A stretch of 64,000 nt of DNA from Nemophila menziesii (taxonomy: Eukaryota; Streptophyta; Magnoliopsida; Boraginales; Hydrophyllaceae), in assembly GCA_029959085.1 (NCBI GenBank), contig JARWIR010000016.1, forward strand, positions 18,671,499-18,735,498, in the 5' to 3' direction. Within the stretch, counting starts at the first letter, position 1. Each line of letters starts with the position of its first letter. This document shows positions 1 to 64,000 of the stretch, one piece after another. A program made the translations under genes and the position numbers. Below the pieces are notes generated by a model. The model ran no database searches. It worked only from the letters and a program-made list of their open reading frames with translations, and was not told the DNA's origin.

Positions 1-1955
1 GTCGAGACAGGCATGGTCCAGCCATTAGTGACGAGACTACCATGGTCCAGCCCATCAGGCTCGAGCCCACCATCGAGGCCATACTTCCTTTTGTTTTTTT
101 TTTTTAAATTTCCTTTACAGATCATCTAATTTCATTTCCTTTTCTTATTTTCTTATTTTGTTTCAGGTAACATTTGAATGAATAAATAGGTATAGACAAT
201 GGATGCCATACCTAGATAAATTTCTACAATTAGTACCTAGTGTTTTTATGAAAGTATAGTCCTTAATGTACAGACACTTCATCTATGTACAGCCTATTGG
301 TTGTACTGTGTACAGACCCGTCTTGGACAATCGGACAATTGGACAATTAGATAGATAATCGGACAATTGGATAGATAATCGGACAATTAGGTAGATAATT
401 GGAGATAATTTGACAATTAGATGGAGAATTGAATAATTAGATGGATAATTAGACACCACCTATAATTGTAATTATATAAAAAATGATTTTACTTATACTT
501 AACAAACTTGAAACCTATTGTGTGTATGTCTGTACATATGGGTCTGGATGGATATGTCTGTTAAATAAAAAGAAAAAAAAAATGAATTAAATAAAACGAA
601 AAAGAAAACGAATTATTGTGAAAAAAATTAAAAAGGGCAAATTTGGAAAAGGTTCAACCAGAATTTAGTAACTAGGCTTTATAAAGTAGTAATTTTTAGT
701 TAGGCTTTATAACCTAAGATAGTTCAAAATTGGGCTACAATTTGTACTTTCCTCTCTTAAAGAGTACAAAAGGTTAGCACATCTTCACACTCGGCCCGAG
801 ACATTGTCCAAGACCGAATATACAATGACGGATATATGTATGTATAGGCATCAAAATATGAGAGATCAGAGTAGGTAAATTGAATAGTGGGACGTGTTAA
901 TAATTGATTACCTTACTCTCGATCACTATAGAGAAGTTTTATCTTCACTCGCTCGAGGATCTGACCGTTAGCTAACTTGAGATCTCTCACTCGAGGACCT
1001 GCTTGATTCTCTGACTGAAACCAGACAATAAGCCAGGACCACGGGGTGGTGCACTCCAGATGGAACTTCGAACCTCAACATTAGCATTTTTGTTATTAGA
1101 AATTACTTAACCGGAGGAGCTATGGAAACTTAAGCCGATTGTATAATCACCACGACCATCTTTAATAGAGAAAGAGTGAGAGTTCATGGGGGTACTTGGA
1201 GTGTGTCGATTCTGTTGTGGAGAGGGGTATTTATAGTTGTCGAGTGGGCGTACGAGATGCTGTTGCGGGGTGCAGTATAACTCAAATATAGACGTGTAGG
1301 ATAAGTTAGAAGGGAACACCGCCCTGTCGGAGTGGCGTTTATATGTTGCGATGTGTTTTCTCTCGAATATTCGTAATACCTATCCTCAGAAGAGATTGAC
1401 ATTCTTCTTCCTCGGGCAAATGAGGTATTCCTTCAGATTACAATGTTGTACCTCGGCTAGGGTCATCGGGATCTCTTCGCGCTAGGCTAAGTATCACAGT
1501 GTGATTTAGTCTTATCAATACCCCTTTGAATTTGTGAACAATATCTCTTGTTGGAATGTGATCAAAAGGAATTCATTACTTCTGATTCCTTTATGCTGAT
1601 ATGAGGTTGAGGTCTAGGGAAGGGCTTTTCCAAGGTTTATCTTGCCAAGAATTGTGCCGATTTTTCCTGATGAGACTGATCGTCGAGACTATGTTAGTCT
1701 TACATGTAATTTTTTCCAAATTCTGACACTAAGATCACAACTATAAGAGGGTGTCAACAGATGGGATTGATTGAATGCCAATCTCAGCACGAATGACAAA
1801 CTTCAACTGTCAAAGTTGTCTTAAGTTGTCTTAAGTTTCATAATAATGTCTGATTATTGAAGTTACGTCAGATTTAAAGCTTTTCTCTCTAGAATGTTGA
1901 GGCTATATAGGTCTTGTGAATCTCTCTCACTCTCTATCCCTCTCTCTATTGCAGA
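1..1955. other. Anonymous non-coding DNA
   Basis: I see no credible gene here. The stretch holds poly-T and poly-A tracts, a short degenerate tandem repeat (listed separately) and a GC-richer part around 780-1700. Positions 1107-1402 contain overlapping short open frames without recognisable motifs. The position upstream of a 36-bp repeat and a gag-like remnant would allow 780-1955 to be a decayed LTR or leader of a gypsy-type element, but no paired LTR or primer binding site was found. Confidence 0.4.
327..455. repeat. Degenerate tandem repeat, ~20 bp unit
   Basis: About six imperfect copies of a unit like gacaattagatagataatcg follow one another. Copies differ by point changes. No coding potential. 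Confidence 0.7.
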
Positions 1956-2312
1956 GATTACATCGGACTTACGAATAATCGTTGACCGAAGCTACATCGA
2001 ACTTATAAATAACTCTGAACGCCAGGACTATGCCAGTCTTACGAATAACTCCGAACGCTGAGACTACGTCGGTCGTACAAATAACTCTGAACGTAGAGAC
2101 TATGTCGGTCTTACGATTAATTATGAACACCAAGACTATGTTGGTCTTACACATAACTTTGAATACTGAGATTATGTCGGTCTTACGAATAACTCCGAAT
2201 GTCGAGACTAAGTTGGTCTTACGAATAAATATGAACGCTGAGACTATGTTGGTCTTACAAATAACTTTGAATGCTAAGATGACATCGGTCTTACGAAAAC
2301 TTCTAACATTTC
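1956..2312 (+). repeat. 36-bp tandem repeat, about 10 copies
   Basis: The unit runs gagactatgtcggtcttac followed by gaataactccgaacgct. Because 36 is a multiple of 3, the array stays open in two strands and gives spurious 12-residue repeat peptides. The same unit recurs, degenerate and inverted, at 30655-30830, again next to a gag-like remnant. This suggests it belongs to the leader of one retroelement family. Confidence 0.85.
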
Positions 2313-2364
2313 CATATTTTTGCTACTCTGTTTAACTACATTCTCTGCACTACTCTTTTTTTGG

Positions 2365-2605
2365 TACATGGGTGATCCGGGCTAGCTTACGCGCACTCGA
2401 TAATTCCATGGGGATATACATGTCTCCCCATGTTTATTCCCAGGTAAATCAAAACTAGGTTACCCATGTTCAGGAAGGGTCTCGAACCTTGTACCTCTCA
2501 CTTTACACCTGTTAGGGAGGGAATTCGAACCATGAAACTCCCCTTTAGCTGCTGAAGAAATAGCAATGCTCTGGCCAATTGAGCTAACCCAACTGGTTTC
2601 TGCAA
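2365..2605 (-). mobile_element. tRNA-derived SINE
   Basis: On the minus strand the right end reads gggttagctcaattggcc, matching a tRNA A box. About 60 bp further in lies a B-box-like ggttcgaattccc. The element ends in a T run on the plus strand (the A tail) near 2357. A second pol III B-box-like motif, with ctcgaacc on plus, occurs near 2490. The body matches the SINE at 62725-63020 (shared segments around gcgcac and gaaccttgtacctc), so it is a family member rather than a functional tRNA. No anticodon arm can be folded. Confidence 0.75.
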
Positions 2606-2739
2606 CCCTCTTTATCTTGGGATGCACAATGCCTTTCTGATTACCTATATATACATATATTTAAGTCATTGCTTTTCTTACCAATTTACCTTTCTTCTTT
2701 CTATGTAAGTTATTTTCACATATTTATCGTTTTTTCTCA

Positions 2740-3678
2740 TGGATTTCCGAGAAGTTATTTCATCTATGGCTCCATCCTAGAGCAAGTTTCCCGAGTTGAG
2801 GTGTGATCTCTTGTTGCCCAAGAAGGAGGGCGCCTCTTCAACGAGGCCAACTGATGGCCTCAAGATTCGGCCACGTTGGAGTTAATCTTGAATTTTGTAA
2901 TCTTCTTCTTCTTCTTCTACTTTTTTTCTTCTTCTTCATCTTATTATTATTATTATTATTACTATTATTATTATTATTATTATGACTTGTTTCTCACTTC
3001 CAAGACTCTTTTCAGTAAAAAGTGGTGTTTCCTTGCTTCGGAGCGGGTAAAGTACGATGGTCACGTATGAGAAAAGGAGTTCAAATGTCTGCGTGTAGAA
3101 CCTGTTCACTTAAGAGGAAGGTGGAAATATCTAACTAGAGTAGGAGATTTATCTTTTACATTTGGAAGTTATCCTCTACCCATGCAGGGTGTAAAGCACA
3201 TTTTTGTGAATCTTCAAATACCTACACTAAAATGCGTTTTGAGGTAGATGACACTCGAGAAGATATTTGTTTTTCCAAAATCGCATTTTTAACCCTCAAG
3301 AGGGATCATCAGTCTAAAATGGAGCACCTTCGTGATGAATCGGTAGGACTTCAAACCGAGATAAACTGTATCTGAGAAGACTTTGTCTGCATTGACTCAA
3401 ATTATATCCCTATATAAAGTATTCGACGGTTTTTAAGAAGATAGGTTGGGTTTATTCGAGGATGGATATTCCAGTGGTATGAAAAGTGGTTATAAGTGGT
3501 GTCTGATGAGGTGAGGCTTCACTATCCAACTTATAATTCGGTTGCCATTGAGGAGCTATCCCCTCTTTCTTATTTGCCCATTTCCAACCCTTTACCCGAA
3601 GTTGTTTATGATCCAATCGAAGTTTATTCTGATAGCGAGGATGCCATGCTTGATAACGCTTCCCCGACTTGCAATTGA
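2740..3678 (+). pseudogene. Decayed gag-like reading frame of a retroelement
   Basis: An ATG at 2740 opens a frame (MDFREVISSMAPS) that stops after 13 codons. Coding-like but broken pieces follow: one around 3300-3360 reading SKMEHLRDESVGLQTEI, in coiled-coil style, and an open end at 3496-3678 rich in acidic residues (VYDPIEVYSDSEDAMLD). The stretch is split by a microsatellite at 2900-2983, stops and frame changes. A coiled-coil segment followed by an acidic tail recalls the gag-like proteins of plant gypsy elements, but no zinc knuckle or protease was seen. Assignment to a family is inference. The 36-bp leader repeat just upstream supports a retroelement origin. Confidence 0.35.
2900..2983. 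repeat. Compound (CTT)n / (TTA)n microsatellite
   Basis: A pyrimidine (CTT)n stretch passes into (ATT)n with a few interruptions. Confidence 0.95.
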
Positions 3679-4013
3679 TGTATACTTTTCTTGTATTTTT
3701 TTATTTTAAAGATTTTTTTTGACTCCTACATTGCTTTTGCTCTTGTATATACGATCTGACCTTTGCTTTCAGTTCGAGGAGGTTATTTAACAAATATGAC
3801 TCTTACTTGATGGTTGAGAAAATCAAATCATAGCAACTACTATAATGTAAGTGGGGGTTAGATGGTCTTTCTCCATATACTAGTTGATTGCTAACTAGTA
3901 AAGTGTATTAAAATAAATACAAACATATCTAAGGTAAAAAAGAAACATCACATGAAATCGAAAAAAGAAATCTTCATATGTTGTGACCTTAGCTTAAGAG
4001 TCTTTTCAATTTT

Positions 4014-4031
4014 ATACTATTCTGTGTAAAG

Positions 4032-4102
<71 letters not shown>

Positions 4103-4883
4103 ATTTTAGAAAAGTTTTACAAATACAGACCAAACAAAGAACTGGGTTCTCGGTTAAAAAACTTTGTGAAAATTTCCAAGAGTTGAATTTTCGGTAATAA
4201 AGACTATCTGTATTAGGTCTAACCATAGTCATTAACTTAATAAAAAAACTTTGGGATCACAATTGCATTTTTGTTATTAAAGGAGTCGTCCAAAACAAAA
4301 GTCATTAAAGAAGAAGAAGAAAAAAAAACAAAACCATCATACTTTTACTTCTAATTTTGGTAAATTCTTATATAGTTTATGTACTTAAATTATTGTTTTA
4401 TTTTATAATAAAATTAATTTAGATTTTATGTTATATAATGAAGTATAATTACTAAATTAAATTAGTTTCATGTTTATGTTAAATTCAACTAACTTGTAAC
4501 TATTGAATTAATTTAATTTATAATAGAGGTCATATATAAATAAATTATGATGGTTAGATTAACGGTTTATTTGAGATTGATTAATTTAGAGTTCAAAGTG
4601 TTTTTAATTAAAATTAAAATATTTATAAAAAGTATTAAAAAATATATTGGCTTCTAAAATTAGTTTAAATAATTTTCTAAAAAATCACATATAGTATTCT
4701 TTTCTAAAAGCATTTTTAAAGGTTTAGAGTATATTTAAGTATCTAGAAAGCAATTTCAGAGGAGCACTTACATAATCTAAAATTTATGTTCCATTTATAT
4801 AAATTATAATTATTAGTTTATATTATATTTAAATAAAGTATAATTAAAAAATACCTAAAAAATTAACACTTTAAAAATAGTTT
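4014..4883. other. AT-rich segment replacing the ORF part of unit 1
   Basis: Between the tgttgtgacctt block and the gtttctctagctg block, unit 1 has unrelated AT-rich sequence instead of the coiled-coil ORF found in the other units. It starts with a 65-bp (TA)n run (4034-4098). Its middle, 4560-4760, resembles a worn copy of the MITE at 59588-60129. No gene is seen. Confidence 0.6.
4034..4098. repeat. (TA)n microsatellite
   Basis: About 32 uninterrupted TA dinucleotides. Confidence 0.97.
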
Positions 4884-5148
4884 CTCTAGCTGAATTTTTT
4901 CTTCTCCAAAAATATTTCAAATTAATTGATATGGTCATGCATTTTTCCCTTATTAAATAATTTGATCACTTATTTAAAAACAATCAACCACCACTCATCA
5001 TCAACTTCGCTATCTAGTCACAAATAACGTCACCATCACTCTTGCCATTATGAAACCACCATTCATGTAGGCATAATCACCACCAACTCTAGAGTCTCAT
5101 TGACAATTCCTTCAACCTCTGAATTACCAAACCTTTCAAACTATATAT

Positions 5149-5856
5149 TAGCAGTGAGCAAAACAAAACCGAAAAACCTAACCGAAAAACCGAAAAACAA
5201 AAAAAACCGAAAACCGACAAAACCGTTCGGTTCGGTATAAGCTTTTTTAAAAACCGAAAAGTTTGGTTCGGTACGGTTTTTCTATGCTAAACCGAACCGA
5301 AAAACCGAACCAATAAAAATATAAAAGTTAAGACATTCTTGATTTTAATTTATATTTTTCAAATGATTATGATAATGGAAGAGAAAAGGGAGTAAATTTT
5401 GAAAACAAAAATGTTCATATATGACATGCATCACCCCTAATAGTGTTATAATATGCAACATATTTTTAAATAAGTTATTAGGCGATATATTTAAAAAATC
5501 CTTCGTTTATTAATATTTGTTGAGGGTAAAGTATACACATTAAATTTTATAAATATTCCTTTGATATTATTTGTTTACAACTAATATAATATTTGAGTTT
5601 CAAAAATGCAATTTACTACATGGATCAATAAAATGAAAATTGATCATATATGGATTTTCTAATAAATAAAATGTATCCATTCATCGAATTGAACATATAC
5701 CAAAACCGAACCGAACATATAGCAAACAAAAAACCGATGAAACCGAACCGATGAAAACCGTTCGGTTCGGTACCGACCCCTTTAAAAACCGAATCATTCG
5801 ATTTCGGTTTCGGTTACGGCTAAAAACCGAGCCGAACCGAACCGTGCTCACTCCTA
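5149..5856. mobile_element. Non-autonomous hAT-type element (MITE), 708 bp
   Basis: The termini are tagcagtgagca on the left and tgctcactccta on the right, an inverted repeat with one mismatch. The flanks carry a perfect 8-bp duplication, ctatatat (5141-5148 and 5857-5864). The unoccupied site is visible in the other array units as aaactatatatcattaat. Both subterminal regions are built from repeats of aaccgaa / ttcggtt facing each other. The AT-rich middle holds no ORF. An 8-bp target duplication is the known signature of hAT transposition, so it was mobilised by a transposase encoded elsewhere. Confidence 0.9.
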
Positions 5857-5932
5857 CTATATATCATTAATAACACTGTGAATAACACTTTCAGTCACCT
5901 TGCGACCTCTTCGAATCACCACCATAACCATT

Positions 5933-6121
5933 ATGTACAAGGTTCAAAGAGGTTGTATGGTCGCTGAAAACACTACTAATGATAGCTTAGTGACAATGAC
6001 ATTATTGACGATAGCTTTAGTGACTTATACATTTTTTGTCAATTCGTTTTCCTTTACTAGTGTAGCGCGTGAAATACATGTAGGGGTACTTTTGTCTATA
6101 ACGTGGATTAGACCTCCATGA
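5933..6121 (+). other. 62-codon plus-strand frame repeated in array units
   Basis: The frame from ATG 5933 encodes 62 residues with one hydrophobic stretch (VTMTLLTIALVTYTFFV). Counterparts lie near 7957-8145 (open), 9964-10152 (ATG changed to ATA), about 11970 (early TAA) and 13981-14136 (frameshift near the end). The upstream in-frame extension starts at TTG, not at a plant start codon. Preservation in three of five copies could reflect coding use or merely the youth of the array. I cannot assign a function and think non-coding is more likely. Confidence 0.25.
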
Positions 6122-6741
6122 TTATAAAACATGAGTAATGGATCCTAATGTAAATCATAAATTAAATTATCTCAATGAATACATAAATATTAAATTAATT
6201 TAGCTTAGTAATTATACTAATATTAAAATAAAACATAAACTTTAAATTAATTTATTTATATAATTACTAATATACAAAAATAATTTATGTACATAATTTA
6301 TATTTTATCAAAAATAGAAGTAAAAATGTAATGGCTTGTTTTATTTTTTACTTTCCACAATTATTATCCAAATGCAATTGTAAATGTCCAGTTTTTTTTA
6401 AATTTTTTTTATCACTTGATAGAGTAAGTTAATGATTATGGTTAGATCAAAGTTGTGTAGCATTTATACCGAGAATACAATTCTCTGAAATTTTGACAAA
6501 ATATTAAAACCGAAAACCCATTTTTCGGTTTGGTCTATATTTGTGTATGTTTTTCAAAATGAGATATATATGTAATTCTTTCCATAAAAGAGTATAAATT
6601 GTAAAACACTCCTTCGTTGCTTTTGCTCTTGTATATATGATCTGACTTTTGCATTCAGTCGTTCGAGGAGGTTGTTTAACAAGTATGACTCTTACTTGAT
6701 GGTTGAGCAAATAAAATCATAGCAACTACTATAGTGTAAGT

Positions 6742-6765
6742 GGGGGGGGGGGGGGGGGGGGGGGG
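6742..6765 (+). repeat. 24-nt poly-G run in array unit 2
   Basis: The other units have three to five G at this point. The run sits between gtaagt and ttagatggtc. It is long enough to form G-quadruplex structure and is a likely slippage or assembly-sensitive site. Confidence 0.9.
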
Positions 6766-7101
6766 TTAGATGGTCTTTCTCCATATACTAGTTGATGGCA
6801 AACTAGTAAAGTGTATTAGAAAAAAAATACAAACATATAAGAAACATCACATGAAATTGAAAAGAGAAATTTTCATATGTTGTGACCATAGTTTAAAAAA
6901 GAACCCTCTTCTTAATCAAAACACATAATAGAAAAAACATTTCATGAAAATGGAAACAAAATGAAATATCTGAATACATTGCAACCATAAAACATATTCG
7001 GGTGTTTATTAAATCCATAAAAAGACGAGCTACCATTTTCTTCTGCAAAACCCTTTTTCATTCATGTACCATATGAATGACAATTACATTATTAACATCA
7101 T

Positions 7102-7528
7102 TTAAATAAAATTAAATTTAGTCAAACATATATAAAAACAATGAAATACCCTTTTAAAAATGTATATAACTCCCACTGCAACCAAACAAAAACCTCCAGC
7201 AACACAACCAGCTCCTATTTTCAGGATTTTCTCCATTTTAAACTGTTTAGCTTTGACCTCAACTAACTCATTTTAATTTCAGCTAGTTCCGCTTTAATAA
7301 ATTTGTAATCACCTGCTCTTTGGTTTCCACTCAGATCAATTTTAGACATTTTGTTACCTAAATTTATCATCAGCTGAAAAAAGATTTATTATTGGATTTC
7401 ACCCCTAATCCTCCATCATCTGCATCATCCATAATTTTAACAAAGTACTTTTTCATCTCATCAAATTTCTCTTCAACAGTATCCTGGTTTTCCCTAACAA
7501 TGTCACTCAATTTAGTCAACACCTCCAT
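7102..7528 (-). pseudogene. Coiled-coil/TM ORF, array unit 2 (broken)
   Basis: The ATG at 7528 (context catcatggag) starts MEVLTKLSDIVRENQDTVEE. Compared with the unit consensus this copy has a frame change near 7380 and a TGA-type loss in the lysine-rich helix near 7273, so only fragments can be read. The order of parts is otherwise as in the better copies: amphipathic N-terminal helix, DDGGLGVKSN linker, second helix, then a C-terminal hydrophobic segment. No known family is recognised. Confidence 0.6.
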
Positions 7529-9106
7529 GATGGTGTCTAACGTATCTTGGTAGAATATTTTTCTAAATAACTCAGCAAAAAAGGTTCCTACTAGTGTAAC
7601 CCAAAGTTTCTCTACCTGAATTTTATCTTCTCCTAAAACAATTCAAATTAATTGATATGGTCATGCATTTTTCCCTTATTAAATAATTTGACCACTTATT
7701 TATGAACAATCAACCACCACTCATCACCAACTTCGCTATCTAGTCACAAATAACGTCACCATCCATCTTGCCATTATGAAACCACCAACAAATAGAGTAG
7801 GTTCATGTAGGCATAATCACCACCAAATCTAGAGTTTCACTGACAATTCCTTCAACCTCTAAATTACAAAGCCTTTCAAACTATATATCATTAATACCAC
7901 TGTGAATAACACTTTCAGTCACCTTGCGACCTCTTCGAATCACCACCATAACCATTATGTACAAGGTTCAAAAAGGTTGTGTGGTCGCTGAAAACACTAT
8001 TAATGATAGCTTAGTGACAATGACATTATTGACGATGGCTTTAGTGACTTATATATTTTTTGTCAATTCGTTTTCCTTGACTAGTGTAGCGCGTGAAATA
8101 CAAGTAGGGGTACTTTTGTCTATAACATGGGTTAGACCTCCATGAATATAAAACACGAGTAATGGATCCTAACGTAAATCATAAATTAAATTATCTCAAT
8201 GATTACATAAATATTAAATTAATTTAGCATAGTGATTATACTAATATTAAAATATAACATAAACTTGAAATTCATTTAATTATATAATTACTAATATACA
8301 AAAATAATTTGCGTACATAATTTATATTTTATCAAAAATAGAAGTAAAAATGTAATGGCTTTGTTTTCTTTTTTTACTTTCCACAATTATTATCCAAATG
8401 CAATTGTATGTCCAGTTATTTTTTTAATTTTATTTATCACTTGTTAGAGTAAGTAAATGATTATGGTTAGATTAAAGTTGTGTAGCATTTATACCGAGAA
8501 TACATTTCTCTGAAATTTGACAAAATATTATAACCGAAAACCCATCTCTCGGTTTGGTCTATATTTGTATATGTTTTTTAAAATGCGATATATATGTAAT
8601 TCTTTCCATAAAAGAGTATAAATTGTAAAAAAGTCGTTCGTTGCCTTTGCTCTTATATATATGATCTGACTTTTGCTTTTAGTCGTCCGAGGAGGTTGTT
8701 TAACAAGTATGACTCTTATTTGATGGTTGAGAAAATCGAATCACAACAACTACTATATTGTAAGTGGGGTAGATGGTCTTTCTCCATATACTAGTTGATG
8801 GCTAACTAGTAAAGTGTATTAGAAAAAAAAATACAAACATATAAGAAACATCACATGAAATTGAAAAGAGAAATTTTCGTATATTGTGACCTTAGTTTAA
8901 AGAAGAACTCTCTTCTTAATCAAAACACATAACAGAAAAAACATATCATGAAAATAGAAACAAAATGAAATATCCGAATACATTGCATCCATAAAACATA
9001 TTCTGGTGTTTATTAAATCCATAAAAAGACGAGCCACCATTTTCTTCTGCAAAACACTTTTTCATTCCTGTACCATATGAATGACAATATACATTATTAA
9101 CATCAT

Positions 9107-9535
9107 TTAAATAAAATTAGATTGAGTCAAACATATATAAAAACAATGAAATACCCGTTTAAAAATGTATACAACTCCCACTGCAACCAAACAAAAACCT
9201 CCAGCAACACAACCAGCTCCTATTTTCAGGATTTTCTCCATTTTGGACTGTTTAGCTTTGACCTCAACCTACTCTTTTTTAATTTCAGCTAGTTCCGCTT
9301 CCATAAATTTGTAATCACCAGCTCTTTGGTTTCCACTAATTTCAATTTTAAACATTTTGTTACCTAAATCTATCATCGTCTGAAAAAGGGTTTTAATATT
9401 AGATTTCACCCCTAAGCCTCCATCATCTGAATCACCGATAATTTTAACAAAGTACTTTTTCAGCTCATCAAATTTCTCTTCAACAATATCCTGGTTTTCC
9501 CTGACAGTGTCACTCAATTTAGTCAACACTTCCAT
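9107..9535 (-). pseudogene. Coiled-coil/TM ORF, array unit 3 (one in-frame stop)
   Basis: This copy spans exactly 143 codons including its stop, so the ancestral protein had 142 residues. Residues 1-32 form a charged helix (KLSDTVRENQDIVEEKFDEL), residues 33-50 a DSDDGGLGV linker, and residues 50-115 a heptad-like helix (ELAEIKKE). The C-terminal 30 residues carry a hydrophobic span (GCVAGGFCLVAVG) followed by basic and aromatic residues. A single TTA-to-TAG change after residue 88 interrupts it; the rest stays in frame. A tail-anchored coiled-coil protein is the structural inference. The identity is unknown. Confidence 0.65.
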
Positions 9536-11136
9536 GATGGTGCCTAACGTATCTTGGTAGAATATTTTAATAAATAACTCAGCAAAAAAGGTTCCTACTA
9601 GTGTAACCCCAAGTTTCTCTAGCTGGATTTTTTCTTCTCTAAAGATATTTCAAATTAATTGATATGGTCATGCATTTTTCCCTTATTAAATAATTTGATC
9701 ACTTATTTAAAAACAATCAACCACCACTCATCATCAACTTCGCTATCTAGTCACAAATAACGTCACCATCCATCTTGCCATTATGAAACCACCAACAAAT
9801 AGAGTAGGTTAATGTAGGCATAATCACCACCAAATCTAGAGTTTCACTGACAATTCCTTCAACCTCTGAATTACCAAGCCTTTCAATCTATATATCATTA
9901 ATACCACTGTGAATAACACTTTCAGTCACCTTGCGACCTCTTCGAATCACCACCATAACCATTATATACAAGGTTCAAAGAGGTTGTATGGTCGCTGAAA
10001 ACACTATTAAGGATAGCTTAGTGACAATGGCATTATTGACGATGGCTTTAGTGACTTATACATTTTTTGTCAATTCGTTTTCCTTTAATAGTGTAGCGCG
10101 TGAAATACAAGTAGGGGTACTTTTGTCTATAACGTGGGTTAGACCTCCATGAATATAAAACATGAGTAATGGATCCTAATGTAAATCATAAATTAAATTA
10201 TCTCAATAACTACATAAATATTAAATTAATTTAGCTTAGTAATTGTACTAATATTAAAATATAACATGAACTTTAAATTAATTTAATTATATAATTACTA
10301 ATATACAAAAAAAATTTACGTACATAATTTATATTTTATCAAAAATAGAAGTAAAAATGTAATGGCTTTGTTTTCTTTTTTTACTTTCCACAATTATTAT
10401 CCAAATGCAATTGTAAATGCCCAATTGTTTTTTTTTGTTTTTTATCACCTGATAGAGTAAGTTAATGATTATGGTTAGATTAAAGTTGTGTACCCTTTAT
10501 ACCGAGAATACAATTCTATGAAATTTTGATAAAATATTATAACCGAAAACCCATCTCTCGGTTTGGTCTATATTTGTATATGTTTTTCAAAATGGGATAT
10601 ATATGTAATTCTTTCTATAAAAGAGTATAAATTGTAAAAAACTCCTTCGTTGCTTTTTCTCTTCCATATATGATCTGACTTTTGCTTTCAGTCGTCCCAG
10701 GTAGTTGTTTAACAAGTATGACTCTTACTTGATGGTTGAGCAAATAAAATCATAGCAACAACATAGTGTAAGTGGGGGTTAGATGGTCTTTCTCCATATA
10801 CTAGTTGATGGCTAACTAGTAAAGTGTATTAGAAAAGAAAATACAAACATATAAGAAACATCACATGAAATTGAAAAGAGAAATTTTCATATGATGTGAC
10901 CTTAGTTTAAAGAAGAACTCCCTTCTTAATCAAAACACATAACAGAAAAAACATATCATGAAAATAGAAACAAAATGAAATATCCAAATACATTGCATCC
11001 ATAAAACGAATTTTGGTGTTTATTAAATCCATAAAAAGACGAGCCACCATTTTCTTCTGCAAAACCATTTTTCATTCCTGTACCATATGAATGACAATAC
11101 ACATTATTAACATTATTATAATAAAATTAGATTGAG

Positions 11137-11543
11137 TCAAACATATATAAAAACAATAAAATACCCATTAAAAATGTACATAACTCCCACTGCAACCAAA
11201 CAAAAACTTCCAGCAACACAACCAACTCCTATTTTCAGGGTTTTCTCCATTCTGGATTGTTTAGCTTTGACCTTAACTAACTCTTTTTTAATTTCAGCTA
11301 GTTCCGTTTTCATAAATTTGTAATCACCCGCTCTTTGGTTTTCACTCATTTTAATTTTAGACATTTTGTTACCTAAATCTATCATCGTCTGAAAAAGGGT
11401 TTTAATATTAGATTTCACCCTAATACTCCATCATCTGAATCACCGATAATTTTAACAAAGTACTTTTTCAGCTCATCAAATTTCTCTTCAACAGTATCCT
11501 GGTTTTCCCTAACAGTGTCACACAATTTAGTCAACACCTCCAT
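11137..11543 (-). pseudogene. Coiled-coil/TM ORF, array unit 4 (frameshift)
   Basis: The ATG is at 11543. A one-base deletion in the C run near 11419 (caccctaat, against cacccctaat in other units) shifts the frame in the linker. The downstream part stays open to 11137 and ends early in FIVFIYV, because the 3' end differs by a short deletion. Parts and hydrophobic tail are as in unit 3. Confidence 0.6.
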
Positions 11544-13123
11544 GATGGTGTCTAACGTATCTTGGTAGAATATTTTTTTAAATAACTCAGCAAAAAAGGT
11601 TCCTACTAGTGTAACCCCAAGTTTCTCTAGCTGAATTTTTTCTTCTCCAAAAATATTTCAAATTAATTGATATGGTCATGCATTTTTCCCTTATTAAATA
11701 ATTTGATCACTTATTTAAAAACAATCAACCACCACTCATTATCAACTTCGTTATCTAGTCACAAATAACGTCACCATCCATCTTGCCATTATGAAACCAC
11801 CAAAAAGTAGAGTAGGTTCATGTAGGCATAATCACCACCAAATCTAGAGTTTCACTGACAATTCCTTCAAACTCTGAATTACCAAGCCTTTCAAACTATA
11901 TATCATTAACACCACTGTGAATAACACTTTCAGTCACCTTGTGACCTCTTCGAATCACCACCATAACCATTATGTACAAGGTTTAAAGAGGTTGTGTGGT
12001 CGCTGAAAACTCTGTTAATGATAGCTTAGTCACAATGGCATTATTGACGATGGCTTTAGTGACTTATACATTTTTTGTCAATTCGTTTTCCTTTAATAGT
12101 GTAGCGCGTGAAATACAAGTAGGGATACTTTTGTCTATAACGTGGGTTAGACCTCCATAATATAAAACATGAGTAATGGATCCTAATGTAAATCATAAAT
12201 TAAATTATCTCAATAACTACATAAATATTAAATTACTTAAGCTTAGTAATTATACTAATATTAAAATATAACATGAACTTTAGATTAATTTAATTATATA
12301 ATTACTAATATACAAAAAAAATTTACGTACATAATTTATATTTTATCAAAAATAGAAGTAAAAATGTAATGGCTTTGTTTTCTTTTTTTACTTTCCACAA
12401 TTATTATTCAAATGCAATTGTAAATGCCTAATTGTTTTTTTTCGTTTTTTTATCACCTGATAGAGTAAGTTAATGATTATGGTTAGATCAAAGTTGTGTA
12501 CCCTTTATACCGAGAATACAATTCTATGAAATTTTGATAAAATATTATAACCGAAAACCCATATCTCGGTTTGGTCTATATTTGTATATGTTTTTCAAAA
12601 TGGGATATATATGTAATTCTTTCTATAAAAGAGTATAAATTGTAAAAAACTCCTTCGTTGCTTTTGCTCTTCTATATATGATCTGACTTTTGTTTTCAGT
12701 CGTCCCAGGTAGTTGTTTAACAAGTATGACTCTTACTTGATGGTTGAGCAAATCAAATCATAGCAACTACTATAGTGTAAGTGGGGTTAGATGGTATTTC
12801 TCCATATACTAGTTGATGGCTAACTAGTAGAGTGTATTAGAAAAAATAATACAAACATATATGAAACATCACATGAAATTGAAAAGAGAAATTTTCATAT
12901 GTTGTGACCTTAGTTTAAAGAAGAACTCTCTTCTTAATCAAAACACATAACAGAAAGAACATATCATGAAAATAGAAACAAAATGAAATATCCAAATACA
13001 TTGCATCCATATAACATATTTTGGTGTTTATTAAATCCATAAATAGACGAGCCACCATTTCTTCTGCAAACCACTTTTTCATTCCTGTACCATATGAATG
13101 ACAATATACATTATTAACATCAT

Positions 13124-13552
13124 TTAAATAAAATTAGATTGAGTCAAACATATATAAAAGCAATGAAATACCCGTTTAAAAATGTATATAACTCCCACTG
13201 CAACCAAACAAAAACCTCCAGCAACACAACCAGCTCCTATTTTCAGGATTTTCTCCATTTTGGACTGTTTAGCTTTGACCTCAACTAACACTTTTTTAAT
13301 TTCAGCTAGTTCCGCTTCCATAAATTTGTAATCACCAGCTCTTTGGTTTCCACTCATTTTTATTTTAGACATTTTGTTACCTAAATCTATCATCGTCTGA
13401 AAAAGGGTTTTATTATTGGATTTCACCCCTAATGCTCCATCATCTGAATCACCCATAATTTTAACAAAGTACTTTTTCATCTCATCAAATTTCTCATCAA
13501 CAGTATCCTAGTTTTCCCTAACAGTGTCACTCAATTTAGTCAACACCTCCAT
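13124..13552 (-). pseudogene. Coiled-coil/TM ORF, array unit 5 (one in-frame stop)
   Basis: The full 143-codon span is kept, as in unit 3. The only lesion is CAG to TAG at the glutamine of VRENQ, about codon 15. If translation started at the internal ATG of MKKYFVKI (13480), 118 residues would remain, including the second helix and the hydrophobic tail (AGGFCLVAVGVIYIF). This is the best-preserved copy of the family in the window. Confidence 0.65.
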
Positions 13553-15025
13553 GATGGTGTCTAACGTATCTTGGTAGAATAGTTTTCTGAATAACTCAGC
13601 AAAAAAGGTTTATACTAGTGTAACCCCAAGTTTCTCTAGATGGATTTTTTCTTCTCCAAAGATAGTTTAAAATAATTGATATGGTCATGCATTTTTCCTT
13701 TATTAAATAATTTGATCACTTATTTGAAAACAATCAACCACCACTCATCATCAACTTCGCTATCTAGTCACAAATAACGTCACCATCCATCTTGCCATTA
13801 TGAAATCACCAACAAATAGAGTAGGTTCATGTAGGCATAATCACCACCAAATCTAGAGTTTCACTGACAATTCCTTAAACCTCTGAATTACCAAGCCTTT
13901 CAAACTATATATCATTAATACCATTGTGAATAACACTTTCCGCCACCTTGCGACCTCTTCGAATCACGATCATAACTAATATGTACAAGGTTCAAAGAGG
14001 TTGTGTGGTCGCTGAAAACACTATTAATGATAGCTTAGTGACAATGGCATTATTGACGATGGGTTTAGTGATTTATACATTTTTTGTCAGTTCGTTTTTC
14101 TTAACTAGTGTAGCGCGTGAAATACAAGTAGGGTAATTTTGTCTATAACGTGGTTAGACCTCCATGAATATAAAACATGAGTAATGGATCCTAATGTAAA
14201 TCATAAATTAAAGTATCTCAATTACTACGTAAATATTAAATTAATTTAGCTTAGTAATTATACTAATATGAAAATATAACATAAACTTTTAATTAATTTA
14301 ATTATATAATTACTAATATACAAAAAGAATTTATGTACATAATTTATATTTTATCAAAAATAGAAGTAAAAATGTAATGGCTTTGTTTTCTTTTTTACTT
14401 TCCACAATTATTATCCAAATGCAATTGTAAATGTCCAGTTGTTTTTTCTTAATTTTTTTATCACTTGATAGAGTAAGTTAATGATTATGGTTAGATCAAA
14501 GTTGTGTACCCTTCATACCGAGAATACAATTCTCTGAAATTTTGACAAAATATTATAACCGAAAACCCATATCTCGGTTTGGTCTATATTTGTATATGAT
14601 TTTCAAAATGGGATATATATGTAACTCTTTCCATAAAAGAGTATAAATTGTAAAAATCTCCTTCGTTGCTTTTGCTCTTGTATATATGATCTGACTTTTG
14701 CTTTTAGTCGTCCTAAAAGGTTGTTTAACAAATATGACTCTTGCTTGATGGTTGAGAAAATCAAATCATAGCAACTACTATAGTGTAAGTGGGGGTTAGG
14801 TGGTCTTTCTCCATATACTAGTTGATGGCTAACTAGTAAATTGTATTAGATAAAAAAATTACAAACATATAAGAAACATCACATGAAATTGAAAAGAGAA
14901 ATTTTCATATGTTGTGACCTTAGTTTAAAGAAGAACTCTTTTCTTTTGCAAAACCATTTTTCATTCCTGTACCATATGAATGACAATATACATTATTAAC
15001 ATCATTTAAATAAAATTAGATTGAG

Positions 15026-15432
15026 TCAAACATACATAAAAACAATGAAATAACCGTTTAAAATGTATATAACTCCCGCTGCAACCAAACAAAAACCTCC
15101 AGCAACACAACCAGCTCCTATTTTCAGGATTTTCTCCATTTTGGACTGTTTAGCTTTGACCTCAACTAACTCTTTTTTAATTTCAGCTTGTTCCGCGTTC
15201 ATAAATTTGTAATCAGCAGCTCTTTGGTTCCCACTCATTTCAATTTTAGACATTTTGTTACCTAAATCTATCATCAGCTGAAAAAGAGGTTTATTATTGG
15301 ATTTCACCCCTAATCCTCCATCATCTGAATCACCCATAATTTTAACAAAGTACTTGTTCATCTCATCAAATTTCTCTTCAACAGTATCCTGGTTTCCCTA
15401 ACAGTGTCACTCAATTTAGTCAACACCTCTAT
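15026..15432 (-). pseudogene. Coiled-coil/TM ORF, array unit 6 (start lost, frameshift)
   Basis: The start codon is changed to ATA at 15432. A one-base loss in the run ggtttccc near 15393 shifts the frame. From the internal ATG at 15361 a 111-residue frame remains open, ending in GYFIVFMYV. The unit also lacks about 90 bp upstream of the array's ttctgcaaaacc block. Confidence 0.6.
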
Positions 15433-15726
15433 GCTGGTGTTTAACGTATTTTGGTAGAATATTTTATCTAAATAACTCATCAAAAAAGGTTCCTACTAGT
15501 GTAACTCCAAGTGTTTTTAAAATTTTGTACCAATATTGGATATTTTTTCCCAGAAGATACCTAGGGGTGGTTGTGGACATCCTCTGAGCGATGAAGATGA
15601 TGATGGCGGCGGATGTTGCTTAATCTCTTCTGCTTTCACATTCACTTGTCCCGGACCAAGGAGGAGCACTTGTTCCTAATTTATGATGTGGCTAAATAAA
15701 TATATAGTTTATCTGAATGCTCACTT

Positions 15727-16010
15727 TTTTTTAAATCTATAATATATTACACGAAATTAATGAATTGACATAAAACTATTATTTTTTAATACGTTTGGTT
15801 TATAAATGATATTTTTGATACATTTGATCTAAAAATATTTTCAACGCATAAATAATGGTCTTAAAATAGATTTTCTAAATAAAATAGTATTCATACTATA
15901 AAACATGTTTAAGGATTTGTAAAACAATTTCTAAGAGTTAAAAAGTTTAGAAAGATTTTCTTTAATCGGCGTGTATAACTATACATGGACTATTAGATAA
16001 GAGAGAATAC
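15727..16010. other. Non-coding part of block 1
   Basis: Matches 36709-36951 nearly base for base and contains no ORF. It shows the empty CACTA target site (aatcggcgtgtataac). Confidence 0.7.
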
Positions 16011-16018
16011 TATATATA

Positions 16019-16529
16019 CAGAGCCGGCCCGGGCCCAAAGCAGCCAAGGCGGTCGCTTTGGGCCCCAAAATTTTGAGGGCCCCACAAAAAGTTAAAATAT
16101 ATATAGTATTCGTGTTATATATTTTACGGTTTAAATCCATCACAGACTACTAACTAGCTTAGTGGAGAGTGAAGCGTGTTTTCATATAATAGATCCCGAG
16201 TTCGAACCCACCAATTTGCTTTTTGAAATCCGCAGCATGAGACTCTTTGAGCCCATATTAAAAAAAGACCTACACCGAAGTTTTGAATTCCGCATGACGC
16301 TCTTTCTCAAAATTAAAAAAAGAACTACACCACAAAGAAGTAAAGAAACAAAGCAGCGTAGCAGATATAAGCTAGAGCCCATAATAATTCAAAATTAAAA
16401 AGAAACTACACAACACAGCAAAGAAGTAAAAAAACCAGCAAAGTAAGATTGATTTGTATTTTTTTTTAAACCGAAAAATGGGGCCCCATTTTTTTACCTC
16501 GCCTTAGGTACCTAACATGCTCGGGCCGG

Positions 16530-16534
<5 letters not shown>
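16019..16534. mobile_element. Non-autonomous hAT-type element, 516 bp, GC-rich termini
   Basis: The left end cagagccggcccgggc and right end gctcgggccggcccta are imperfect inverted repeats. They are flanked by tatatata (16011-16018 and 16535-16542), although TA repeats make the duplication ambiguous. Block 2 lacks the insertion. Both ends also contain gggcccc / ggggccc runs. The interior carries tRNA-like pol III promoter boxes (separate entry). Confidence 0.75.
16155..16209 (+). promoter_or_regulatory. tRNA-like A and B boxes inside the hAT-type element
   Basis: A box tagcttagtgg (16155-16165) and B box gagttcgaaccc (16198-16209) lie about 33 bp apart, the spacing of an internal RNA polymerase III promoter. 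The surrounding sequence does not fold into a tRNA. Either a SINE head was captured by the element or the element was built around one. Confidence 0.6.

Positions 16535-16576
<42 letters not shown>
16535..16576. repeat. (TA)n microsatellite
   Basis: TA dinucleotides directly abut the right end of the hAT-type element. Confidence 0.9.
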
Positions 16577-16581
<5 letters not shown>

Positions 16582-16744
16582 GTCGAAGAGAGAATACTTT
16601 ATAAAATATGAAGGTTTATAATGTAAACGATAATGTAAATAGTGTAATTTATTATGGGTATACAACTTTGACAAGACTAGTCGATATGGTACAACGGGCG
16701 TGATAGGCCAACTTTACTATATGAGATGATATGGAGGATAATGA

Positions 16745-17322
16745 AATGATTACGAAAAATAATAATTCAACCGAGGAAAATAATAACTCCTCGAATGCGA
16801 GGGTAAGTAAGAGTAATGAAAGTACGTAATGGATTCCCCCTTCTAACAATGTTATTAAGATTAATTGTGATGCATCATTTGGAATTAATAAAAGTGCAAT
16901 ATCTTGTGTTTCTAGGGATGCAGCAGGTAGAGTTTTGGAGTGCAAAGCATGGGAAATAGCAGCTGAAAGTCCAAAAGAAGCAGGAGTTTTGGGGATTCTT
17001 AAAGCTTGTCTTGTAGCTCAACATAATTTATATTCTAATGTAATTATTGAGAGTGATTGTCGCCAAGTGATGTTTCCTTTAGAAAATAGGTTGCCTGTTA
17101 TTTCTTCCATGATTTGTAATATTATCAAGAGTATTTATTTAATTTCTGAGAACATTTATCCTACTTTTTGATGAATAAATCGTAGTAGAAATAAGTTAGC
17201 TGACGGGGTAGCCAAGCATAAGCTTAGTGACAACATGTTAGGCTCGTGTTTAGACACGTACCCGAGTAGGCTAGCTGAGATAGTTAAGGACGAAGCCTTT
17301 CCCTCGGGAATTGGTTAATTTT
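16745..17322 (+). pseudogene. LINE-type RNase H domain remnant
   Basis: Read in one frame, the stretch shows the order of a plant LINE or RVT_3-type RNase H: WIPPSNNVIKINCDASF (first Asp), then SPKEAGVLGILKAC (Glu), IIESDCRQV (second Asp), and after a double stop NRSRNKLADGVAKH. A stop also precedes WIPPS. It probably came in as a 5'-truncated LINE: the sister block lacks 16733-18305, and this insert ends in an A run at 18290-18304 with a short shared gatg at both edges. Confidence 0.75.
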
Positions 17323-17560
17323 GTAATAATGTTTTATTTATGAGGTTATTGTTGATAACATTCTCATTAAACTATCTAATTGTTCTTTTATGCCTTCAAA
17401 AATTTATTTTATAAAAAAATGGCTAATGAAGTAAATATTTATAGAAAACATCCAGTTTATATTTTCCATACTTTTACTACCTTTATTATTAAATATATTA
17501 TTTTATTTTAATATAATATTGATTTTTAAATATTAAACAAATAATAGGGTACTTCTTTCT

Positions 17561-17712
17561 CCACCACCACCACCACCACCACCACCACCACCACCACCAC
17601 CACAACCACCACCACAACCACCACCACAACCATCATGTATGTAACCACCACTACATCCACCACAACCATCACCACCACAACCACCACAACCACCACCACC
17701 ACCACCACCACC
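17561..17712. repeat. (CCA)n trinucleotide tract, interrupted
   Basis: About 150 bp of CCA repeats with CAA and CAT variants. It gives artificial poly-Val or Gly-rich reading frames on the minus strand. Confidence 0.95.
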
Positions 17713-17732
17713 TACTACTAATAATTCCATCG

Positions 17733-18130
17733 CACGCGCGCGTCTGTGATTTTTTTTTTTTAAAATCGTCATAACTAATTCAAAAAAAAAATCAAAAAAT
17801 TAAAAAAATTGTATTTTTGAATAAAGCAAATTAATATTTACGTCTATGAATTTTTTTGATTTTTTTTGAATTTTTTCGAATTTTTTTAATTTTTTTCTTC
17901 GCAGACCTGTGTTTAAACCGTGAAATAAACATGAAATTCCATGTTTAAAACATGAAATTTCGTGCCTGCGAAAAAAAAATTAAAAAAAAATCAAAAAATT
18001 TAGAAAATTCCGAAAAAATCATAGACGTAAATATTAATTTGATTTATCCAAATATAATTTTTTTGATTTTTTTGATTTTTTTTGAATTAGTTATGACGAT
18101 TTTAAAAAAATTTCACGGACGCGCGTGTGT
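17733..18130. mobile_element. Foldback element, ~400 bp near-perfect palindrome
   Basis: The left arm starts cacgcgcgcgtctgtga. The right arm ends tcacggacgcgcgtgtg, its imperfect reverse complement. The arms extend about 185 bp each and share blocks such as aaatcgtcataactaattc, caaattaatatttacgtc and the cttcgcag / ctgcgaa edge. A short middle has gtttaaac-like symmetry. Target duplication and superfamily were not resolved. Confidence 0.8.
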
Positions 18131-18308
18131 TTATTAGTTTTTTTCTTATTTTTTAATTGTTAATTATAAGGGTAATTTGGGATGGGGCTGTTTTCAATAA
18201 ATATTTTATTCTAGGCACCTTTTTCTAAATAAGTTTTAATAGACATCAATCAACAATTGACCCTTTATTTATATGAAGTAAGTTTTGGGGAAAAAAAAAA
18301 AAAAAGAT

Positions 18309-18880
18309 GACCCACTGCTTAAATTTTTTTTAGCTCTGCTCACCTATTGAGCTCATCTCATTGTCCATCATCTAGACTATCAGTTTCTTTTGTTTTTTGT
18401 AATATTGATAAAAGATTGATATTGTCTTACTGCTCTAAGGTTTCATGTTACCCACGATAAATTCCGTTTGAATATCTCTTTTACCACTTTGAATCAAAAG
18501 CTTATTACTATAGCAGATTTAGAGGGATATTTCTTGTCGATGGTAGGTATTTATCCGTCTTATAGTCTTTTGGTGGCTTACCCTTTTATAAATGTAACCA
18601 AAACCTTCCATGTTAGTATTGGCAATTCACATTTAGGCAAAGAGCACAAAAGACAAAAGTCCAAAGACAGAGGAAAATGTAAATTTGCAATTCACATCTT
18701 CTAAATAAAATAATGTCGCAATCCTAAAAAAGTACACAAACATACAAACAAACTAAAGTCTACAGTGTATAATCGAAACAGGAAGATATAGTTAATTGGG
18801 TAATAATAATTTAAAACATCATGATAGTTCATTAATACTTGGAAATTATCTTATATTTAAGTAACAAGAAGGTTGCTATC
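18309..18880. other. Non-coding part of block 1 downstream of gene A
   Basis: Collinear with 56725-57070 and then 57600-57940 of block 2. Block 1 lacks the ~530 bp (SINEs) that block 2 carries between these parts. No ORF with support. Confidence 0.6.
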
Positions 18881-18887
18881 CAACTTT

Positions 18888-19707
18888 CTAGTAATAATTA
18901 CCCCCGAGGATCATTTCATTACCTGAAAAGAAGAAAAACAGTGAGAATGAAAATATTAAAAATGATAATTATTAATTAGACAGTAGCAATGAATTAATAT
19001 AAGCATACGCATACACATACACATTAGAACAAGAACAAAAACGAAAGTACAGCTTTGATCGATGTTAATGAAATACTTTTTTATAAAAGATGCAATCATG
19101 TATTAGCATCAATATTGTGGGGTTCTTCCACTTATATGTATAATTCAAGCATGCAGATAAAGTAAAAGGTAAAAATAGGAAACAAACAATTCACACAGGA
19201 ATACTAAAACAAAACAACACCACAAAACTTTGGCATTTCAACAACACTTTCCACCTTTCATCCATCGTCACTTATTCACACAACACACCCTTCAATATTT
19301 TTCTCTTTTAAAAATTAGCTATACATAAACAAACGCCCTTTAATTTATATACAGTTTCTGCAAAAGCTTTTTGATGACAAAGATTTACTTTTTTTAGTTT
19401 AATTGTTCGATATAGTTATCACAGATGTTTCTATTTTACTCATTCATTCAATCAACCATGTAATGTAATAATAATAATAATAATTAAATAATAGATTACC
19501 AACCTTAGAGGATACTGAGGAACCTGAGCTTAAACTATTGACCTCCCGGTCCCGGTCGGTTATGGGATGAGCGGATCCGTACCAACTATAAAGTTCGGAA
19601 ATAACCAAACCTATCACACAGTAGGTATACGGATGATTAATAATGTTCGGTTTCTCTTCAAAAACGTATTTGTTACCAAATTCTCTGAGGAATTTTCTAA
19701 ACGCCAT
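18888..19707 (-). CDS. Small two-exon gene A, 80-aa probable membrane protein
   Basis: Exon 1 is 19500-19707 (208 nt) from the ATG in tcaatggcg. Exon 2 is 18888-18922 (35 nt). The intron is 577 bp with donor G|GTAATC and acceptor TTTTCAG|GTAATG, and the joined codon is GGT. The protein has 80 residues: MAFRKFLREF, a hydrophobic centre (YCVIGLVISELYSWY, about residues 29-43), then AHPI, then the Ser-rich EVNSLSSGSSVS, and the tail NEMILGGNYY. The 5' leader contains aaccctaa and pyrimidine tracts. The same exon phase, splice sites and C-terminus recur in gene B (57948-59094), which supports a real gene. I recognise no family. One membrane span is likely; function is unknown. Coding divergence from gene B far exceeds intron divergence. 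Confidence 0.7.
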
Positions 19708-20229
19708 TGATTATGATTGTTTTGCAAACCCTAACGGCCTAACTCTCTATTTCTCTTTTTTTTTTCTCTCTCTCTCTTGTTTTTCTAATTAGATTATTTT
19801 CACCAAAACAAAAGAGGTCCATATATATTTTGTTTCTGGACCTTGGGCTAGCTTGACATCAATTGTACTACTGATACCCTTTAATGTTTAATAGGATTGA
19901 GATTTTATTTTATTTTAATCAAAAAGACCGTTTTAATTAAAAGGTCAACAGGTAGGGGTCTTTTTGTTGGACAAGTAAAGTATCAAAAACCAAAAAGGAG
20001 AAGTAGATATAATTTGAGTAATGATATTTGTCACCCTTTTTGTATCACCTATTTATCACCTCCTACGTGTATGTCTACATGTACCAATGAATTGAATTCT
20101 CTATCCTATTTAATTTTTCTCTATCTTCTATTTAAGGAAATCTAAACATATATATAGAAAGGTGATACAAGGATGACATGAAAAGGAATGACATATATCA
20201 TTACTCATATAATTTATCCCACCTTTATT

Positions 20230-20920
20230 AAAATTTATCCCATTTCCATTTGAATACTGAGATAAGAATGAAGATAGAACAAATTTTATCTCAGTCTTAA
20301 AATTATATATGAGACAAATTTTATCTTAGTTTTAAAATAAAGATGGAACAAATTTCACTAAGTTATGAGACAAATTTATCTCAATCTTAAAATAGAAGAT
20401 GTGGCAAATTTTATCTCAGTTTTATAATAAAACGAGACAAATTCCCCCTTACCCCCATAACCCTTCCTTTTTCCCAAAAAGAAAAGTATATTAAAAAATA
20501 AAAAATTATTTTCCACATGGGTCCCTTGTTGAAAAAGAAAAAAAATCTAAAAATAAAGAAATTTGCACTCCAGGCCCCTTGCTTGAATTGAAAAAAATTA
20601 AATTCTTTTTTTCCCTCGTTCTTAAACAATTAAAATAAAAAAAAATAATAATTTACCGCGGGCCCTTTCGAGAAGAAAAAAATTGCTTACTGCTGGAAAA
20701 GAAAAAAAATGTCTAACTGATGGAATAGGAAAAAAAATCTACAAATAAACCCGCCCTTCTCCGGGCCCTTAACTGGAAATGGAGAAAAAAATCCCCCCCG
20801 GGCCCTTTACTAGAAAAAAATAATTTCCACGGACCTGTTGGAAAAACAAAAACAGATTATCCTCCCGACCCTTTCCTAGAAAAGAGAAAAATTAAAATTT
20901 GTTCTCGAGACCTTCGCTAA
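20230..20920. repeat. Degenerate repeats atctcagt and gggccctt-type
   Basis: 20230-20450 repeats a unit around gacaaattttatctcagt, four to five times. 20500-20920 repeats gggccctttNctagaaaag at irregular 50-70-bp steps. Block 2 has the first array at 59460-59590 and one or two copies of the second at 60240-60370. No coding function. Confidence 0.6.
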
Positions 20921-22641
20921 AAAAATATAATTATTTTTGTTATTCTAATTATTATAGTTATTATTATTATTTAATATTTAAAAATATAGGTTAACTTTCA
21001 CATCTATAATAACTAGGTATGACCCGTGTCTAAAGACACTATGAAAACTAAAAAAATCCTTTAAACTATACAATAATAGTGTGTAGAGTTTGAAGTTTAG
21101 GTTTTAGAGACGCTTTTGAATTTCAAATTCTCAAAAAATAAAAAAAAATTGCAATAATATAACATAAAGACATCGATTATATTTTGATGTTATCATTGTT
21201 TTTTTTGTGACATCCACATTCAATTCGATTAAATTGCAACGTATAGCACAAACAATATCGCAGAATGAAAAAGTCTATATTTACTTACAGATTTTATACA
21301 CATTTTTTTAACAACTTTCTCAATATAAACATCCTCGCTTCATTAGTCATGTCAAAAAATCTAGTTGTCAAACATCATCAGAAACTCTCTCGTGGGAAAA
21401 ATTAGTACCAGATAGAATTGGTATCGCCATATAATTATCAGATTTTTCATCCTCATTGGAGGACAAAAAAGATAGACCCATCCAAATCTTACAACCTTGA
21501 GAATTTCACACTATTTGCATTAAACATATCTATCCCAACATTTTTCCCTAAAAAGTTTTATCTCAATAAAAGAAAAAAAGGTTGTACCTCTACATAATTA
21601 ACCAAGCCAAGGCCCCGTGATGCAATTACATAAAACCAAAACAATGAAGTATGACAACTACTCCCTAATGGAAGAAGAGTTGAACGTAAAAATAACGCCA
21701 GAAGACCAAATAGTACTGCAAATATAAATTTCAGATTCGGTAGGCCACTTAAGCAACTTGCTGGGGCATTATAAGCTACACAAATTCACAAAAATCTTGT
21801 CCACTATGCCCAAAGGAGACCGAGTTTAAGTTATCCATAATGTCGAACCTTCGCAAAGAGGAATGTGATTTTCTGCCCCTTCTACAATTACTTGGGACCC
21901 AATTATCTATAACATTAAATTAATAATTTTTTATCAAGAAAATGTCAATTTGGCCTTTACCAATGAAACTATACCAACTGGTGAGGTTCCGTGATGTGGT
22001 TGTAAGGTCGCTTCTACACGAGGGATACATAGAAGAAGCTGCATATCAAAAAATTGCACTGTATGTTCCTATATTATACACAAACTGCACTATAGGTCCG
22101 TATATTTTGCAAAAATTGCATTACATGTCCCGATATTAATTTTTTTGATTAATTAAGTTATAAATCTCTATATTATACATAATACCCTATATTTTAATAT
22201 AGAAAAAATAAAATATTCATAGAATAACATGAATATAAACCTAATAAAATAAAATCTTAAAATTTTAGGGGGTGCTTAGGGAAAATTCTAAAATTTTTGA
22301 AGGGGCATAAGTTAATTAATTTTTTTCAGTTGTCAGGGTAAAAAAATTCTTTTCGTGGGGCCACGAGATATGATAACTTAGTCCCTTACCTTGCAAAAGT
22401 AACATTTTTATCCCTAATCTTCTGATTGCTTGATATCTTGTAAATATAACAAATTTGTGACAGATTTAGTCCTTTTATCTTGAAAATATATTGCAGTTCT
22501 ATAACTAAGTTGTCAAAAATGTTGAATAAAAGACCAAATAAGTTATTTACGCAAATAATGATAACAATGTTTCAAAAGAGCCTAACATATAGCAATTCAT
22601 GTAAAAAACAAAAATAGAGTATGAATCAGAATCACTTAAAA
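20921..22641. other. Anonymous AT-rich intergenic DNA
   Basis: No ORF with family motifs or conserved repeats stands out. Around 22040-22140 a phrase like ttgcactataggtccgtat recurs in variant form near 23530-23650, as in worn MITE copies common in plants, but no ends could be fixed. Confidence 0.4.
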
Positions 22642-23089
22642 TCATTTACAATTAGAATCACTCCAAGCAACCAATTCATTTGCTGCTTCAGGTCCAGAAA
22701 TCTCAACGTCTTCCATTTTGATCTCACCATTTAGGACATTCTTAATTTTTCTCCAATCTTCAATACTTGAATCAGAATCAAAAGATGAACTTTCAGTTTC
22801 ACTTTTACTCTCTTCATCACTTACTACTTGTTTCTTCCCTAAAACTACCAAATCAAAAAACACCATTTAAACTAACCATCTCCAAATTCCCCTCAGTTGG
22901 GTTGTTTTGGATTATTTTCTCAACAAAACAATCACCCAGCTCAAAAACATCGAAAGATTCTACCAATATTGTCTCATCACCAATAATTCTATCGATTTCG
23001 TTAAGCCAGATTCCTATTGAATCAAAATCAAGAAAAGAATAATCAATAGGTAAAGAAAAATATTGGGAGCTAGTAGAAGGAATCATCAA
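22642..23089 (-). pseudogene. Acidic 148-codon ORF broken in a T run
   Basis: The upstream part from ATG 23089 encodes MMIPSTSSQYFSLPIDYSF onward to NLEMVSLNGVF, then stops. The downstream part (to 22642) continues as DLVVLGKKQVVSDEESKSE, a serine/acidic stretch, and ends ISGPEAANELVAWSDSNCK. Both join if one T is removed from the run at about 22857, so a single-base insertion probably disabled one gene. The Ser/Asp/Glu-rich stretch with GEI followed by ISGP and NEL weakly recalls the N-terminal region of plant NAF1-like snoRNP assembly proteins. No core domain is present, so this is only a suggestion. Confidence 0.4.
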
Positions 23090-23935
23090 TATTGTTCAGT
23101 TTGTGATTAGGTTTAGCTTATGGTCTTAGATAGATGCATGTAGATAGTTTAAAAGATATTAGGTCTGTATCTTGGTGTGCCCTAAGACCATCTACAGTAG
23201 TTGCGTCAAATAGATATTTACTCCAAAACAATTGCAGTATAACACCAAATTGCTCACTCCAAAATCGAAGTATCATTCTCCCAAATAGTGTTTCATGTAA
23301 GATAATAGTGAGGTTATAGTGTTACATGTAGAATTAATGGATAACAATGTCTGAATCATCAGACATTAATACCAAATGTAAAATTGTAAATATATTAGTC
23401 TCCAAATATATACTTACAGGAGTGTGTTATATGTTTTGAGCACAACATACCTTTCTTTTGTCGGAATAAATACCCCTATTCTGTTGCCAAATTTTCTCAG
23501 CCATCGATCTTCAAATCAATTTATTGTGATTGCACCATAGGTCCCTGTATTTTATAAAAAATTACAGCACATGCTCATGTATTATGCAAAATAAGTAATA
23601 TTTTCGATTAATTGCATTCTAGGTGCCTCTGACTCTGTTATGCAAAATCACTAATACTATTATTAAAATATTAATCTCATACACTAACGTAAGTTATACT
23701 TAGAACATACTAAGATCAGATTGTCAAATAAATCCAAATTAATCAAATTAATACGCATATACGTATTATACAATCACCGATAAATCATATTAAGGATTAA
23801 ATATACACTAATTAATTGCGATAGTTATTATGATTTTTTGGAGAACATCTTAATTTAGAAAAATTCGTTACACAAAAATAAATAAAAAAATACAAATTGA
23901 AAATATAAGCAAATATTTACCGTGAGAGTATCAGA

Positions 23936-24088
23936 TCAATCGGTGATGGGAGAGTCTTTAGAGTTAGGAAATGAGTCGTAAAATCCATAAGAAAAGTCAA
24001 ATTCATCATTAGAGATGTCATTCATATTGACGTTGAAGCAATTGCACCAGTTCTGACCACATTTCACTGTTACCTTCAGTGACGCCAT
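23936..24088 (-). CDS. Short ORF, 50 aa, unknown
   Basis: The ATG at 24088 starts MASLKVTVKCGQNWCNCFNV, followed by an acidic, aromatic tail ending KDSPITD. A donor-like ACG|GTAAAT lies 18 bp after the stop, so this could be the first exon of a disrupted gene. No family is recognised. A transposase fragment begins just upstream on the opposite strand. Confidence 0.25.
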   Translation of the reverse strand: MASLKVTVKCGQNWCNCFNVNMNDISNDEFDFSYGFYDSFPNSKDSPITD

Positions 24089-24109
24089 CTTATCCTCTTC
24101 AATAAAATT

Positions 24110-24330
24110 TTGTGTGGGTGCATAGTGTATACAATTAATGATTATCCAGTGAGATCGTACGCATCGGGTTGGTTGGGTCAAGGTTACAAGACATGGTCGG
24201 AGTGCACAGATTCTGCGTCTCCTTTTCGAGTTAAAAAAGTGATATTGTATTTCGATCACAAACGATGGTTACCACTTTCATATCCGTTACAAAAAATATG
24301 TCTTTGTATCAGAAGAGCAAGTATAGAGAT
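24110..24330 (+). pseudogene. CACTA transposase (TNP2-like) fragment
   Basis: The frame reads TINDYPVRSYASGWLGQGYK, then SECTDSASPFRVKKV and HKRWLPLSYPLQ. This is the conserved stretch of En/Spm TNP2 transposases where a Cys-containing motif follows SGW and precedes H-R-(R/W)-x-L-P. The homologous piece in the 52-55 kb transposase reads YTSGWSGQGYMACPECMDST. Here the first Cys of the CPxC pair is lost (TWSEC). No flanking transposon ends are visible. Confidence 0.7.
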
Positions 24331-24382
24331 CTTCCTAAGAAATATAGTCTTTCCAGTATCCAAACACAACTTGACTATTTAA

Positions 24383-25060
24383 CCTTTTTATTTCTGGAAA
24401 AACACTAGGATTTTGGTGGCAAGGTAATCAAGAGAACGAGTATTTAACAATTTAATTAGAAGAAGAATTGCATATTCTACGAGTTTCCTTATTGGTCAAG
24501 AAACATGTTAAAACACAATAACCCGACATTCTGGGTTCTGAGTCGCGCTCAGAGCTTTTCAACAGTCTATAAATCAACTATAAACTCTTCTCGGATCATC
24601 ATGGGCGTCAATTCAAAGATTTTCGCCTAATCGTAAAACCTTTCTTTCTTGAGCAGTAAGTCAACTCTTGATTTTTCGGGTTACTTTTTGGTCTATTTTC
24701 ACTTTCTTGGAGGTTTATCGTCACTTTTTCGAGTCCTTATGTAATCCATTAGTTGTTGGACCACCACGTGTCACGTGTTCTTATGAGTTTCACTTATAAA
24801 GCACAAAATACCTCAAAATTCTCCAAAACACTAGAATCATTAACATTAGCCTAAGAATCGAAATATATAAGGCGACAAAATCCCAAATTTAGACTAAAAA
24901 ATCCCAGAAAATAGATGTCTCAAACTATTAAATATAATACCAAAAGGCAAGACATCAATAGGATAATATAGAAATTAAAATGATTAGTAAACAAAATTAT
25001 TAAATTGTATTAATCAAGACAAATTTTGATTATTACCAAAATCTTATACGTATAGGTGTT
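24383..25060. other. Anonymous intergenic DNA
   Basis: No ORF, repeat or motif with support was found in this stretch. Confidence 0.4.
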
Positions 25061-25128
25061 TTGGGAGTATATATAGATTTAGATAAGGAGGTTGATATTG
25101 GTGTGGATGAGTCTCTTAGAATCCTGAC

Positions 25129-25392
25129 TCGCGTAGATTTCATGGATTTACGTTTACAAGCGAAGACAAAGCATATATGTTCAACAACGTGTACACCCTT
25201 GCGGTCCGTTTCAGTGTTAGGAAGGATCGGGAGGACAAGTCAACCCAAGGTGGTGGTTTAAATATTAATCGATCATTCCTGTGTTCTTGTGCCTCTGTTA
25301 GAGAAAATAAATACTTTGAAATGAAAGACATGGTTAGAGATCATAGGGCAGAGACAAAATGTAACTGTAGGGTCAGGCTTTGTTTATTGTGA
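25129..25392 (+). pseudogene. FAR1-type DNA-binding domain fragment
   Basis: In one open frame: FHGFTFTSEDKAYMFNNVYT, then LAVRFSVRKDREDK, INRSFLCSCASVRENKYFEM and HRAETKCNCRVRLCLL, then a stop. The order F-x-S-x-(E/D)-A-Y-x-F-(Y/N)-x-Y, F-S-(I/V)-R, R-x-(F/W)-x-C-S and T-(K/R)-C-x-C-x-(A/V)-R matches the FAR1/FHY3 zinc-chelating domain, with four Cys in place. The upstream part is out of frame, and no MULE transposase or SWIM domain follows. FAR1-family proteins are domesticated Mutator-like transposases. This piece could come from a host FRS gene or a MULE. Confidence 0.65.
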
Positions 25393-26997
25393 TAGCCGTG
25401 ATCATGATCGTACGGTGAAACCATTTTGTTTTCAAGTTTGAATGGAATTTGGAACTCCTAGTTTGTTATGTAATTTTACTAATGACCTACCATGTTTCCT
25501 AGTATAACCTAATGTTCTAATGAAATGAAAGTATGCTTTGTATTGAATTAACAAAATTGTTTTATAGTATGTGTTACTAAGTAATAAATATTGAATCACG
25601 CATGTATACATATAATTATATATAATATATATTTATATTTATAAATATGCATTAAAGATGTGCAGCAATGAGTCCCATCAATCTATCAAACATGTCATCT
25701 TTCTACAAAAAACGTTTTTGGTGTATCTTTTCAAACGTTTGGGGAAAGAGGAAGGAAAATAAATACAACACACCTAACACATTAAAACCTACCTACCCTA
25801 CACCTTCTCCTCGTTCTTCCTTCCTTATAGCATTCATCCATGACCAACCACACTTCAGATTGTGAGTACTCCTCTTTGTCAGATAGTGATGTTTGAAAGA
25901 AACAACTCTTTAAAATGAGAAGAAAGCCTATTCCACCACAGAAGAGACGTCGTGTGGTTGAAGCTAGCCTCCTCAAATGGCGTGTTGCTGTTTTTGTTGG
26001 CATAGGACTACAAAAAAAATTTATAATGAAAAAAATTTAGTCGTTACACTTTCTTTTGAAATATACATACATTATCATTTTAATTATGACCCTATTTTAG
26101 AAAAAATAATGAACAATCTCTCTGTCTTATTAATATTATGATTAATATTTAATTGTAATTGATAATAAATTAGAATAAATTATAGTATTATATAATAATA
26201 TTATATCTTCTCCTTACTTACTTTTATTTTATGTTCTTGAATGCATAAATACATGCAACCAATACCTTTGCACCACAAGCCATTACACACGCCTTATAAA
26301 AGAACACCACCTCCATTCTCTTCCATTTTACATTCTCCATTATCCATTCTCATCAACCCAACCAAACTAAACACGAAGCCTAACACAAGGGAAATATGTG
26401 AGAAAAAACCAAGAAAATGAGAGAAAAATGTTACCTAAATGTGGAACGATTAAAGACGAGACTTACGAGAAAGTACAATATCCCGGAATGTCCAACTCCG
26501 TTTACGTGAAAGAAACGTACAACCTTCAACCAGCGCTACATGACCACCTTCACCTTATCCACAAGTTCAAATAAGTTTTTAGGCAACAATGCACACACAA
26601 AATCCGACTCTAAATAAGAAGAGTCGTATCCACAAAGGCCAATTACCCAACTTTTGGCTTTTTTAGCATCAATCGTTGCGGCTTCCATCGGTCACCTTGA
26701 TAGAAAAATTATGACAACGACAGTAAAAAAATGTTTACCAAACCACTGATAAGGAGGTCTACTGACATAGATAGTTAGGTCTCTTCATTATAATTAGAGA
26801 GTATCAATCGTATCAATTGTATCAAGTTGCAAGTGGCAAACATCAATACTAGAATAGACAACAAATAGATTAGAGAGTTCATGTTGTGTATTTATGTGTG
26901 TTATTTTTTCTCAGTGGAAAACAGTGCATGTTTCATTTTAATTTATATGTGTTTTTACTGTATTAATTTTTGTCAATTATTAAGATTAAGTTTAATC
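25393..26997. other. Anonymous intergenic DNA
   Basis: 25860-26010 contains a short basic frame on plus (MRRKPIPPQKRRRVVEASLL) following a Ser-rich stretch, unassigned. 26280-26400 looks promoter- or leader-like (ttataaaagaacacc, then CT/CA-rich sequence), but no convincing gene follows. Confidence 0.35.
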
Positions 26998-27011
26998 AAT
27001 ATTATTAATGG

Positions 27012-27129
27012 GTAACCAGATGGGATTAGCTCACTGGCCAGGACCTTGGTCTACCAATCTAGTGGTGCAGGTTCGAACCGAGTCAATGACTCCGAGTCCT
27101 AAGTGGCTCTCCTATGTAACCAAAAAAAA
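27012..27129 (+). mobile_element. tRNA-derived SINE, 118 bp
   Basis: The head gtaaccagatgggattagct holds an A box (ttagctcactggcc). A B box, ggttcgaaccgagtc, follows about 45 bp later. The element ends in an A run and is flanked by the 14-bp direct repeat aatattattaatgg (26998-27011 and 27130-27143). The structure is complete, so this is probably a fairly recent insertion. Confidence 0.9.
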
Positions 27130-27156
27130 AATATTATTAATGGTCAATAAACATGT

Positions 27157-27162
<6 letters not shown>

Positions 27163-27241
<79 letters not shown>
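27163..27241. repeat. (AT)n microsatellite
   Basis: About 39 uninterrupted dinucleotides. Confidence 0.97.
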
Positions 27242-27243
<2 letters not shown>

Positions 27244-27769
27244 GGTTTCATTGGAGGATTAGTTCATCAATACTATTAAGTTATTTGGATAGGACAAGTA
27301 CAAACACATAAAATCAAATTATACACTTGAAATCTAAGTCCAAAGGCATAATTACTTAAAATATGTATACCCAGGCTACCCATTGCCGCTTATACAAACT
27401 AGTGATGTTTAAAAGTTGGAACAAAGAGGATCGATTCTACACTAAAACTGAACTAGTTATGTCATCCCAATCAACTAGGTAATGACACCATAGTCAGCCA
27501 CGAACTTTTCCTTACCCCCATTCAAAACTAGTTTTCGTCACATTGTTTGAATAAACAAATACCCGATCCACTACGTAGTTTAAGATAATATAACACCTAA
27601 TAAATCTTCATAAAGCCCATCTAACTCTAAGTTTAAATACAAACAAATAAAGTCAAAAGGCAAGTATAAGTCCAACATATAAAGTCCAAGTCCAAGTCCA
27701 AATACATTCATCCATCACGCTTCATCCTATTAAACCAATTGCTCAACAACAATCATTCATCCAGTTGCG
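27244..27769. other. Anonymous intergenic DNA
   Basis: Nothing recognisable. It lies downstream, in gene sense, of the Ulp1-like remnant and may include its former 3' part. Confidence 0.4.
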
Positions 27770-28393
27770 TAACTGGTTGCATTCTGAACGAAAGAAGTAC
27801 TGATCCAGCTCAAAATGCTTATCAGATGATTGTGAGTTCCTCTATGCTATACGACGACCCGCATATCTCATCATGGTGCATACATGTATAACGCATTCAT
27901 TCGTATCACCTTGGCGTGGAACCCAATTAGCCTAGCAGATATGACAATCTAGGATTCTTGGAAGTCGGAAACGGTTATGCAGAATATCTAACCAATTCTG
28001 CAAATTCAAAACCTATGTGATAAAAGAAATGCAAATCATTAAAACAAGTACACCAAAAAAAGTAACTCAGAAACCCAAATACTTACCACTTCCCAAATTG
28101 CCTCAAGTACCCCCTTTCCTTGCCCCTTTGAGGGAAGAATGGTGTCGCAAATGAGGATCTTCATCCTTTTTAGGTTAAAAATGTGTATCAACCAGTAAGT
28201 TCCACCTGAATTAACCGGTACATATATCTAACATACAAAAACGCCTTTAAGATAAAAAACACAAAATATACAACTTACATCCATTTTCGTTACATGCCTC
28301 TTGAACATCGGTAATATCACCCGTGAACCGGTGGGGTTCATAATATAGACCGTTTATTTCAGTGGGTGTTTTCCTATCACCCAACAAGCGTGA
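27770..28393 (-). pseudogene. Ulp1-like (C48) cysteine protease remnant
   Basis: Three exon-like blocks on the minus strand keep splice signals. Exon A is 28279-28393 (acceptor TTTGCAG, donor GTAAGT) and ends DVQEACNENG. Exon B is about 28087-28222, with VPVNSGGTYWLIHIF then KILICDT, donor GTAAGT. Exon C starts at 27997 after TTTGCAG and holds WVPRQGDTNECVIHVC. This is the C48 order: aromatic/His block, Asp block, then Q-x-(N/D)-x-x-(D/E)-C. The catalytic His is replaced by Tyr in GGTYW. Two in-frame stops interrupt exon C. Such Ulp1 domains are common passengers of plant MULE and CACTA elements. Confidence 0.7.
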
Positions 28394-28399
28394 CTGCAA

Positions 28400-29678
28400 A
28401 AAACAAGTTCAAATATATGTATTTTAACCCACTTTCAACAAAAAAACGTTAAGGAAAAAATATTTACATAAAAAATATGGCCATAAACCACCGCACACAA
28501 CGAGCATTTCTATTTCGTTCATTGATGTAGAGCTGCTTAACGCATAAATTTATCTCCTAACATGAAAAAAACAAGGTAAATACAAAAGACTAAATGCACA
28601 CCACGAGATAGATAACAAATACATTAATCGAGCAAGCATGAGTACTCACGTTTGCTAGAAAAAAAATTAATTATTGAATAAAGTGAAAAAAAATACAAGA
28701 AGTAATTACCTTGGGGGCGATTGACTATTCATCAAAAATTCGGCCGACAAGTTATCATCCCCCATCATCCTTCTCCCATATGGAGATCAATCATTTCCAT
28801 TTCCACTTTTTAAACCACATGGAGAAGGAAGATGAGCCTCCATTTAACACGGTACTTCAATGGGTTTGGGGAGACAAGAAAATGACTGTTAACCTAACTA
28901 GATAGTCATTAGGGTTTGAGATTAACCACCGATCATTGGCAGGACCCCCTTACCCAAGTCCAATGGTAATTGTTAGGTCGCCACCTAAGTCCATCCGGAA
29001 GGAGGTTAGGATAAATATAGAATCCTTGCTATTGCATATCACACAATTATCCCTTACATAAATAGGTTAACACAAGGCTAGTAGGGATTACTTGCGAGAT
29101 CTCAAACTATACTCTCATACTAATTTCTTTCTCTTTATTTATTTTCCTGTCTTTATTTTATTAACTGTTAAAGTCTTAAAAACCCAACAAATATTTCAAA
29201 GTCTTTTCTTTCCTGCGTATTATTCTTCTAACTTTCTTATTTGCACTTTATATTTGCATACGTTCTCTTAAAGTTTCGTAGTCTCTGAGGATGAATTTTA
29301 CTTATCATTAAAACTTGCGTAGGATATGTAATACTTGCAGTGAGTAACGTGTTTTGGTTAGGGTGATAGTTGCATCTTCATTTATCATTATTTTATCACA
29401 CCCTACCAGACACCATTATCTTATTTATATCTAATTTTATTACATAATCCTATTAAATCTAGCTCACTTGATACATTAATTTTGTTAAATAACTCCCGAC
29501 CAACGACCCACCAATACTAAAAATTGTCAAATAAAAAATAATCTAAAACCGTAAACCCAAATTCTCTAATTCAAAAAAACCCTAAACCCAAAATTATGTA
29601 AGATTGGTGGACCCATGAAACATGGTTACTCTACCCAAATATGAGCAAAACTACAACGATGGTGATTGAATTATAGGG
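28400..29678. other. Anonymous intergenic DNA
   Basis: 28450-28560 may include an earlier exon of the protease remnant (minus-strand phrase CAVVYGHIFY), unproven. The rest holds no supported gene. Confidence 0.35.
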
Positions 29679-30600
29679 TTACCTTGTTTGAGTGGAGATC
29701 GTCTTCGATATTGGGTGAGACATTCTACATCCTGAATCTTCAAGAAGGAGAATGAAAACATCAGAACATCCTGATAAGTAAGCTGAGGGATCAGGTTCTA
29801 GTTGGATGATCTCACCCGGACTCAGATCCTTAAGCACTGGAATATCGTCTTTGTTAACCATATTTTCTTGATGGGGATTATGGGATTGAATGTGTTGAAT
29901 ACACATCAGGTACATATGAAGCAGGTTCGATAAGCAGATACATCTCCTCATCAAACTCATCTGATTCCCGATGTTGTCGGATGATTCTCTCGCGAGTTGG
30001 AAATCTCGTCAACAACTTCTGAGCCCTTGCATGAGGTTTAGCCGAGGGTTTGTCAACTTCCTCGTCCACCTTCCATGCATGGGTTTCCAAGGCCTCGCCT
30101 TAAAAATCTTGCCCTTCAACTTCCTAACGTCGACCAAAGACCCACAACCAAACTTTAGGCGTTGATCCTCTCGGCTCTTAGCCAAAGGCCGTAGACGAAT
30201 CCTTTGAATAGTTCAGAGAAGCCCGATGGGAATGGAAAAAGTCTCAAAATAATATTATATACATGAAAGCAAGTGGAGAGAAGTAAATAAGAGACCTGAA
30301 TGGATCAAAATGACATAAAGGTTGAAATTAATATAGTGAGCTCCCGGCCTAGTTCAACATGAAAGAGGCTTGATCACCACTTAAAGGTTGATACATATCA
30401 GCCAAAGATTGGCAAGATGATCCCAAAAGAGTCTCTTCCGGAAAGGACAAAAACACATATGGATAAGGTGATGATCTTCTTCTCTTAGGAAAAGGAGGTG
30501 AAGGTTCCTCAACTTCAGTAGGAGATCTGTGAAATCGGCCTTGAGAGGCGGAAGATGTGATAAGAAAACTATCAGCTATGACGAAGAAAGTGACAATCAA
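29679..30600 (-). pseudogene. Decayed gag-like reading frames
   Basis: Starting near 30600 on the minus strand: IVTFFVIADSFLITSSASQ, a proline/arginine stretch (PPFPKRRRSSPYPY), then FPEETLLGSSCQSLADMYQP. After a gap come QHRESDEFDEEMYLLIEPAS and, one frame over, NKDDIPVLKDLSPGEIIQLE. The pieces connect through frameshifts around 29940. The degenerate 36-bp repeat just upstream (30655-30830) links it to the 1.9-3.7 kb remnant. A gypsy-type gag origin is inference; no zinc knuckle is visible. Confidence 0.4.
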
Positions 30601-30654
30601 AGCAACTAAGGAAAAGTGAGAGAGTTAAGTAGTGGGGAAAGACTCCTCGTATTC

Positions 30655-30830
30655 CAAGTAACGGTATGTCCGACATAGTCTCAACGATAGAAGAGTTTGA
30701 TGTAGTCTTGGTAATCAAATATTACTAGTAATCCAACGTAACCTCGACGTTAAGAGATTATTCGTAAAACTAGCATAACCTTGACGAATTAGATATTTGT
30801 AAGGCCAACATAGCCTCGGCAAAAGTATTC
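30655..30830 (-). repeat. Degenerate 36-bp tandem repeat, four to five copies
   Basis: On the minus strand the units read gaggctatgttggccttac, aaggttatgctagttttac, gaggttacgttggattact and so on. Each aligns with the 1956-2312 unit gagactatgtcggtcttac. Confidence 0.8.
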
Positions 30831-31180
30831 AAAAGTATTTATGTAGGCCATATCACTGTTTTCATGAGATATTTCATAAACTTTAAGAACAATTAGGGCA
30901 AAGTAAAGTTCCTAATTTATGATGTTGTGGCAAAATAAATATATAGTTTATTTGACTATTCAACATGCAATGAAGATAGTCAACCATCTCTTCTGCAACA
31001 AAAAAAATCAATGATCCTGAATTGATTCCTATGTGCATGTTCCACCCACTTTGATTTCTTTGTCTTCCATAACTGAACTTTTTTCCTTGGTGTTTTTCTC
31101 CTTAATTTTGGTTTTGCTCCTGCTTTTGTTTACACTTTTACACCTGGGCCTCACGGAGGAGATTCCTCCCCTGTTTCATC

Positions 31181-32546
31181 ATGAGTTGGCTCCGTGATTG
31201 GAGACTCTCATGGTGCCTCTTGTCCCTCTTACTTCCATCTTTTGGTGATTTGCTTTCCAGCAATCAACCCATCCGGTACACATTCTATGACCTCATCATT
31301 CGATTTTACAGCTGCTATTATTTGGAAGTGTCCTACCCCATAACTACTAGCACAATTATCTTTAACTGCTCCCTTCAGCGAGAGAACATATACGACTCTA
31401 AACGGAAAATTCCTAAGGTGATAAAAAAAGTCTCTAATGGTTATAAATTGTTCTTCAGAGCTTCCTGCCCTGAGCTCACCATCGCCATCTTCTATTACAT
31501 GGTTCTTGATTATCGACGCATGATTCTCATAACATCTGGTCTCATCTTATTTATTAAGTTTGGAAGCATCTACCTTATATTGATTTTGGATACAATAAAT
31601 TCCTAGTTGTTATTCGATCTCAAGTTATACTATTTAATCGCTGCTGCTCTCCAGTTATATCGGGCTGGATCTGGAAAGCTTACAGCCCAATATTTACATG
31701 CACTTTGATGGATTCAACTACAAAGATAAGTCTTATTATCTTGCTTTGTTTTGGTACGTTTACATTATCTTTTTTATTATATCAGTTGGATCTGTTCTTA
31801 TGTATATCAGTCTATTATATTTGGGCCTTGATAATACTTTTCTACTTAATGGACCTGAATATCTTTTTATTATATATCTTCTCATTAATGGGCTACTAGC
31901 GCTTCTAATTACTTACTTTATTCGGCTCGATTTAGAGTATTACCCTAAACATAATCCAATCGTATACAAAGCCGAAGATCAATTAAATCTCTGCGTATTA
32001 TTCTCGGGGAGCTATAATGTTATTCCTTCGATACACATCAGTCAACATCCTAGAGAAGACGAGGAATTCAATCAGAGAGTCTACTCTACACCTCGAATGA
32101 GGGTTCATAAAAATTTCGAGAAATTTACCTGGCCTGCGAATACGAAGAGGAAAGAAGCTCCATCAGGCGAAATAGCGAGCTTCGCTAAAAAGAAGAAAGT
32201 GGGTTTGAATGATGTTTGTAAACTGGGAAAATGAATTTTAGAGGCAAAAAATTTCTTAGAAGAATTATATCTTAGCTATGGAGAATTGAAGGAGCAATTC
32301 ATGGAATATGAACATTTCAAGGTTTGTGGGCCGAATGAAGTTGTTAATAGTGATATGGAGATGAGAAGGTACTATTTCTGTAGCGCACCGGAGTGTGATG
32401 GGCATTTAAGAGGTGACGATGGTTCGGAGTCGGATTCAGAGGGGGACGCTAGTAACCAGGGCTTTCCTGTGGATGAAAACGTGAACCCATTTCTACTCAA
32501 GGGTAGCGGCCAGCCCTTGACTGAAGCGGCCAGATTTAATGGATAA
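31181..32546 (+). other. LINE 5' part (ORF1 position), unusual content
   Basis: The longest frame (31698-32234, 178 codons) begins with hydrophobic segments (YLALFWYVYIIFFIISVGSV and LFIIYLLINGLLALLITYFI). It ends with a basic tail (NTKRKEAPSGEIASFAKKKK). A further acidic frame (32286-32546) carries an ECDGHLRGDDGSESDSEGD stretch. Plant L1 ORF1 proteins usually have a DUF4283-like region and a CCHC zinc knuckle. I see neither. The region may be a diverged, broken ORF1 or captured sequence. Confidence 0.35.
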
Positions 32547-35500
32547 GATGATGATATGGAATTGTCAAGGAGTTAGGGCGACCTCGACAAAGAAAATGAT
32601 TCGCGCCCTTATTTCGAAGTTTAATTTATCTTTAGTATGTCTTTTGGAGTCTAGAGTTATGGCTAGTAATATTCGGTCTTGTCATTTTCTTAAGCGTTTT
32701 GATAATAAGTTTATAATCAATCCCAGGGGAAGAGCTAATAGGTCTGGGGGGGATTATAATTGCATGGAGAAGTAATATTAATATTAGTATTTCCTATTCG
32801 TGTTCGTGTTATGCAATCTGCCTTGTCTCTGAACCCAAGGTAACTCCATGGTATCTTGTGGTTGTTCATGCACCCAATGATCAAATTGAGAGAGAGATGA
32901 TTTTCGACAATATATCAAAATGGAAAGCAAATACTAATGAACCCATCCTCATAACGGGTGACTTCAATGAAATTTCGAAAGCGACTGACAAACAAGGTAA
33001 AATTGCACCTAGCTTGGAAAGGATGTTGAAATTTAACAAGTTCATTAACGATAATAACCTTATTGACATCCCGTATAAAGGATGTCATTTCACATGGACC
33101 AATAAAAGAAAGGGGGAAGATTATGTTAAAGAAAGACTTGATAGAGCTTTGTCATCCGAAACTTGGTGTATGGATTTCCCAGACTCGTTTATTAAAGTTC
33201 CTCCGGCTATCGGGTCGGATCATTCGCCTATTATTATACAAAGAGACACTAGCTTTACGGGAAATAAAAAATATTTTATGTTTGAGTCGCGATGGATGGA
33301 AAATGTGCAATGCCGAGATGTGGTCGATAGGGCTTGGAACAATCTTAATGAAGTATCATGCATTAAAGATATTACAAATAAAAAAGAGAATATGTGTAAC
33401 GCCCTAAAACATTGGAGTAAATCGACGTTCTGTAATAGTAAAAAAATGCTCGATAAGTATCAGACTCTATTAGAAAAGCTACAAAACGCGGAAGCCACCG
33501 AGGAAAATATTAAACTTGAAAGTGATATCAAGCAAGAAATAAATTCCTTATGGGCTCAAGAGGAAGCTTTTTGGGCGGATAGGGCGCGTGATATTCACAT
33601 AAAAAAGGGTGACAAAAATACTAAGTATTTTTTCGCAAAAACACAAATGAGGAGAAGTCTAAACCGCATAGTGACACTAAAAAATGACGATGGGGTTTGG
33701 TGTGATAACGTCAAGGAGGTCAAAAAAATCATCCAGGAATATTTCATGAATTTGTTTAGCGAAAATCCGACATACAACCTAGAAAAAGTAGCTTCTTTTA
33801 CTCCCACAAAAATTGATGAAGATACAAATAATTTTCTGACGAAGGTACCTGATATGGAAGAAGTTAGGAATGCCGTCTTTTCTATGTCCGGAAACAAAGC
33901 GCCAGGACCGGATGGCCTTCCGGGTAATTTCTATCAAGAATTCTGGGACATAATCAAAGACGATATTTTTAAAATCGTCCACGATTTCTTCGCTTTTAAC
34001 ACCCCTCTGGATGACATTAATGATACTTTAATCTCCCTCATTCCGAAAGGTGATATTCAAGAATCCGTCAAAGACTTTCGCCCGATCTCGTGTATTAATT
34101 TTTGTTATAAGATAATTGCAAAAGTTCTGGCTCTTAGACTTCAGCTGATTATGGAACAGCTCATCTCCCCTACTCAGCCGGCTTTTATTAAAGGCAGAAG
34201 TATTCAAGATAATATTATTATCGCTCAGGAAATTGGCTTTTTTCTTAAGACGAAAAGAAAATCCAACAAGCATTATGGAGTAGCAAAAATAGACATGGCC
34301 AAGGCATACGATCAAGTGAATTGGAAATTCTTGATGGAAATTCTTAAAAGTCTTGGATTCGGGAACAGGTTCAGGGATCTCATTTTCAATTGTATTTCTA
34401 CTGTTTCATATCAAATCAAAGTAAACGGAGAAAGGATGAACAAATTTAAGCCAACCCAAGGAATAAGACAGGGCGATCCTCTTTCGCCCCTACTTTTCTC
34501 TATGCTTACGGAAGGTTTGATAGGTCTTATTAATTTGGAGTGCAGAGAAGGTAACATTAAAGGCATCTCGATGGCCAGAGCGGCTCCTAGACTTACCCAT
34601 CTGCTTTTTGCCGATGATTCATTATTTTTCCTTGAAATCAGCGATAGAGAAATTGAATCTTTCAAGAACGTCTTATCCAAATATTGCGAGGCCTCGGGTC
34701 AAAGGATTAACTTTAATAAATCAACCATCATGTTCAGCAATGGATTCGATGAGACTAAAGCTAGAAGTGTAGCTCAAAATTTGAATATTGAATTTACCAA
34801 ATCTTTGGGGAAATATCTTGAGATCCCATTTTCCTTAAAGAGATCTAAAATACAAAATCTACAGTATGTTACGGATAAATTCATGAACAAGTCGGCAAGC
34901 TGGGTTTCAAAACAACTTTCCGATGGCGGGAAAGAGATTTTGATCAAATCGGTATTACAATCTATTCCTAACTATGCCATGTCTATCTTCGAATTCCCGA
35001 CGACACTATGCAAAAGACTTAGCAGCCTGATAGCTAAATTCTGGTGGAATTCATGTGATAAAAAAAGAATACATTGGGTGAAATGGAAAAAAATGGCAAA
35101 AGGGAAAAAAATGGGTGGTGTTGGCTTTCGGGATTTATAGAAAATGAACTTAGCGCTATTAGCAAAACAAGCATGGCGAATCTTACATAATCCTGAGCTC
35201 TTAGTGGCCAAAGTTATTAAAGTAATATATTACCCCAATTCTAATATTTGGGATGCGAAATTGAAAAATAAAAGATCATGGAGTTGGGGAAGCATATTTA
35301 AGGGCCTTACTTTTTTAAAAGAAGAGTGCATTTGGCAAATAGGTAACGGTCTTAGTATTAACATTTGGAATGACTGTTGGATAAGCAAGGGCTACAAGTT
35401 GACTAAGCCGGACAATTGTTCTCTAAATAAAGTTGCTGAATGTTTCAACAATAACCTCACGAATTTGAATTTTGATATTCTGAGGAACTTTTGCTCTCCT

Positions 35501-36669
35501 AAAGATATTGTCGAAATCAGGAAGATCCCTATTATGCAACTCGAGAAGGAAGATAAAGTCATATGGCCTTTCACAAAAGATGGCGAATTTACTACCAAAT
35601 CGGGATACCATAGACTTGTGCAAAAAGAAGTTGATAAAGAGGGAGAATCTTCGGCTGATGGGGAACGAAATAATAACACCGAACTTTGGGACATCGCGTG
35701 GAATTCTAATATACCGCTTAAAATAAAAAACTTCATTTGGAAAATTTTCAACAATGCCATTCCAACAAAGACTAATCTCAAAAAGAAGAAATGTATGGAT
35801 AATAGCGTATGCGAGTGGTGCGAAATAGAGGACGAAAACATAATGCATCTTTTTGTTAAATGCCCCCTAAGTAGAGCGGTTTGGGCTAATTCTCAACTTC
35901 AATGTAAAATTGACACCTCTTTCCAAGGGAGCATTAGCGATTGGATCAGCTTGATTGTGAATAATTATTCCAAAAACGGATGGGATAAAAGAATTGTATC
36001 GGCTACAGTATGCATCACAATTTGGAATATTTGGAAAGCGAAAATGGGAGGTCTATTTGAAAAGAAAGCCTGGAATATCACTTAAATAAATGAGAAAACA
36101 AAGGAACTCCTAAAGAGGATTTTTTCAGACATCAATAGTATCGGCAACAAAAAGAACATAAATAATTCAGATGACGAAGACTTTATGAATCCTTTTTTAG
36201 GTGATGATGCGGATATATTATGGATGTGCGATGCATCTTTCAATCATAGCTGGGAGCCGGCAGGTATTGCAGCGCTTGGAGCAAATAAAGAGGGAAGTGT
36301 AGAACACAAGATTATCAAGAGAGCTAGAGTCAACAAAGCCATAGAAGGAGAAAGCTGGGAGGTGTTGGTAGCCATGAGGGCTGCAGCTGAACACCATCTA
36401 CAGAATAGTTCATTCTATTCTGACAACCTTGAGTTAGTACAAGGTATCACCAAGAGAAAAGCGTTAGTTGGCAGATACGGCCAATGATCAACACAATTCT
36501 CGGTTGGATGGAAAAATTTCCAAATTGGAAGGTTTTCCATATTAAAAGGATTTTGAATCAGATTGCTGACTTAGCGGCTAAGGCAACTAGGAGGGGAGTC
36601 GACATTTCGAGCATACCGCATTGTTCTATTTTAGATTTTTTTAACATCCTATCTAGACTTAAATTGTAA
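32539..36669 (+). pseudogene. LINE ORF2: endonuclease, reverse transcriptase, RNase H
   Basis: The ATG overlaps the preceding frame. The endonuclease starts MIWNCQGVRA. The G run near 32746 shifts the frame (RSGG continues as IIIAWRSN in +1). From 32858 a 760-codon frame holds ITGDFNEI and SDHSPIII (endonuclease), then RT blocks PGPDGLPGNFYQEFW, FRPISCINFCYKIIAK, AKIDMAKAYDQVNW, GIRQGDPLSPLLFS and LLFADDSLFF (intact catalytic FADD). A TAG at 35138-35140 stops it before NLALLAKQAWR. A TAA at 36083 follows. RNase H has CDASF, EGESWEV and YSDNLEL, then a frameshift near 36480 before KRILNQIADLAAKATR. In total: two frameshifts and two stops. Confidence 0.9.
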
Positions 36670-36951
36670 TTTTATTTCTATATTTTGACAAAAAAAAGAC
36701 TATTCAATTTTTTTTAAATCTATAATATGTTACACGAAATTTATGAATTGACATAAAATTATCATTTTTAAATACGTTTGGTTTATAGATATATTTTTGA
36801 AACATTTGATCTAAAAATATGTTCAACCCATTATTAATGGTCTAAAAATAGATTTTCTAAATAAAATAACCTTCATACCATAAAATGTGTTTAAGGATTT
36901 GTAGAACAATTTCTAAGAGTTCAAAAGTTTAGAAAGATTTTTTAATCAGCG

Positions 36952-37400
36952 CACTACAACACTTTGCATGTTTAGGGACGACGTGTGTCGTCGGTATTTA
37001 CCGCGATTTCGTCGGTAAAAGGGATTACCGACGATAAATCGTCGGTAAACTGTCGTCCCTAGAAATCCGTCGGTAAATGGTTTTGTTTCCACGAAACAGA
37101 GTCATCTCGCATCAAATTTCATAGAAGCTTAGCGACGACGCGTTTCGTCTCTATATTAAATTGTTACCGATGACTGCTTTCGTCGGTAATATTTTATTTA
37201 ATCTTTTCTTTTGTTTCGGAATTATTGATTTACTTTTTTTTTTGTATATTAACGTAGCGACGGAACTTAGCTTCGAAATTATCGTCGCTAAGTAAATAAT
37301 AAATCTTTTTTTAATTCTGAATTATTGATTTTTTTTCCTTTTTTTCGTGTATAACATTAGCGACGACTTACCTCGTCGCTAATAAATCAATTTTTTTAAT
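36952..37400. repeat. CACTA left terminus and subterminal repeats
   Basis: After the cactacaa end come at least ten motifs of the type gacgac / taccgacga / tcgtcggta in both orientations, alternating with T-rich spacers. Such arrays bind TNPA-type proteins in known En/Spm elements. Confidence 0.85.
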
Positions 37401-37687
37401 TATATTTTAAATTTTTTTTGTTGTTTTAATTTAATTTAATTTGTATTTTGTTTTGATTTAATTTTTTTTTAATTTTAAATATAATGCATATAAAATTCAT
37501 AAATAAATAAAATCCACAAATTTATAAAAAATGCCATAATAAAAATAAAACTGAGTCAAACATAGTAAAATAAAAGTCAAGATAAAGTCTTATATCCGAT
37601 AATAAAAGTCAATATAAACAAAAAAAGTCATCGTAAACCGAAAAAAGTCAAATCAAGTCAAATCAACACCAACAAAACATCCAACAC

Positions 37688-39257
37688 TCACGGATCACTC
37701 AATCTCTCTTCTTCCTCTTCATCTGCTCTCTCTTCAGTGAATGGGGCCTCGGGGAAGGTGATCCGGGGAAGACCTTGGGCGACTCTCATACTATTCAACG
37801 CTTTGAGGAGCGTGTTGACCATGCTCGGCGGCTGATTCTGCTGACTCGCAGAAGCTGTGGAGGGGGTCGATGTAGTGGCCGGATGCGGTATAGGGTCAAG
37901 TCCTTGAGCCGCACGAAGCTCGTTCATCCCTGCCAGCATCGCCTGGAGTAGCTGCTCGTTTTGCCTAACTGAAGGGTCCGGCTGTATAGAAGTCTGGGCT
38001 CTTTTCCGGACCGAACCAATGGCTAGCACCCAATATTTAGTCTACAACATGGCATCAATCTGTTCCTGCACTGGAACGTCAGCAGCCTCGGATCCGGCCT
38101 CGATAACCCTCTTCTTTAACTTCTCGCAATAAACTCCCTGTAATTACATTTCAATTTAAAAATAATTTAAAACAATGAAAAAGTAAAGTTAAAAATAATT
38201 AATTAATTTGAAGCAATTGAAAAAAAACGTACACTATCTTCTTTATAGCGTTCGTCTCTCCATGTATCTGTAGTCGCGTCATAAGAAATGTGCTCGAAGT
38301 AGCCACCTAAAGGTGGAATTTTCATTTCCTTTTGGGTTTGTTCGTCGAAAAAGTCAACGGCTCCTTAGTTTGTGTCTTCGGTTTCCCCTATACAGTATTC
38401 AATAACAAATAATCATTTATTAAAAATTAAATTAATTAAATAAAAAATTATATTTTTATTATAAGAAATTATACCTCGATAATGACCTCCCGAGTCTGGG
38501 ATAAGTTCCTCGATCCCGTCTTGCTCGGAATTGTCTGCTTTTCCCTATTGGTATTATTTATTTCCTCCTGGCTCTGCTACAATTATATTTCAGAAAATTA
38601 ATAAATAAAGACTTATAAAATATTATTTTAGGTAAGATAAAATTAATTAATAATACCTGAACATCCTCGTAACCCCACATCTCTTTTGCTTTTCCCCAAA
38701 ACTCCGGAATAAAATCAGGGGGTGTTGTATTCGTGCTGTTGTAGTCGTGCTTATAGCTCGTAGTTTGCATCGTGTTCAATCTCTTCGTAGTTTCATCCCA
38801 GTCGTTTCGCCTCCTCCACTCCTCTAGATCGAAAAACTCTTGAAGTCGGACTTGAAAAGCCCCTTTATAGTGATCGGGCACATCTTTCTAGCTTTTGTAG
38901 CACGCAGGCACCTAACACGAATTGCGGCCCCCACCACCTGGGCCACATGTTTGCCATACTCACCCACAAGTTCCAAGTATTATCGAGTACGCAGAAGTCA
39001 ACAGGGATGGGCCAGCCTACTTTCTCCTTTGTTTCTTGGGCCAATTTTAAGGACGTGACGCCTCGGGAGCGTCTTCCTCGAGAAGCTATTAAATTGAATA
39101 ATATTAATTAATTATTTACTAATATTTATTTAACGTGATTGATTATTTTAGATTACTCGATGGTTGGGCACAGGTCTGCTAAAGGACGGTTTGGACCCCT
39201 CAGAGGATATTGAGCGTCCCCATCTCCACCATGGCTATGGGACAATACATTTGCCAT
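37688..39257 (-). pseudogene. CACTA second gene, TNPA-like (plant Ptta/En/Spm type)
   Basis: Exon 1 from ATG 39257 reads MANVLSHSHGGDGDAQYPLR up to a GTAATC donor near 39161. The next exon follows an AATAG acceptor near 39088 with SSRGRRSRGVTSLKLAQETK and VGWPIPVDF. The block at 38640-38881 has FFDLEEWRRRNDWDETTKRL and DFIPEFWGKAKEMWGYEDVQ. The block at 37688-38140 has GVYCEKLKKRVIEAGSEAAD, then a stop, then YWVLAIGSVRKRAQ and a Gln/Pro-rich, acidic end. The layout fits plant CACTA accessory proteins that bind subterminal repeats. At least one in-frame stop (near 38043) suggests decay; exon borders are approximate. Confidence 0.65.
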
Positions 39258-39374
39258 CTATAATTTAAAGGAAATAAAAAAACAAATAGTACATTCTTTA
39301 CGAATTAAATACTAAATTATTACAATATGAATAACTAAATAAATTAGGGGCAATGCCCAATTAATTACACGGAG

Positions 39375-40545
39375 AGTGTAAAAATTCTCAATTAATGACA
39401 AATTCCACTTAATTCCTACTTAAGCACAAAAGAAATGTAAGATTACAAATACTCATAGACAATTAATTAATTACTTAAATTATAATAATATTTATTTATT
39501 TGTTTTCTTTTTTATTTTATTTATTTTTCTTTAGAAATTTTTTTTTTTTGAATTTTTTTTTTCGGAAATTTTTTTTCCCGAATTTTTTTTTCGAATTTTT
39601 TCCCCCGATTTTTTTTTTAAATGTGTTCCATGAACACACAATTCTGAGATTTGTGTGTTGCAGGAACACACAAAATTGGAACAACCAAAATTAAGTTTTT
39701 TGTATTCCAATAATAGACAAATTTGAGTTTTCTGTGTAACATGAATACACAGTTTTGGGATTTGTGTGTTCAAAATACACAAAATTGGAACAAACAAAAT
39801 CAATTTTTGTGTATTACATGAATACACAAATTTGATTTATATGTGTTCAATGAATACACAAATCTAAGACTTGTGTGTTCTAGGAACACACAAATGAGAG
39901 ACTTGTGTGTTCCAGGAACACACAAATTTGAGATTTCTGTGTTCCAGGAATACACAGAATTGGAATAAACAAAATCAAGTTTTGTGTGACCTGGAACACA
40001 CAAAACCCTAAAACATAAACGCACAAAAATAACAAAAAAGTGTTGGACAAAAAGATAATATATCAAGATAGTTGAAGACGAATAAAAATAGGGTATATAA
40101 GATTAATAACTAGGAAAAATAATTTTGTTAAAGGAGAGAATCCTTTAGATCGATTTTATGACTTTGTGTGTTACAGCAACACATAAATCTATATTTGTGT
40201 GTTACAGTAACACATAACTAGAAATTTCGATTTTTTTAAAAAAAATCGGGAAAAAATTAAAAAACAATATTGTGAAAAAAATTTCTGAAAAAAATTTTGA
40301 AAAAAAAAAATTGAAAAAAAAAATTGAAAGAAATAAATAAAAAAATCGAAAAAATAATATAAAAAAATAAAAACAATAAAAAAATAAAATAAAAATTACA
40401 TAAGGGTAATATTGGAGAGTAAATATGACAATGTGTTTAATTGGGAATTAAGTTGAAAATTTGTGAGTAAGTAGGAAGTAATTTTCTCCTTCCTTTTATT
40501 TGGGAAGGAAAAGTAAGGAATTGTAATTAATTGAGAATTATCTTA
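39375..40545. mobile_element. Foldback element with a core of hairpin repeats
   Basis: The outer arms share attctcaattaat...acaa...ttcc on the left and its reverse complement on the right (ggaattgtaattaattgagaat). Inner arms are T-rich on the left (ttttttcggaaatttttttt) and A-rich on the right. The core (39620-40215) holds about 13 imperfect palindromes of the type tttgtgtgttccaggaacac followed by acaaa. Short apparent ORFs here are by-products. Ends and target duplication are not exactly fixed. Confidence 0.6.
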
Positions 40546-40749
40546 ATAAATTATTACAAATTGAATAATTAAATAAATAATTATTACAATCAAATAAATA
40601 AATAATTATTACAATCAAATAAATAATAATTAATTAGTTTAACATTGGATCAAAATAATTAATTTACCGGATATAATCTGTAACAAAACATAATAAATTA
40701 GTACAAATAAAATAAATTATTACATATAAAACCCTATTTTTTTAAAATT

Positions 40750-41140
40750 GAAATTTAGTCATTGTAAATTTTTGTAATTATTTTAAAAATTTCAATTAAG
40801 TCCTTTAATTTTTTAGAAAATTACAAATTAACCGTAAAACAATTCTAAATTTTTTGAAATATTCTAAACACGAATTTAATTAAAATTACATATTAGTCTT
40901 TGTAATTTTTTGTAATAATTTTAGAAATTTCAATTTAGTCCTTTAATTTTTTAGAAAATTAAAATTAACCCTAAAACCATTCTAATTTTTTTTAAATATT
41001 CAAAACATGAATTTAATCAAAATTACATATTAGTCCTTGTAATTTTTTGTAATCATTTAAGAAATTGCAATTTAGTCCTTTATTTTTTAGAAAATTAAAA
41101 ATTAACCCTAAAACAATTCTAATTTTTTTTTAATAATCCT
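40750..41140. repeat. ~138-bp tandem repeat, three copies
   Basis: The unit runs from tagtccttgtaattttttg through caatttagtcctttaatttt to aaccctaaaacaattctaat. Copies begin near 40755, 40891 and 41031. Confidence 0.8.
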
Positions 41141-41744
41141 ATTTTTAAAATTGCAACTAATCCCTTATACTTTTAAAAATCATAAAAAATTTCCTAAATA
41201 ATCCTAATTAATTTTTTTAGCTATAACTTTCATCTCAATTAATCCAGAATTAATCATATAAAATCAAAACACAAATAAATTTTCATCCAATAATTAAAAA
41301 AACAATTTTTTAACTTTAATTTTTCATAAATTCCAAAATATAGTTGTTTTTAATTCAACAAAAATACTAATCAACCTAAATTATCATCCTCTAAATTTGC
41401 ATATCATTTATTAGGGTATTACAAATAAAATAATTTGCATCCAACAAAAAATTGCAATTTCAATCCAAAAATCCGTACCTGTTACGTGGAAATGGTAAAG
41501 ATTGAAGCAATGAATCCATGCCAAGAAGAAGGAATCAAAAAACACAAATAAACAAAAAGTTATTAGAAATAAAAAAAATGCAATGAAATTGTGTTTTTGG
41601 CATGATTTAGCTTACATTTATGTTATATTTGATGTAATTTAGCCTCGGAATTCCTCTAGAAGGACGAACTCGGCGATTTTTTGTGATATTTTTGGTGTAT
41701 TTTTTAAAGAAATGAAGTTGGAAATAGGGTTTTATAGAAATTTT
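41141..41744. other. AT-rich leader-like DNA within the CACTA element
   Basis: Contains no ORF. The part 41480-41740, with cctgttacgtggaaatgg and a purine-rich stretch before the first ccgacgac motif, is arranged like the 56.0-56.25 kb leader of the transposase gene. Confidence 0.4.
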
Positions 41745-42085
41745 GTTTACCGACGACACGCTTGTCGTGGGTAAATGAGGACACGTGCCCCATTCTGTAC
41801 AAACGACTCTTGCGTGTCGTCACTTAGCGGCGACACGCGTCGTCGAGAACATGGGATTTCGTCGCTAATTTTCGAGAGCGGGATACTTGACCGCCCTAAT
41901 TGACCAATCAAGTTTTGGTGGAATATTAGCGACGAGTTCTTCGTATGAATGTCGTCGCTATTATACTTAGCGACGATATTCATATGTAGAACTCGTCGGT
42001 AATATTATGCATTTTTTTGCACGTTAAAGGTCGTCGCTAATCAACTTAGCGACGACCTTCATATGAAGAACTCGTCGGTAAATTA
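41745..42085. repeat. Internal block of CACTA subterminal motifs
   Basis: About ten motifs such as accgacgacacgcttgtcg, agcgacgac and gaactcgtcggta occur 5 kb inside the element, with the same order of leader then motifs as at the right terminus. It precedes the TNPA-like gene on the minus strand, so it may be that gene's promoter or the relic end of a second element. Confidence 0.7.
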
Positions 42086-42184
42086 TTATTATTATTATTT
42101 CTTTTTTTCCTTTTTTCTTTTTTCCTTTATTTCCATTGAAGAAATGTATTAGAGTTCTATTTAGTTATGTAACGATACCCAAAA

Positions 42185-42905
42185 CAACTATTATAGTCAA
42201 ATGTGGGGGTTTGGGGTATTTGATCAACTATTAGAGTCAAATGTGGTTGTTTGGGGTATTTGGTCAACTATTAGAGTCAAATGTGGGGGTTTAGGTTATT
42301 TGGTCAACTATTAGAATCAAATGTGGTTGTTTGAGGTATTTAGTCAACTATTAGAGTAAAATATGGGGGTTTGGGGTATTTGGTCAACTATTGGAGTAAA
42401 ATATGGAAGTTTGGGGTATTTGGTCAACTATTAGAGTCAAATGTGGGGGTTTGGGGTATTTGGTCAACTATTAGAGTCGATTGTAGTTGTTTGGGGGTAT
42501 TTGGTCGACTATTAGAGTCAAATATGGTTGTTTGGGGTATTTGGTTAACTATTAGAGTCAAATGTGGTTGTTTGGGATATTTGGTCAACTATTAGAGTCA
42601 AATGTGGTTGTTTGGGGTATTTGGTCAACTATTAGAGTCAAATGTGAGGTTTGGGGTATTTGGTCAACTATTAGAGTCAAATTTGGTTGTTTGGGGTATT
42701 TGGTCAACTATTAGAGTCAAATGTGGGGGTTTGGGATATTTGGTCAACTATTAGAGTCAAATGTAGTTGTTTGGGGTATTTTGTCAACTATTAGAGTCAA
42801 ATGTGGGGGTTTGGGTATTTGGTCAACTATTAGAGTCAAATGTGGGGGGTTTGGGGGTATCTGGTAAACTATTAGAGTCAAATATGGGGGTTTGGGGTAT
42901 TTGGT
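42185..42905. repeat. ~40-bp minisatellite, about 18 copies
   Basis: The unit is caactattagagtcaaatg followed by tggttgtttggggtatttggt. Copies vary mainly between tggttg and ggggg. It lies just downstream, in gene sense, of the transposase stop codon. There are no spacers between repeats. Confidence 0.95.
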
Positions 42906-42978
42906 CAAAATAAATTCAAAACTCGAATCCGAAAAACATTCAAATAAGTTAAAGAAAAATGAACAAATAATTTTTTCC

Positions 42979-43428
42979 CTAATCAGTTTCATATCCGCTA
43001 TTATCTATAGGTTCATCATCGCTATCAACCTGGATAGTATCTTCATCTCCATATTCTTCCCACGTGTCATCATCAATTTCATCATTTTCCTCAATAAACA
43101 AATCAATACGAAAATGAGATGGGTCAATCTCGATCTCCTCGGTAGTTGCCAAGTTCACCGGATCAGAAACCCTCACAGTGTTAACCAAAGGTATCCTGAT
43201 GCTCACGTTGTCAGTAGGTAGTGATTCCGAACCCCATAACTCGGGACTCCATCCGTGACGATCGTTTATTTCCCAAATGGATTTCAAACCTTTCATTGTT
43301 TTGTTTGGATTAATCCCGTCAATGTAAAAAACTTTCTTGGCCTGCGATGCTAAAATGTATGGTTCGTTGGCCCAATCAAAGTTTGATGTGTTGATAAAGG
43401 TTTGATGTCTCCCTATTTGTTCTAATTC
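42979..43428 (-). pseudogene. CACTA transposase, C-terminal piece
   Basis: The frame runs from the insertion junction: ELEQIGRHQTFINTSNFDW, NEPYILASQAKKVFYIDGIN, then ELWGSESLP and an acidic end (IEENDEIDDDTWEEY...SGYETD). The phrase PYILASQAKKVFYI is typical of the DUF4216 region at the end of TNP2-type transposases. It was separated from the rest of the gene (52110-55572) by the LTR insertions. Confidence 0.85.
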
Positions 43429-43850
43429 TTAGCCCATTGGAGACATCCTTTTAGGCGAATAAATGAGTTATTTGATAGACTTTTAGGATTAATTGATCAT
43501 ATTGCACTTTCTCCCCTTGGAAATTAACTATTTGCAGAATCTGAGCTTTTGTGCATAAATTTGACTATTTTTAATGCAAAGTTAATCGGTTCTTGAATCT
43601 CATGAAAGACCAATCCAAGGAGGAGAAGTTAGAATTAAAGTCTTAGTGTATTTTAGAGTGTTAGGAAATGATTTTTACTCGAGTTTCTATTTTTAGAGTA
43701 CACTTTCCTATTTTGTTTTCTTGATTTATTCTTTTTAAGCATATGCGGTTTAATTATTTATTTAATGTGAAGCTTTAAAAGATATATGGTAATTACTTAG
43801 AGACCAAGTCAAGATAAAGATGAAAGGAAAGAAGATTTACATGGAAATAA

Positions 43851-45240
43851 TGTTGGCATATAGCCTCCCTTAATAGGTTGTTTTAATATGACAAATCCTC
43901 TTGTGTTTAGTGTGCTAATTACTCTTGTTATTTATATTCCTTCTTGTACTCTTTTTCATCAAAAAGCACTTTTTTATCTTTTAGATCAAAGCTTTATTGT
44001 TATATGCTATGAAACTAATTCTCATATAAATACTTTTAACCTTATCTTTGTGTACTTTGAGAATCAGCTTTAGTGATCAACTTCAAAGTTTCTTAGAATG
44101 ATATTTCCAACAACTTTCATGAAGAAGATTTATTGGTCCAAGTCATTATCTTTCAAAGTTACTTGGCGCGGTACACCGGACGAATGGCGCGGTACACCGG
44201 ACCAAGAATGCGGACCAGGGCGCGGTGCAGAGGCTAGCCCGTCAGTAAGTTAGAAAATCAAACCATTGAAGTGCGGTACACCGCACGAAATCTTGCGGTA
44301 CACCGCAAGAAAGGTTTTTCTGCACAAAAGACAAGTCATAAGCAATATATCCGTTGGGAGATTAATAGATCCGTTGGACCCAAGTCTTATGAGCGTTGGA
44401 AGCCATTTTCTACTATAAATTGAAGCTCTTTGAAGGCTACAACTACACCAACTAATTACAAACACTAAGGGGCTTAATTGCTATCATTCAAGAAGGTGTC
44501 AAGTGCTATACATAGTCAAAATCAATCTTAGTGAGCTTATTAATCCTTTCAAGGAGTTAATCAATTAAGCCACAAGGTTCTATCCACTCAAGAGGAGTAA
44601 TCAAGCTTATAGTCATATCCACTCTTTTAGGAGTTTAGTTACAAGCTTTTATAAGCAACCCTTTAAACACTTTGTTGCTATCCTATTAAGTCTAGGTCTT
44701 GTAATAGATAGATTAAGAGAGAATTCAAGTATAGGGAGTATACTTGGTGTCCTTGTGTTGTGACTACACAAGTGTTTTTGTCCTTCGTGTTATCGAAGAG
44801 TTTGTAAAGGTTATTGTGTTCTCGACCCGGTTAAGAGAGACACGGAAGCTTAGTGAAAAGCTTGAAATCCTAAGGAGGCTTCCTTAGGTAGTGGATGTAG
44901 GGAAACCGAACCACTATAAATCGTGTGTATCTTTCTATCCCTACTCTATTTACTTTCCGCACTTTATATGTTTGATAATATGCTAGCATGAGTATTGTGA
45001 TATTGTTTATCTAGGTTATCTAACATATAGTCTTCTAGAGTAGTTTAAGATATTGGATTGACGATTTACTTGTTATACTTTTATATCAAACCTCTAACTT
45101 ACCTTTGCATGATCCTATAAGAGTTTGATTTAATTAGTTGACTTAGAAGTTTTCTCTTAAACTTATAATTGTCCAAAAGATTTTTTAATTAGGCATTAAT
45201 CTTATTAGTAATCCTATTCACCCCCCCTCTAGGACTTTCA
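43851..45240 (+). repeat. 5' LTR (1,390 bp)
   Basis: Compared base by base with the 3' LTR by eye: nine substitutions and no indels, 99.35% identity. Contains the gcggtacaccg cluster (44168-44306) upstream of a tactataaattgaagc TATA-like site at 44411, so transcription probably starts just downstream of it. Confidence 0.95.
44168..44306 (+). promoter_or_regulatory. Cluster of gcggtacaccg(c/g) palindromes in the LTR
   Basis: Four 12-mers lie at 44168, 44189, 44273 and 44295. The last two extend to gtgcggtacaccgcac and ttgcggtacaccgcaa, full hairpins. The cluster sits 100-240 bp upstream of the TATA-like site, so it could be an enhancer or transcription-factor site. The 3' LTR has the same set, with one copy mutated. 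Confidence 0.6.
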
Positions 45241-45242
45241 AT

Positions 45243-45254
45243 TGGTATCAGAGC
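45243..45254 (+). promoter_or_regulatory. Primer binding site (initiator tRNA-Met)
   Basis: tggtatcagagc follows the 5' LTR after two bases. It is complementary to the 3' end of plant initiator tRNA-Met, the usual primer of copia elements. Confidence 0.9.
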
Positions 45255-45298
45255 CTAACTCTACGTGAATAGCTTAATCGTTAGTAGAGTAAACGATA

Positions 45299-46351
45299 AT
45301 GGCATCTAATCTTTTGGAAAGTTCGTCTTCTACTCGACCTCCACTTTTTGTAGGAACTTACTATTTTGCTTGGAGAACAAAAATGGAGGAATTTATCAAA
45401 GCCGAAGATCCCGATCAATGGAGAATCTTTATGGAAGGTCCATTCATTCCTTATAGAGAGGAGCTAAATGAAGCGGGAGTTCTTAAGCTAAATCAAGAAG
45501 AAAAAGATTTTGATGAACTCACCATTGAGGAAAAGGCTAAGCTCACTCAAAATGCAAAACCGATGTACACTCTCATTCGTGGAATTTCCGAAGAAATTTT
45601 CTCACAAATGTTAGATTGTAAATCCGCAAAAGAACTTTGGAATCGTTTGGAGTTTTTATATGGAATTGTCGGAAATGACGGAGAAGAAGAAGTCTTAATC
45701 CATGATGAATCTCATGACAATTCTAAACCAAATCATGAGGTAGCACTCTATCCTAACTCTTTATCTCTTCCTTATAATTATGGTGATATTAGGCAAATTT
45801 CATCCCTTCTCAAAATTCTTGATTCTCAAATCCATTTGAATAATCTTATGTTAAAAAAGGGTAAAGTTGAGCTAAAGAATTGTTTTAAATGTTGTATCAC
45901 TTTGGATGATATTCTTGGCAATACTAAAAACCCTTGTTTTGAAAACATTTTTTCTTCAAATAAATGGCAACATCCTATGAAGAAAAATTTAAAAGGTTTT
46001 ATAAAATTGGATGAAGCTTTTTCCCTCGCTCTTGAAACTTTAAAAAATCATCCTTTTTCAAATGTCACTCCTTTTGATCCAAATGGCTTTTTTAAAGAAA
46101 AATTATTTTTAAGTGATAATTTGGATATTGGAAAGAATGTGGGATCTTCATGTTCAAAACCCTCACATAGTAGCTCTACTCGAAAAAGAAGTTCTTGCAA
46201 TTATTGTGGTAAACCCGGTCATCATGCTTCTACGTGTCATTACCATGAACAACTTGAAAGTGGATCTTTGATACCTTCATGGGAAAAACCAATATGGATC
46301 GTGACAAATGCTAACAACATTTCCGGATCCATTCCACCTCGGTTACCATAA
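45299..46351 (+). CDS. Copia-like Gag, 350 aa
   Basis: The start ATGGCATCTAATC lies 58 bp after the LTR. Residues 15-35 (PPLFVGTYYFAWRTKMEEFI) match the copia Gag opening F-x-G-x-x-Y-x-x-W-x-x-x-M. Residues 85-120 (YTLIRGISEEIFSQML, SAKELWNRLEFLYG) match the A-x-x-x-W-x-x-L helix region. A zinc knuckle CX2CX4HX4C (CNYCGKPGHHASTC) sits near residues 300-313. Protein length and order are those of the nucleocapsid-forming protein, which packages element RNA. The frame stops after PPRLP rather than running into protease, so polymerase is missing by deletion or replacement, not by frameshift. Confidence 0.88.
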   Translation: MASNLLESSSSTRPPLFVGTYYFAWRTKMEEFIKAEDPDQWRIFMEGPFIPYREELNEAGVLKLNQEEKDFDELTIEEKAKLTQNAKPMYTLIRGISEEIFSQMLDCKSAKELWNRLEFLYGIVGNDGEEEVLIHDESHDNSKPNHEVALYPNSLSLPYNYGDIRQISSLLKILDSQIHLNNLMLKKGKVELKNCFKCCITLDDILGNTKNPCFENIFSSNKWQHPMKKNLKGFIKLDEAFSLALETLKNHPFSNVTPFDPNGFFKEKLFLSDNLDIGKNVGSSCSKPSHSSSTRKRSSCNYCGKPGHHASTCHYHEQLESGSLIPSWEKPIWIVTNANNISGSIPPRLP

Positions 46352-46772
46352 GTAATATTTATTGAAGGTGTTGAGCGTCAAGAAAATGGAATTTTATGCA
46401 AAAGGACGTTCAAACCTCATAAAAGGAAAATACGGTAAATTCTTTCCTTTCTTCTTTTTATGTTTATGTTTTTGTTGTGTTTTGTGTGTATTTTCAACTA
46501 TGTGCTATTATCTTGTGTTTCTTGACCTTTTCATGCTTAAATGTTGCTTTGTTTTTACATTGGGTCTTTTTGTACTTTTATGAAACTTAGGGGTATTTGT
46601 GATATAACTGCTTTATAAGTTTTCGGGGTTTTCCATGGTATTTCTTTTCAAAACAAAGATGCTCAAAATTATTTTATACCATTCCGAATCTTTTGGGGAA
46701 GTTTCGAATGTGTTTCGGGTGTTTTTAAAAGAATCAAAAAACTCAATTTTTGTGTCCAAACCGAACACTTTT

Positions 46773-46878
46773 GCGGTGCACCGGACCATTCCGCGGTACA
46801 CCGCATCTAAGGGTTTCAGCAGTTTTATTTTTTCTTTTATTTTTTCGCCCAGCTTATTTTAATAGTGCGGTACACCGC
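46773..46878 (+). promoter_or_regulatory. Second cluster of gcggtacaccgc motifs, ahead of ORF2
   Basis: gcggtgcaccgg (46773), gcggtacaccgc (46793) and gcggtacaccgc (46867) lie 210-310 bp upstream of the ORF2 start. They repeat the LTR motif, which suggests a shared regulatory factor or an internal promoter. Confidence 0.5.
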
Positions 46879-47084
46879 AGGTTAGGTTTTTGACAGCTTT
46901 AGTAGGCCGTTTTCTCTTCTATTCTCTTCATTCCACCATTAAAACATTTCCTCTCCTCCTCCTTGGCGATTTCCGGCCACCGTTGCTCCGTCTCCACCAC
47001 CAAAACACCCATCTTCACCCTTTAAATCACTTCTCTCTCTCTCTCTCTCTCTCTCTCCTTCATTACTCACTTCCCCTCTTCACC

Positions 47085-48320
47085 ATGAGAGAAAAGAAAG
47101 CTGCTCCAAAGAAGAAAACCACCACCGGAGCCTCCTCCAGCCGCCGCCGTGCTCCTTCTCCGGCGAGGTCACCAACACCTCCTCCACTCCGGCCATTCGA
47201 GCCTCTCCCGGGTAGAACTTTTAGTGATTCGGCTTTTCCAACGGGTGAAAATTCTCTTCTTGATCTTTTTAAATTTCAAGGTTGTGATAATGTATTTGCT
47301 TATTCGGGTACTCAATTAGCAAGTGGATTAATTGAAGAATTTTACAAAAACTTTGAATTTGATAGTGCAAATAACTTAGTAAAATCATCCGTTTCGGGTA
47401 CCGCTTTAAGATTAAAATTGCATGTGTTATGTGCTCGTTATAGTATTCCGTTCGATGGTTTTAGTGGTTTTTGGTCAAGTGGTTGGGATGGCTCCACTCT
47501 TGATATAGTCGGTCAAAATGAGGTTATAGATTTCGTTAATAGTAGGATGGTTATTCCCGATGGTAATTGGAATTTGCGTAGTTTTGATCCGGAATTTATT
47601 GTGGCTCATAAGTTTCTTATTTCGGCCATAATTCCGAAGGAAAAACATGATGCAAAGTTAATCCCGTATGAAGCTTATCTACTATTCTTGATCTTTGCTA
47701 AGCGTCCGATTAATATTTTTGCTATTATGTTCAAATGGATGAACCATGCTCGAACCGCAAGAGATAAAGTCCCCTATGGTATATTTCTTACTAAAATCTT
47801 TGAGGGAAGTGAAATCTCATTAGGAGGAACAAATGTGAAATCTATTGATAAAGCGTGGTGTTTCGACTATAGCACAATCAAGAGGATGAAATTTGCTATC
47901 TATAACAACTCATATGTTTCGCTTTCGGTTATTAATCGTATTTCGGATATTGCTATTCGAAATCGTATCCTACAAGCTAAGGGAGGAACTTTTGGTCCGG
48001 AGATTAACACACTTGAGCTATTGGATATTCCGGGTCAACAAAATCCTATCCCAAATGAGCCTCCTCAAAACCCAACTCATGAGAATCCGCCTAATCCTTC
48101 TAGTTTCGAAGGTGCTTTATCTCGGTTTATGGATTACATTGGTAGAAAATTTGAGGTTTTAGAGGAAAAGATAGAAAGGAAATTTGGAGTGTTGGAGGAG
48201 AAAATAGGAAATCTTGCTAGTGAATTATCGTGTGTTAAGAATGATGTCTCATGCATCAAAGATGATGTTTCACATCCTCGAAGCCGTTCTAGAAGCCGCT
48301 CTCCCCGGGAATTGCGTTAA
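47085..48320 (+). CDS. Second element ORF, 411 aa, putative plant transposon protein
   Basis: The ATG at 47085 (caccATGAGAGAAAAG) is preferred to the upstream in-frame ATG at 46890, because a (CT)n leader and low-complexity translation lie between. Residues 1-45 are basic and Pro/Ser-rich (KKAAPKKKTTTGASSSRRR). Residues 60-300 form a globular part with ALRLKLHVLCARYSIPF, RSFDPEFIVAHKF and PINIFAIMFKWMNHA. The end has a coiled coil (GRKFEVLEEKIERKFGVLEE) and an RS tail (RSRSRSRSPREL). This resembles the putative plant transposon protein domain found in non-autonomous plant LTR elements. The role is unknown; nucleic-acid binding is inferred from basic and RS parts. The frame is fully open. Confidence 0.75.
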   Translation: MREKKAAPKKKTTTGASSSRRRAPSPARSPTPPPLRPFEPLPGRTFSDSAFPTGENSLLDLFKFQGCDNVFAYSGTQLASGLIEEFYKNFEFDSANNLVKSSVSGTALRLKLHVLCARYSIPFDGFSGFWSSGWDGSTLDIVGQNEVIDFVNSRMVIPDGNWNLRSFDPEFIVAHKFLISAIIPKEKHDAKLIPYEAYLLFLIFAKRPINIFAIMFKWMNHARTARDKVPYGIFLTKIFEGSEISLGGTNVKSIDKAWCFDYSTIKRMKFAIYNNSYVSLSVINRISDIAIRNRILQAKGGTFGPEINTLELLDIPGQQNPIPNEPPQNPTHENPPNPSSFEGALSRFMDYIGRKFEVLEEKIERKFGVLEEKIGNLASELSCVKNDVSCIKDDVSHPRSRSRSRSPRELR

Positions 48321-49386
48321 ATGGTTGTGGTCTTTGGTGTTTGGTGTTGGGTTTTAAAATCTTCTTTTTATTCTCTAAGTGTTTTTTATGTGTTTTTATT
48401 GTCTTGGACTAAGTTTGTGTTGTTTATGCTTTAATTATTTATGGGTCCGTGTTTTGGACATCTAGGATATTATTGCTACATGTTTTATTTGGATAATGGT
48501 TTAGGATGCTTTATGTTTAACTTGGTGTTTAATTTGATATTTTTTTTAGTATGCTATGATTTTATTTTGGAAATTTAATGTTTAGTTGCTTCAAATTTAT
48601 GCTTTGATATTACTAACATTTTCCTTGATGATATAGGTACTATTGCTCTCTTATCCTTGTTCTTATCCTTTATTGCATTTTAGTCCCTTTAGTTTGTTCA
48701 AATTTTGTATTTGTTCTTAAAATGGTTGAAAAATGCACTTAGGTTCCTAAAAGTTTTAAAATTGTCTTTTAGTCCCCTAACTTTTTGACAAATGACTTTT
48801 TGGCCCTATATTTTTCAAAAATTACATTTTACCCCTAACTTTCTTAAAAATGATTTCAAAATATCTTTTTGGGGAAAAATTGTAGATCACACTTTTACAA
48901 AATTGAAACAATCTTTATGCATTTTGTAAGGGGGAGCTTTTATTAAAACTCTAATGCTTTGGCTAATCTTTTATCTCATACATTGCAACTAATCGTTTGT
49001 GTCATTAGAAAGCATATGAAATGAAAATCTATCGATCAAAGAGTTGGTAAAAAGTCTCTATCTCTTAAGCTCTTCAATTATCTAACCTTGTGCATCTTTT
49101 TCTAAAAATGTTTTAATCTCCAAACTCTTGCACACTCTTAGAAACGTTGTTTAATATCTATTCACTTGAGTTTTAGCTCTTCCATTCGTAATTGTTAACC
49201 CCGTCTTTTTGATGAAGACAAAGGGGGAGAAATATGTGCACTAAAACTTTCAAAACTTGCACGCTTTAAAAACTCACAAATGCATCTCAAATCTTATATG
49301 GTTATTGTGAGGGGGAGCTTAATTTCATTAGTGCTTAAACTTTCATATCATTCCTAAGGTGTTTTAGTGAAGGATTTGTCATCATC
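48321..49386. other. Non-coding 3' part of the LTR retrotransposon
   Basis: T-rich sequence with no ORF. Several extra polypurine stretches of the form gggggag (near 48928, 49227 and 49311) precede the functional tract. No trace of integrase or RT motifs was seen. Confidence 0.7.
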
Positions 49387-49400
49387 AAAAAGGGGGAGAT
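49387..49400 (+). promoter_or_regulatory. Polypurine tract
   Basis: aaaaagggggagat directly abuts the 3' LTR. It is the expected plus-strand primer of reverse transcription. Confidence 0.9.
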
Positions 49401-50790
49401 TGTTGGCATATAGCCTCCCTTAATAGGTTGTTTTAATATGACAAATCCTCTTGTGTTTAGTGTGCTAATTACTCTTGTTATTTATATTCCTTCTTGCACT
49501 CTTTTTCATCAAAAATCACTTTTTTATCTTTTAGATCAAAGCTTTATTGTTATATGCTATGAAACTAATTCTCATATAAATACTTTTAACCTTATCTTTG
49601 TGTACTTTGAGAATTAGCTTTAGTGATCAACTTCAAAGTTTCTTAGAATGATATTTCCAACAACTTTCATGAAGAAGATTTATTGATCCAAGTCATTATC
49701 TTTCAAAGTTACTTGGCGCGGTACACCGGACGAATGGCGCGGTACACCTGACCAAGAATGCGGACCAGGGCGCGGTGCAGAGGCTAGCCCGTCAGTAAGT
49801 TAGAAAATCAAACCATTGAAGTGCGGTACACCGCACGAAATCTTGCGGTACACCGCAAGAAAGGTTTTTCTGCACAAAAGACAAGTCATAAGCAATATAT
49901 CCGTTGGGAGATTAATAGATCCGTTGGACCCAAGTCTTATGACCGTTGGAAGCCATTTTCTACTATAAATTGAAGCTCTTTGAAGGCTACAACTACACCA
50001 ACTAATTACAAACACTAAGGGGCTTAATTGCTATCATTCAAGAAGGTGTCAAGTGCTATACATAGTCAAAATCAATCTTAGTGAGCTTATTAATCCTTTC
50101 AAGGAGTTAATCAATTAAGCCACAAGGTTCTATCCACTCAAGAGGAGTAATCAAGCTTATAGTCATATCCACTCTTTTAGGAGTTTAGTTACAAGCTTTT
50201 ATAAGCAACCCTTTAAACACTTTGTTGCTATCCTCTTAAGTCTAGGTCTTGTAATAGATAGATTAAGAGAGAATTCAAGTATAGGGAGTATACTTGGTGT
50301 CCTTGTGTTGTGACTACACAAGTGTTTTTGTCCTTCGTGTTATCGAAGAGTTTGTAAAGGTTATTGTGTTCTCGACCCGGTTAAGAGAGACACGGAAGCT
50401 TAGTGAAAAGCTTGAAATCCTAAGGAGGCTTCCTTAGGTAGTGGATGTAGGGAAACCGAACCACTATAAATCGTGTGTATCTTTCTATCCCTACTCTATT
50501 TACTTTCCGCACTTTATATGTTTGATAATATGCTAGCATGAGTATTGTGATATTGTTTATCTAGGTTATCTAACATATAGTCTTCTAGAGTAGTTTAAGA
50601 TATTGGATTGACGATTTACTTGTTATACTTTTATATCAAACCTCTAACTTACCTTTGCATGATCCTATAAGAGTTTGATTTAATTAGTTGATTTAGAAGT
50701 TTTCTCTTAAACTTATAATTGTCCAAAAGATTTTTTAATTAGGCATTAATCTTTTTAGTAATCCTATTCACCCCCCCTCTAGGACTTTCA
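49401..50790 (+). repeat. 3' LTR (1,390 bp)
   Basis: Same length as the 5' LTR. Nine single-base differences were counted, at 49497, 49516, 49615, 49685, 49749, 49923, 50235, 50692 and 50753 (approximate). One of them breaks a gcggtacaccgg motif. Confidence 0.95.
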
Positions 50791-52109
50791 AATAAGAAGA
50801 TTTAGGAAAGATTTATTCAAAGAAGGAAAAGATAAAGTTGCCTTGTGAATCTGAAATTCCAGCCACGTTTTAAAGATGAATTCATAACTAAATATTGGCA
50901 AGGATTCTGGACGAGTGGTCTGCACCAATAGAAAGCTCTTTCCAAGACAAGCAGTTTCATATATTGGAACGTCTCAAACGGATAAGGATTGAAAAAGATA
51001 TGACCAAATCAAATCAGCAGCAAAATCTTACCTTTCCTAGAATTTAGGGCTACGAATTTAAGAGTCTTTGCCTTGTCTTCCACTCCAAGTAATTCGACCT
51101 AGGGCATGCTAACACCTATAAATACACCCCTTAGACCTCATAATTCAGTACCTCTCACAATTTATTTAATTCATACATCCTTAGAGAGAGAGTCAACAAC
51201 TTCAGAGTAAGAAGGCAAAGGAGAAGCTAGAGCTTGAGGAATTCTGTTCTTCCGTCAACAGTCATCTAATCCTTAGGTTATATATTTCTTTTCTGTAATT
51301 GAATATGATGTCTTTCTATTTAATTTCAGTCTTTAATATTACCATGAGCTAAACTTTTATATACTTGAAAATCGCAATAAAAGGATGAACCTTAATTAAT
51401 TATTTCTATATTTTGAATTTGGGATTGTTTAGATTTAAATTGAATTAGTTCTTAGATATTGGATATTACTTTGTTCTTAATCACTATTTCTTTTCGGTAC
51501 AACTAGAATTAGATTTTAGTATTTGGGCTATTCACTTTAGTGGCGAAGTGATCATCCGACATGGGGGTTTGAATATATATCTAGGTAATACCCGTGTAAT
51601 GTCTGTTATTGACCGACGGGCTTAACTAGTTACATAGCCAAAGAGGTAAAATCATATCATCCGAAGAGGCATATTCGACCATACAGGTGTTTATGATACT
51701 TTAGGATAGCTCCTAGGTCAACCCGACAGGGGGCTAGGAGATATTAGAGTCCCGACTAGTATACTAATACCAATTCTACCCTTAAACATAACATAGATTA
51801 TATTAGTTAGGAGAATTCTTTGCGAGACTCAAGTATATCCCATCTCTGAAGTTAGTCCTTTTACTTTATTATTTCTTTTCTGTTAATTTATTTTATTGCA
51901 TATTTAGTTTTAAGAAAACCAAACAAAAATCATATTATTTTGTTAAACAACTATTCTTACTATCTGATTAATATTGGAGTTGAACCTAATCCGTCCCTGA
52001 GAACGAACTCGATTTATTGAATATTACTTGGAAAACCGTACACTTGCGGTAATTGTGGTTCCTTTATTTCCGTACTTAATTTAATAACACACCAAGACCC
52101 ACCAAGGTT

Positions 52110-55100
52110 ACCCAGTGTTCTGTCCTCGCATCGCCCATTCTGTACCACTTACAAACAAATAACACAACCGAGGACCCTCCAGTGAACAGAACCTCAAGAT
52201 TTTCAATAATTCACCGTAATAAGGTGACCCATCGTACATGGTACAAACTCCGTAATCTTGTGTCACTCTTTTCTATCCTTTATCTTTAGTTACCCACTTG
52301 ACACCATTCACAACACATTAATCGTATTTATGCACCACACCATAAGACATGTTTGCCAAGGACACCATCTCAGGGGTAGCTAATGCATCACCCCGGGATT
52401 TCATTCCATGAATCTGTCATACAAAAATAATACTTAATACTTTGAAAATAAATAGGCAATATTTAAACCAATGTCTAAAGTTACATACCTTTTCCAAAAA
52501 CCATCCATTAAACATTTGACGGTGCATATTCTCTATTTCGCTACTCGTTCCCGAAAGCGTGATTTTGTGTTCACTAAAAACGTAAATGAATATAAATAAA
52601 TTAATGTTAATATAAATATAAGTATAAGTATAAGTATAAGTATAAGTATAAATATAAATATACATATAAATATACATATAAATATACATATAAATATAAA
52701 TATAAATACAAATACAAATACAAATAAAAATACAAATAAAAATAAAAATACAAATACAAATACAAATACAAATACAAATACAAATACAAATACAAATACA
52801 AATACAAATATAAATATAATATAAATATAATATAAATTAAATATAAATATAAATATAAATATAAATATAAATATAAATATAAATATAAATATAAATATAA
52901 ATATAAATATAAATATAAATATAAATATAAATATAAATATAAATATAAATATAAATAAGTAAACATTACTTACGTCATGTATGTTTAGAGTTCGTCGCAA
53001 TTATTCAAAATATACCAACTGATGTGCTCCTTATCCTTAGGCAGTAAGGGACAAGACTCTTTTTTGCCAACTGGAGTACACTGAGACTTGAAAACAAATA
53101 GCTCTTTTGGTTCTGGCAATGGTTCGTTGTATCTACCTAAATCGTTGAACTTTGTTTTTTCTTTACTAAGATACCGTCAAATGAAGGTCAACGTCTCTTC
53201 CGCCACGTAACCCTCAGCTATTGAACCCTCTGGCCTAGCCGGGTTTCGAATATACTCTTTCAACTTTTTCAAGTACCTTTCAAATTGGTACATCCACCGT
53301 ATTTGAACCGGACCCCCTAGTAATGCTTCATCGTATAAGTGTATCACCAAGTGGATCATTATATCAATAAATGCGGGAGGTAAGATCATTTCTAGTTTGC
53401 ACATCACTTCAACAACTCCCTCCTTACCGGCTTCCAACTATTTCCTACTCAGATTCTTGTTACAAACGACTCTAAACACGTTAGCTAACCAAATAATCGC
53501 ATCGCTAACCAGTTTATCCTCTATAAGACCGGGGAGACAACAAACAAAAACATATAGCATCATAGTGTGACAATCATGCGATTTCATTCCAAAAGTCTTT
53601 CCTGTATCAACTTGAACATTATTCCTCAAACTGGACGCGAAACCATCGGGAAACCTCTGTGTTAGTAACCACTCAAGAAATTTTTTCCGCTTCTTCGCTG
53701 ATAACGTATACTTTCCTCGCTTTAGTATCGGTTTATCTCCTCTTGATTCCAACCACAACTCTTTCCTGATGTTCATATCCTGGAGATATGCGCCTTCGCG
53801 TTATCTTTGTTTATTTTTCCCATCAAGTCCTATAACTGTACCAAGCAAACTATCGCACACATTCTTCTCGCAATGCATTACATCAATGTTATGTTTTAAC
53901 AAATTGTCTGACCAATACGGTAAACGATAAAAAATACTCCTTTTCTTCCAGTTGGACTCGCGAGGGCCTGTTTTCTTCGTCGCCTTGTCCCCAAAATCCT
54001 CGTGTTTACCCGGTAACACAATAGGCAACCCATTCAACTTTGTCTGAATATCGGCCGGACTATGTTTCCTCGGTGGGCCCCTGTTCGGTAACCGGGTACA
54101 AAAATCTGTCTTTTCTAAATCGATGCATGATAGGTAACCAACGTCTATGATCAACGTAAGGGCATCTAAAACAACGTCTATGATCAACGTCTATGATCAA
54201 TGTCTATGATAGGTAACCAACGTATTTTCTAAACCACACCTTTTTTCACCTTCAACGACAGAGTAGAATCCATGCATTCTGGGCAAGCCATGTAACCTTG
54301 ACCCGACCATCCTGAAGTGTATGATTGAGCGGGGTAAACATTGGTCGTGGTCAACAAACAAATCTTCATAATAAAATCTTGCTTCGTATGGGCATCATAC
54401 GTAAGTAACTCTGTTTCCCACAACATGTCTAACTAATCTATAACAGGGCGGAGAAAGACACCCATGTCCTTTCCGGGTGAGTGGGGACCCGGAATCAACA
54501 AACAAAGCTGAAATGTGGTTTCCTTCATGCATACCCACGGTGGCAAGCTGTAGACAGTGAATATAACAAGCCACATACTAAACGAGTTGTTCTACATAGA
54601 AAACAGACAAAAACCATCGATACCCATGCCCAAATATACATTCTGATGTTCACTGGAAAACTCTGGATGTAACTCTACAAATCGTTTCCAGCTACCACTG
54701 TCAACTGGATGACTTAACAAATCTGGATCGGTACTCTTTCCGGTATGGTGCCATATCATTTCTTCAACGGTGTGCTTCGAAGCGTATAGTTGCTGCAATC
54801 TTGGGGCAATCGGAAAGTAACGAAACTTGTTATGCGGTACTTTCTGACCCTTCTTTGGGTCCCATCTCGATTCACTACAAACTGGACACTTGTCGAGGAA
54901 TTCATTCTCTTTGTAAAAAATGGTACAATCGTTCAAACAGACATCGATAGTAGTATTCCCCATACCCAAACTTTTCAACTTCTTGTTTCATGCTTCATAA
55001 GAATCGAGCAAATTGTGAGTTTTGGGAAAAATACGACCAACCAAGTCCAATAGCTCGGTGAATGATGTGTTAGTCCACTTGTTCTTTACTTTTACGTGCA

Positions 55101-55572
55101 TAAGCTTGGCAATGAAATTCAAGGAACTCATCGCTGTACAACCAGGATATAATTCTGTCTCAAATTCGTCGAACAATTCTTCAAAACTGCTCCGACTAGG
55201 AAGATGTGCGTCTCTCATTTCGGTATCACCGGGATGTCCACCAACATCTTAACTGCGTCTCAAATCGTCACAAACATCATGCATTTCATTTTTTATATTT
55301 GGCATAGGAATTGCTTCGGGGATTACCATCTGCTCACCGTGTTTTGTCCAAACCTGATACGTATACTTAAACCCGGATTTTAGAAGGTGGCCCCTAACCG
55401 TTTGTGTGGGTAATAGACAGTAATTATTACAATTAGTACACTGGCAAGACATGTAACCATTATAACCATCTTTTTTCTTGGCATTTTGGATAAAAGCCAA
55501 AACCCCAAAAATATATTTTTTCGTAAAATAATTCGTCGTATTGATCCAACTCTTATCCATACCCGGAGCCAT
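52110..55572 (-). pseudogene. CACTA transposase (TNP2-like), main part, broken
   Basis: Pieces in gene order from 55572: transposase-associated domain (MDKSWINTTNYFTKKYIFGV, CQCTNCNN, VRGHLLKSGF, WTKHGE); ELYPGCTAMSSLNFIAKLMH; CPVCSESRW; YTSGWSGQGYMACPECMDST; RSIFYRLPYWSDNLLKHNID with VMHCEKNVCDSLLGT; YTLSAKKRKKFLEWLL and GLKSHDCH-like GMKSHDCHTMM; then DUF4218 (CKLEMILPPAFIDIMIHLVI, ARPEGSIAEGY) and DUF4216 start (DYGVCTMYDGSPYYGELLKI). The protein would cut and join CACTA termini. Lesions: frameshift near 53800, a TAG at 53438, a small local duplication near 54150-54220, and the LTR insertions. Confidence 0.85.
52600..52958. repeat. Hexanucleotide (ATAAAT)n / (ACAAAT)n array in a transposase intron
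   Basis: About 360 bp of (A)taa-type hexamers in three blocks: gtataa, acaaat and ataaat. On the minus strand two frames stay open only because the period is a multiple of 3. It lies between DUF4218 and a piece reading SEIENMHRQMFNGWFLEKV, so it is probably intronic. Confidence 0.9.
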
Positions 55573-56549
55573 CTTTTAGCAACAATAGGATACAAATAAG
55601 CAACTACATTCATATGAAAATAAAATTAATAATTATTACAACCCAAATAATAATCTGAATAAAAATTACAACCCAATGAATAAAATAATAAAAATTACAA
55701 ACCCAATGAATGAATAATAATTACAAACCATCGAATGAATAAAATTATAAACCATTGAATTGAATGAATAAAATTATAACCCAATAAATAGATAAACAAT
55801 TTCAAATAATTAATTAAACATATAAAAATAGATGAGAAAAAAATATAAATAAAATAACACATGCATAATATACAGCATACTAATAATCAAGACAATAAAA
55901 AAACAAGTTAATTATGAACCTAAACATATCTTATAGCAAGTAACACAAGTATAATCCAAAAAAAGTTTGAAATTTAATGAAAATACCTTGAATTGGTTGG
56001 AGAAATTAAAGATTGATGATCATTCCCCACCTTGAAAATGTATTACTTAACCTATTCAAATAATATAGCAAGAAGAAAACACAATTATAAACCAAAAAAA
56101 ATTAAAAAAAATTGAATTTTCATGAAATTGCCTTCAATTGTGTGATGAAATTGGATATTGACAATGCCCCACCTCGACTATGAACCCGGAAATGGTGCAA
56201 GATGAATTGGAGATAAAAAACCTGTTGTCTTCATTAAATACGTTTTTTTAATTACCGAAGACACGTGCCATCGGTAAATTCAAAGGTGTCGTCGGCAATA
56301 GACTTTATTAGCGACAACTAACATCGTCCCAAATATAGCGACGACACTTTGAACGGTAAAAGGAAATCAAAAATAAAAAAATGTTACCGACGAAATATTA
56401 CAGCATTAGGTGCGATTTCTTCTCGTCGCTATTCTGCAACAACGTTTTTGTCGCCGTTAACAAAAACTTGTCGGTAAGTCTTAAAATTTACCGACGAAAC
56501 GCGTGTCGCCGCTAACATTTCGCCCCTAAAAATGTTGTTTGTAGTAGTG
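55573..56549. other. CACTA right end: leader, first introns and subterminal repeats
   Basis: 55573-56240 holds AT-rich leader sequence with no ORF. 56245-56520 carries ccgacga, gtcgtcgg and cgacgacac motifs. The terminus is atgttgtttgtagtagtg. About 106 bp present in the tandem copy (61091-61190) is missing here at 56210, between short ggaga repeats. Confidence 0.75.
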
Positions 56550-57138
56550 GCGTGTATAACTATACACGGTCTATTAGAGAAGAGAGAATACTAGATAAAA
56601 GATGAAGGTTTATAATGAAAACGATAATGTAAATAGTGGAATTTATTATGGGTATACAACTTTGACGAGACTAGTCGATATGGTTCAACGGGCATGATAG
56701 GCCAACTTTACTATATGAGATGGCCCACTGCTTAAACTTTTTTAGCCCGAACTCGGCTCACCTACTGAGCAAGATGGGAAAAGAGAAGACATGCTAATGC
56801 CGAGTCAACTTGGATCAACATGCCGCTCATCTCATTGTCCAACATCCAGACTATCAGATCCTTTTGTTTTTTGTAATATTGATAAAAGATTGATATTGTC
56901 TTACTACTCTACGAGTTCATGTCACCCACAACAATTTCCATTTGAATATCTCTTTTACCACTTTGAATCAAAAGCGTATTTATTTAGAGGGATATTTCTT
57001 GTCGATGATAGGTATTTATCCGTCTCATAGTCTTTTGGTGGTTTACCCTTTTATAAATCTTACCAAAACCTTCCATGTTATGTAGCATCATTTGATCTTT
57101 TAATGTTCCAGATTTATGTTGCATTACACTTTTTTTTT

Positions 57139-57215
57139 TTGATATATGAGTATTCGCGCACCACGACTATTCCTTTAGGAAATATACACGCTAAGGGATT
57201 CAAACCTTGTAGGAG
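57139..57215 (-). mobile_element. Truncated SINE copy
   Basis: The segment gatatatgagtattcgcgca to gattcaaaccttgtaggag matches the SINE at 62725 but lacks its tRNA head. It was lost by deletion relative to the tandem copy. Confidence 0.6.
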
Positions 57216-57262
57216 TTTGAAAAGAGGGTGTTCTAATTTTGGGATGGATGTTTGAAGATCTT

Positions 57263-57365
57263 TTGACTCTTCGGACTCAGAGTCATTTTGACTCTAATGA
57301 GATTCGATCCCAGGATCTCTTGGTCTCCGCGGAGTAGTCTAACCACTAGGCCAACTATCGATCTC
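57263..57365 (-). mobile_element. tRNA-derived SINE, 103 bp, with 17-bp target duplication
   Basis: The perfect flank ggatgtttgaagatctt occurs at 57246-57262 and 57366-57382. On the minus strand the head reads gttggcctagtggttag (A box), followed by gggatcgaatctc (B box). The tandem copy at 63098 shows the empty site. Confidence 0.9.
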
Positions 57366-57382
57366 GGATGTTTGAAGATCTT

Positions 57383-57940
57383 ATGGATAACTAGATCACT
57401 TTATAGATTTTAAAAACTGTTTTCAATTGTTTTTAAAATCTTGTATCATGTTCTTAATTTAATGTTATTATTCAAACAAATTTTTGGACAAAAACACATT
57501 TAAACAATGAAATTAAATTTCTCAGAATTAGAGTAAAAAAATCAGGTATGTGAATGTAAAATGACTTTCATGGTTCTTTTTATTATTTTTTGGTCTACTA
57601 TATTAGTATTGCAATTCACATTTAGGCAAAGAGCGCAAAAGACAAAAATCCAAAGACAGGAAAATGTAAATTTGCAATTCACATCCTCAAAATAAAATAA
57701 TGTCAGCAATCTTAAAAAAATACACAAACATACAAACAAAGCTTCTACAGTGTATAATCGAAACAGGAAAATATAATTAATTGGGTAATTAAAATTTAAA
57801 ACATCATGATAGTTCACATTAATACTTGGAAATTATCTTATATTTAATACTCCTAAGTGGACAATATATTTCGAACATTATTTTTAGTAAGTGGATAATT
57901 TCAGTGGAACGGAAGGAGTAGTAACAAGAAGGCTGCTACC
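57383..57940. other. Non-coding part of block 2
   Basis: Collinear with 63115-63340 at first, then with 18601-18880 of block 1. No ORF with support. Confidence 0.5.
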
Positions 57941-57947
57941 CAACTTT

Positions 57948-58722
57948 CTAGTAATTACCCCCGAGTATCATTTGATTACCTGAAAAGAAGAAAAACAGTG
58001 AGAATGAAAATAGTATTTAAAATGATAATTATTAATTAGACAGTAGCACTGAATTAATATAAGCATACGCATAAGAACAAGAATTGTGGTTGCAAATGTA
58101 ACTATTAACCCTAAACACTTCTAATGGGTATTAACTATTAAGCCCCCAATAGGAACCGCCTAACACTTCACCCAACCCAAAGGCATTAGAGTTAAACTTA
58201 AGAATACAAATTTCCCATAAGTAAGCACTCAAGAATTAGGAAAGAAAAAGAGCAAAGTATAAACTGAACGAGATGGCAAAAATACAATTAAACCAAAGTA
58301 CAGCTTTGATGTTCATGAAATACTTTTTTATAAAAGATGCAATCATGTATTAGCATCAATATTGTGGGGTTCTTCAACAATTATATGTATAATTCAAGCA
58401 TGCAGATGAAGTAAAAGGTAGAAATAGGAAACACACAATTCACACAGGAATACTAAAACAAAACACCACCACAAAACTTTGGCATTTCAACAACACTTTC
58501 CACCTTTCATCCATCGTCACTTATTCACACAACACACCCTTCAATATTTTTCTCTTTTAAAAATTAGCTATACATAAACAAACGCCCTTTAATTTATATA
58601 CAGTTTCTGCAAAAACTTTTTGATGATAAAGATTTACTTTTCTTAGTTTAATACCCCTTCATTTATTGTTTCATATAGTTATCACAGATGCTTCTATTTT
58701 ACTCATTCATTCAATCAACCAT

Positions 58723-58773
<51 letters not shown>

Positions 58774-59094
58774 CAATAGATGTGCATTTAGTTGTCTTAC
58801 ATGAGACTCGGGATATTCCCCACTCCATGGCATGACACCTTTCGCTCATCCATTCCGCCGCCCTTTCTCATTACCAACCTTAGAGTTAGCGGATACTGAG
58901 GAACCTGAGCTTAAACTATTGACCTCCTGGTCGTTGATGGGATGAGCAAATCTGTACTGCCTACGAACGTCGGAAACAAATAAACCTAACACAAAGTAGA
59001 TTGACGGACGATTCAAAATGTGCGATTGCGGTTCAAAAATGTACGGTTTCTTCATTTCCCTAATCAATACTCTGAGCATTTCTCTAAACGCCAT
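57948..59094 (-). CDS. Small two-exon gene B, 83-aa probable membrane protein
   Basis: Exon 1 is 58875-59094 (220 nt). Exon 2 is 57948-57979 (32 nt). The intron is 895 bp with donor G|GTAATG and acceptor TTTTCAG|GTAATC. The protein begins MAFREMLRVLIREMKKPYIF and has a hydrophobic part (IYFVLGLFVSDV, about residues 32-43), AHPI, the Ser-rich EVNSLSSGSSVSANSKVG and the tail NQMILGGNY. Start, Ser-rich stretch, splice phase and tail equal those of gene A. The first ~50 codons differ heavily and by a 5-codon indel, while intron and flank are almost unchanged. The intron also has a (TAA)n tract expanded from that of gene A and ~225 bp not present there. No family is recognised. Confidence 0.7.
58724..58771. 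repeat. (TAA)n microsatellite in the intron of gene B
   Basis: Sixteen TAA units. Gene A has about seven at the same place (19464-19485), so the tract expanded or shrank after duplication. Confidence 0.95.
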
Positions 59095-59641
59095 TGATTA
59101 TGATTGTTTTGCAAACCCTAACTCTCTATTTCTCTTTTTCTCTCTCTCGTTTCTATTTAGATTATTTTCATCAAAACAAAAGAGGTCCATATATATTTTG
59201 TTTATGGGCCTTGGGCTTGACATCAATCGTACTACTGATACCCTTTAATTGTTGGTTTTTTCTTTTTCTTTTTCTTCTTTTTTATTTTCTTTTTCAAACA
59301 AAAATTAGTTAATTATGTGGTCTTGGAAATATTTAATAGGAATCGGATTTTATTTTATTTTAGTCAAAAAGGCCGTAGGGACTTTTATTAGGACGTGTAA
59401 AGTATCAAAAACCGAAAACGAGAAGTAGATAAAATTTGTCTATCTCTATTCTAAGATTGGTCTTAAAATTAGATATGAGACAAATCTCATCTCAGTTTTA
59501 AAATAGAGATGGAACAACTTTCATCGCAGTTACGTGACAAATTTTATCTCAATTTTAAAATTGAAGATGTGACAAATCTTATCTTAGAGCCCGTTTGGGA
59601 TTGATTATTTTGGAGCTAAAAGCGCTTTTTGATTAAAATTT

Positions 59642-59947
59642 AGGGAAAATGACCTAAAAAATCAAAATAATATTATTATCAGCCCAATAACATCAATGAC
59701 AAAATTTCTTCCCAATAACATCATTAACTAAATTTTGTCCTTGATGGGAATCGTTCTTGACGGGAATCGTCCTTGACGGGAATCGTCCTTGATGGGAATC
59801 GTCCTTGACGGGAATCGTCCTTGATGGGAATCGTCCTTGACGGGAATCGTCCTTGACGGGTAAACATGTAATCTTATAATAGTAAGTTAATGGATGATTC
59901 TTTGGGGCAAGTATAATATTATTTTGATTTTTTGGGTCATTGACCCT
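59642..59947. mobile_element. Nested MITE inside the 59588-60129 element
   Basis: The left agggaaaatgacctaaaaaa and right ttttttgggtcattgaccct ends are inverted repeats that continue through tcaaaataatattat on both sides. The flanks share aaaattt. A 16-bp minisatellite lies in its middle. Confidence 0.75.
59737..59862. repeat. 16-bp minisatellite, about 8 copies
   Basis: The unit is gggaatcgtccttgac, with c/t variants. It yields a spurious repeated peptide on the minus strand. Confidence 0.95.
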
Positions 59948-60373
59948 AAAATTTAAATATTTGTAAAAAATATTAAAAAATATTTTTATATCTAAAATCA
60001 CTTTAAGTGATTATTTCAATAATCACTAATCTAGTGCTTTTCCTAAAAGTGATTTTTAGAGTCTAAAATATTACTATAGATCTAAAATAACTTTAAGTGA
60101 TTATTTTAAAAAGCAATCCCAAACGGGCACTTAGTTTTAGAATAAAAATGAAAGATTTTCTCTCTCGATTGTCCCATAACCCTCCCCTCTTTTCCATAAA
60201 GAAAAAATATTAAAAAATAGAAAATTATTTTCCACATGAGCCCTTTGCTAGAAAAGAAAAAAAAAATCTAAAGATAAAGAAATTTGCACTCCCGGACCCC
60301 TTGCTTGAAAAGAAAAAAATATCAAAACATATTGTCCCTCGCTGTAAAACAATTAAAATAAAAAATAATAATT

Positions 60374-61503
60374 TCCCCCAAAACCCCAAAAATATATTTT
60401 TTCGTAAAATAATCCGTCGTATTGATCTAACTCTTATCCATACCCGAAGCCATCTTTTAGCAACAATATGATACAAATAAGCAACTACATTCCTATGAAA
60501 ATAAAATAAATAATTATTTCAACCCAAATAATAATCTGAATAAAAATTACAACCCAATGAATAAAATAATAAAAATTACAAACCCAATGAATGAATAATA
60601 ATTACAAACCATCGAATGAATAAAATTACAAACCATTGAATGAATAAAATTATAATCCAATAAATAGATAAACAATTTCAGATAATTAATTAAACATATA
60701 AAAATATATGAGAAAAAAATATAAATAAAATAACACATGCATAATTTACAACATACTAATAAACACGACACTCAAAAAACAGGTTAATTATGAACCTAAA
60801 CATATCTTATAGCAACTAACACACAAGTATAATCCAAAAAAAAAGTTCGAAATTTAATGAAAATACCTTGAATTGGTTGGAGAAATTAAAGATTGATGAT
60901 CATGCCCCACCTTGAAAATGTATTACTTAACTTATTCAAATCATATAGCAAGAAGAAAACACAATTATAAACCAAAAAAAATAAGAAAAAATTGAATTTT
61001 CATGAAATTACCTGCAATTGTGTGATGAAATTGGATATTGACAATGTCCACCTTGATTATGAACCCGGAAATGGTGCAAGATGAATTGGAGAATCAATTA
61101 GAAAAAAAAAACAAATTTGAGTTGTGTTTTCAAATTTGTTTTTTGAGAGAAAATGGGAGAAAAATTTGGGGTTTTTGGGCGTTTTGGGAGATAAAAAACC
61201 TGTTGTATTCATTATATACGTTTTTTTTTATTACCGACGACATGTGTCATCGGTAAATTCAAAGGTGTCGTCGGCAATAGACTTTATTAGCGGTGACTAA
61301 CGTCGTCCCAAATATAGCGCCGACACTTTGAACGGTAAAAATAAATAAATAATAAAAAAATGTTACCGACGAAATTTTACAACGTTAGGTGTGATTCTTC
61401 TCGTCGCTATTTTGCGATAACGTTTTTGTCGCCGTTAACAAAAACTCGCCGCTAAGTCTTAAAACTTACCGACGAAACAAGGGTCGCCGCTAACATTCCG
61501 CCG
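60374..61503 (-). mobile_element. CACTA 3' fragment lacking its terminus
   Basis: Carries the leader and the ccgacga subterminal motifs (61230-61500) of the big CACTA element. The last ~29 bp, including gtagtagtg and the gcg duplication, are gone: ccgccgctaa joins ctatacatggac directly. It starts within the first coding exon (KSWINT.. region). It cannot transpose alone. Confidence 0.85.
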
Positions 61504-61603
61504 CTAACTATACATGGACTATTTGAGAAGAGAGAATACTAGATAAAAGATGAAGGTTTATAATGAAAACGATAATGTAAATAGTGAAATTTATTGTGGG
61601 TAT

Positions 61604-61804
61604 TAGGGTTGAGCAGAATAGTGGTAAATGGTAAACCGACCCGTTAGGGTAATAAAAACCGACCTAAAACAGGGTAAAAATTACCCTAGCCCATTTTATA
61701 ACATACCTTACTTTTCAATTTTGGGCATGTTAATTTTTTTACCACGGGTTTACCTTCTATACATTACCACACGGGTTGGACCCGTCCAACCCGTATACTG
61801 TTTA

Positions 61805-61866
<62 letters not shown>

Positions 61867-62218
61867 ATGGTCAAGACCTGGCCATTTGACACATTTGGCT
61901 ACTTCGTTCACCGAAATCTTATCCTCGTCTCTTCTTTGAATTTTACCTAATATGTACTTTATTTTGAAGAACAAAAATTCTTTTAATTGAATAGTAGCAT
62001 TTAAACTTTATTTGGTTTTATGTTTTTTATTGTGATTAAATTATGAATTTTACCAAGGGTAAAACCCGGGTAACCCGTTAGTTAACTCGTCTTAACCCGT
62101 GGTAATTTTTATTTTACCATTAACACGGGTTTACCCTCCAACATTTACCACTTTCCAATATTACCCTACCCTTACCCTAGACCCCAACCCGGGTAAACCC
62201 GACCCGTGCTCACCCCTA
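61604..62218. mobile_element. Non-autonomous hAT-type element, 615 bp, gggtaa-rich ends
   Basis: The termini tagggttgagca and tgctcaccccta are inverted repeats with one mismatch. A perfect 8-bp duplication gtgggtat occurs at 61596-61603 and 62219-62226. The empty site is at 56644. The subterminal regions are dense in gggtaa / ttaccc and acccg motifs facing each other. No ORF. Confidence 0.92.
61809..61866. repeat. (TA)n(TG)n compound microsatellite
   Basis: About 16 TA units pass directly into about 13 GT units, inside the hAT-type element. Confidence 0.97.
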
Positions 62219-62724
62219 GTGGGTATACAACTTTGACGAGACTAGTCAATATGGTTCAACGGGCGTGATAGGCCAACTTACTATATGAGATGGCCCACTG
62301 CTTAAATTTTTTTTAGCCCGAACTCGGCTCACCTACTGAGCAAGATAGGAAAAGAGAATACATGCTAATGCCGAGTCAACTTGGATCAACAGGCCGCTCA
62401 TCTCATTGTCCAGCATCCAGACTATCAGATCCTTTTGTTTTTTTAAAATTGATAAAAGATTGATATTGTCTTACTACTCTACGGGTTCATGTCACCCACG
62501 ACAATTTCCATTTGAATATCTCTTTTACCACTTTGAATCAAAAGCTTATTTATTTAGAGAGATATTTCTTGTCAATGGTAGGGTCATAGTCTTTTAGTGG
62601 TTTACCTTTTTATAAATCTTACCAAAACCTTTCATTTTATGTAACATCATTAAGTTTTTTTTATTCATCTCAATGATCTTTTAATGTTACAAATTTATGT
62701 TACATTACACTTTTATATTTTGAT

Positions 62725-63020
62725 ATATGAGTATCCGGGTCACCTTTCGCGCACCACGAATATTTTTTTAGGAAGTATACACGCCTCCTCATGTATATTC
62801 TCACTTACTCAGAATTAATGTTCAGAAAGGGGATTCAAACCTTGTACCTCCTGCTTTTCCCTTTTTTAAGGACTGAAGAAATATCAAGGCCCTGGCCACT
62901 TCATGCATATTCTCACTTAATCAGAACTAATGTTAAGAAAGGGGATTCAAACCTTGTACCTCTTGCTTTATCTCTTTTTAAGGACGGAAGATATATCAAA
63001 ACTCTGGTTAAAAGTTAAGC
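62725..63020 (-). mobile_element. SINE copy with partial internal duplication
   Basis: Same family as 2365-2605. The segment ggggattcaaaccttgtacc to aaggac-ga-g-aatatcaa appears twice (62839-62895 and 62940-63000), so the element was partly duplicated or a second copy inserted. Confidence 0.65.
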
Positions 63021-63343
63021 TAAATTACACTTTAAATATACATTTTAGCATTTTGAGACTATAGGAGTTTGAAAAGAGGGCGTTCTAAATTTGGGAGGGA
63101 TGTTTGAAGATCTTATGGATAACTAGATCACTTTTTTAGATTTTAAAAACTGCTTGCAATCGTTTTTAAATTCTTGTATCATGTTCTCAATTTAATATTA
63201 TTATTCAAACAAAGTTTTGGACAAAAACACATTTAAACAATGAAATTAAATTTCTTAGAATTAGAGTAAAAAAGTCAGGTTTGTGAATGTATAAGGGACT
63301 TTCATGGTTCTTTTTATTATTTTTTGGTCTACTATATATTTTT

Positions 63344-64000
63344 TTTATCAATAAAATTTTCTAACATAAATGTCTGGTACAAGCCGAATATACATTATTA
63401 ATAGATACATAAAAATCTATTAACGACCTAGTAGGATAATTAGACACGTCTAAATTAAGCCTAGTGCTTTTAGCCAGGATATCCGCTACCTCATTGAATT
63501 TCCTTCTTATATGATCGACTTTCCAATCCGGGAATCTTCCTATCCACCTTCATGCCTCGGAGATCATGGGACGGATCCTCCAGTCGATTCCTCCCCTTCT
63601 ATTAATACCTTGAATCAGCTCAAGGTTATCATAGTAGAAAGAGCTACTCTTAATTCCAAGATTTGTAGCCGATCTCATTGCTAATAAAACCGCCCACATC
63701 TCACCTTCAAGACAACTATTGACTCTAGCTCTCCTTTTAATAACATCTCTGACTTCTCCTTCTTTGTTAATTGCAATCGACACCATACTTGTCGGTTCCC
63801 AATTTTTAGTATGTGATGCATCACAAAGTCATATCATATCAGCCTCATCATTTAGTACTGGATTATCATTATCCTCCTCCTTGCTCTGCTCATCAGTTCT
63901 ATTTTTGTTGACTTGCCCCTTTTCCTTTTTATCTTCAACGAGGTACTTCATGGTGAATTCTGTTTTTTCTAAGATTTCCTGAACAACCCATTTCTTTTTT
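63344..64000 (-). mobile_element. LINE 3' end (RNase H), continues beyond the window
   Basis: A T run at the plus-strand left end marks the A tail, and the insertion interrupts the tandem copy after ctactatat. On the minus strand: LCDASHTKNWEPTSM (Asp), ARVNSCLEGEMWAVLLAM (Glu), YYDNLELIQGI (Asp), then a stop and FPDWKVDHIRRKFNEVADIL. The same LINE family as 30964-36697 (shared IKRARVN..EGE and YxDNLELxQGI) but a diverged copy. A TGA precedes LCDAS, so it is inactive. Confidence 0.85.

Follow-up and report, generated by a model that had tools for sequence, protein, structure and literature searches.

Two small genes, A and B, lie on the minus strand of the window, the 64,000-nucleotide stretch of Nemophila menziesii DNA analysed here. 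Each consists of two exons separated by a phase-1 GT-AG intron, and the acceptor (TCTTCTTTTCAG), donor (GTAAT) and phase are common to both. Re-derived gene models bore out the coordinates, start, splice sites and exon phase given in a preliminary description of the locus (Table 1). The products are 80 (A) and 83 (B) amino acids long; exon 1 of gene A encodes the N-terminal and hydrophobic segments as well as the charged tail. Inserts are present in the gene B intron, one of ~110 bp directly downstream of the donor and larger ones close to the 3′ end. A further copy, C, is located at G000:C68:18736317-18737241.

Table 1. Coordinates (window positions) of genes A and B and of the duplicated units.
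Feature	Position	Strand	Remarks
Gene A exon 1	19707-19500	-	ATG at 19707; frame open; start and donor common to relatives
Gene A intron	19499-18923	-	577 bp; GT-AG, phase 1; blocks alignable family-wide
Gene A exon 2	18922-18888	-	GNEMILGGNYY and stop
Gene A hyperdivergent coding core	19695-19547	-	codon 5 to DR/DQ block; maximum-likelihood segment against B
Gene A proximal promoter and 5′ leader	19708-19888	-	family-wide conservation; BLAST and MAFFT differences to B (see text); TATA-like block and GA-rich leader
Gene A 3′ flank	18351-18887	-	within duplicated unit, with conserved 3′ block; 38/576 differences to B (BLAST blocks)
Gene B exon 1	59094-58875	-	frame open
Gene B counterpart of hyperdivergent core	59082-58927	-	A segment converted by hand via alignment
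Gene B intron	58874-57980	-	895 bp
Gene B exon 2	57979-57948	-	GNQMILGGNY and stop
Duplicated unit with gene B	55497-60372	.	blastn blocks; tandem with unit starting at 60378
Start of next tandem unit	60378-63337	.	its gene copy C just beyond window end

The coding exon had been described as diverging faster than its own intron, and this effect is real. The most divergent segment of A by maximum likelihood differs from B at 42/143 columns, against ~3-7% in the intron, proximal 5′ region and 3′ flank, and its sharp borders fall inside exon 1. The likelihood gain was 36.8 (lnL), compared to a best gain of 10.8 among 100 column shuffles scanned at six fixed lengths. From PNIINHP to AHPI, 24/90 nucleotides (30 codons) were found to differ on recounting, with 17 nonsynonymous and 2 synonymous codons; the earlier count was 25/93, with 18 and 2. 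In the 45-codon MAFR-AHPI stretch, 40/135 differences exceed those in any flank (Fisher, p = 3.6e-18 versus the intron and 1.4e-5 versus the distal 5′ region); one caveat is that 148 consecutive non-coding A/B columns are identical (permutation p = 0.011). After AHPI, 4/84 sites differ (dN 0.048, dS 0.054).

BLAST blocks gave differences of 17/547 (3.1%) for the intron, 6/163 for the proximal 5′ region and 76/576 (13%) for the distal 5′ region. MAFFT counts, which also take in aligned borders of inserts, were 28-34/573 for the intron and 11/158 for the proximal 5′ region. The reported near-identity of intron and 5′ flank therefore stands for the intron, and upstream for the first ~180 bp only, because of the divergence of the distal 5′ region. 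The MAFR and EVNSLSSGSSVS ends, described as unchanged, bear no mark of special protein constraint, since their DNA diverges at approximately the flank rate. We rejected the intron yardstick alone as proof of selection, because the flanks of the A/B duplication diverge anywhere from 3% to 13%. Changes from A to B in the core are milder in hydropathy than random (p = 0.0065), with BLOSUM62 giving only p = 0.09. The A core stays open after 40 random changes in 24% of simulations, and its openness is thus not rare.

For A and B alone, dN/dS (ω) was above 1 and marginal. With dS free, ω was 2.1 for the 30-codon core (p = 0.25), 2.8-3.3 for the MAFR-AHPI stretch of 45 codons (p = 0.036-0.065) and 2.3-2.5 for all 77 aligned codons (p = 0.056-0.081). 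Use of any flank as neutral yardstick gave p-values of 8e-4 or smaller, and an ω of 0.5 or less was rejected (2ΔlnL 5.7-11).

Searching the 1.52-Gb assembly for further copies showed that A and B belong to a family with about fifty members. From the best candidates listed, 50 loci were fetched, of which 39 lie in clusters on contig C68. Exon-1 models were made for 35 loci, 25 of them stop-free over the modelled stretch and 10 with a stop in exon 1. The family thus comprises many locally clustered copies, dead and living (that is, with an open frame), as in birth-and-death evolution. Exon-1 ends were set by hand in L037, L038 and L056, where no donor was found; the mapped donor was not GT in L013, L036 and L041, nor in the stop-bearing L016, L033, L044 and L045. 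A search with L048 as query was discarded as it mostly matched a dispersed repeat within the L048 intron. Loci L049-L055, near-identical among themselves, were left out; L049, the only one of them examined, has no ATG and carries a frameshift.

Introns and leaders are more conserved between subfamilies than the coding core. Alignment is possible for the leader, the greater part of the intron and a 3′ block, and mostly fails for the exon-1 core. A mean of only 5-7/45 loci were alignable in the core trough, versus 12-31/45 for 25-base intron segments in all but two cases and 26.9 just before the ATG. In the 125 bases nearest the ATG, a mean of 15-27/45 loci aligned at 79-92% identity; in the 3′ block the mean was 19.5/45 loci at 94%.

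Family proteins are ~55-90 residues long. A 15-residue stretch of mean Kyte-Doolittle hydropathy 1.05-2.49 is kept in 25/25 stop-free models, and it probably enters a membrane. The N-terminal segment is amphipathic at nominal p < 0.05 in 14/35 models, and the short linker often ends in N-P or S/H/R-P. By eye, no cysteine column is shared in the family alignment; A has one cysteine and B none. No Pfam match above the gathering cut-off was obtained for A, B and ten other members. Matches at E 0.11-0.14 for 3 of these ten are far below cut-off and were taken as chance. A search of 5.8 billion proteins with A and B returned no candidate. The control, a LINE frame of the window, had 1245 matches with E values no higher than 1e-20; plant names are frequent among the 120 listed for it, indicating that the database does contain plant proteins. 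Transposon proteins encoded in the window resemble those of plants. A PDB search with B only yielded one chance-level match (E 1.6).

The proposal of diversifying selection on the core was supported, mainly through these other family members. Clade A-D gave an ω of 2.43 (p = 0.037). Adding the stop-bearing copy E lowered the one-ratio ω to 1.56-1.65 (p = 0.18), and setting C and E apart gave 2.5-2.6 (p = 0.03). All codons fixed between A+D and B+C (9/9) are nonsynonymous. Copy C is interrupted by a stop at codon 21; its private changes number 1 in the core and 9 in the intron. Site support for AD|BC, AC|BD and AB|CD was 16:1:0 in the core and 5:2:1 in the intron, and AD|BC received 95% support in the intron-side tree. 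This agreement between exon and flank is evidence against an imported exon.

Across the family, dN exceeded dS. Nine clades (29 sequences), with dS taken from the exon, gave a shared ω of about 2-2.5, with p-values of 2.5e-5, 1.6e-6 and 1.8e-8 at κ of 1.5, 2 and 3, respectively; the intron estimate of κ was about 2.3. The shared-ω test remained significant on omission of A-D (p = 1.8e-5) and with stop-free copies of six clades (p = 4.3e-4). An ω of 2 was preferred over 1 in 7/9 clades, the exceptions being S3b and S7. Tested singly, 6/8 clades besides A-D were not significant. The remaining two were L024/25/29/46 (ω 3.15, p = 0.009; best topology of three) and L016/21/23/26/40/41 (ω 2.74, p = 0.011), the latter with its tree fixed as (L016,(L021,L041),(L040,(L023,L026))), where the intron tree instead pairs L026 and L040 (support 59). 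Intron trees, with branches inflated at inserts, were left out of rate estimates.

The introns were compared directly in 12 disjoint sister pairs, hand-picked after inspection of the all-pairs table. We relied on these pairs because the table, built from local intron alignments and partial in its listing, understates the intron divergence of distant pairs. Pooled pN was 9.3%, pS 6.4% and intron divergence 7.1% (N versus intron p = 0.003; N versus S p = 0.046). Pooled pS (28.5/445) did not differ from the intron (454/6415; p = 0.63), an equality that depends on a small number of pairs whose introns have diverged. The nonsynonymous excess is lineage-specific: pN was above pS in 8/12 pairs and above the intron in 8/12, the latter not in L024/L046, L021/L041, L023/L026 and L018/L019. 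Outside these pairs stand 11/35 modelled loci, including L047/L048, which were dropped for a frameshift; only the first 46-50 codons of the frame were used in L021, L041, L023, L026, L044, L045, L030 and L037. In L015/L038 and L023/L026 the exons are identical or nearly so while the introns have diverged, and thus the pattern can also run in reverse. Exon indels were multiples of three in 11/11 cases, compared to 30/145 in introns, a contrast partly by construction since the models were trimmed to complete codons and copies with a frameshift omitted.

Homogenised flanks and an imported core had both been named as alternatives; each is weakened rather than removed by the shared AD|BC split and the pooled equality of pS and intron. 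The stronger of the two, which we consider unlikely but take seriously, is that gene conversion keeps the leader, intron and 3′ flank of clustered copies alike but spares the exon core, possibly through selection against copies with a converted core. Part of the core's apparent speed would then reflect its greater age relative to the flanks. Such conversion is consistent with an A/B intron divergence far under that of the distal 5′ flank, with the identical run of 148 columns, and with an A/B exon pS (7.0/42.7) higher than the intron (15/451). The joint test for raised core dS gave p = 0.06 against the intron, yet 0.09-0.82 against other flanks, and for A and B only, an older core at ω of 1 fits about equally well (lnL difference -1.1 to +1.7). 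Synonymous divergence also exceeded intron divergence in 8/12 disjoint pairs, and introns are alignable between subfamilies while pS is often 0.3-0.7, with the intron side biased low. Against conversion stand the common exon and intron split of A-D, the pooled equality, the rejection of low ω for A/B and, in the family tests, an ω above 1 with dS estimated from the exon itself.

We regard it as very improbable that what is conserved as a product is RNA, from intron or leader, and that the small reading frame is incidental, drifting neutrally and so outpacing constrained non-coding parts. The conserved parts of the family are indeed non-coding, and A and B lack both a Pfam family and a protein relative in the plant-containing database. 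Neutral drift predicts an ω of 1, which was rejected; 25/35 frames are stop-free, hydropathy is conserved between A and B, and the exon indels keep the frame, with the reservation on construction given above. No Rfam match was obtained at gathering threshold within the window, nor at E up to 1 over 18800-19900. Block import of the exon core of A or B from an older paralogue is the least credible alternative: the divergent segment is sharply bordered and exon identity exceeds intron identity in L015/L038, L023/L026 and L024/L046, so that exons are exchangeable, but the exon and non-coding splits coincide and, among the fetched loci, the best match to each core lies within its clade, D for A and C for B, although a donor may be missed among best candidates.

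We therefore consider it probable that this birth-and-death family encodes small membrane proteins, probably single-span, on which diversifying selection acts. A and B are intact members of a locally clustered family, each copy a small two-exon gene with an N-terminal segment, linker, one hydrophobic stretch and charged tail, and no cysteine scaffold. Around the core, the chassis is conserved: promoter-proximal region, leader, intron, splice sites and 3′ block. Positive selection would act on the coding core in several lineages, so that amino-acid replacements outpace both silent and intronic changes without loss of hydrophobicity. Family members are presumably expressed. The driver may be an arms race or a recognition partner, with defence, reproduction and genomic conflict as candidates.

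Families that diversify faster than their own introns usually signal an arms race, and known cases are mostly secreted and cysteine-rich. In plants, SCR, LURE and defensin-like peptides are small, clustered and fast-evolving, and are defined by a signal peptide and cysteine pattern. The A/B family is likewise small, clustered and fast, but the cysteine motif is absent. Phospholipase A2 is, besides the three-finger toxins, another such snake-venom multigene family. PMC4280545 refers to classic phospholipase work. Three-finger toxins are described in PMC2474615 as a multigene family with exon segment switching, highly similar introns and strongly different parts of exons. The A/B family resembles such venom families in its multiple genes, similar introns, strongly differing exon parts, and duplication with accelerated coding change. 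Those toxins are secreted, with a signal peptide, ten conserved cysteines and exchanged segments; the plant family has a hydrophobic segment, no cysteine scaffold, and point substitutions with short indels. Conotoxin superfamilies (PMC3862624) have introns conserved within a superfamily, differing mature peptides tested for positive selection, and multiple copies. Conserved introns, a divergent product and multiple gene copies are shared with A/B. Conotoxin precursors are built of a signal, a pro and a mature region and have cysteine frameworks, of which none was seen in the plant family. A word search of the open-access literature gave no matching plant or small-transmembrane case among the matches listed, which leaves absence unproved. 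Small membrane-inserting proteins are not known as participants in arms races of this kind.

A small membrane-type plant family with neither cysteine scaffold nor Pfam match, and with no database relative of A or B, the two members searched, would indicate a recognition or conflict system missed by annotation. More speculatively, and with considerable doubt, the family might represent a venom-like design inside the plant cell, with a conserved expression chassis and a diversifying membrane-inserting micro-protein, mostly in one chromosome region, serving recognition or conflict; candidate partners would be pathogen, pollen-pistil or organelle-nuclear. The clusters, dead copies and conserved leader make the family easily testable.

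Both genes of the pair lie on the minus strand and kept the structure given in the preliminary description: two exons, common splice sites and phase. Their introns start with GTAAT, end with TCTTCTTTTCAG and interrupt a codon after base 1. A and B are parts of a larger duplication, the units of which are tabulated with other elements of the window.

Features of the window (window coordinates)
Feature	Position	Strand	Details
Gene A	exon 1 19707-19500, intron 577 bp, exon 2 18922-18888	minus	protein 80 aa
Gene B	exon 1 59094-58875, intron 895 bp, exon 2 57979-57948	minus	protein 83 aa
Unit A	about 15968-20649		
Unit B	55497-60372		
Third unit	starts 60378		its gene copy, C, lies just past the window end
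LINE-type element	32717-36487	plus	endonuclease, reverse transcriptase and RNase H-like domains
Direct repeats	43851-45241 and 49401-50791		99.35% identical; probable LTRs of a young retrotransposon
copia-type gag match accompanying the direct repeats	45293-46351		
tnp2 transposase match (Transposase_21)	54592-54987		probably a fragment of a CACTA-type transposon

The proposal that the coding exon of A and B diverges faster than its own intron was borne out. Across the 45 codons from the MAFR to the AHPI block, 40/135 sites differed, versus 17/547 intron columns in BLAST blocks (28-34/573 with MAFFT). The near-identity claimed for the 5' flank applied to its proximal part (6/163 columns in BLAST blocks, 11/158 with MAFFT) and not to its distal part (76/576 in BLAST blocks); the 3' flank differed at 38/576 columns (BLAST blocks). 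Maximum likelihood placed the most divergent segment at 19695-19547 (42/143 differences), within exon 1, and the exon core also stood out when compared with the flank of highest divergence (Fisher p=1.4e-5). With dS free, the dN/dS (omega) comparison suggested earlier gave values above 1 at p=0.036-0.25: 2.1 over 30 codons (p=0.25), 2.8-3.3 over 45 (p=0.036-0.065) and 2.3-2.5 over 77 (p=0.056-0.081). Setting the neutral rate to any flank gave p<=8e-4. Homogenisation of the flanks is a live rival explanation, above all for this pair: a model of an older core drifting at omega 1 fits about equally well, so A/B by itself cannot decide between selection and an older core. Changes from A to B were gentler in hydropathy than random (p=0.0065; by BLOSUM62, p=0.09), indicating that the hydrophobic segment is retained.

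The preliminary description had called for a genome-wide search for further copies, and these were found. Searching the assembly (1.52 Gb, 361 contigs; window at G000:C68:18671499-18735498) with A, B and the family loci L029 and L014 yielded at least 50 loci, 39 on C68 and 11 on other contigs, some with family sequence in part only; these counts are lower bounds, since only the best candidates were scored per search. Those on C68 lie near 0.03-0.7, 8.75-8.85, 10.4, 12.8, 13.4-13.6, 15.6, 18.7, 19.2 and 29.0-29.3 Mb, and sequence subfamilies mostly match physical clusters. Exon 1 was modelled in 35 loci, 25 of them stop-free across the modelled stretch and 10 with a stop. The predicted proteins comprise an N-terminal segment, a linker often ending N-P or S-P, a hydrophobic stretch and a charged tail. 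Queries with A and B returned no relative from a protein database that does contain plant proteins. Transposon proteins of the window point to a plant source.

On the best-supported reading, A and B belong to a birth-and-death family of small proteins, probably inserted into a membrane, with a coding core under diversifying selection and a conserved expression chassis (proximal promoter, leader, intron, splice sites and 3' block). Forty-five loci outside the clade of A, B and their closest relatives C, D and E were mapped onto A in 25-base segments; alignability rests on 7-base seeds, so the identities describe alignable parts only. The 25 bases preceding the ATG aligned in a mean of 26.9/45 loci (92% identity) and the 3' block in 19.5/45 (94%). 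Intron segments aligned in means of 12-31/45 loci at 71-94%, two outliers apart (1.5 and 3.8 loci). In exon 1, alignment dropped to 5.3-7.4/45 loci, at 63-74% identity, for the segments between codon 9 and about codon 58.

Diversifying selection on the core, as originally suggested for A and B, was supported by the family. A codon model in which branch lengths were free, fitted to 29 sequences in nine clades (A-D and eight others), gave a common omega of 2.0-2.5. Twice the log-likelihood gain over omega 1 was 17.7, 23.0 and 31.7 at kappa (transition/transversion parameter) 1.5, 2 and 3, respectively; kappa measured in introns was about 2.3. The result held minus A-D (p=1.8e-5) and when six clades were represented by their stop-free copies (p=4.3e-4). 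Taken singly against omega 1, seven of the nine clades gained and two lost slightly. Significant on their own were A-D (omega 2.43, p=0.037), L024/25/29/46 (3.15, p=0.009) and L016/21/23/26/40/41 (2.74, p=0.011); none of the other six was, L035/L036 having omega 0.80. With the broken copy E included alongside A-D, the one-ratio omega was 1.56-1.65 (p=0.18), and setting C and E apart gave 2.5-2.6 for the remainder (p=0.03).

Exon and intron were also compared in 12 disjoint sister pairs. Pooled nonsynonymous differences per site (pN, 154.5/1655, 9.3%) exceeded both intron differences (454/6415, 7.1%; p=0.003) and synonymous ones (pS, 28.5/445, 6.4%; p=0.046). Pooled pS did not differ from intron in these pairs (p=0.63), a match that depends on pairs having strongly diverged introns. 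Pair by pair, pN was above intron in 8/12 and above pS in 8/12; pS was above intron in 8/12, which favours flank homogenisation. Exon indels were multiples of three in 11/11 cases versus 30/145 in introns (p=1.4e-7), partly by construction because models were trimmed to whole codons and frameshifted copies excluded. The acceleration is one of amino-acid change and falls mainly on some lineages.

Against flank homogenisation, exon and intron of A-D show the same AD|BC split, with no sign of a separate exon history. Core site patterns favoured it 16:1:0 and intron patterns more weakly, 5:2:1; the tree from the intron side recovered it with support 95. Each of the nine fixed codon differences that separate A+D from B+C changes the amino acid. 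Private changes in core and intron (about 141 vs roughly 520 columns) numbered 11 and 7 in A, 7 and 3 in B, 3 and 25 in D, and 1 and 9 in the stop-bearing C. C (C68:18736317-18737241; L011) and E (C313:1850461-1850674; L020) carry the same TAA at codon 21, which is GAA in A, B and D; E moreover carries an additional base close to its start.

The nearest published patterns found are those of venom gene families, three-finger toxins (PMC2474615) and conotoxins (PMC3862624). The toxin genes share a conserved-intron organisation with the plant family, but have a cysteine scaffold that the latter lacks.

Several individual loci are unusual. Near both ends of C68, seven copies (L049-L055) lying in segments 98.3-99.7% identical represent a dead copy that was amplified recently; L049, the one read, has ATA instead of ATG, plus a frameshift. 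Four loci at C68:13.53-13.62 Mb (L024, L025, L029 and L046) carry the start of exon 1 twice in tandem, 110-116 bp apart; these two copies merge into a single longer frame, about 100 codons in length, in L025 and L029. The L048 intron contains a dispersed repeat present on many contigs. Within the window, a short tandem repeat of GGGAATCGTCCTTGA(C/T) lies upstream of gene B (59737-59860), and about five copies of a ~2-kb unit, arranged head to tail with about 91-94% identity, occupy 5856-15512; these units hold small minus-strand frames ending in a hydrophobic stretch, with stops in some copies.
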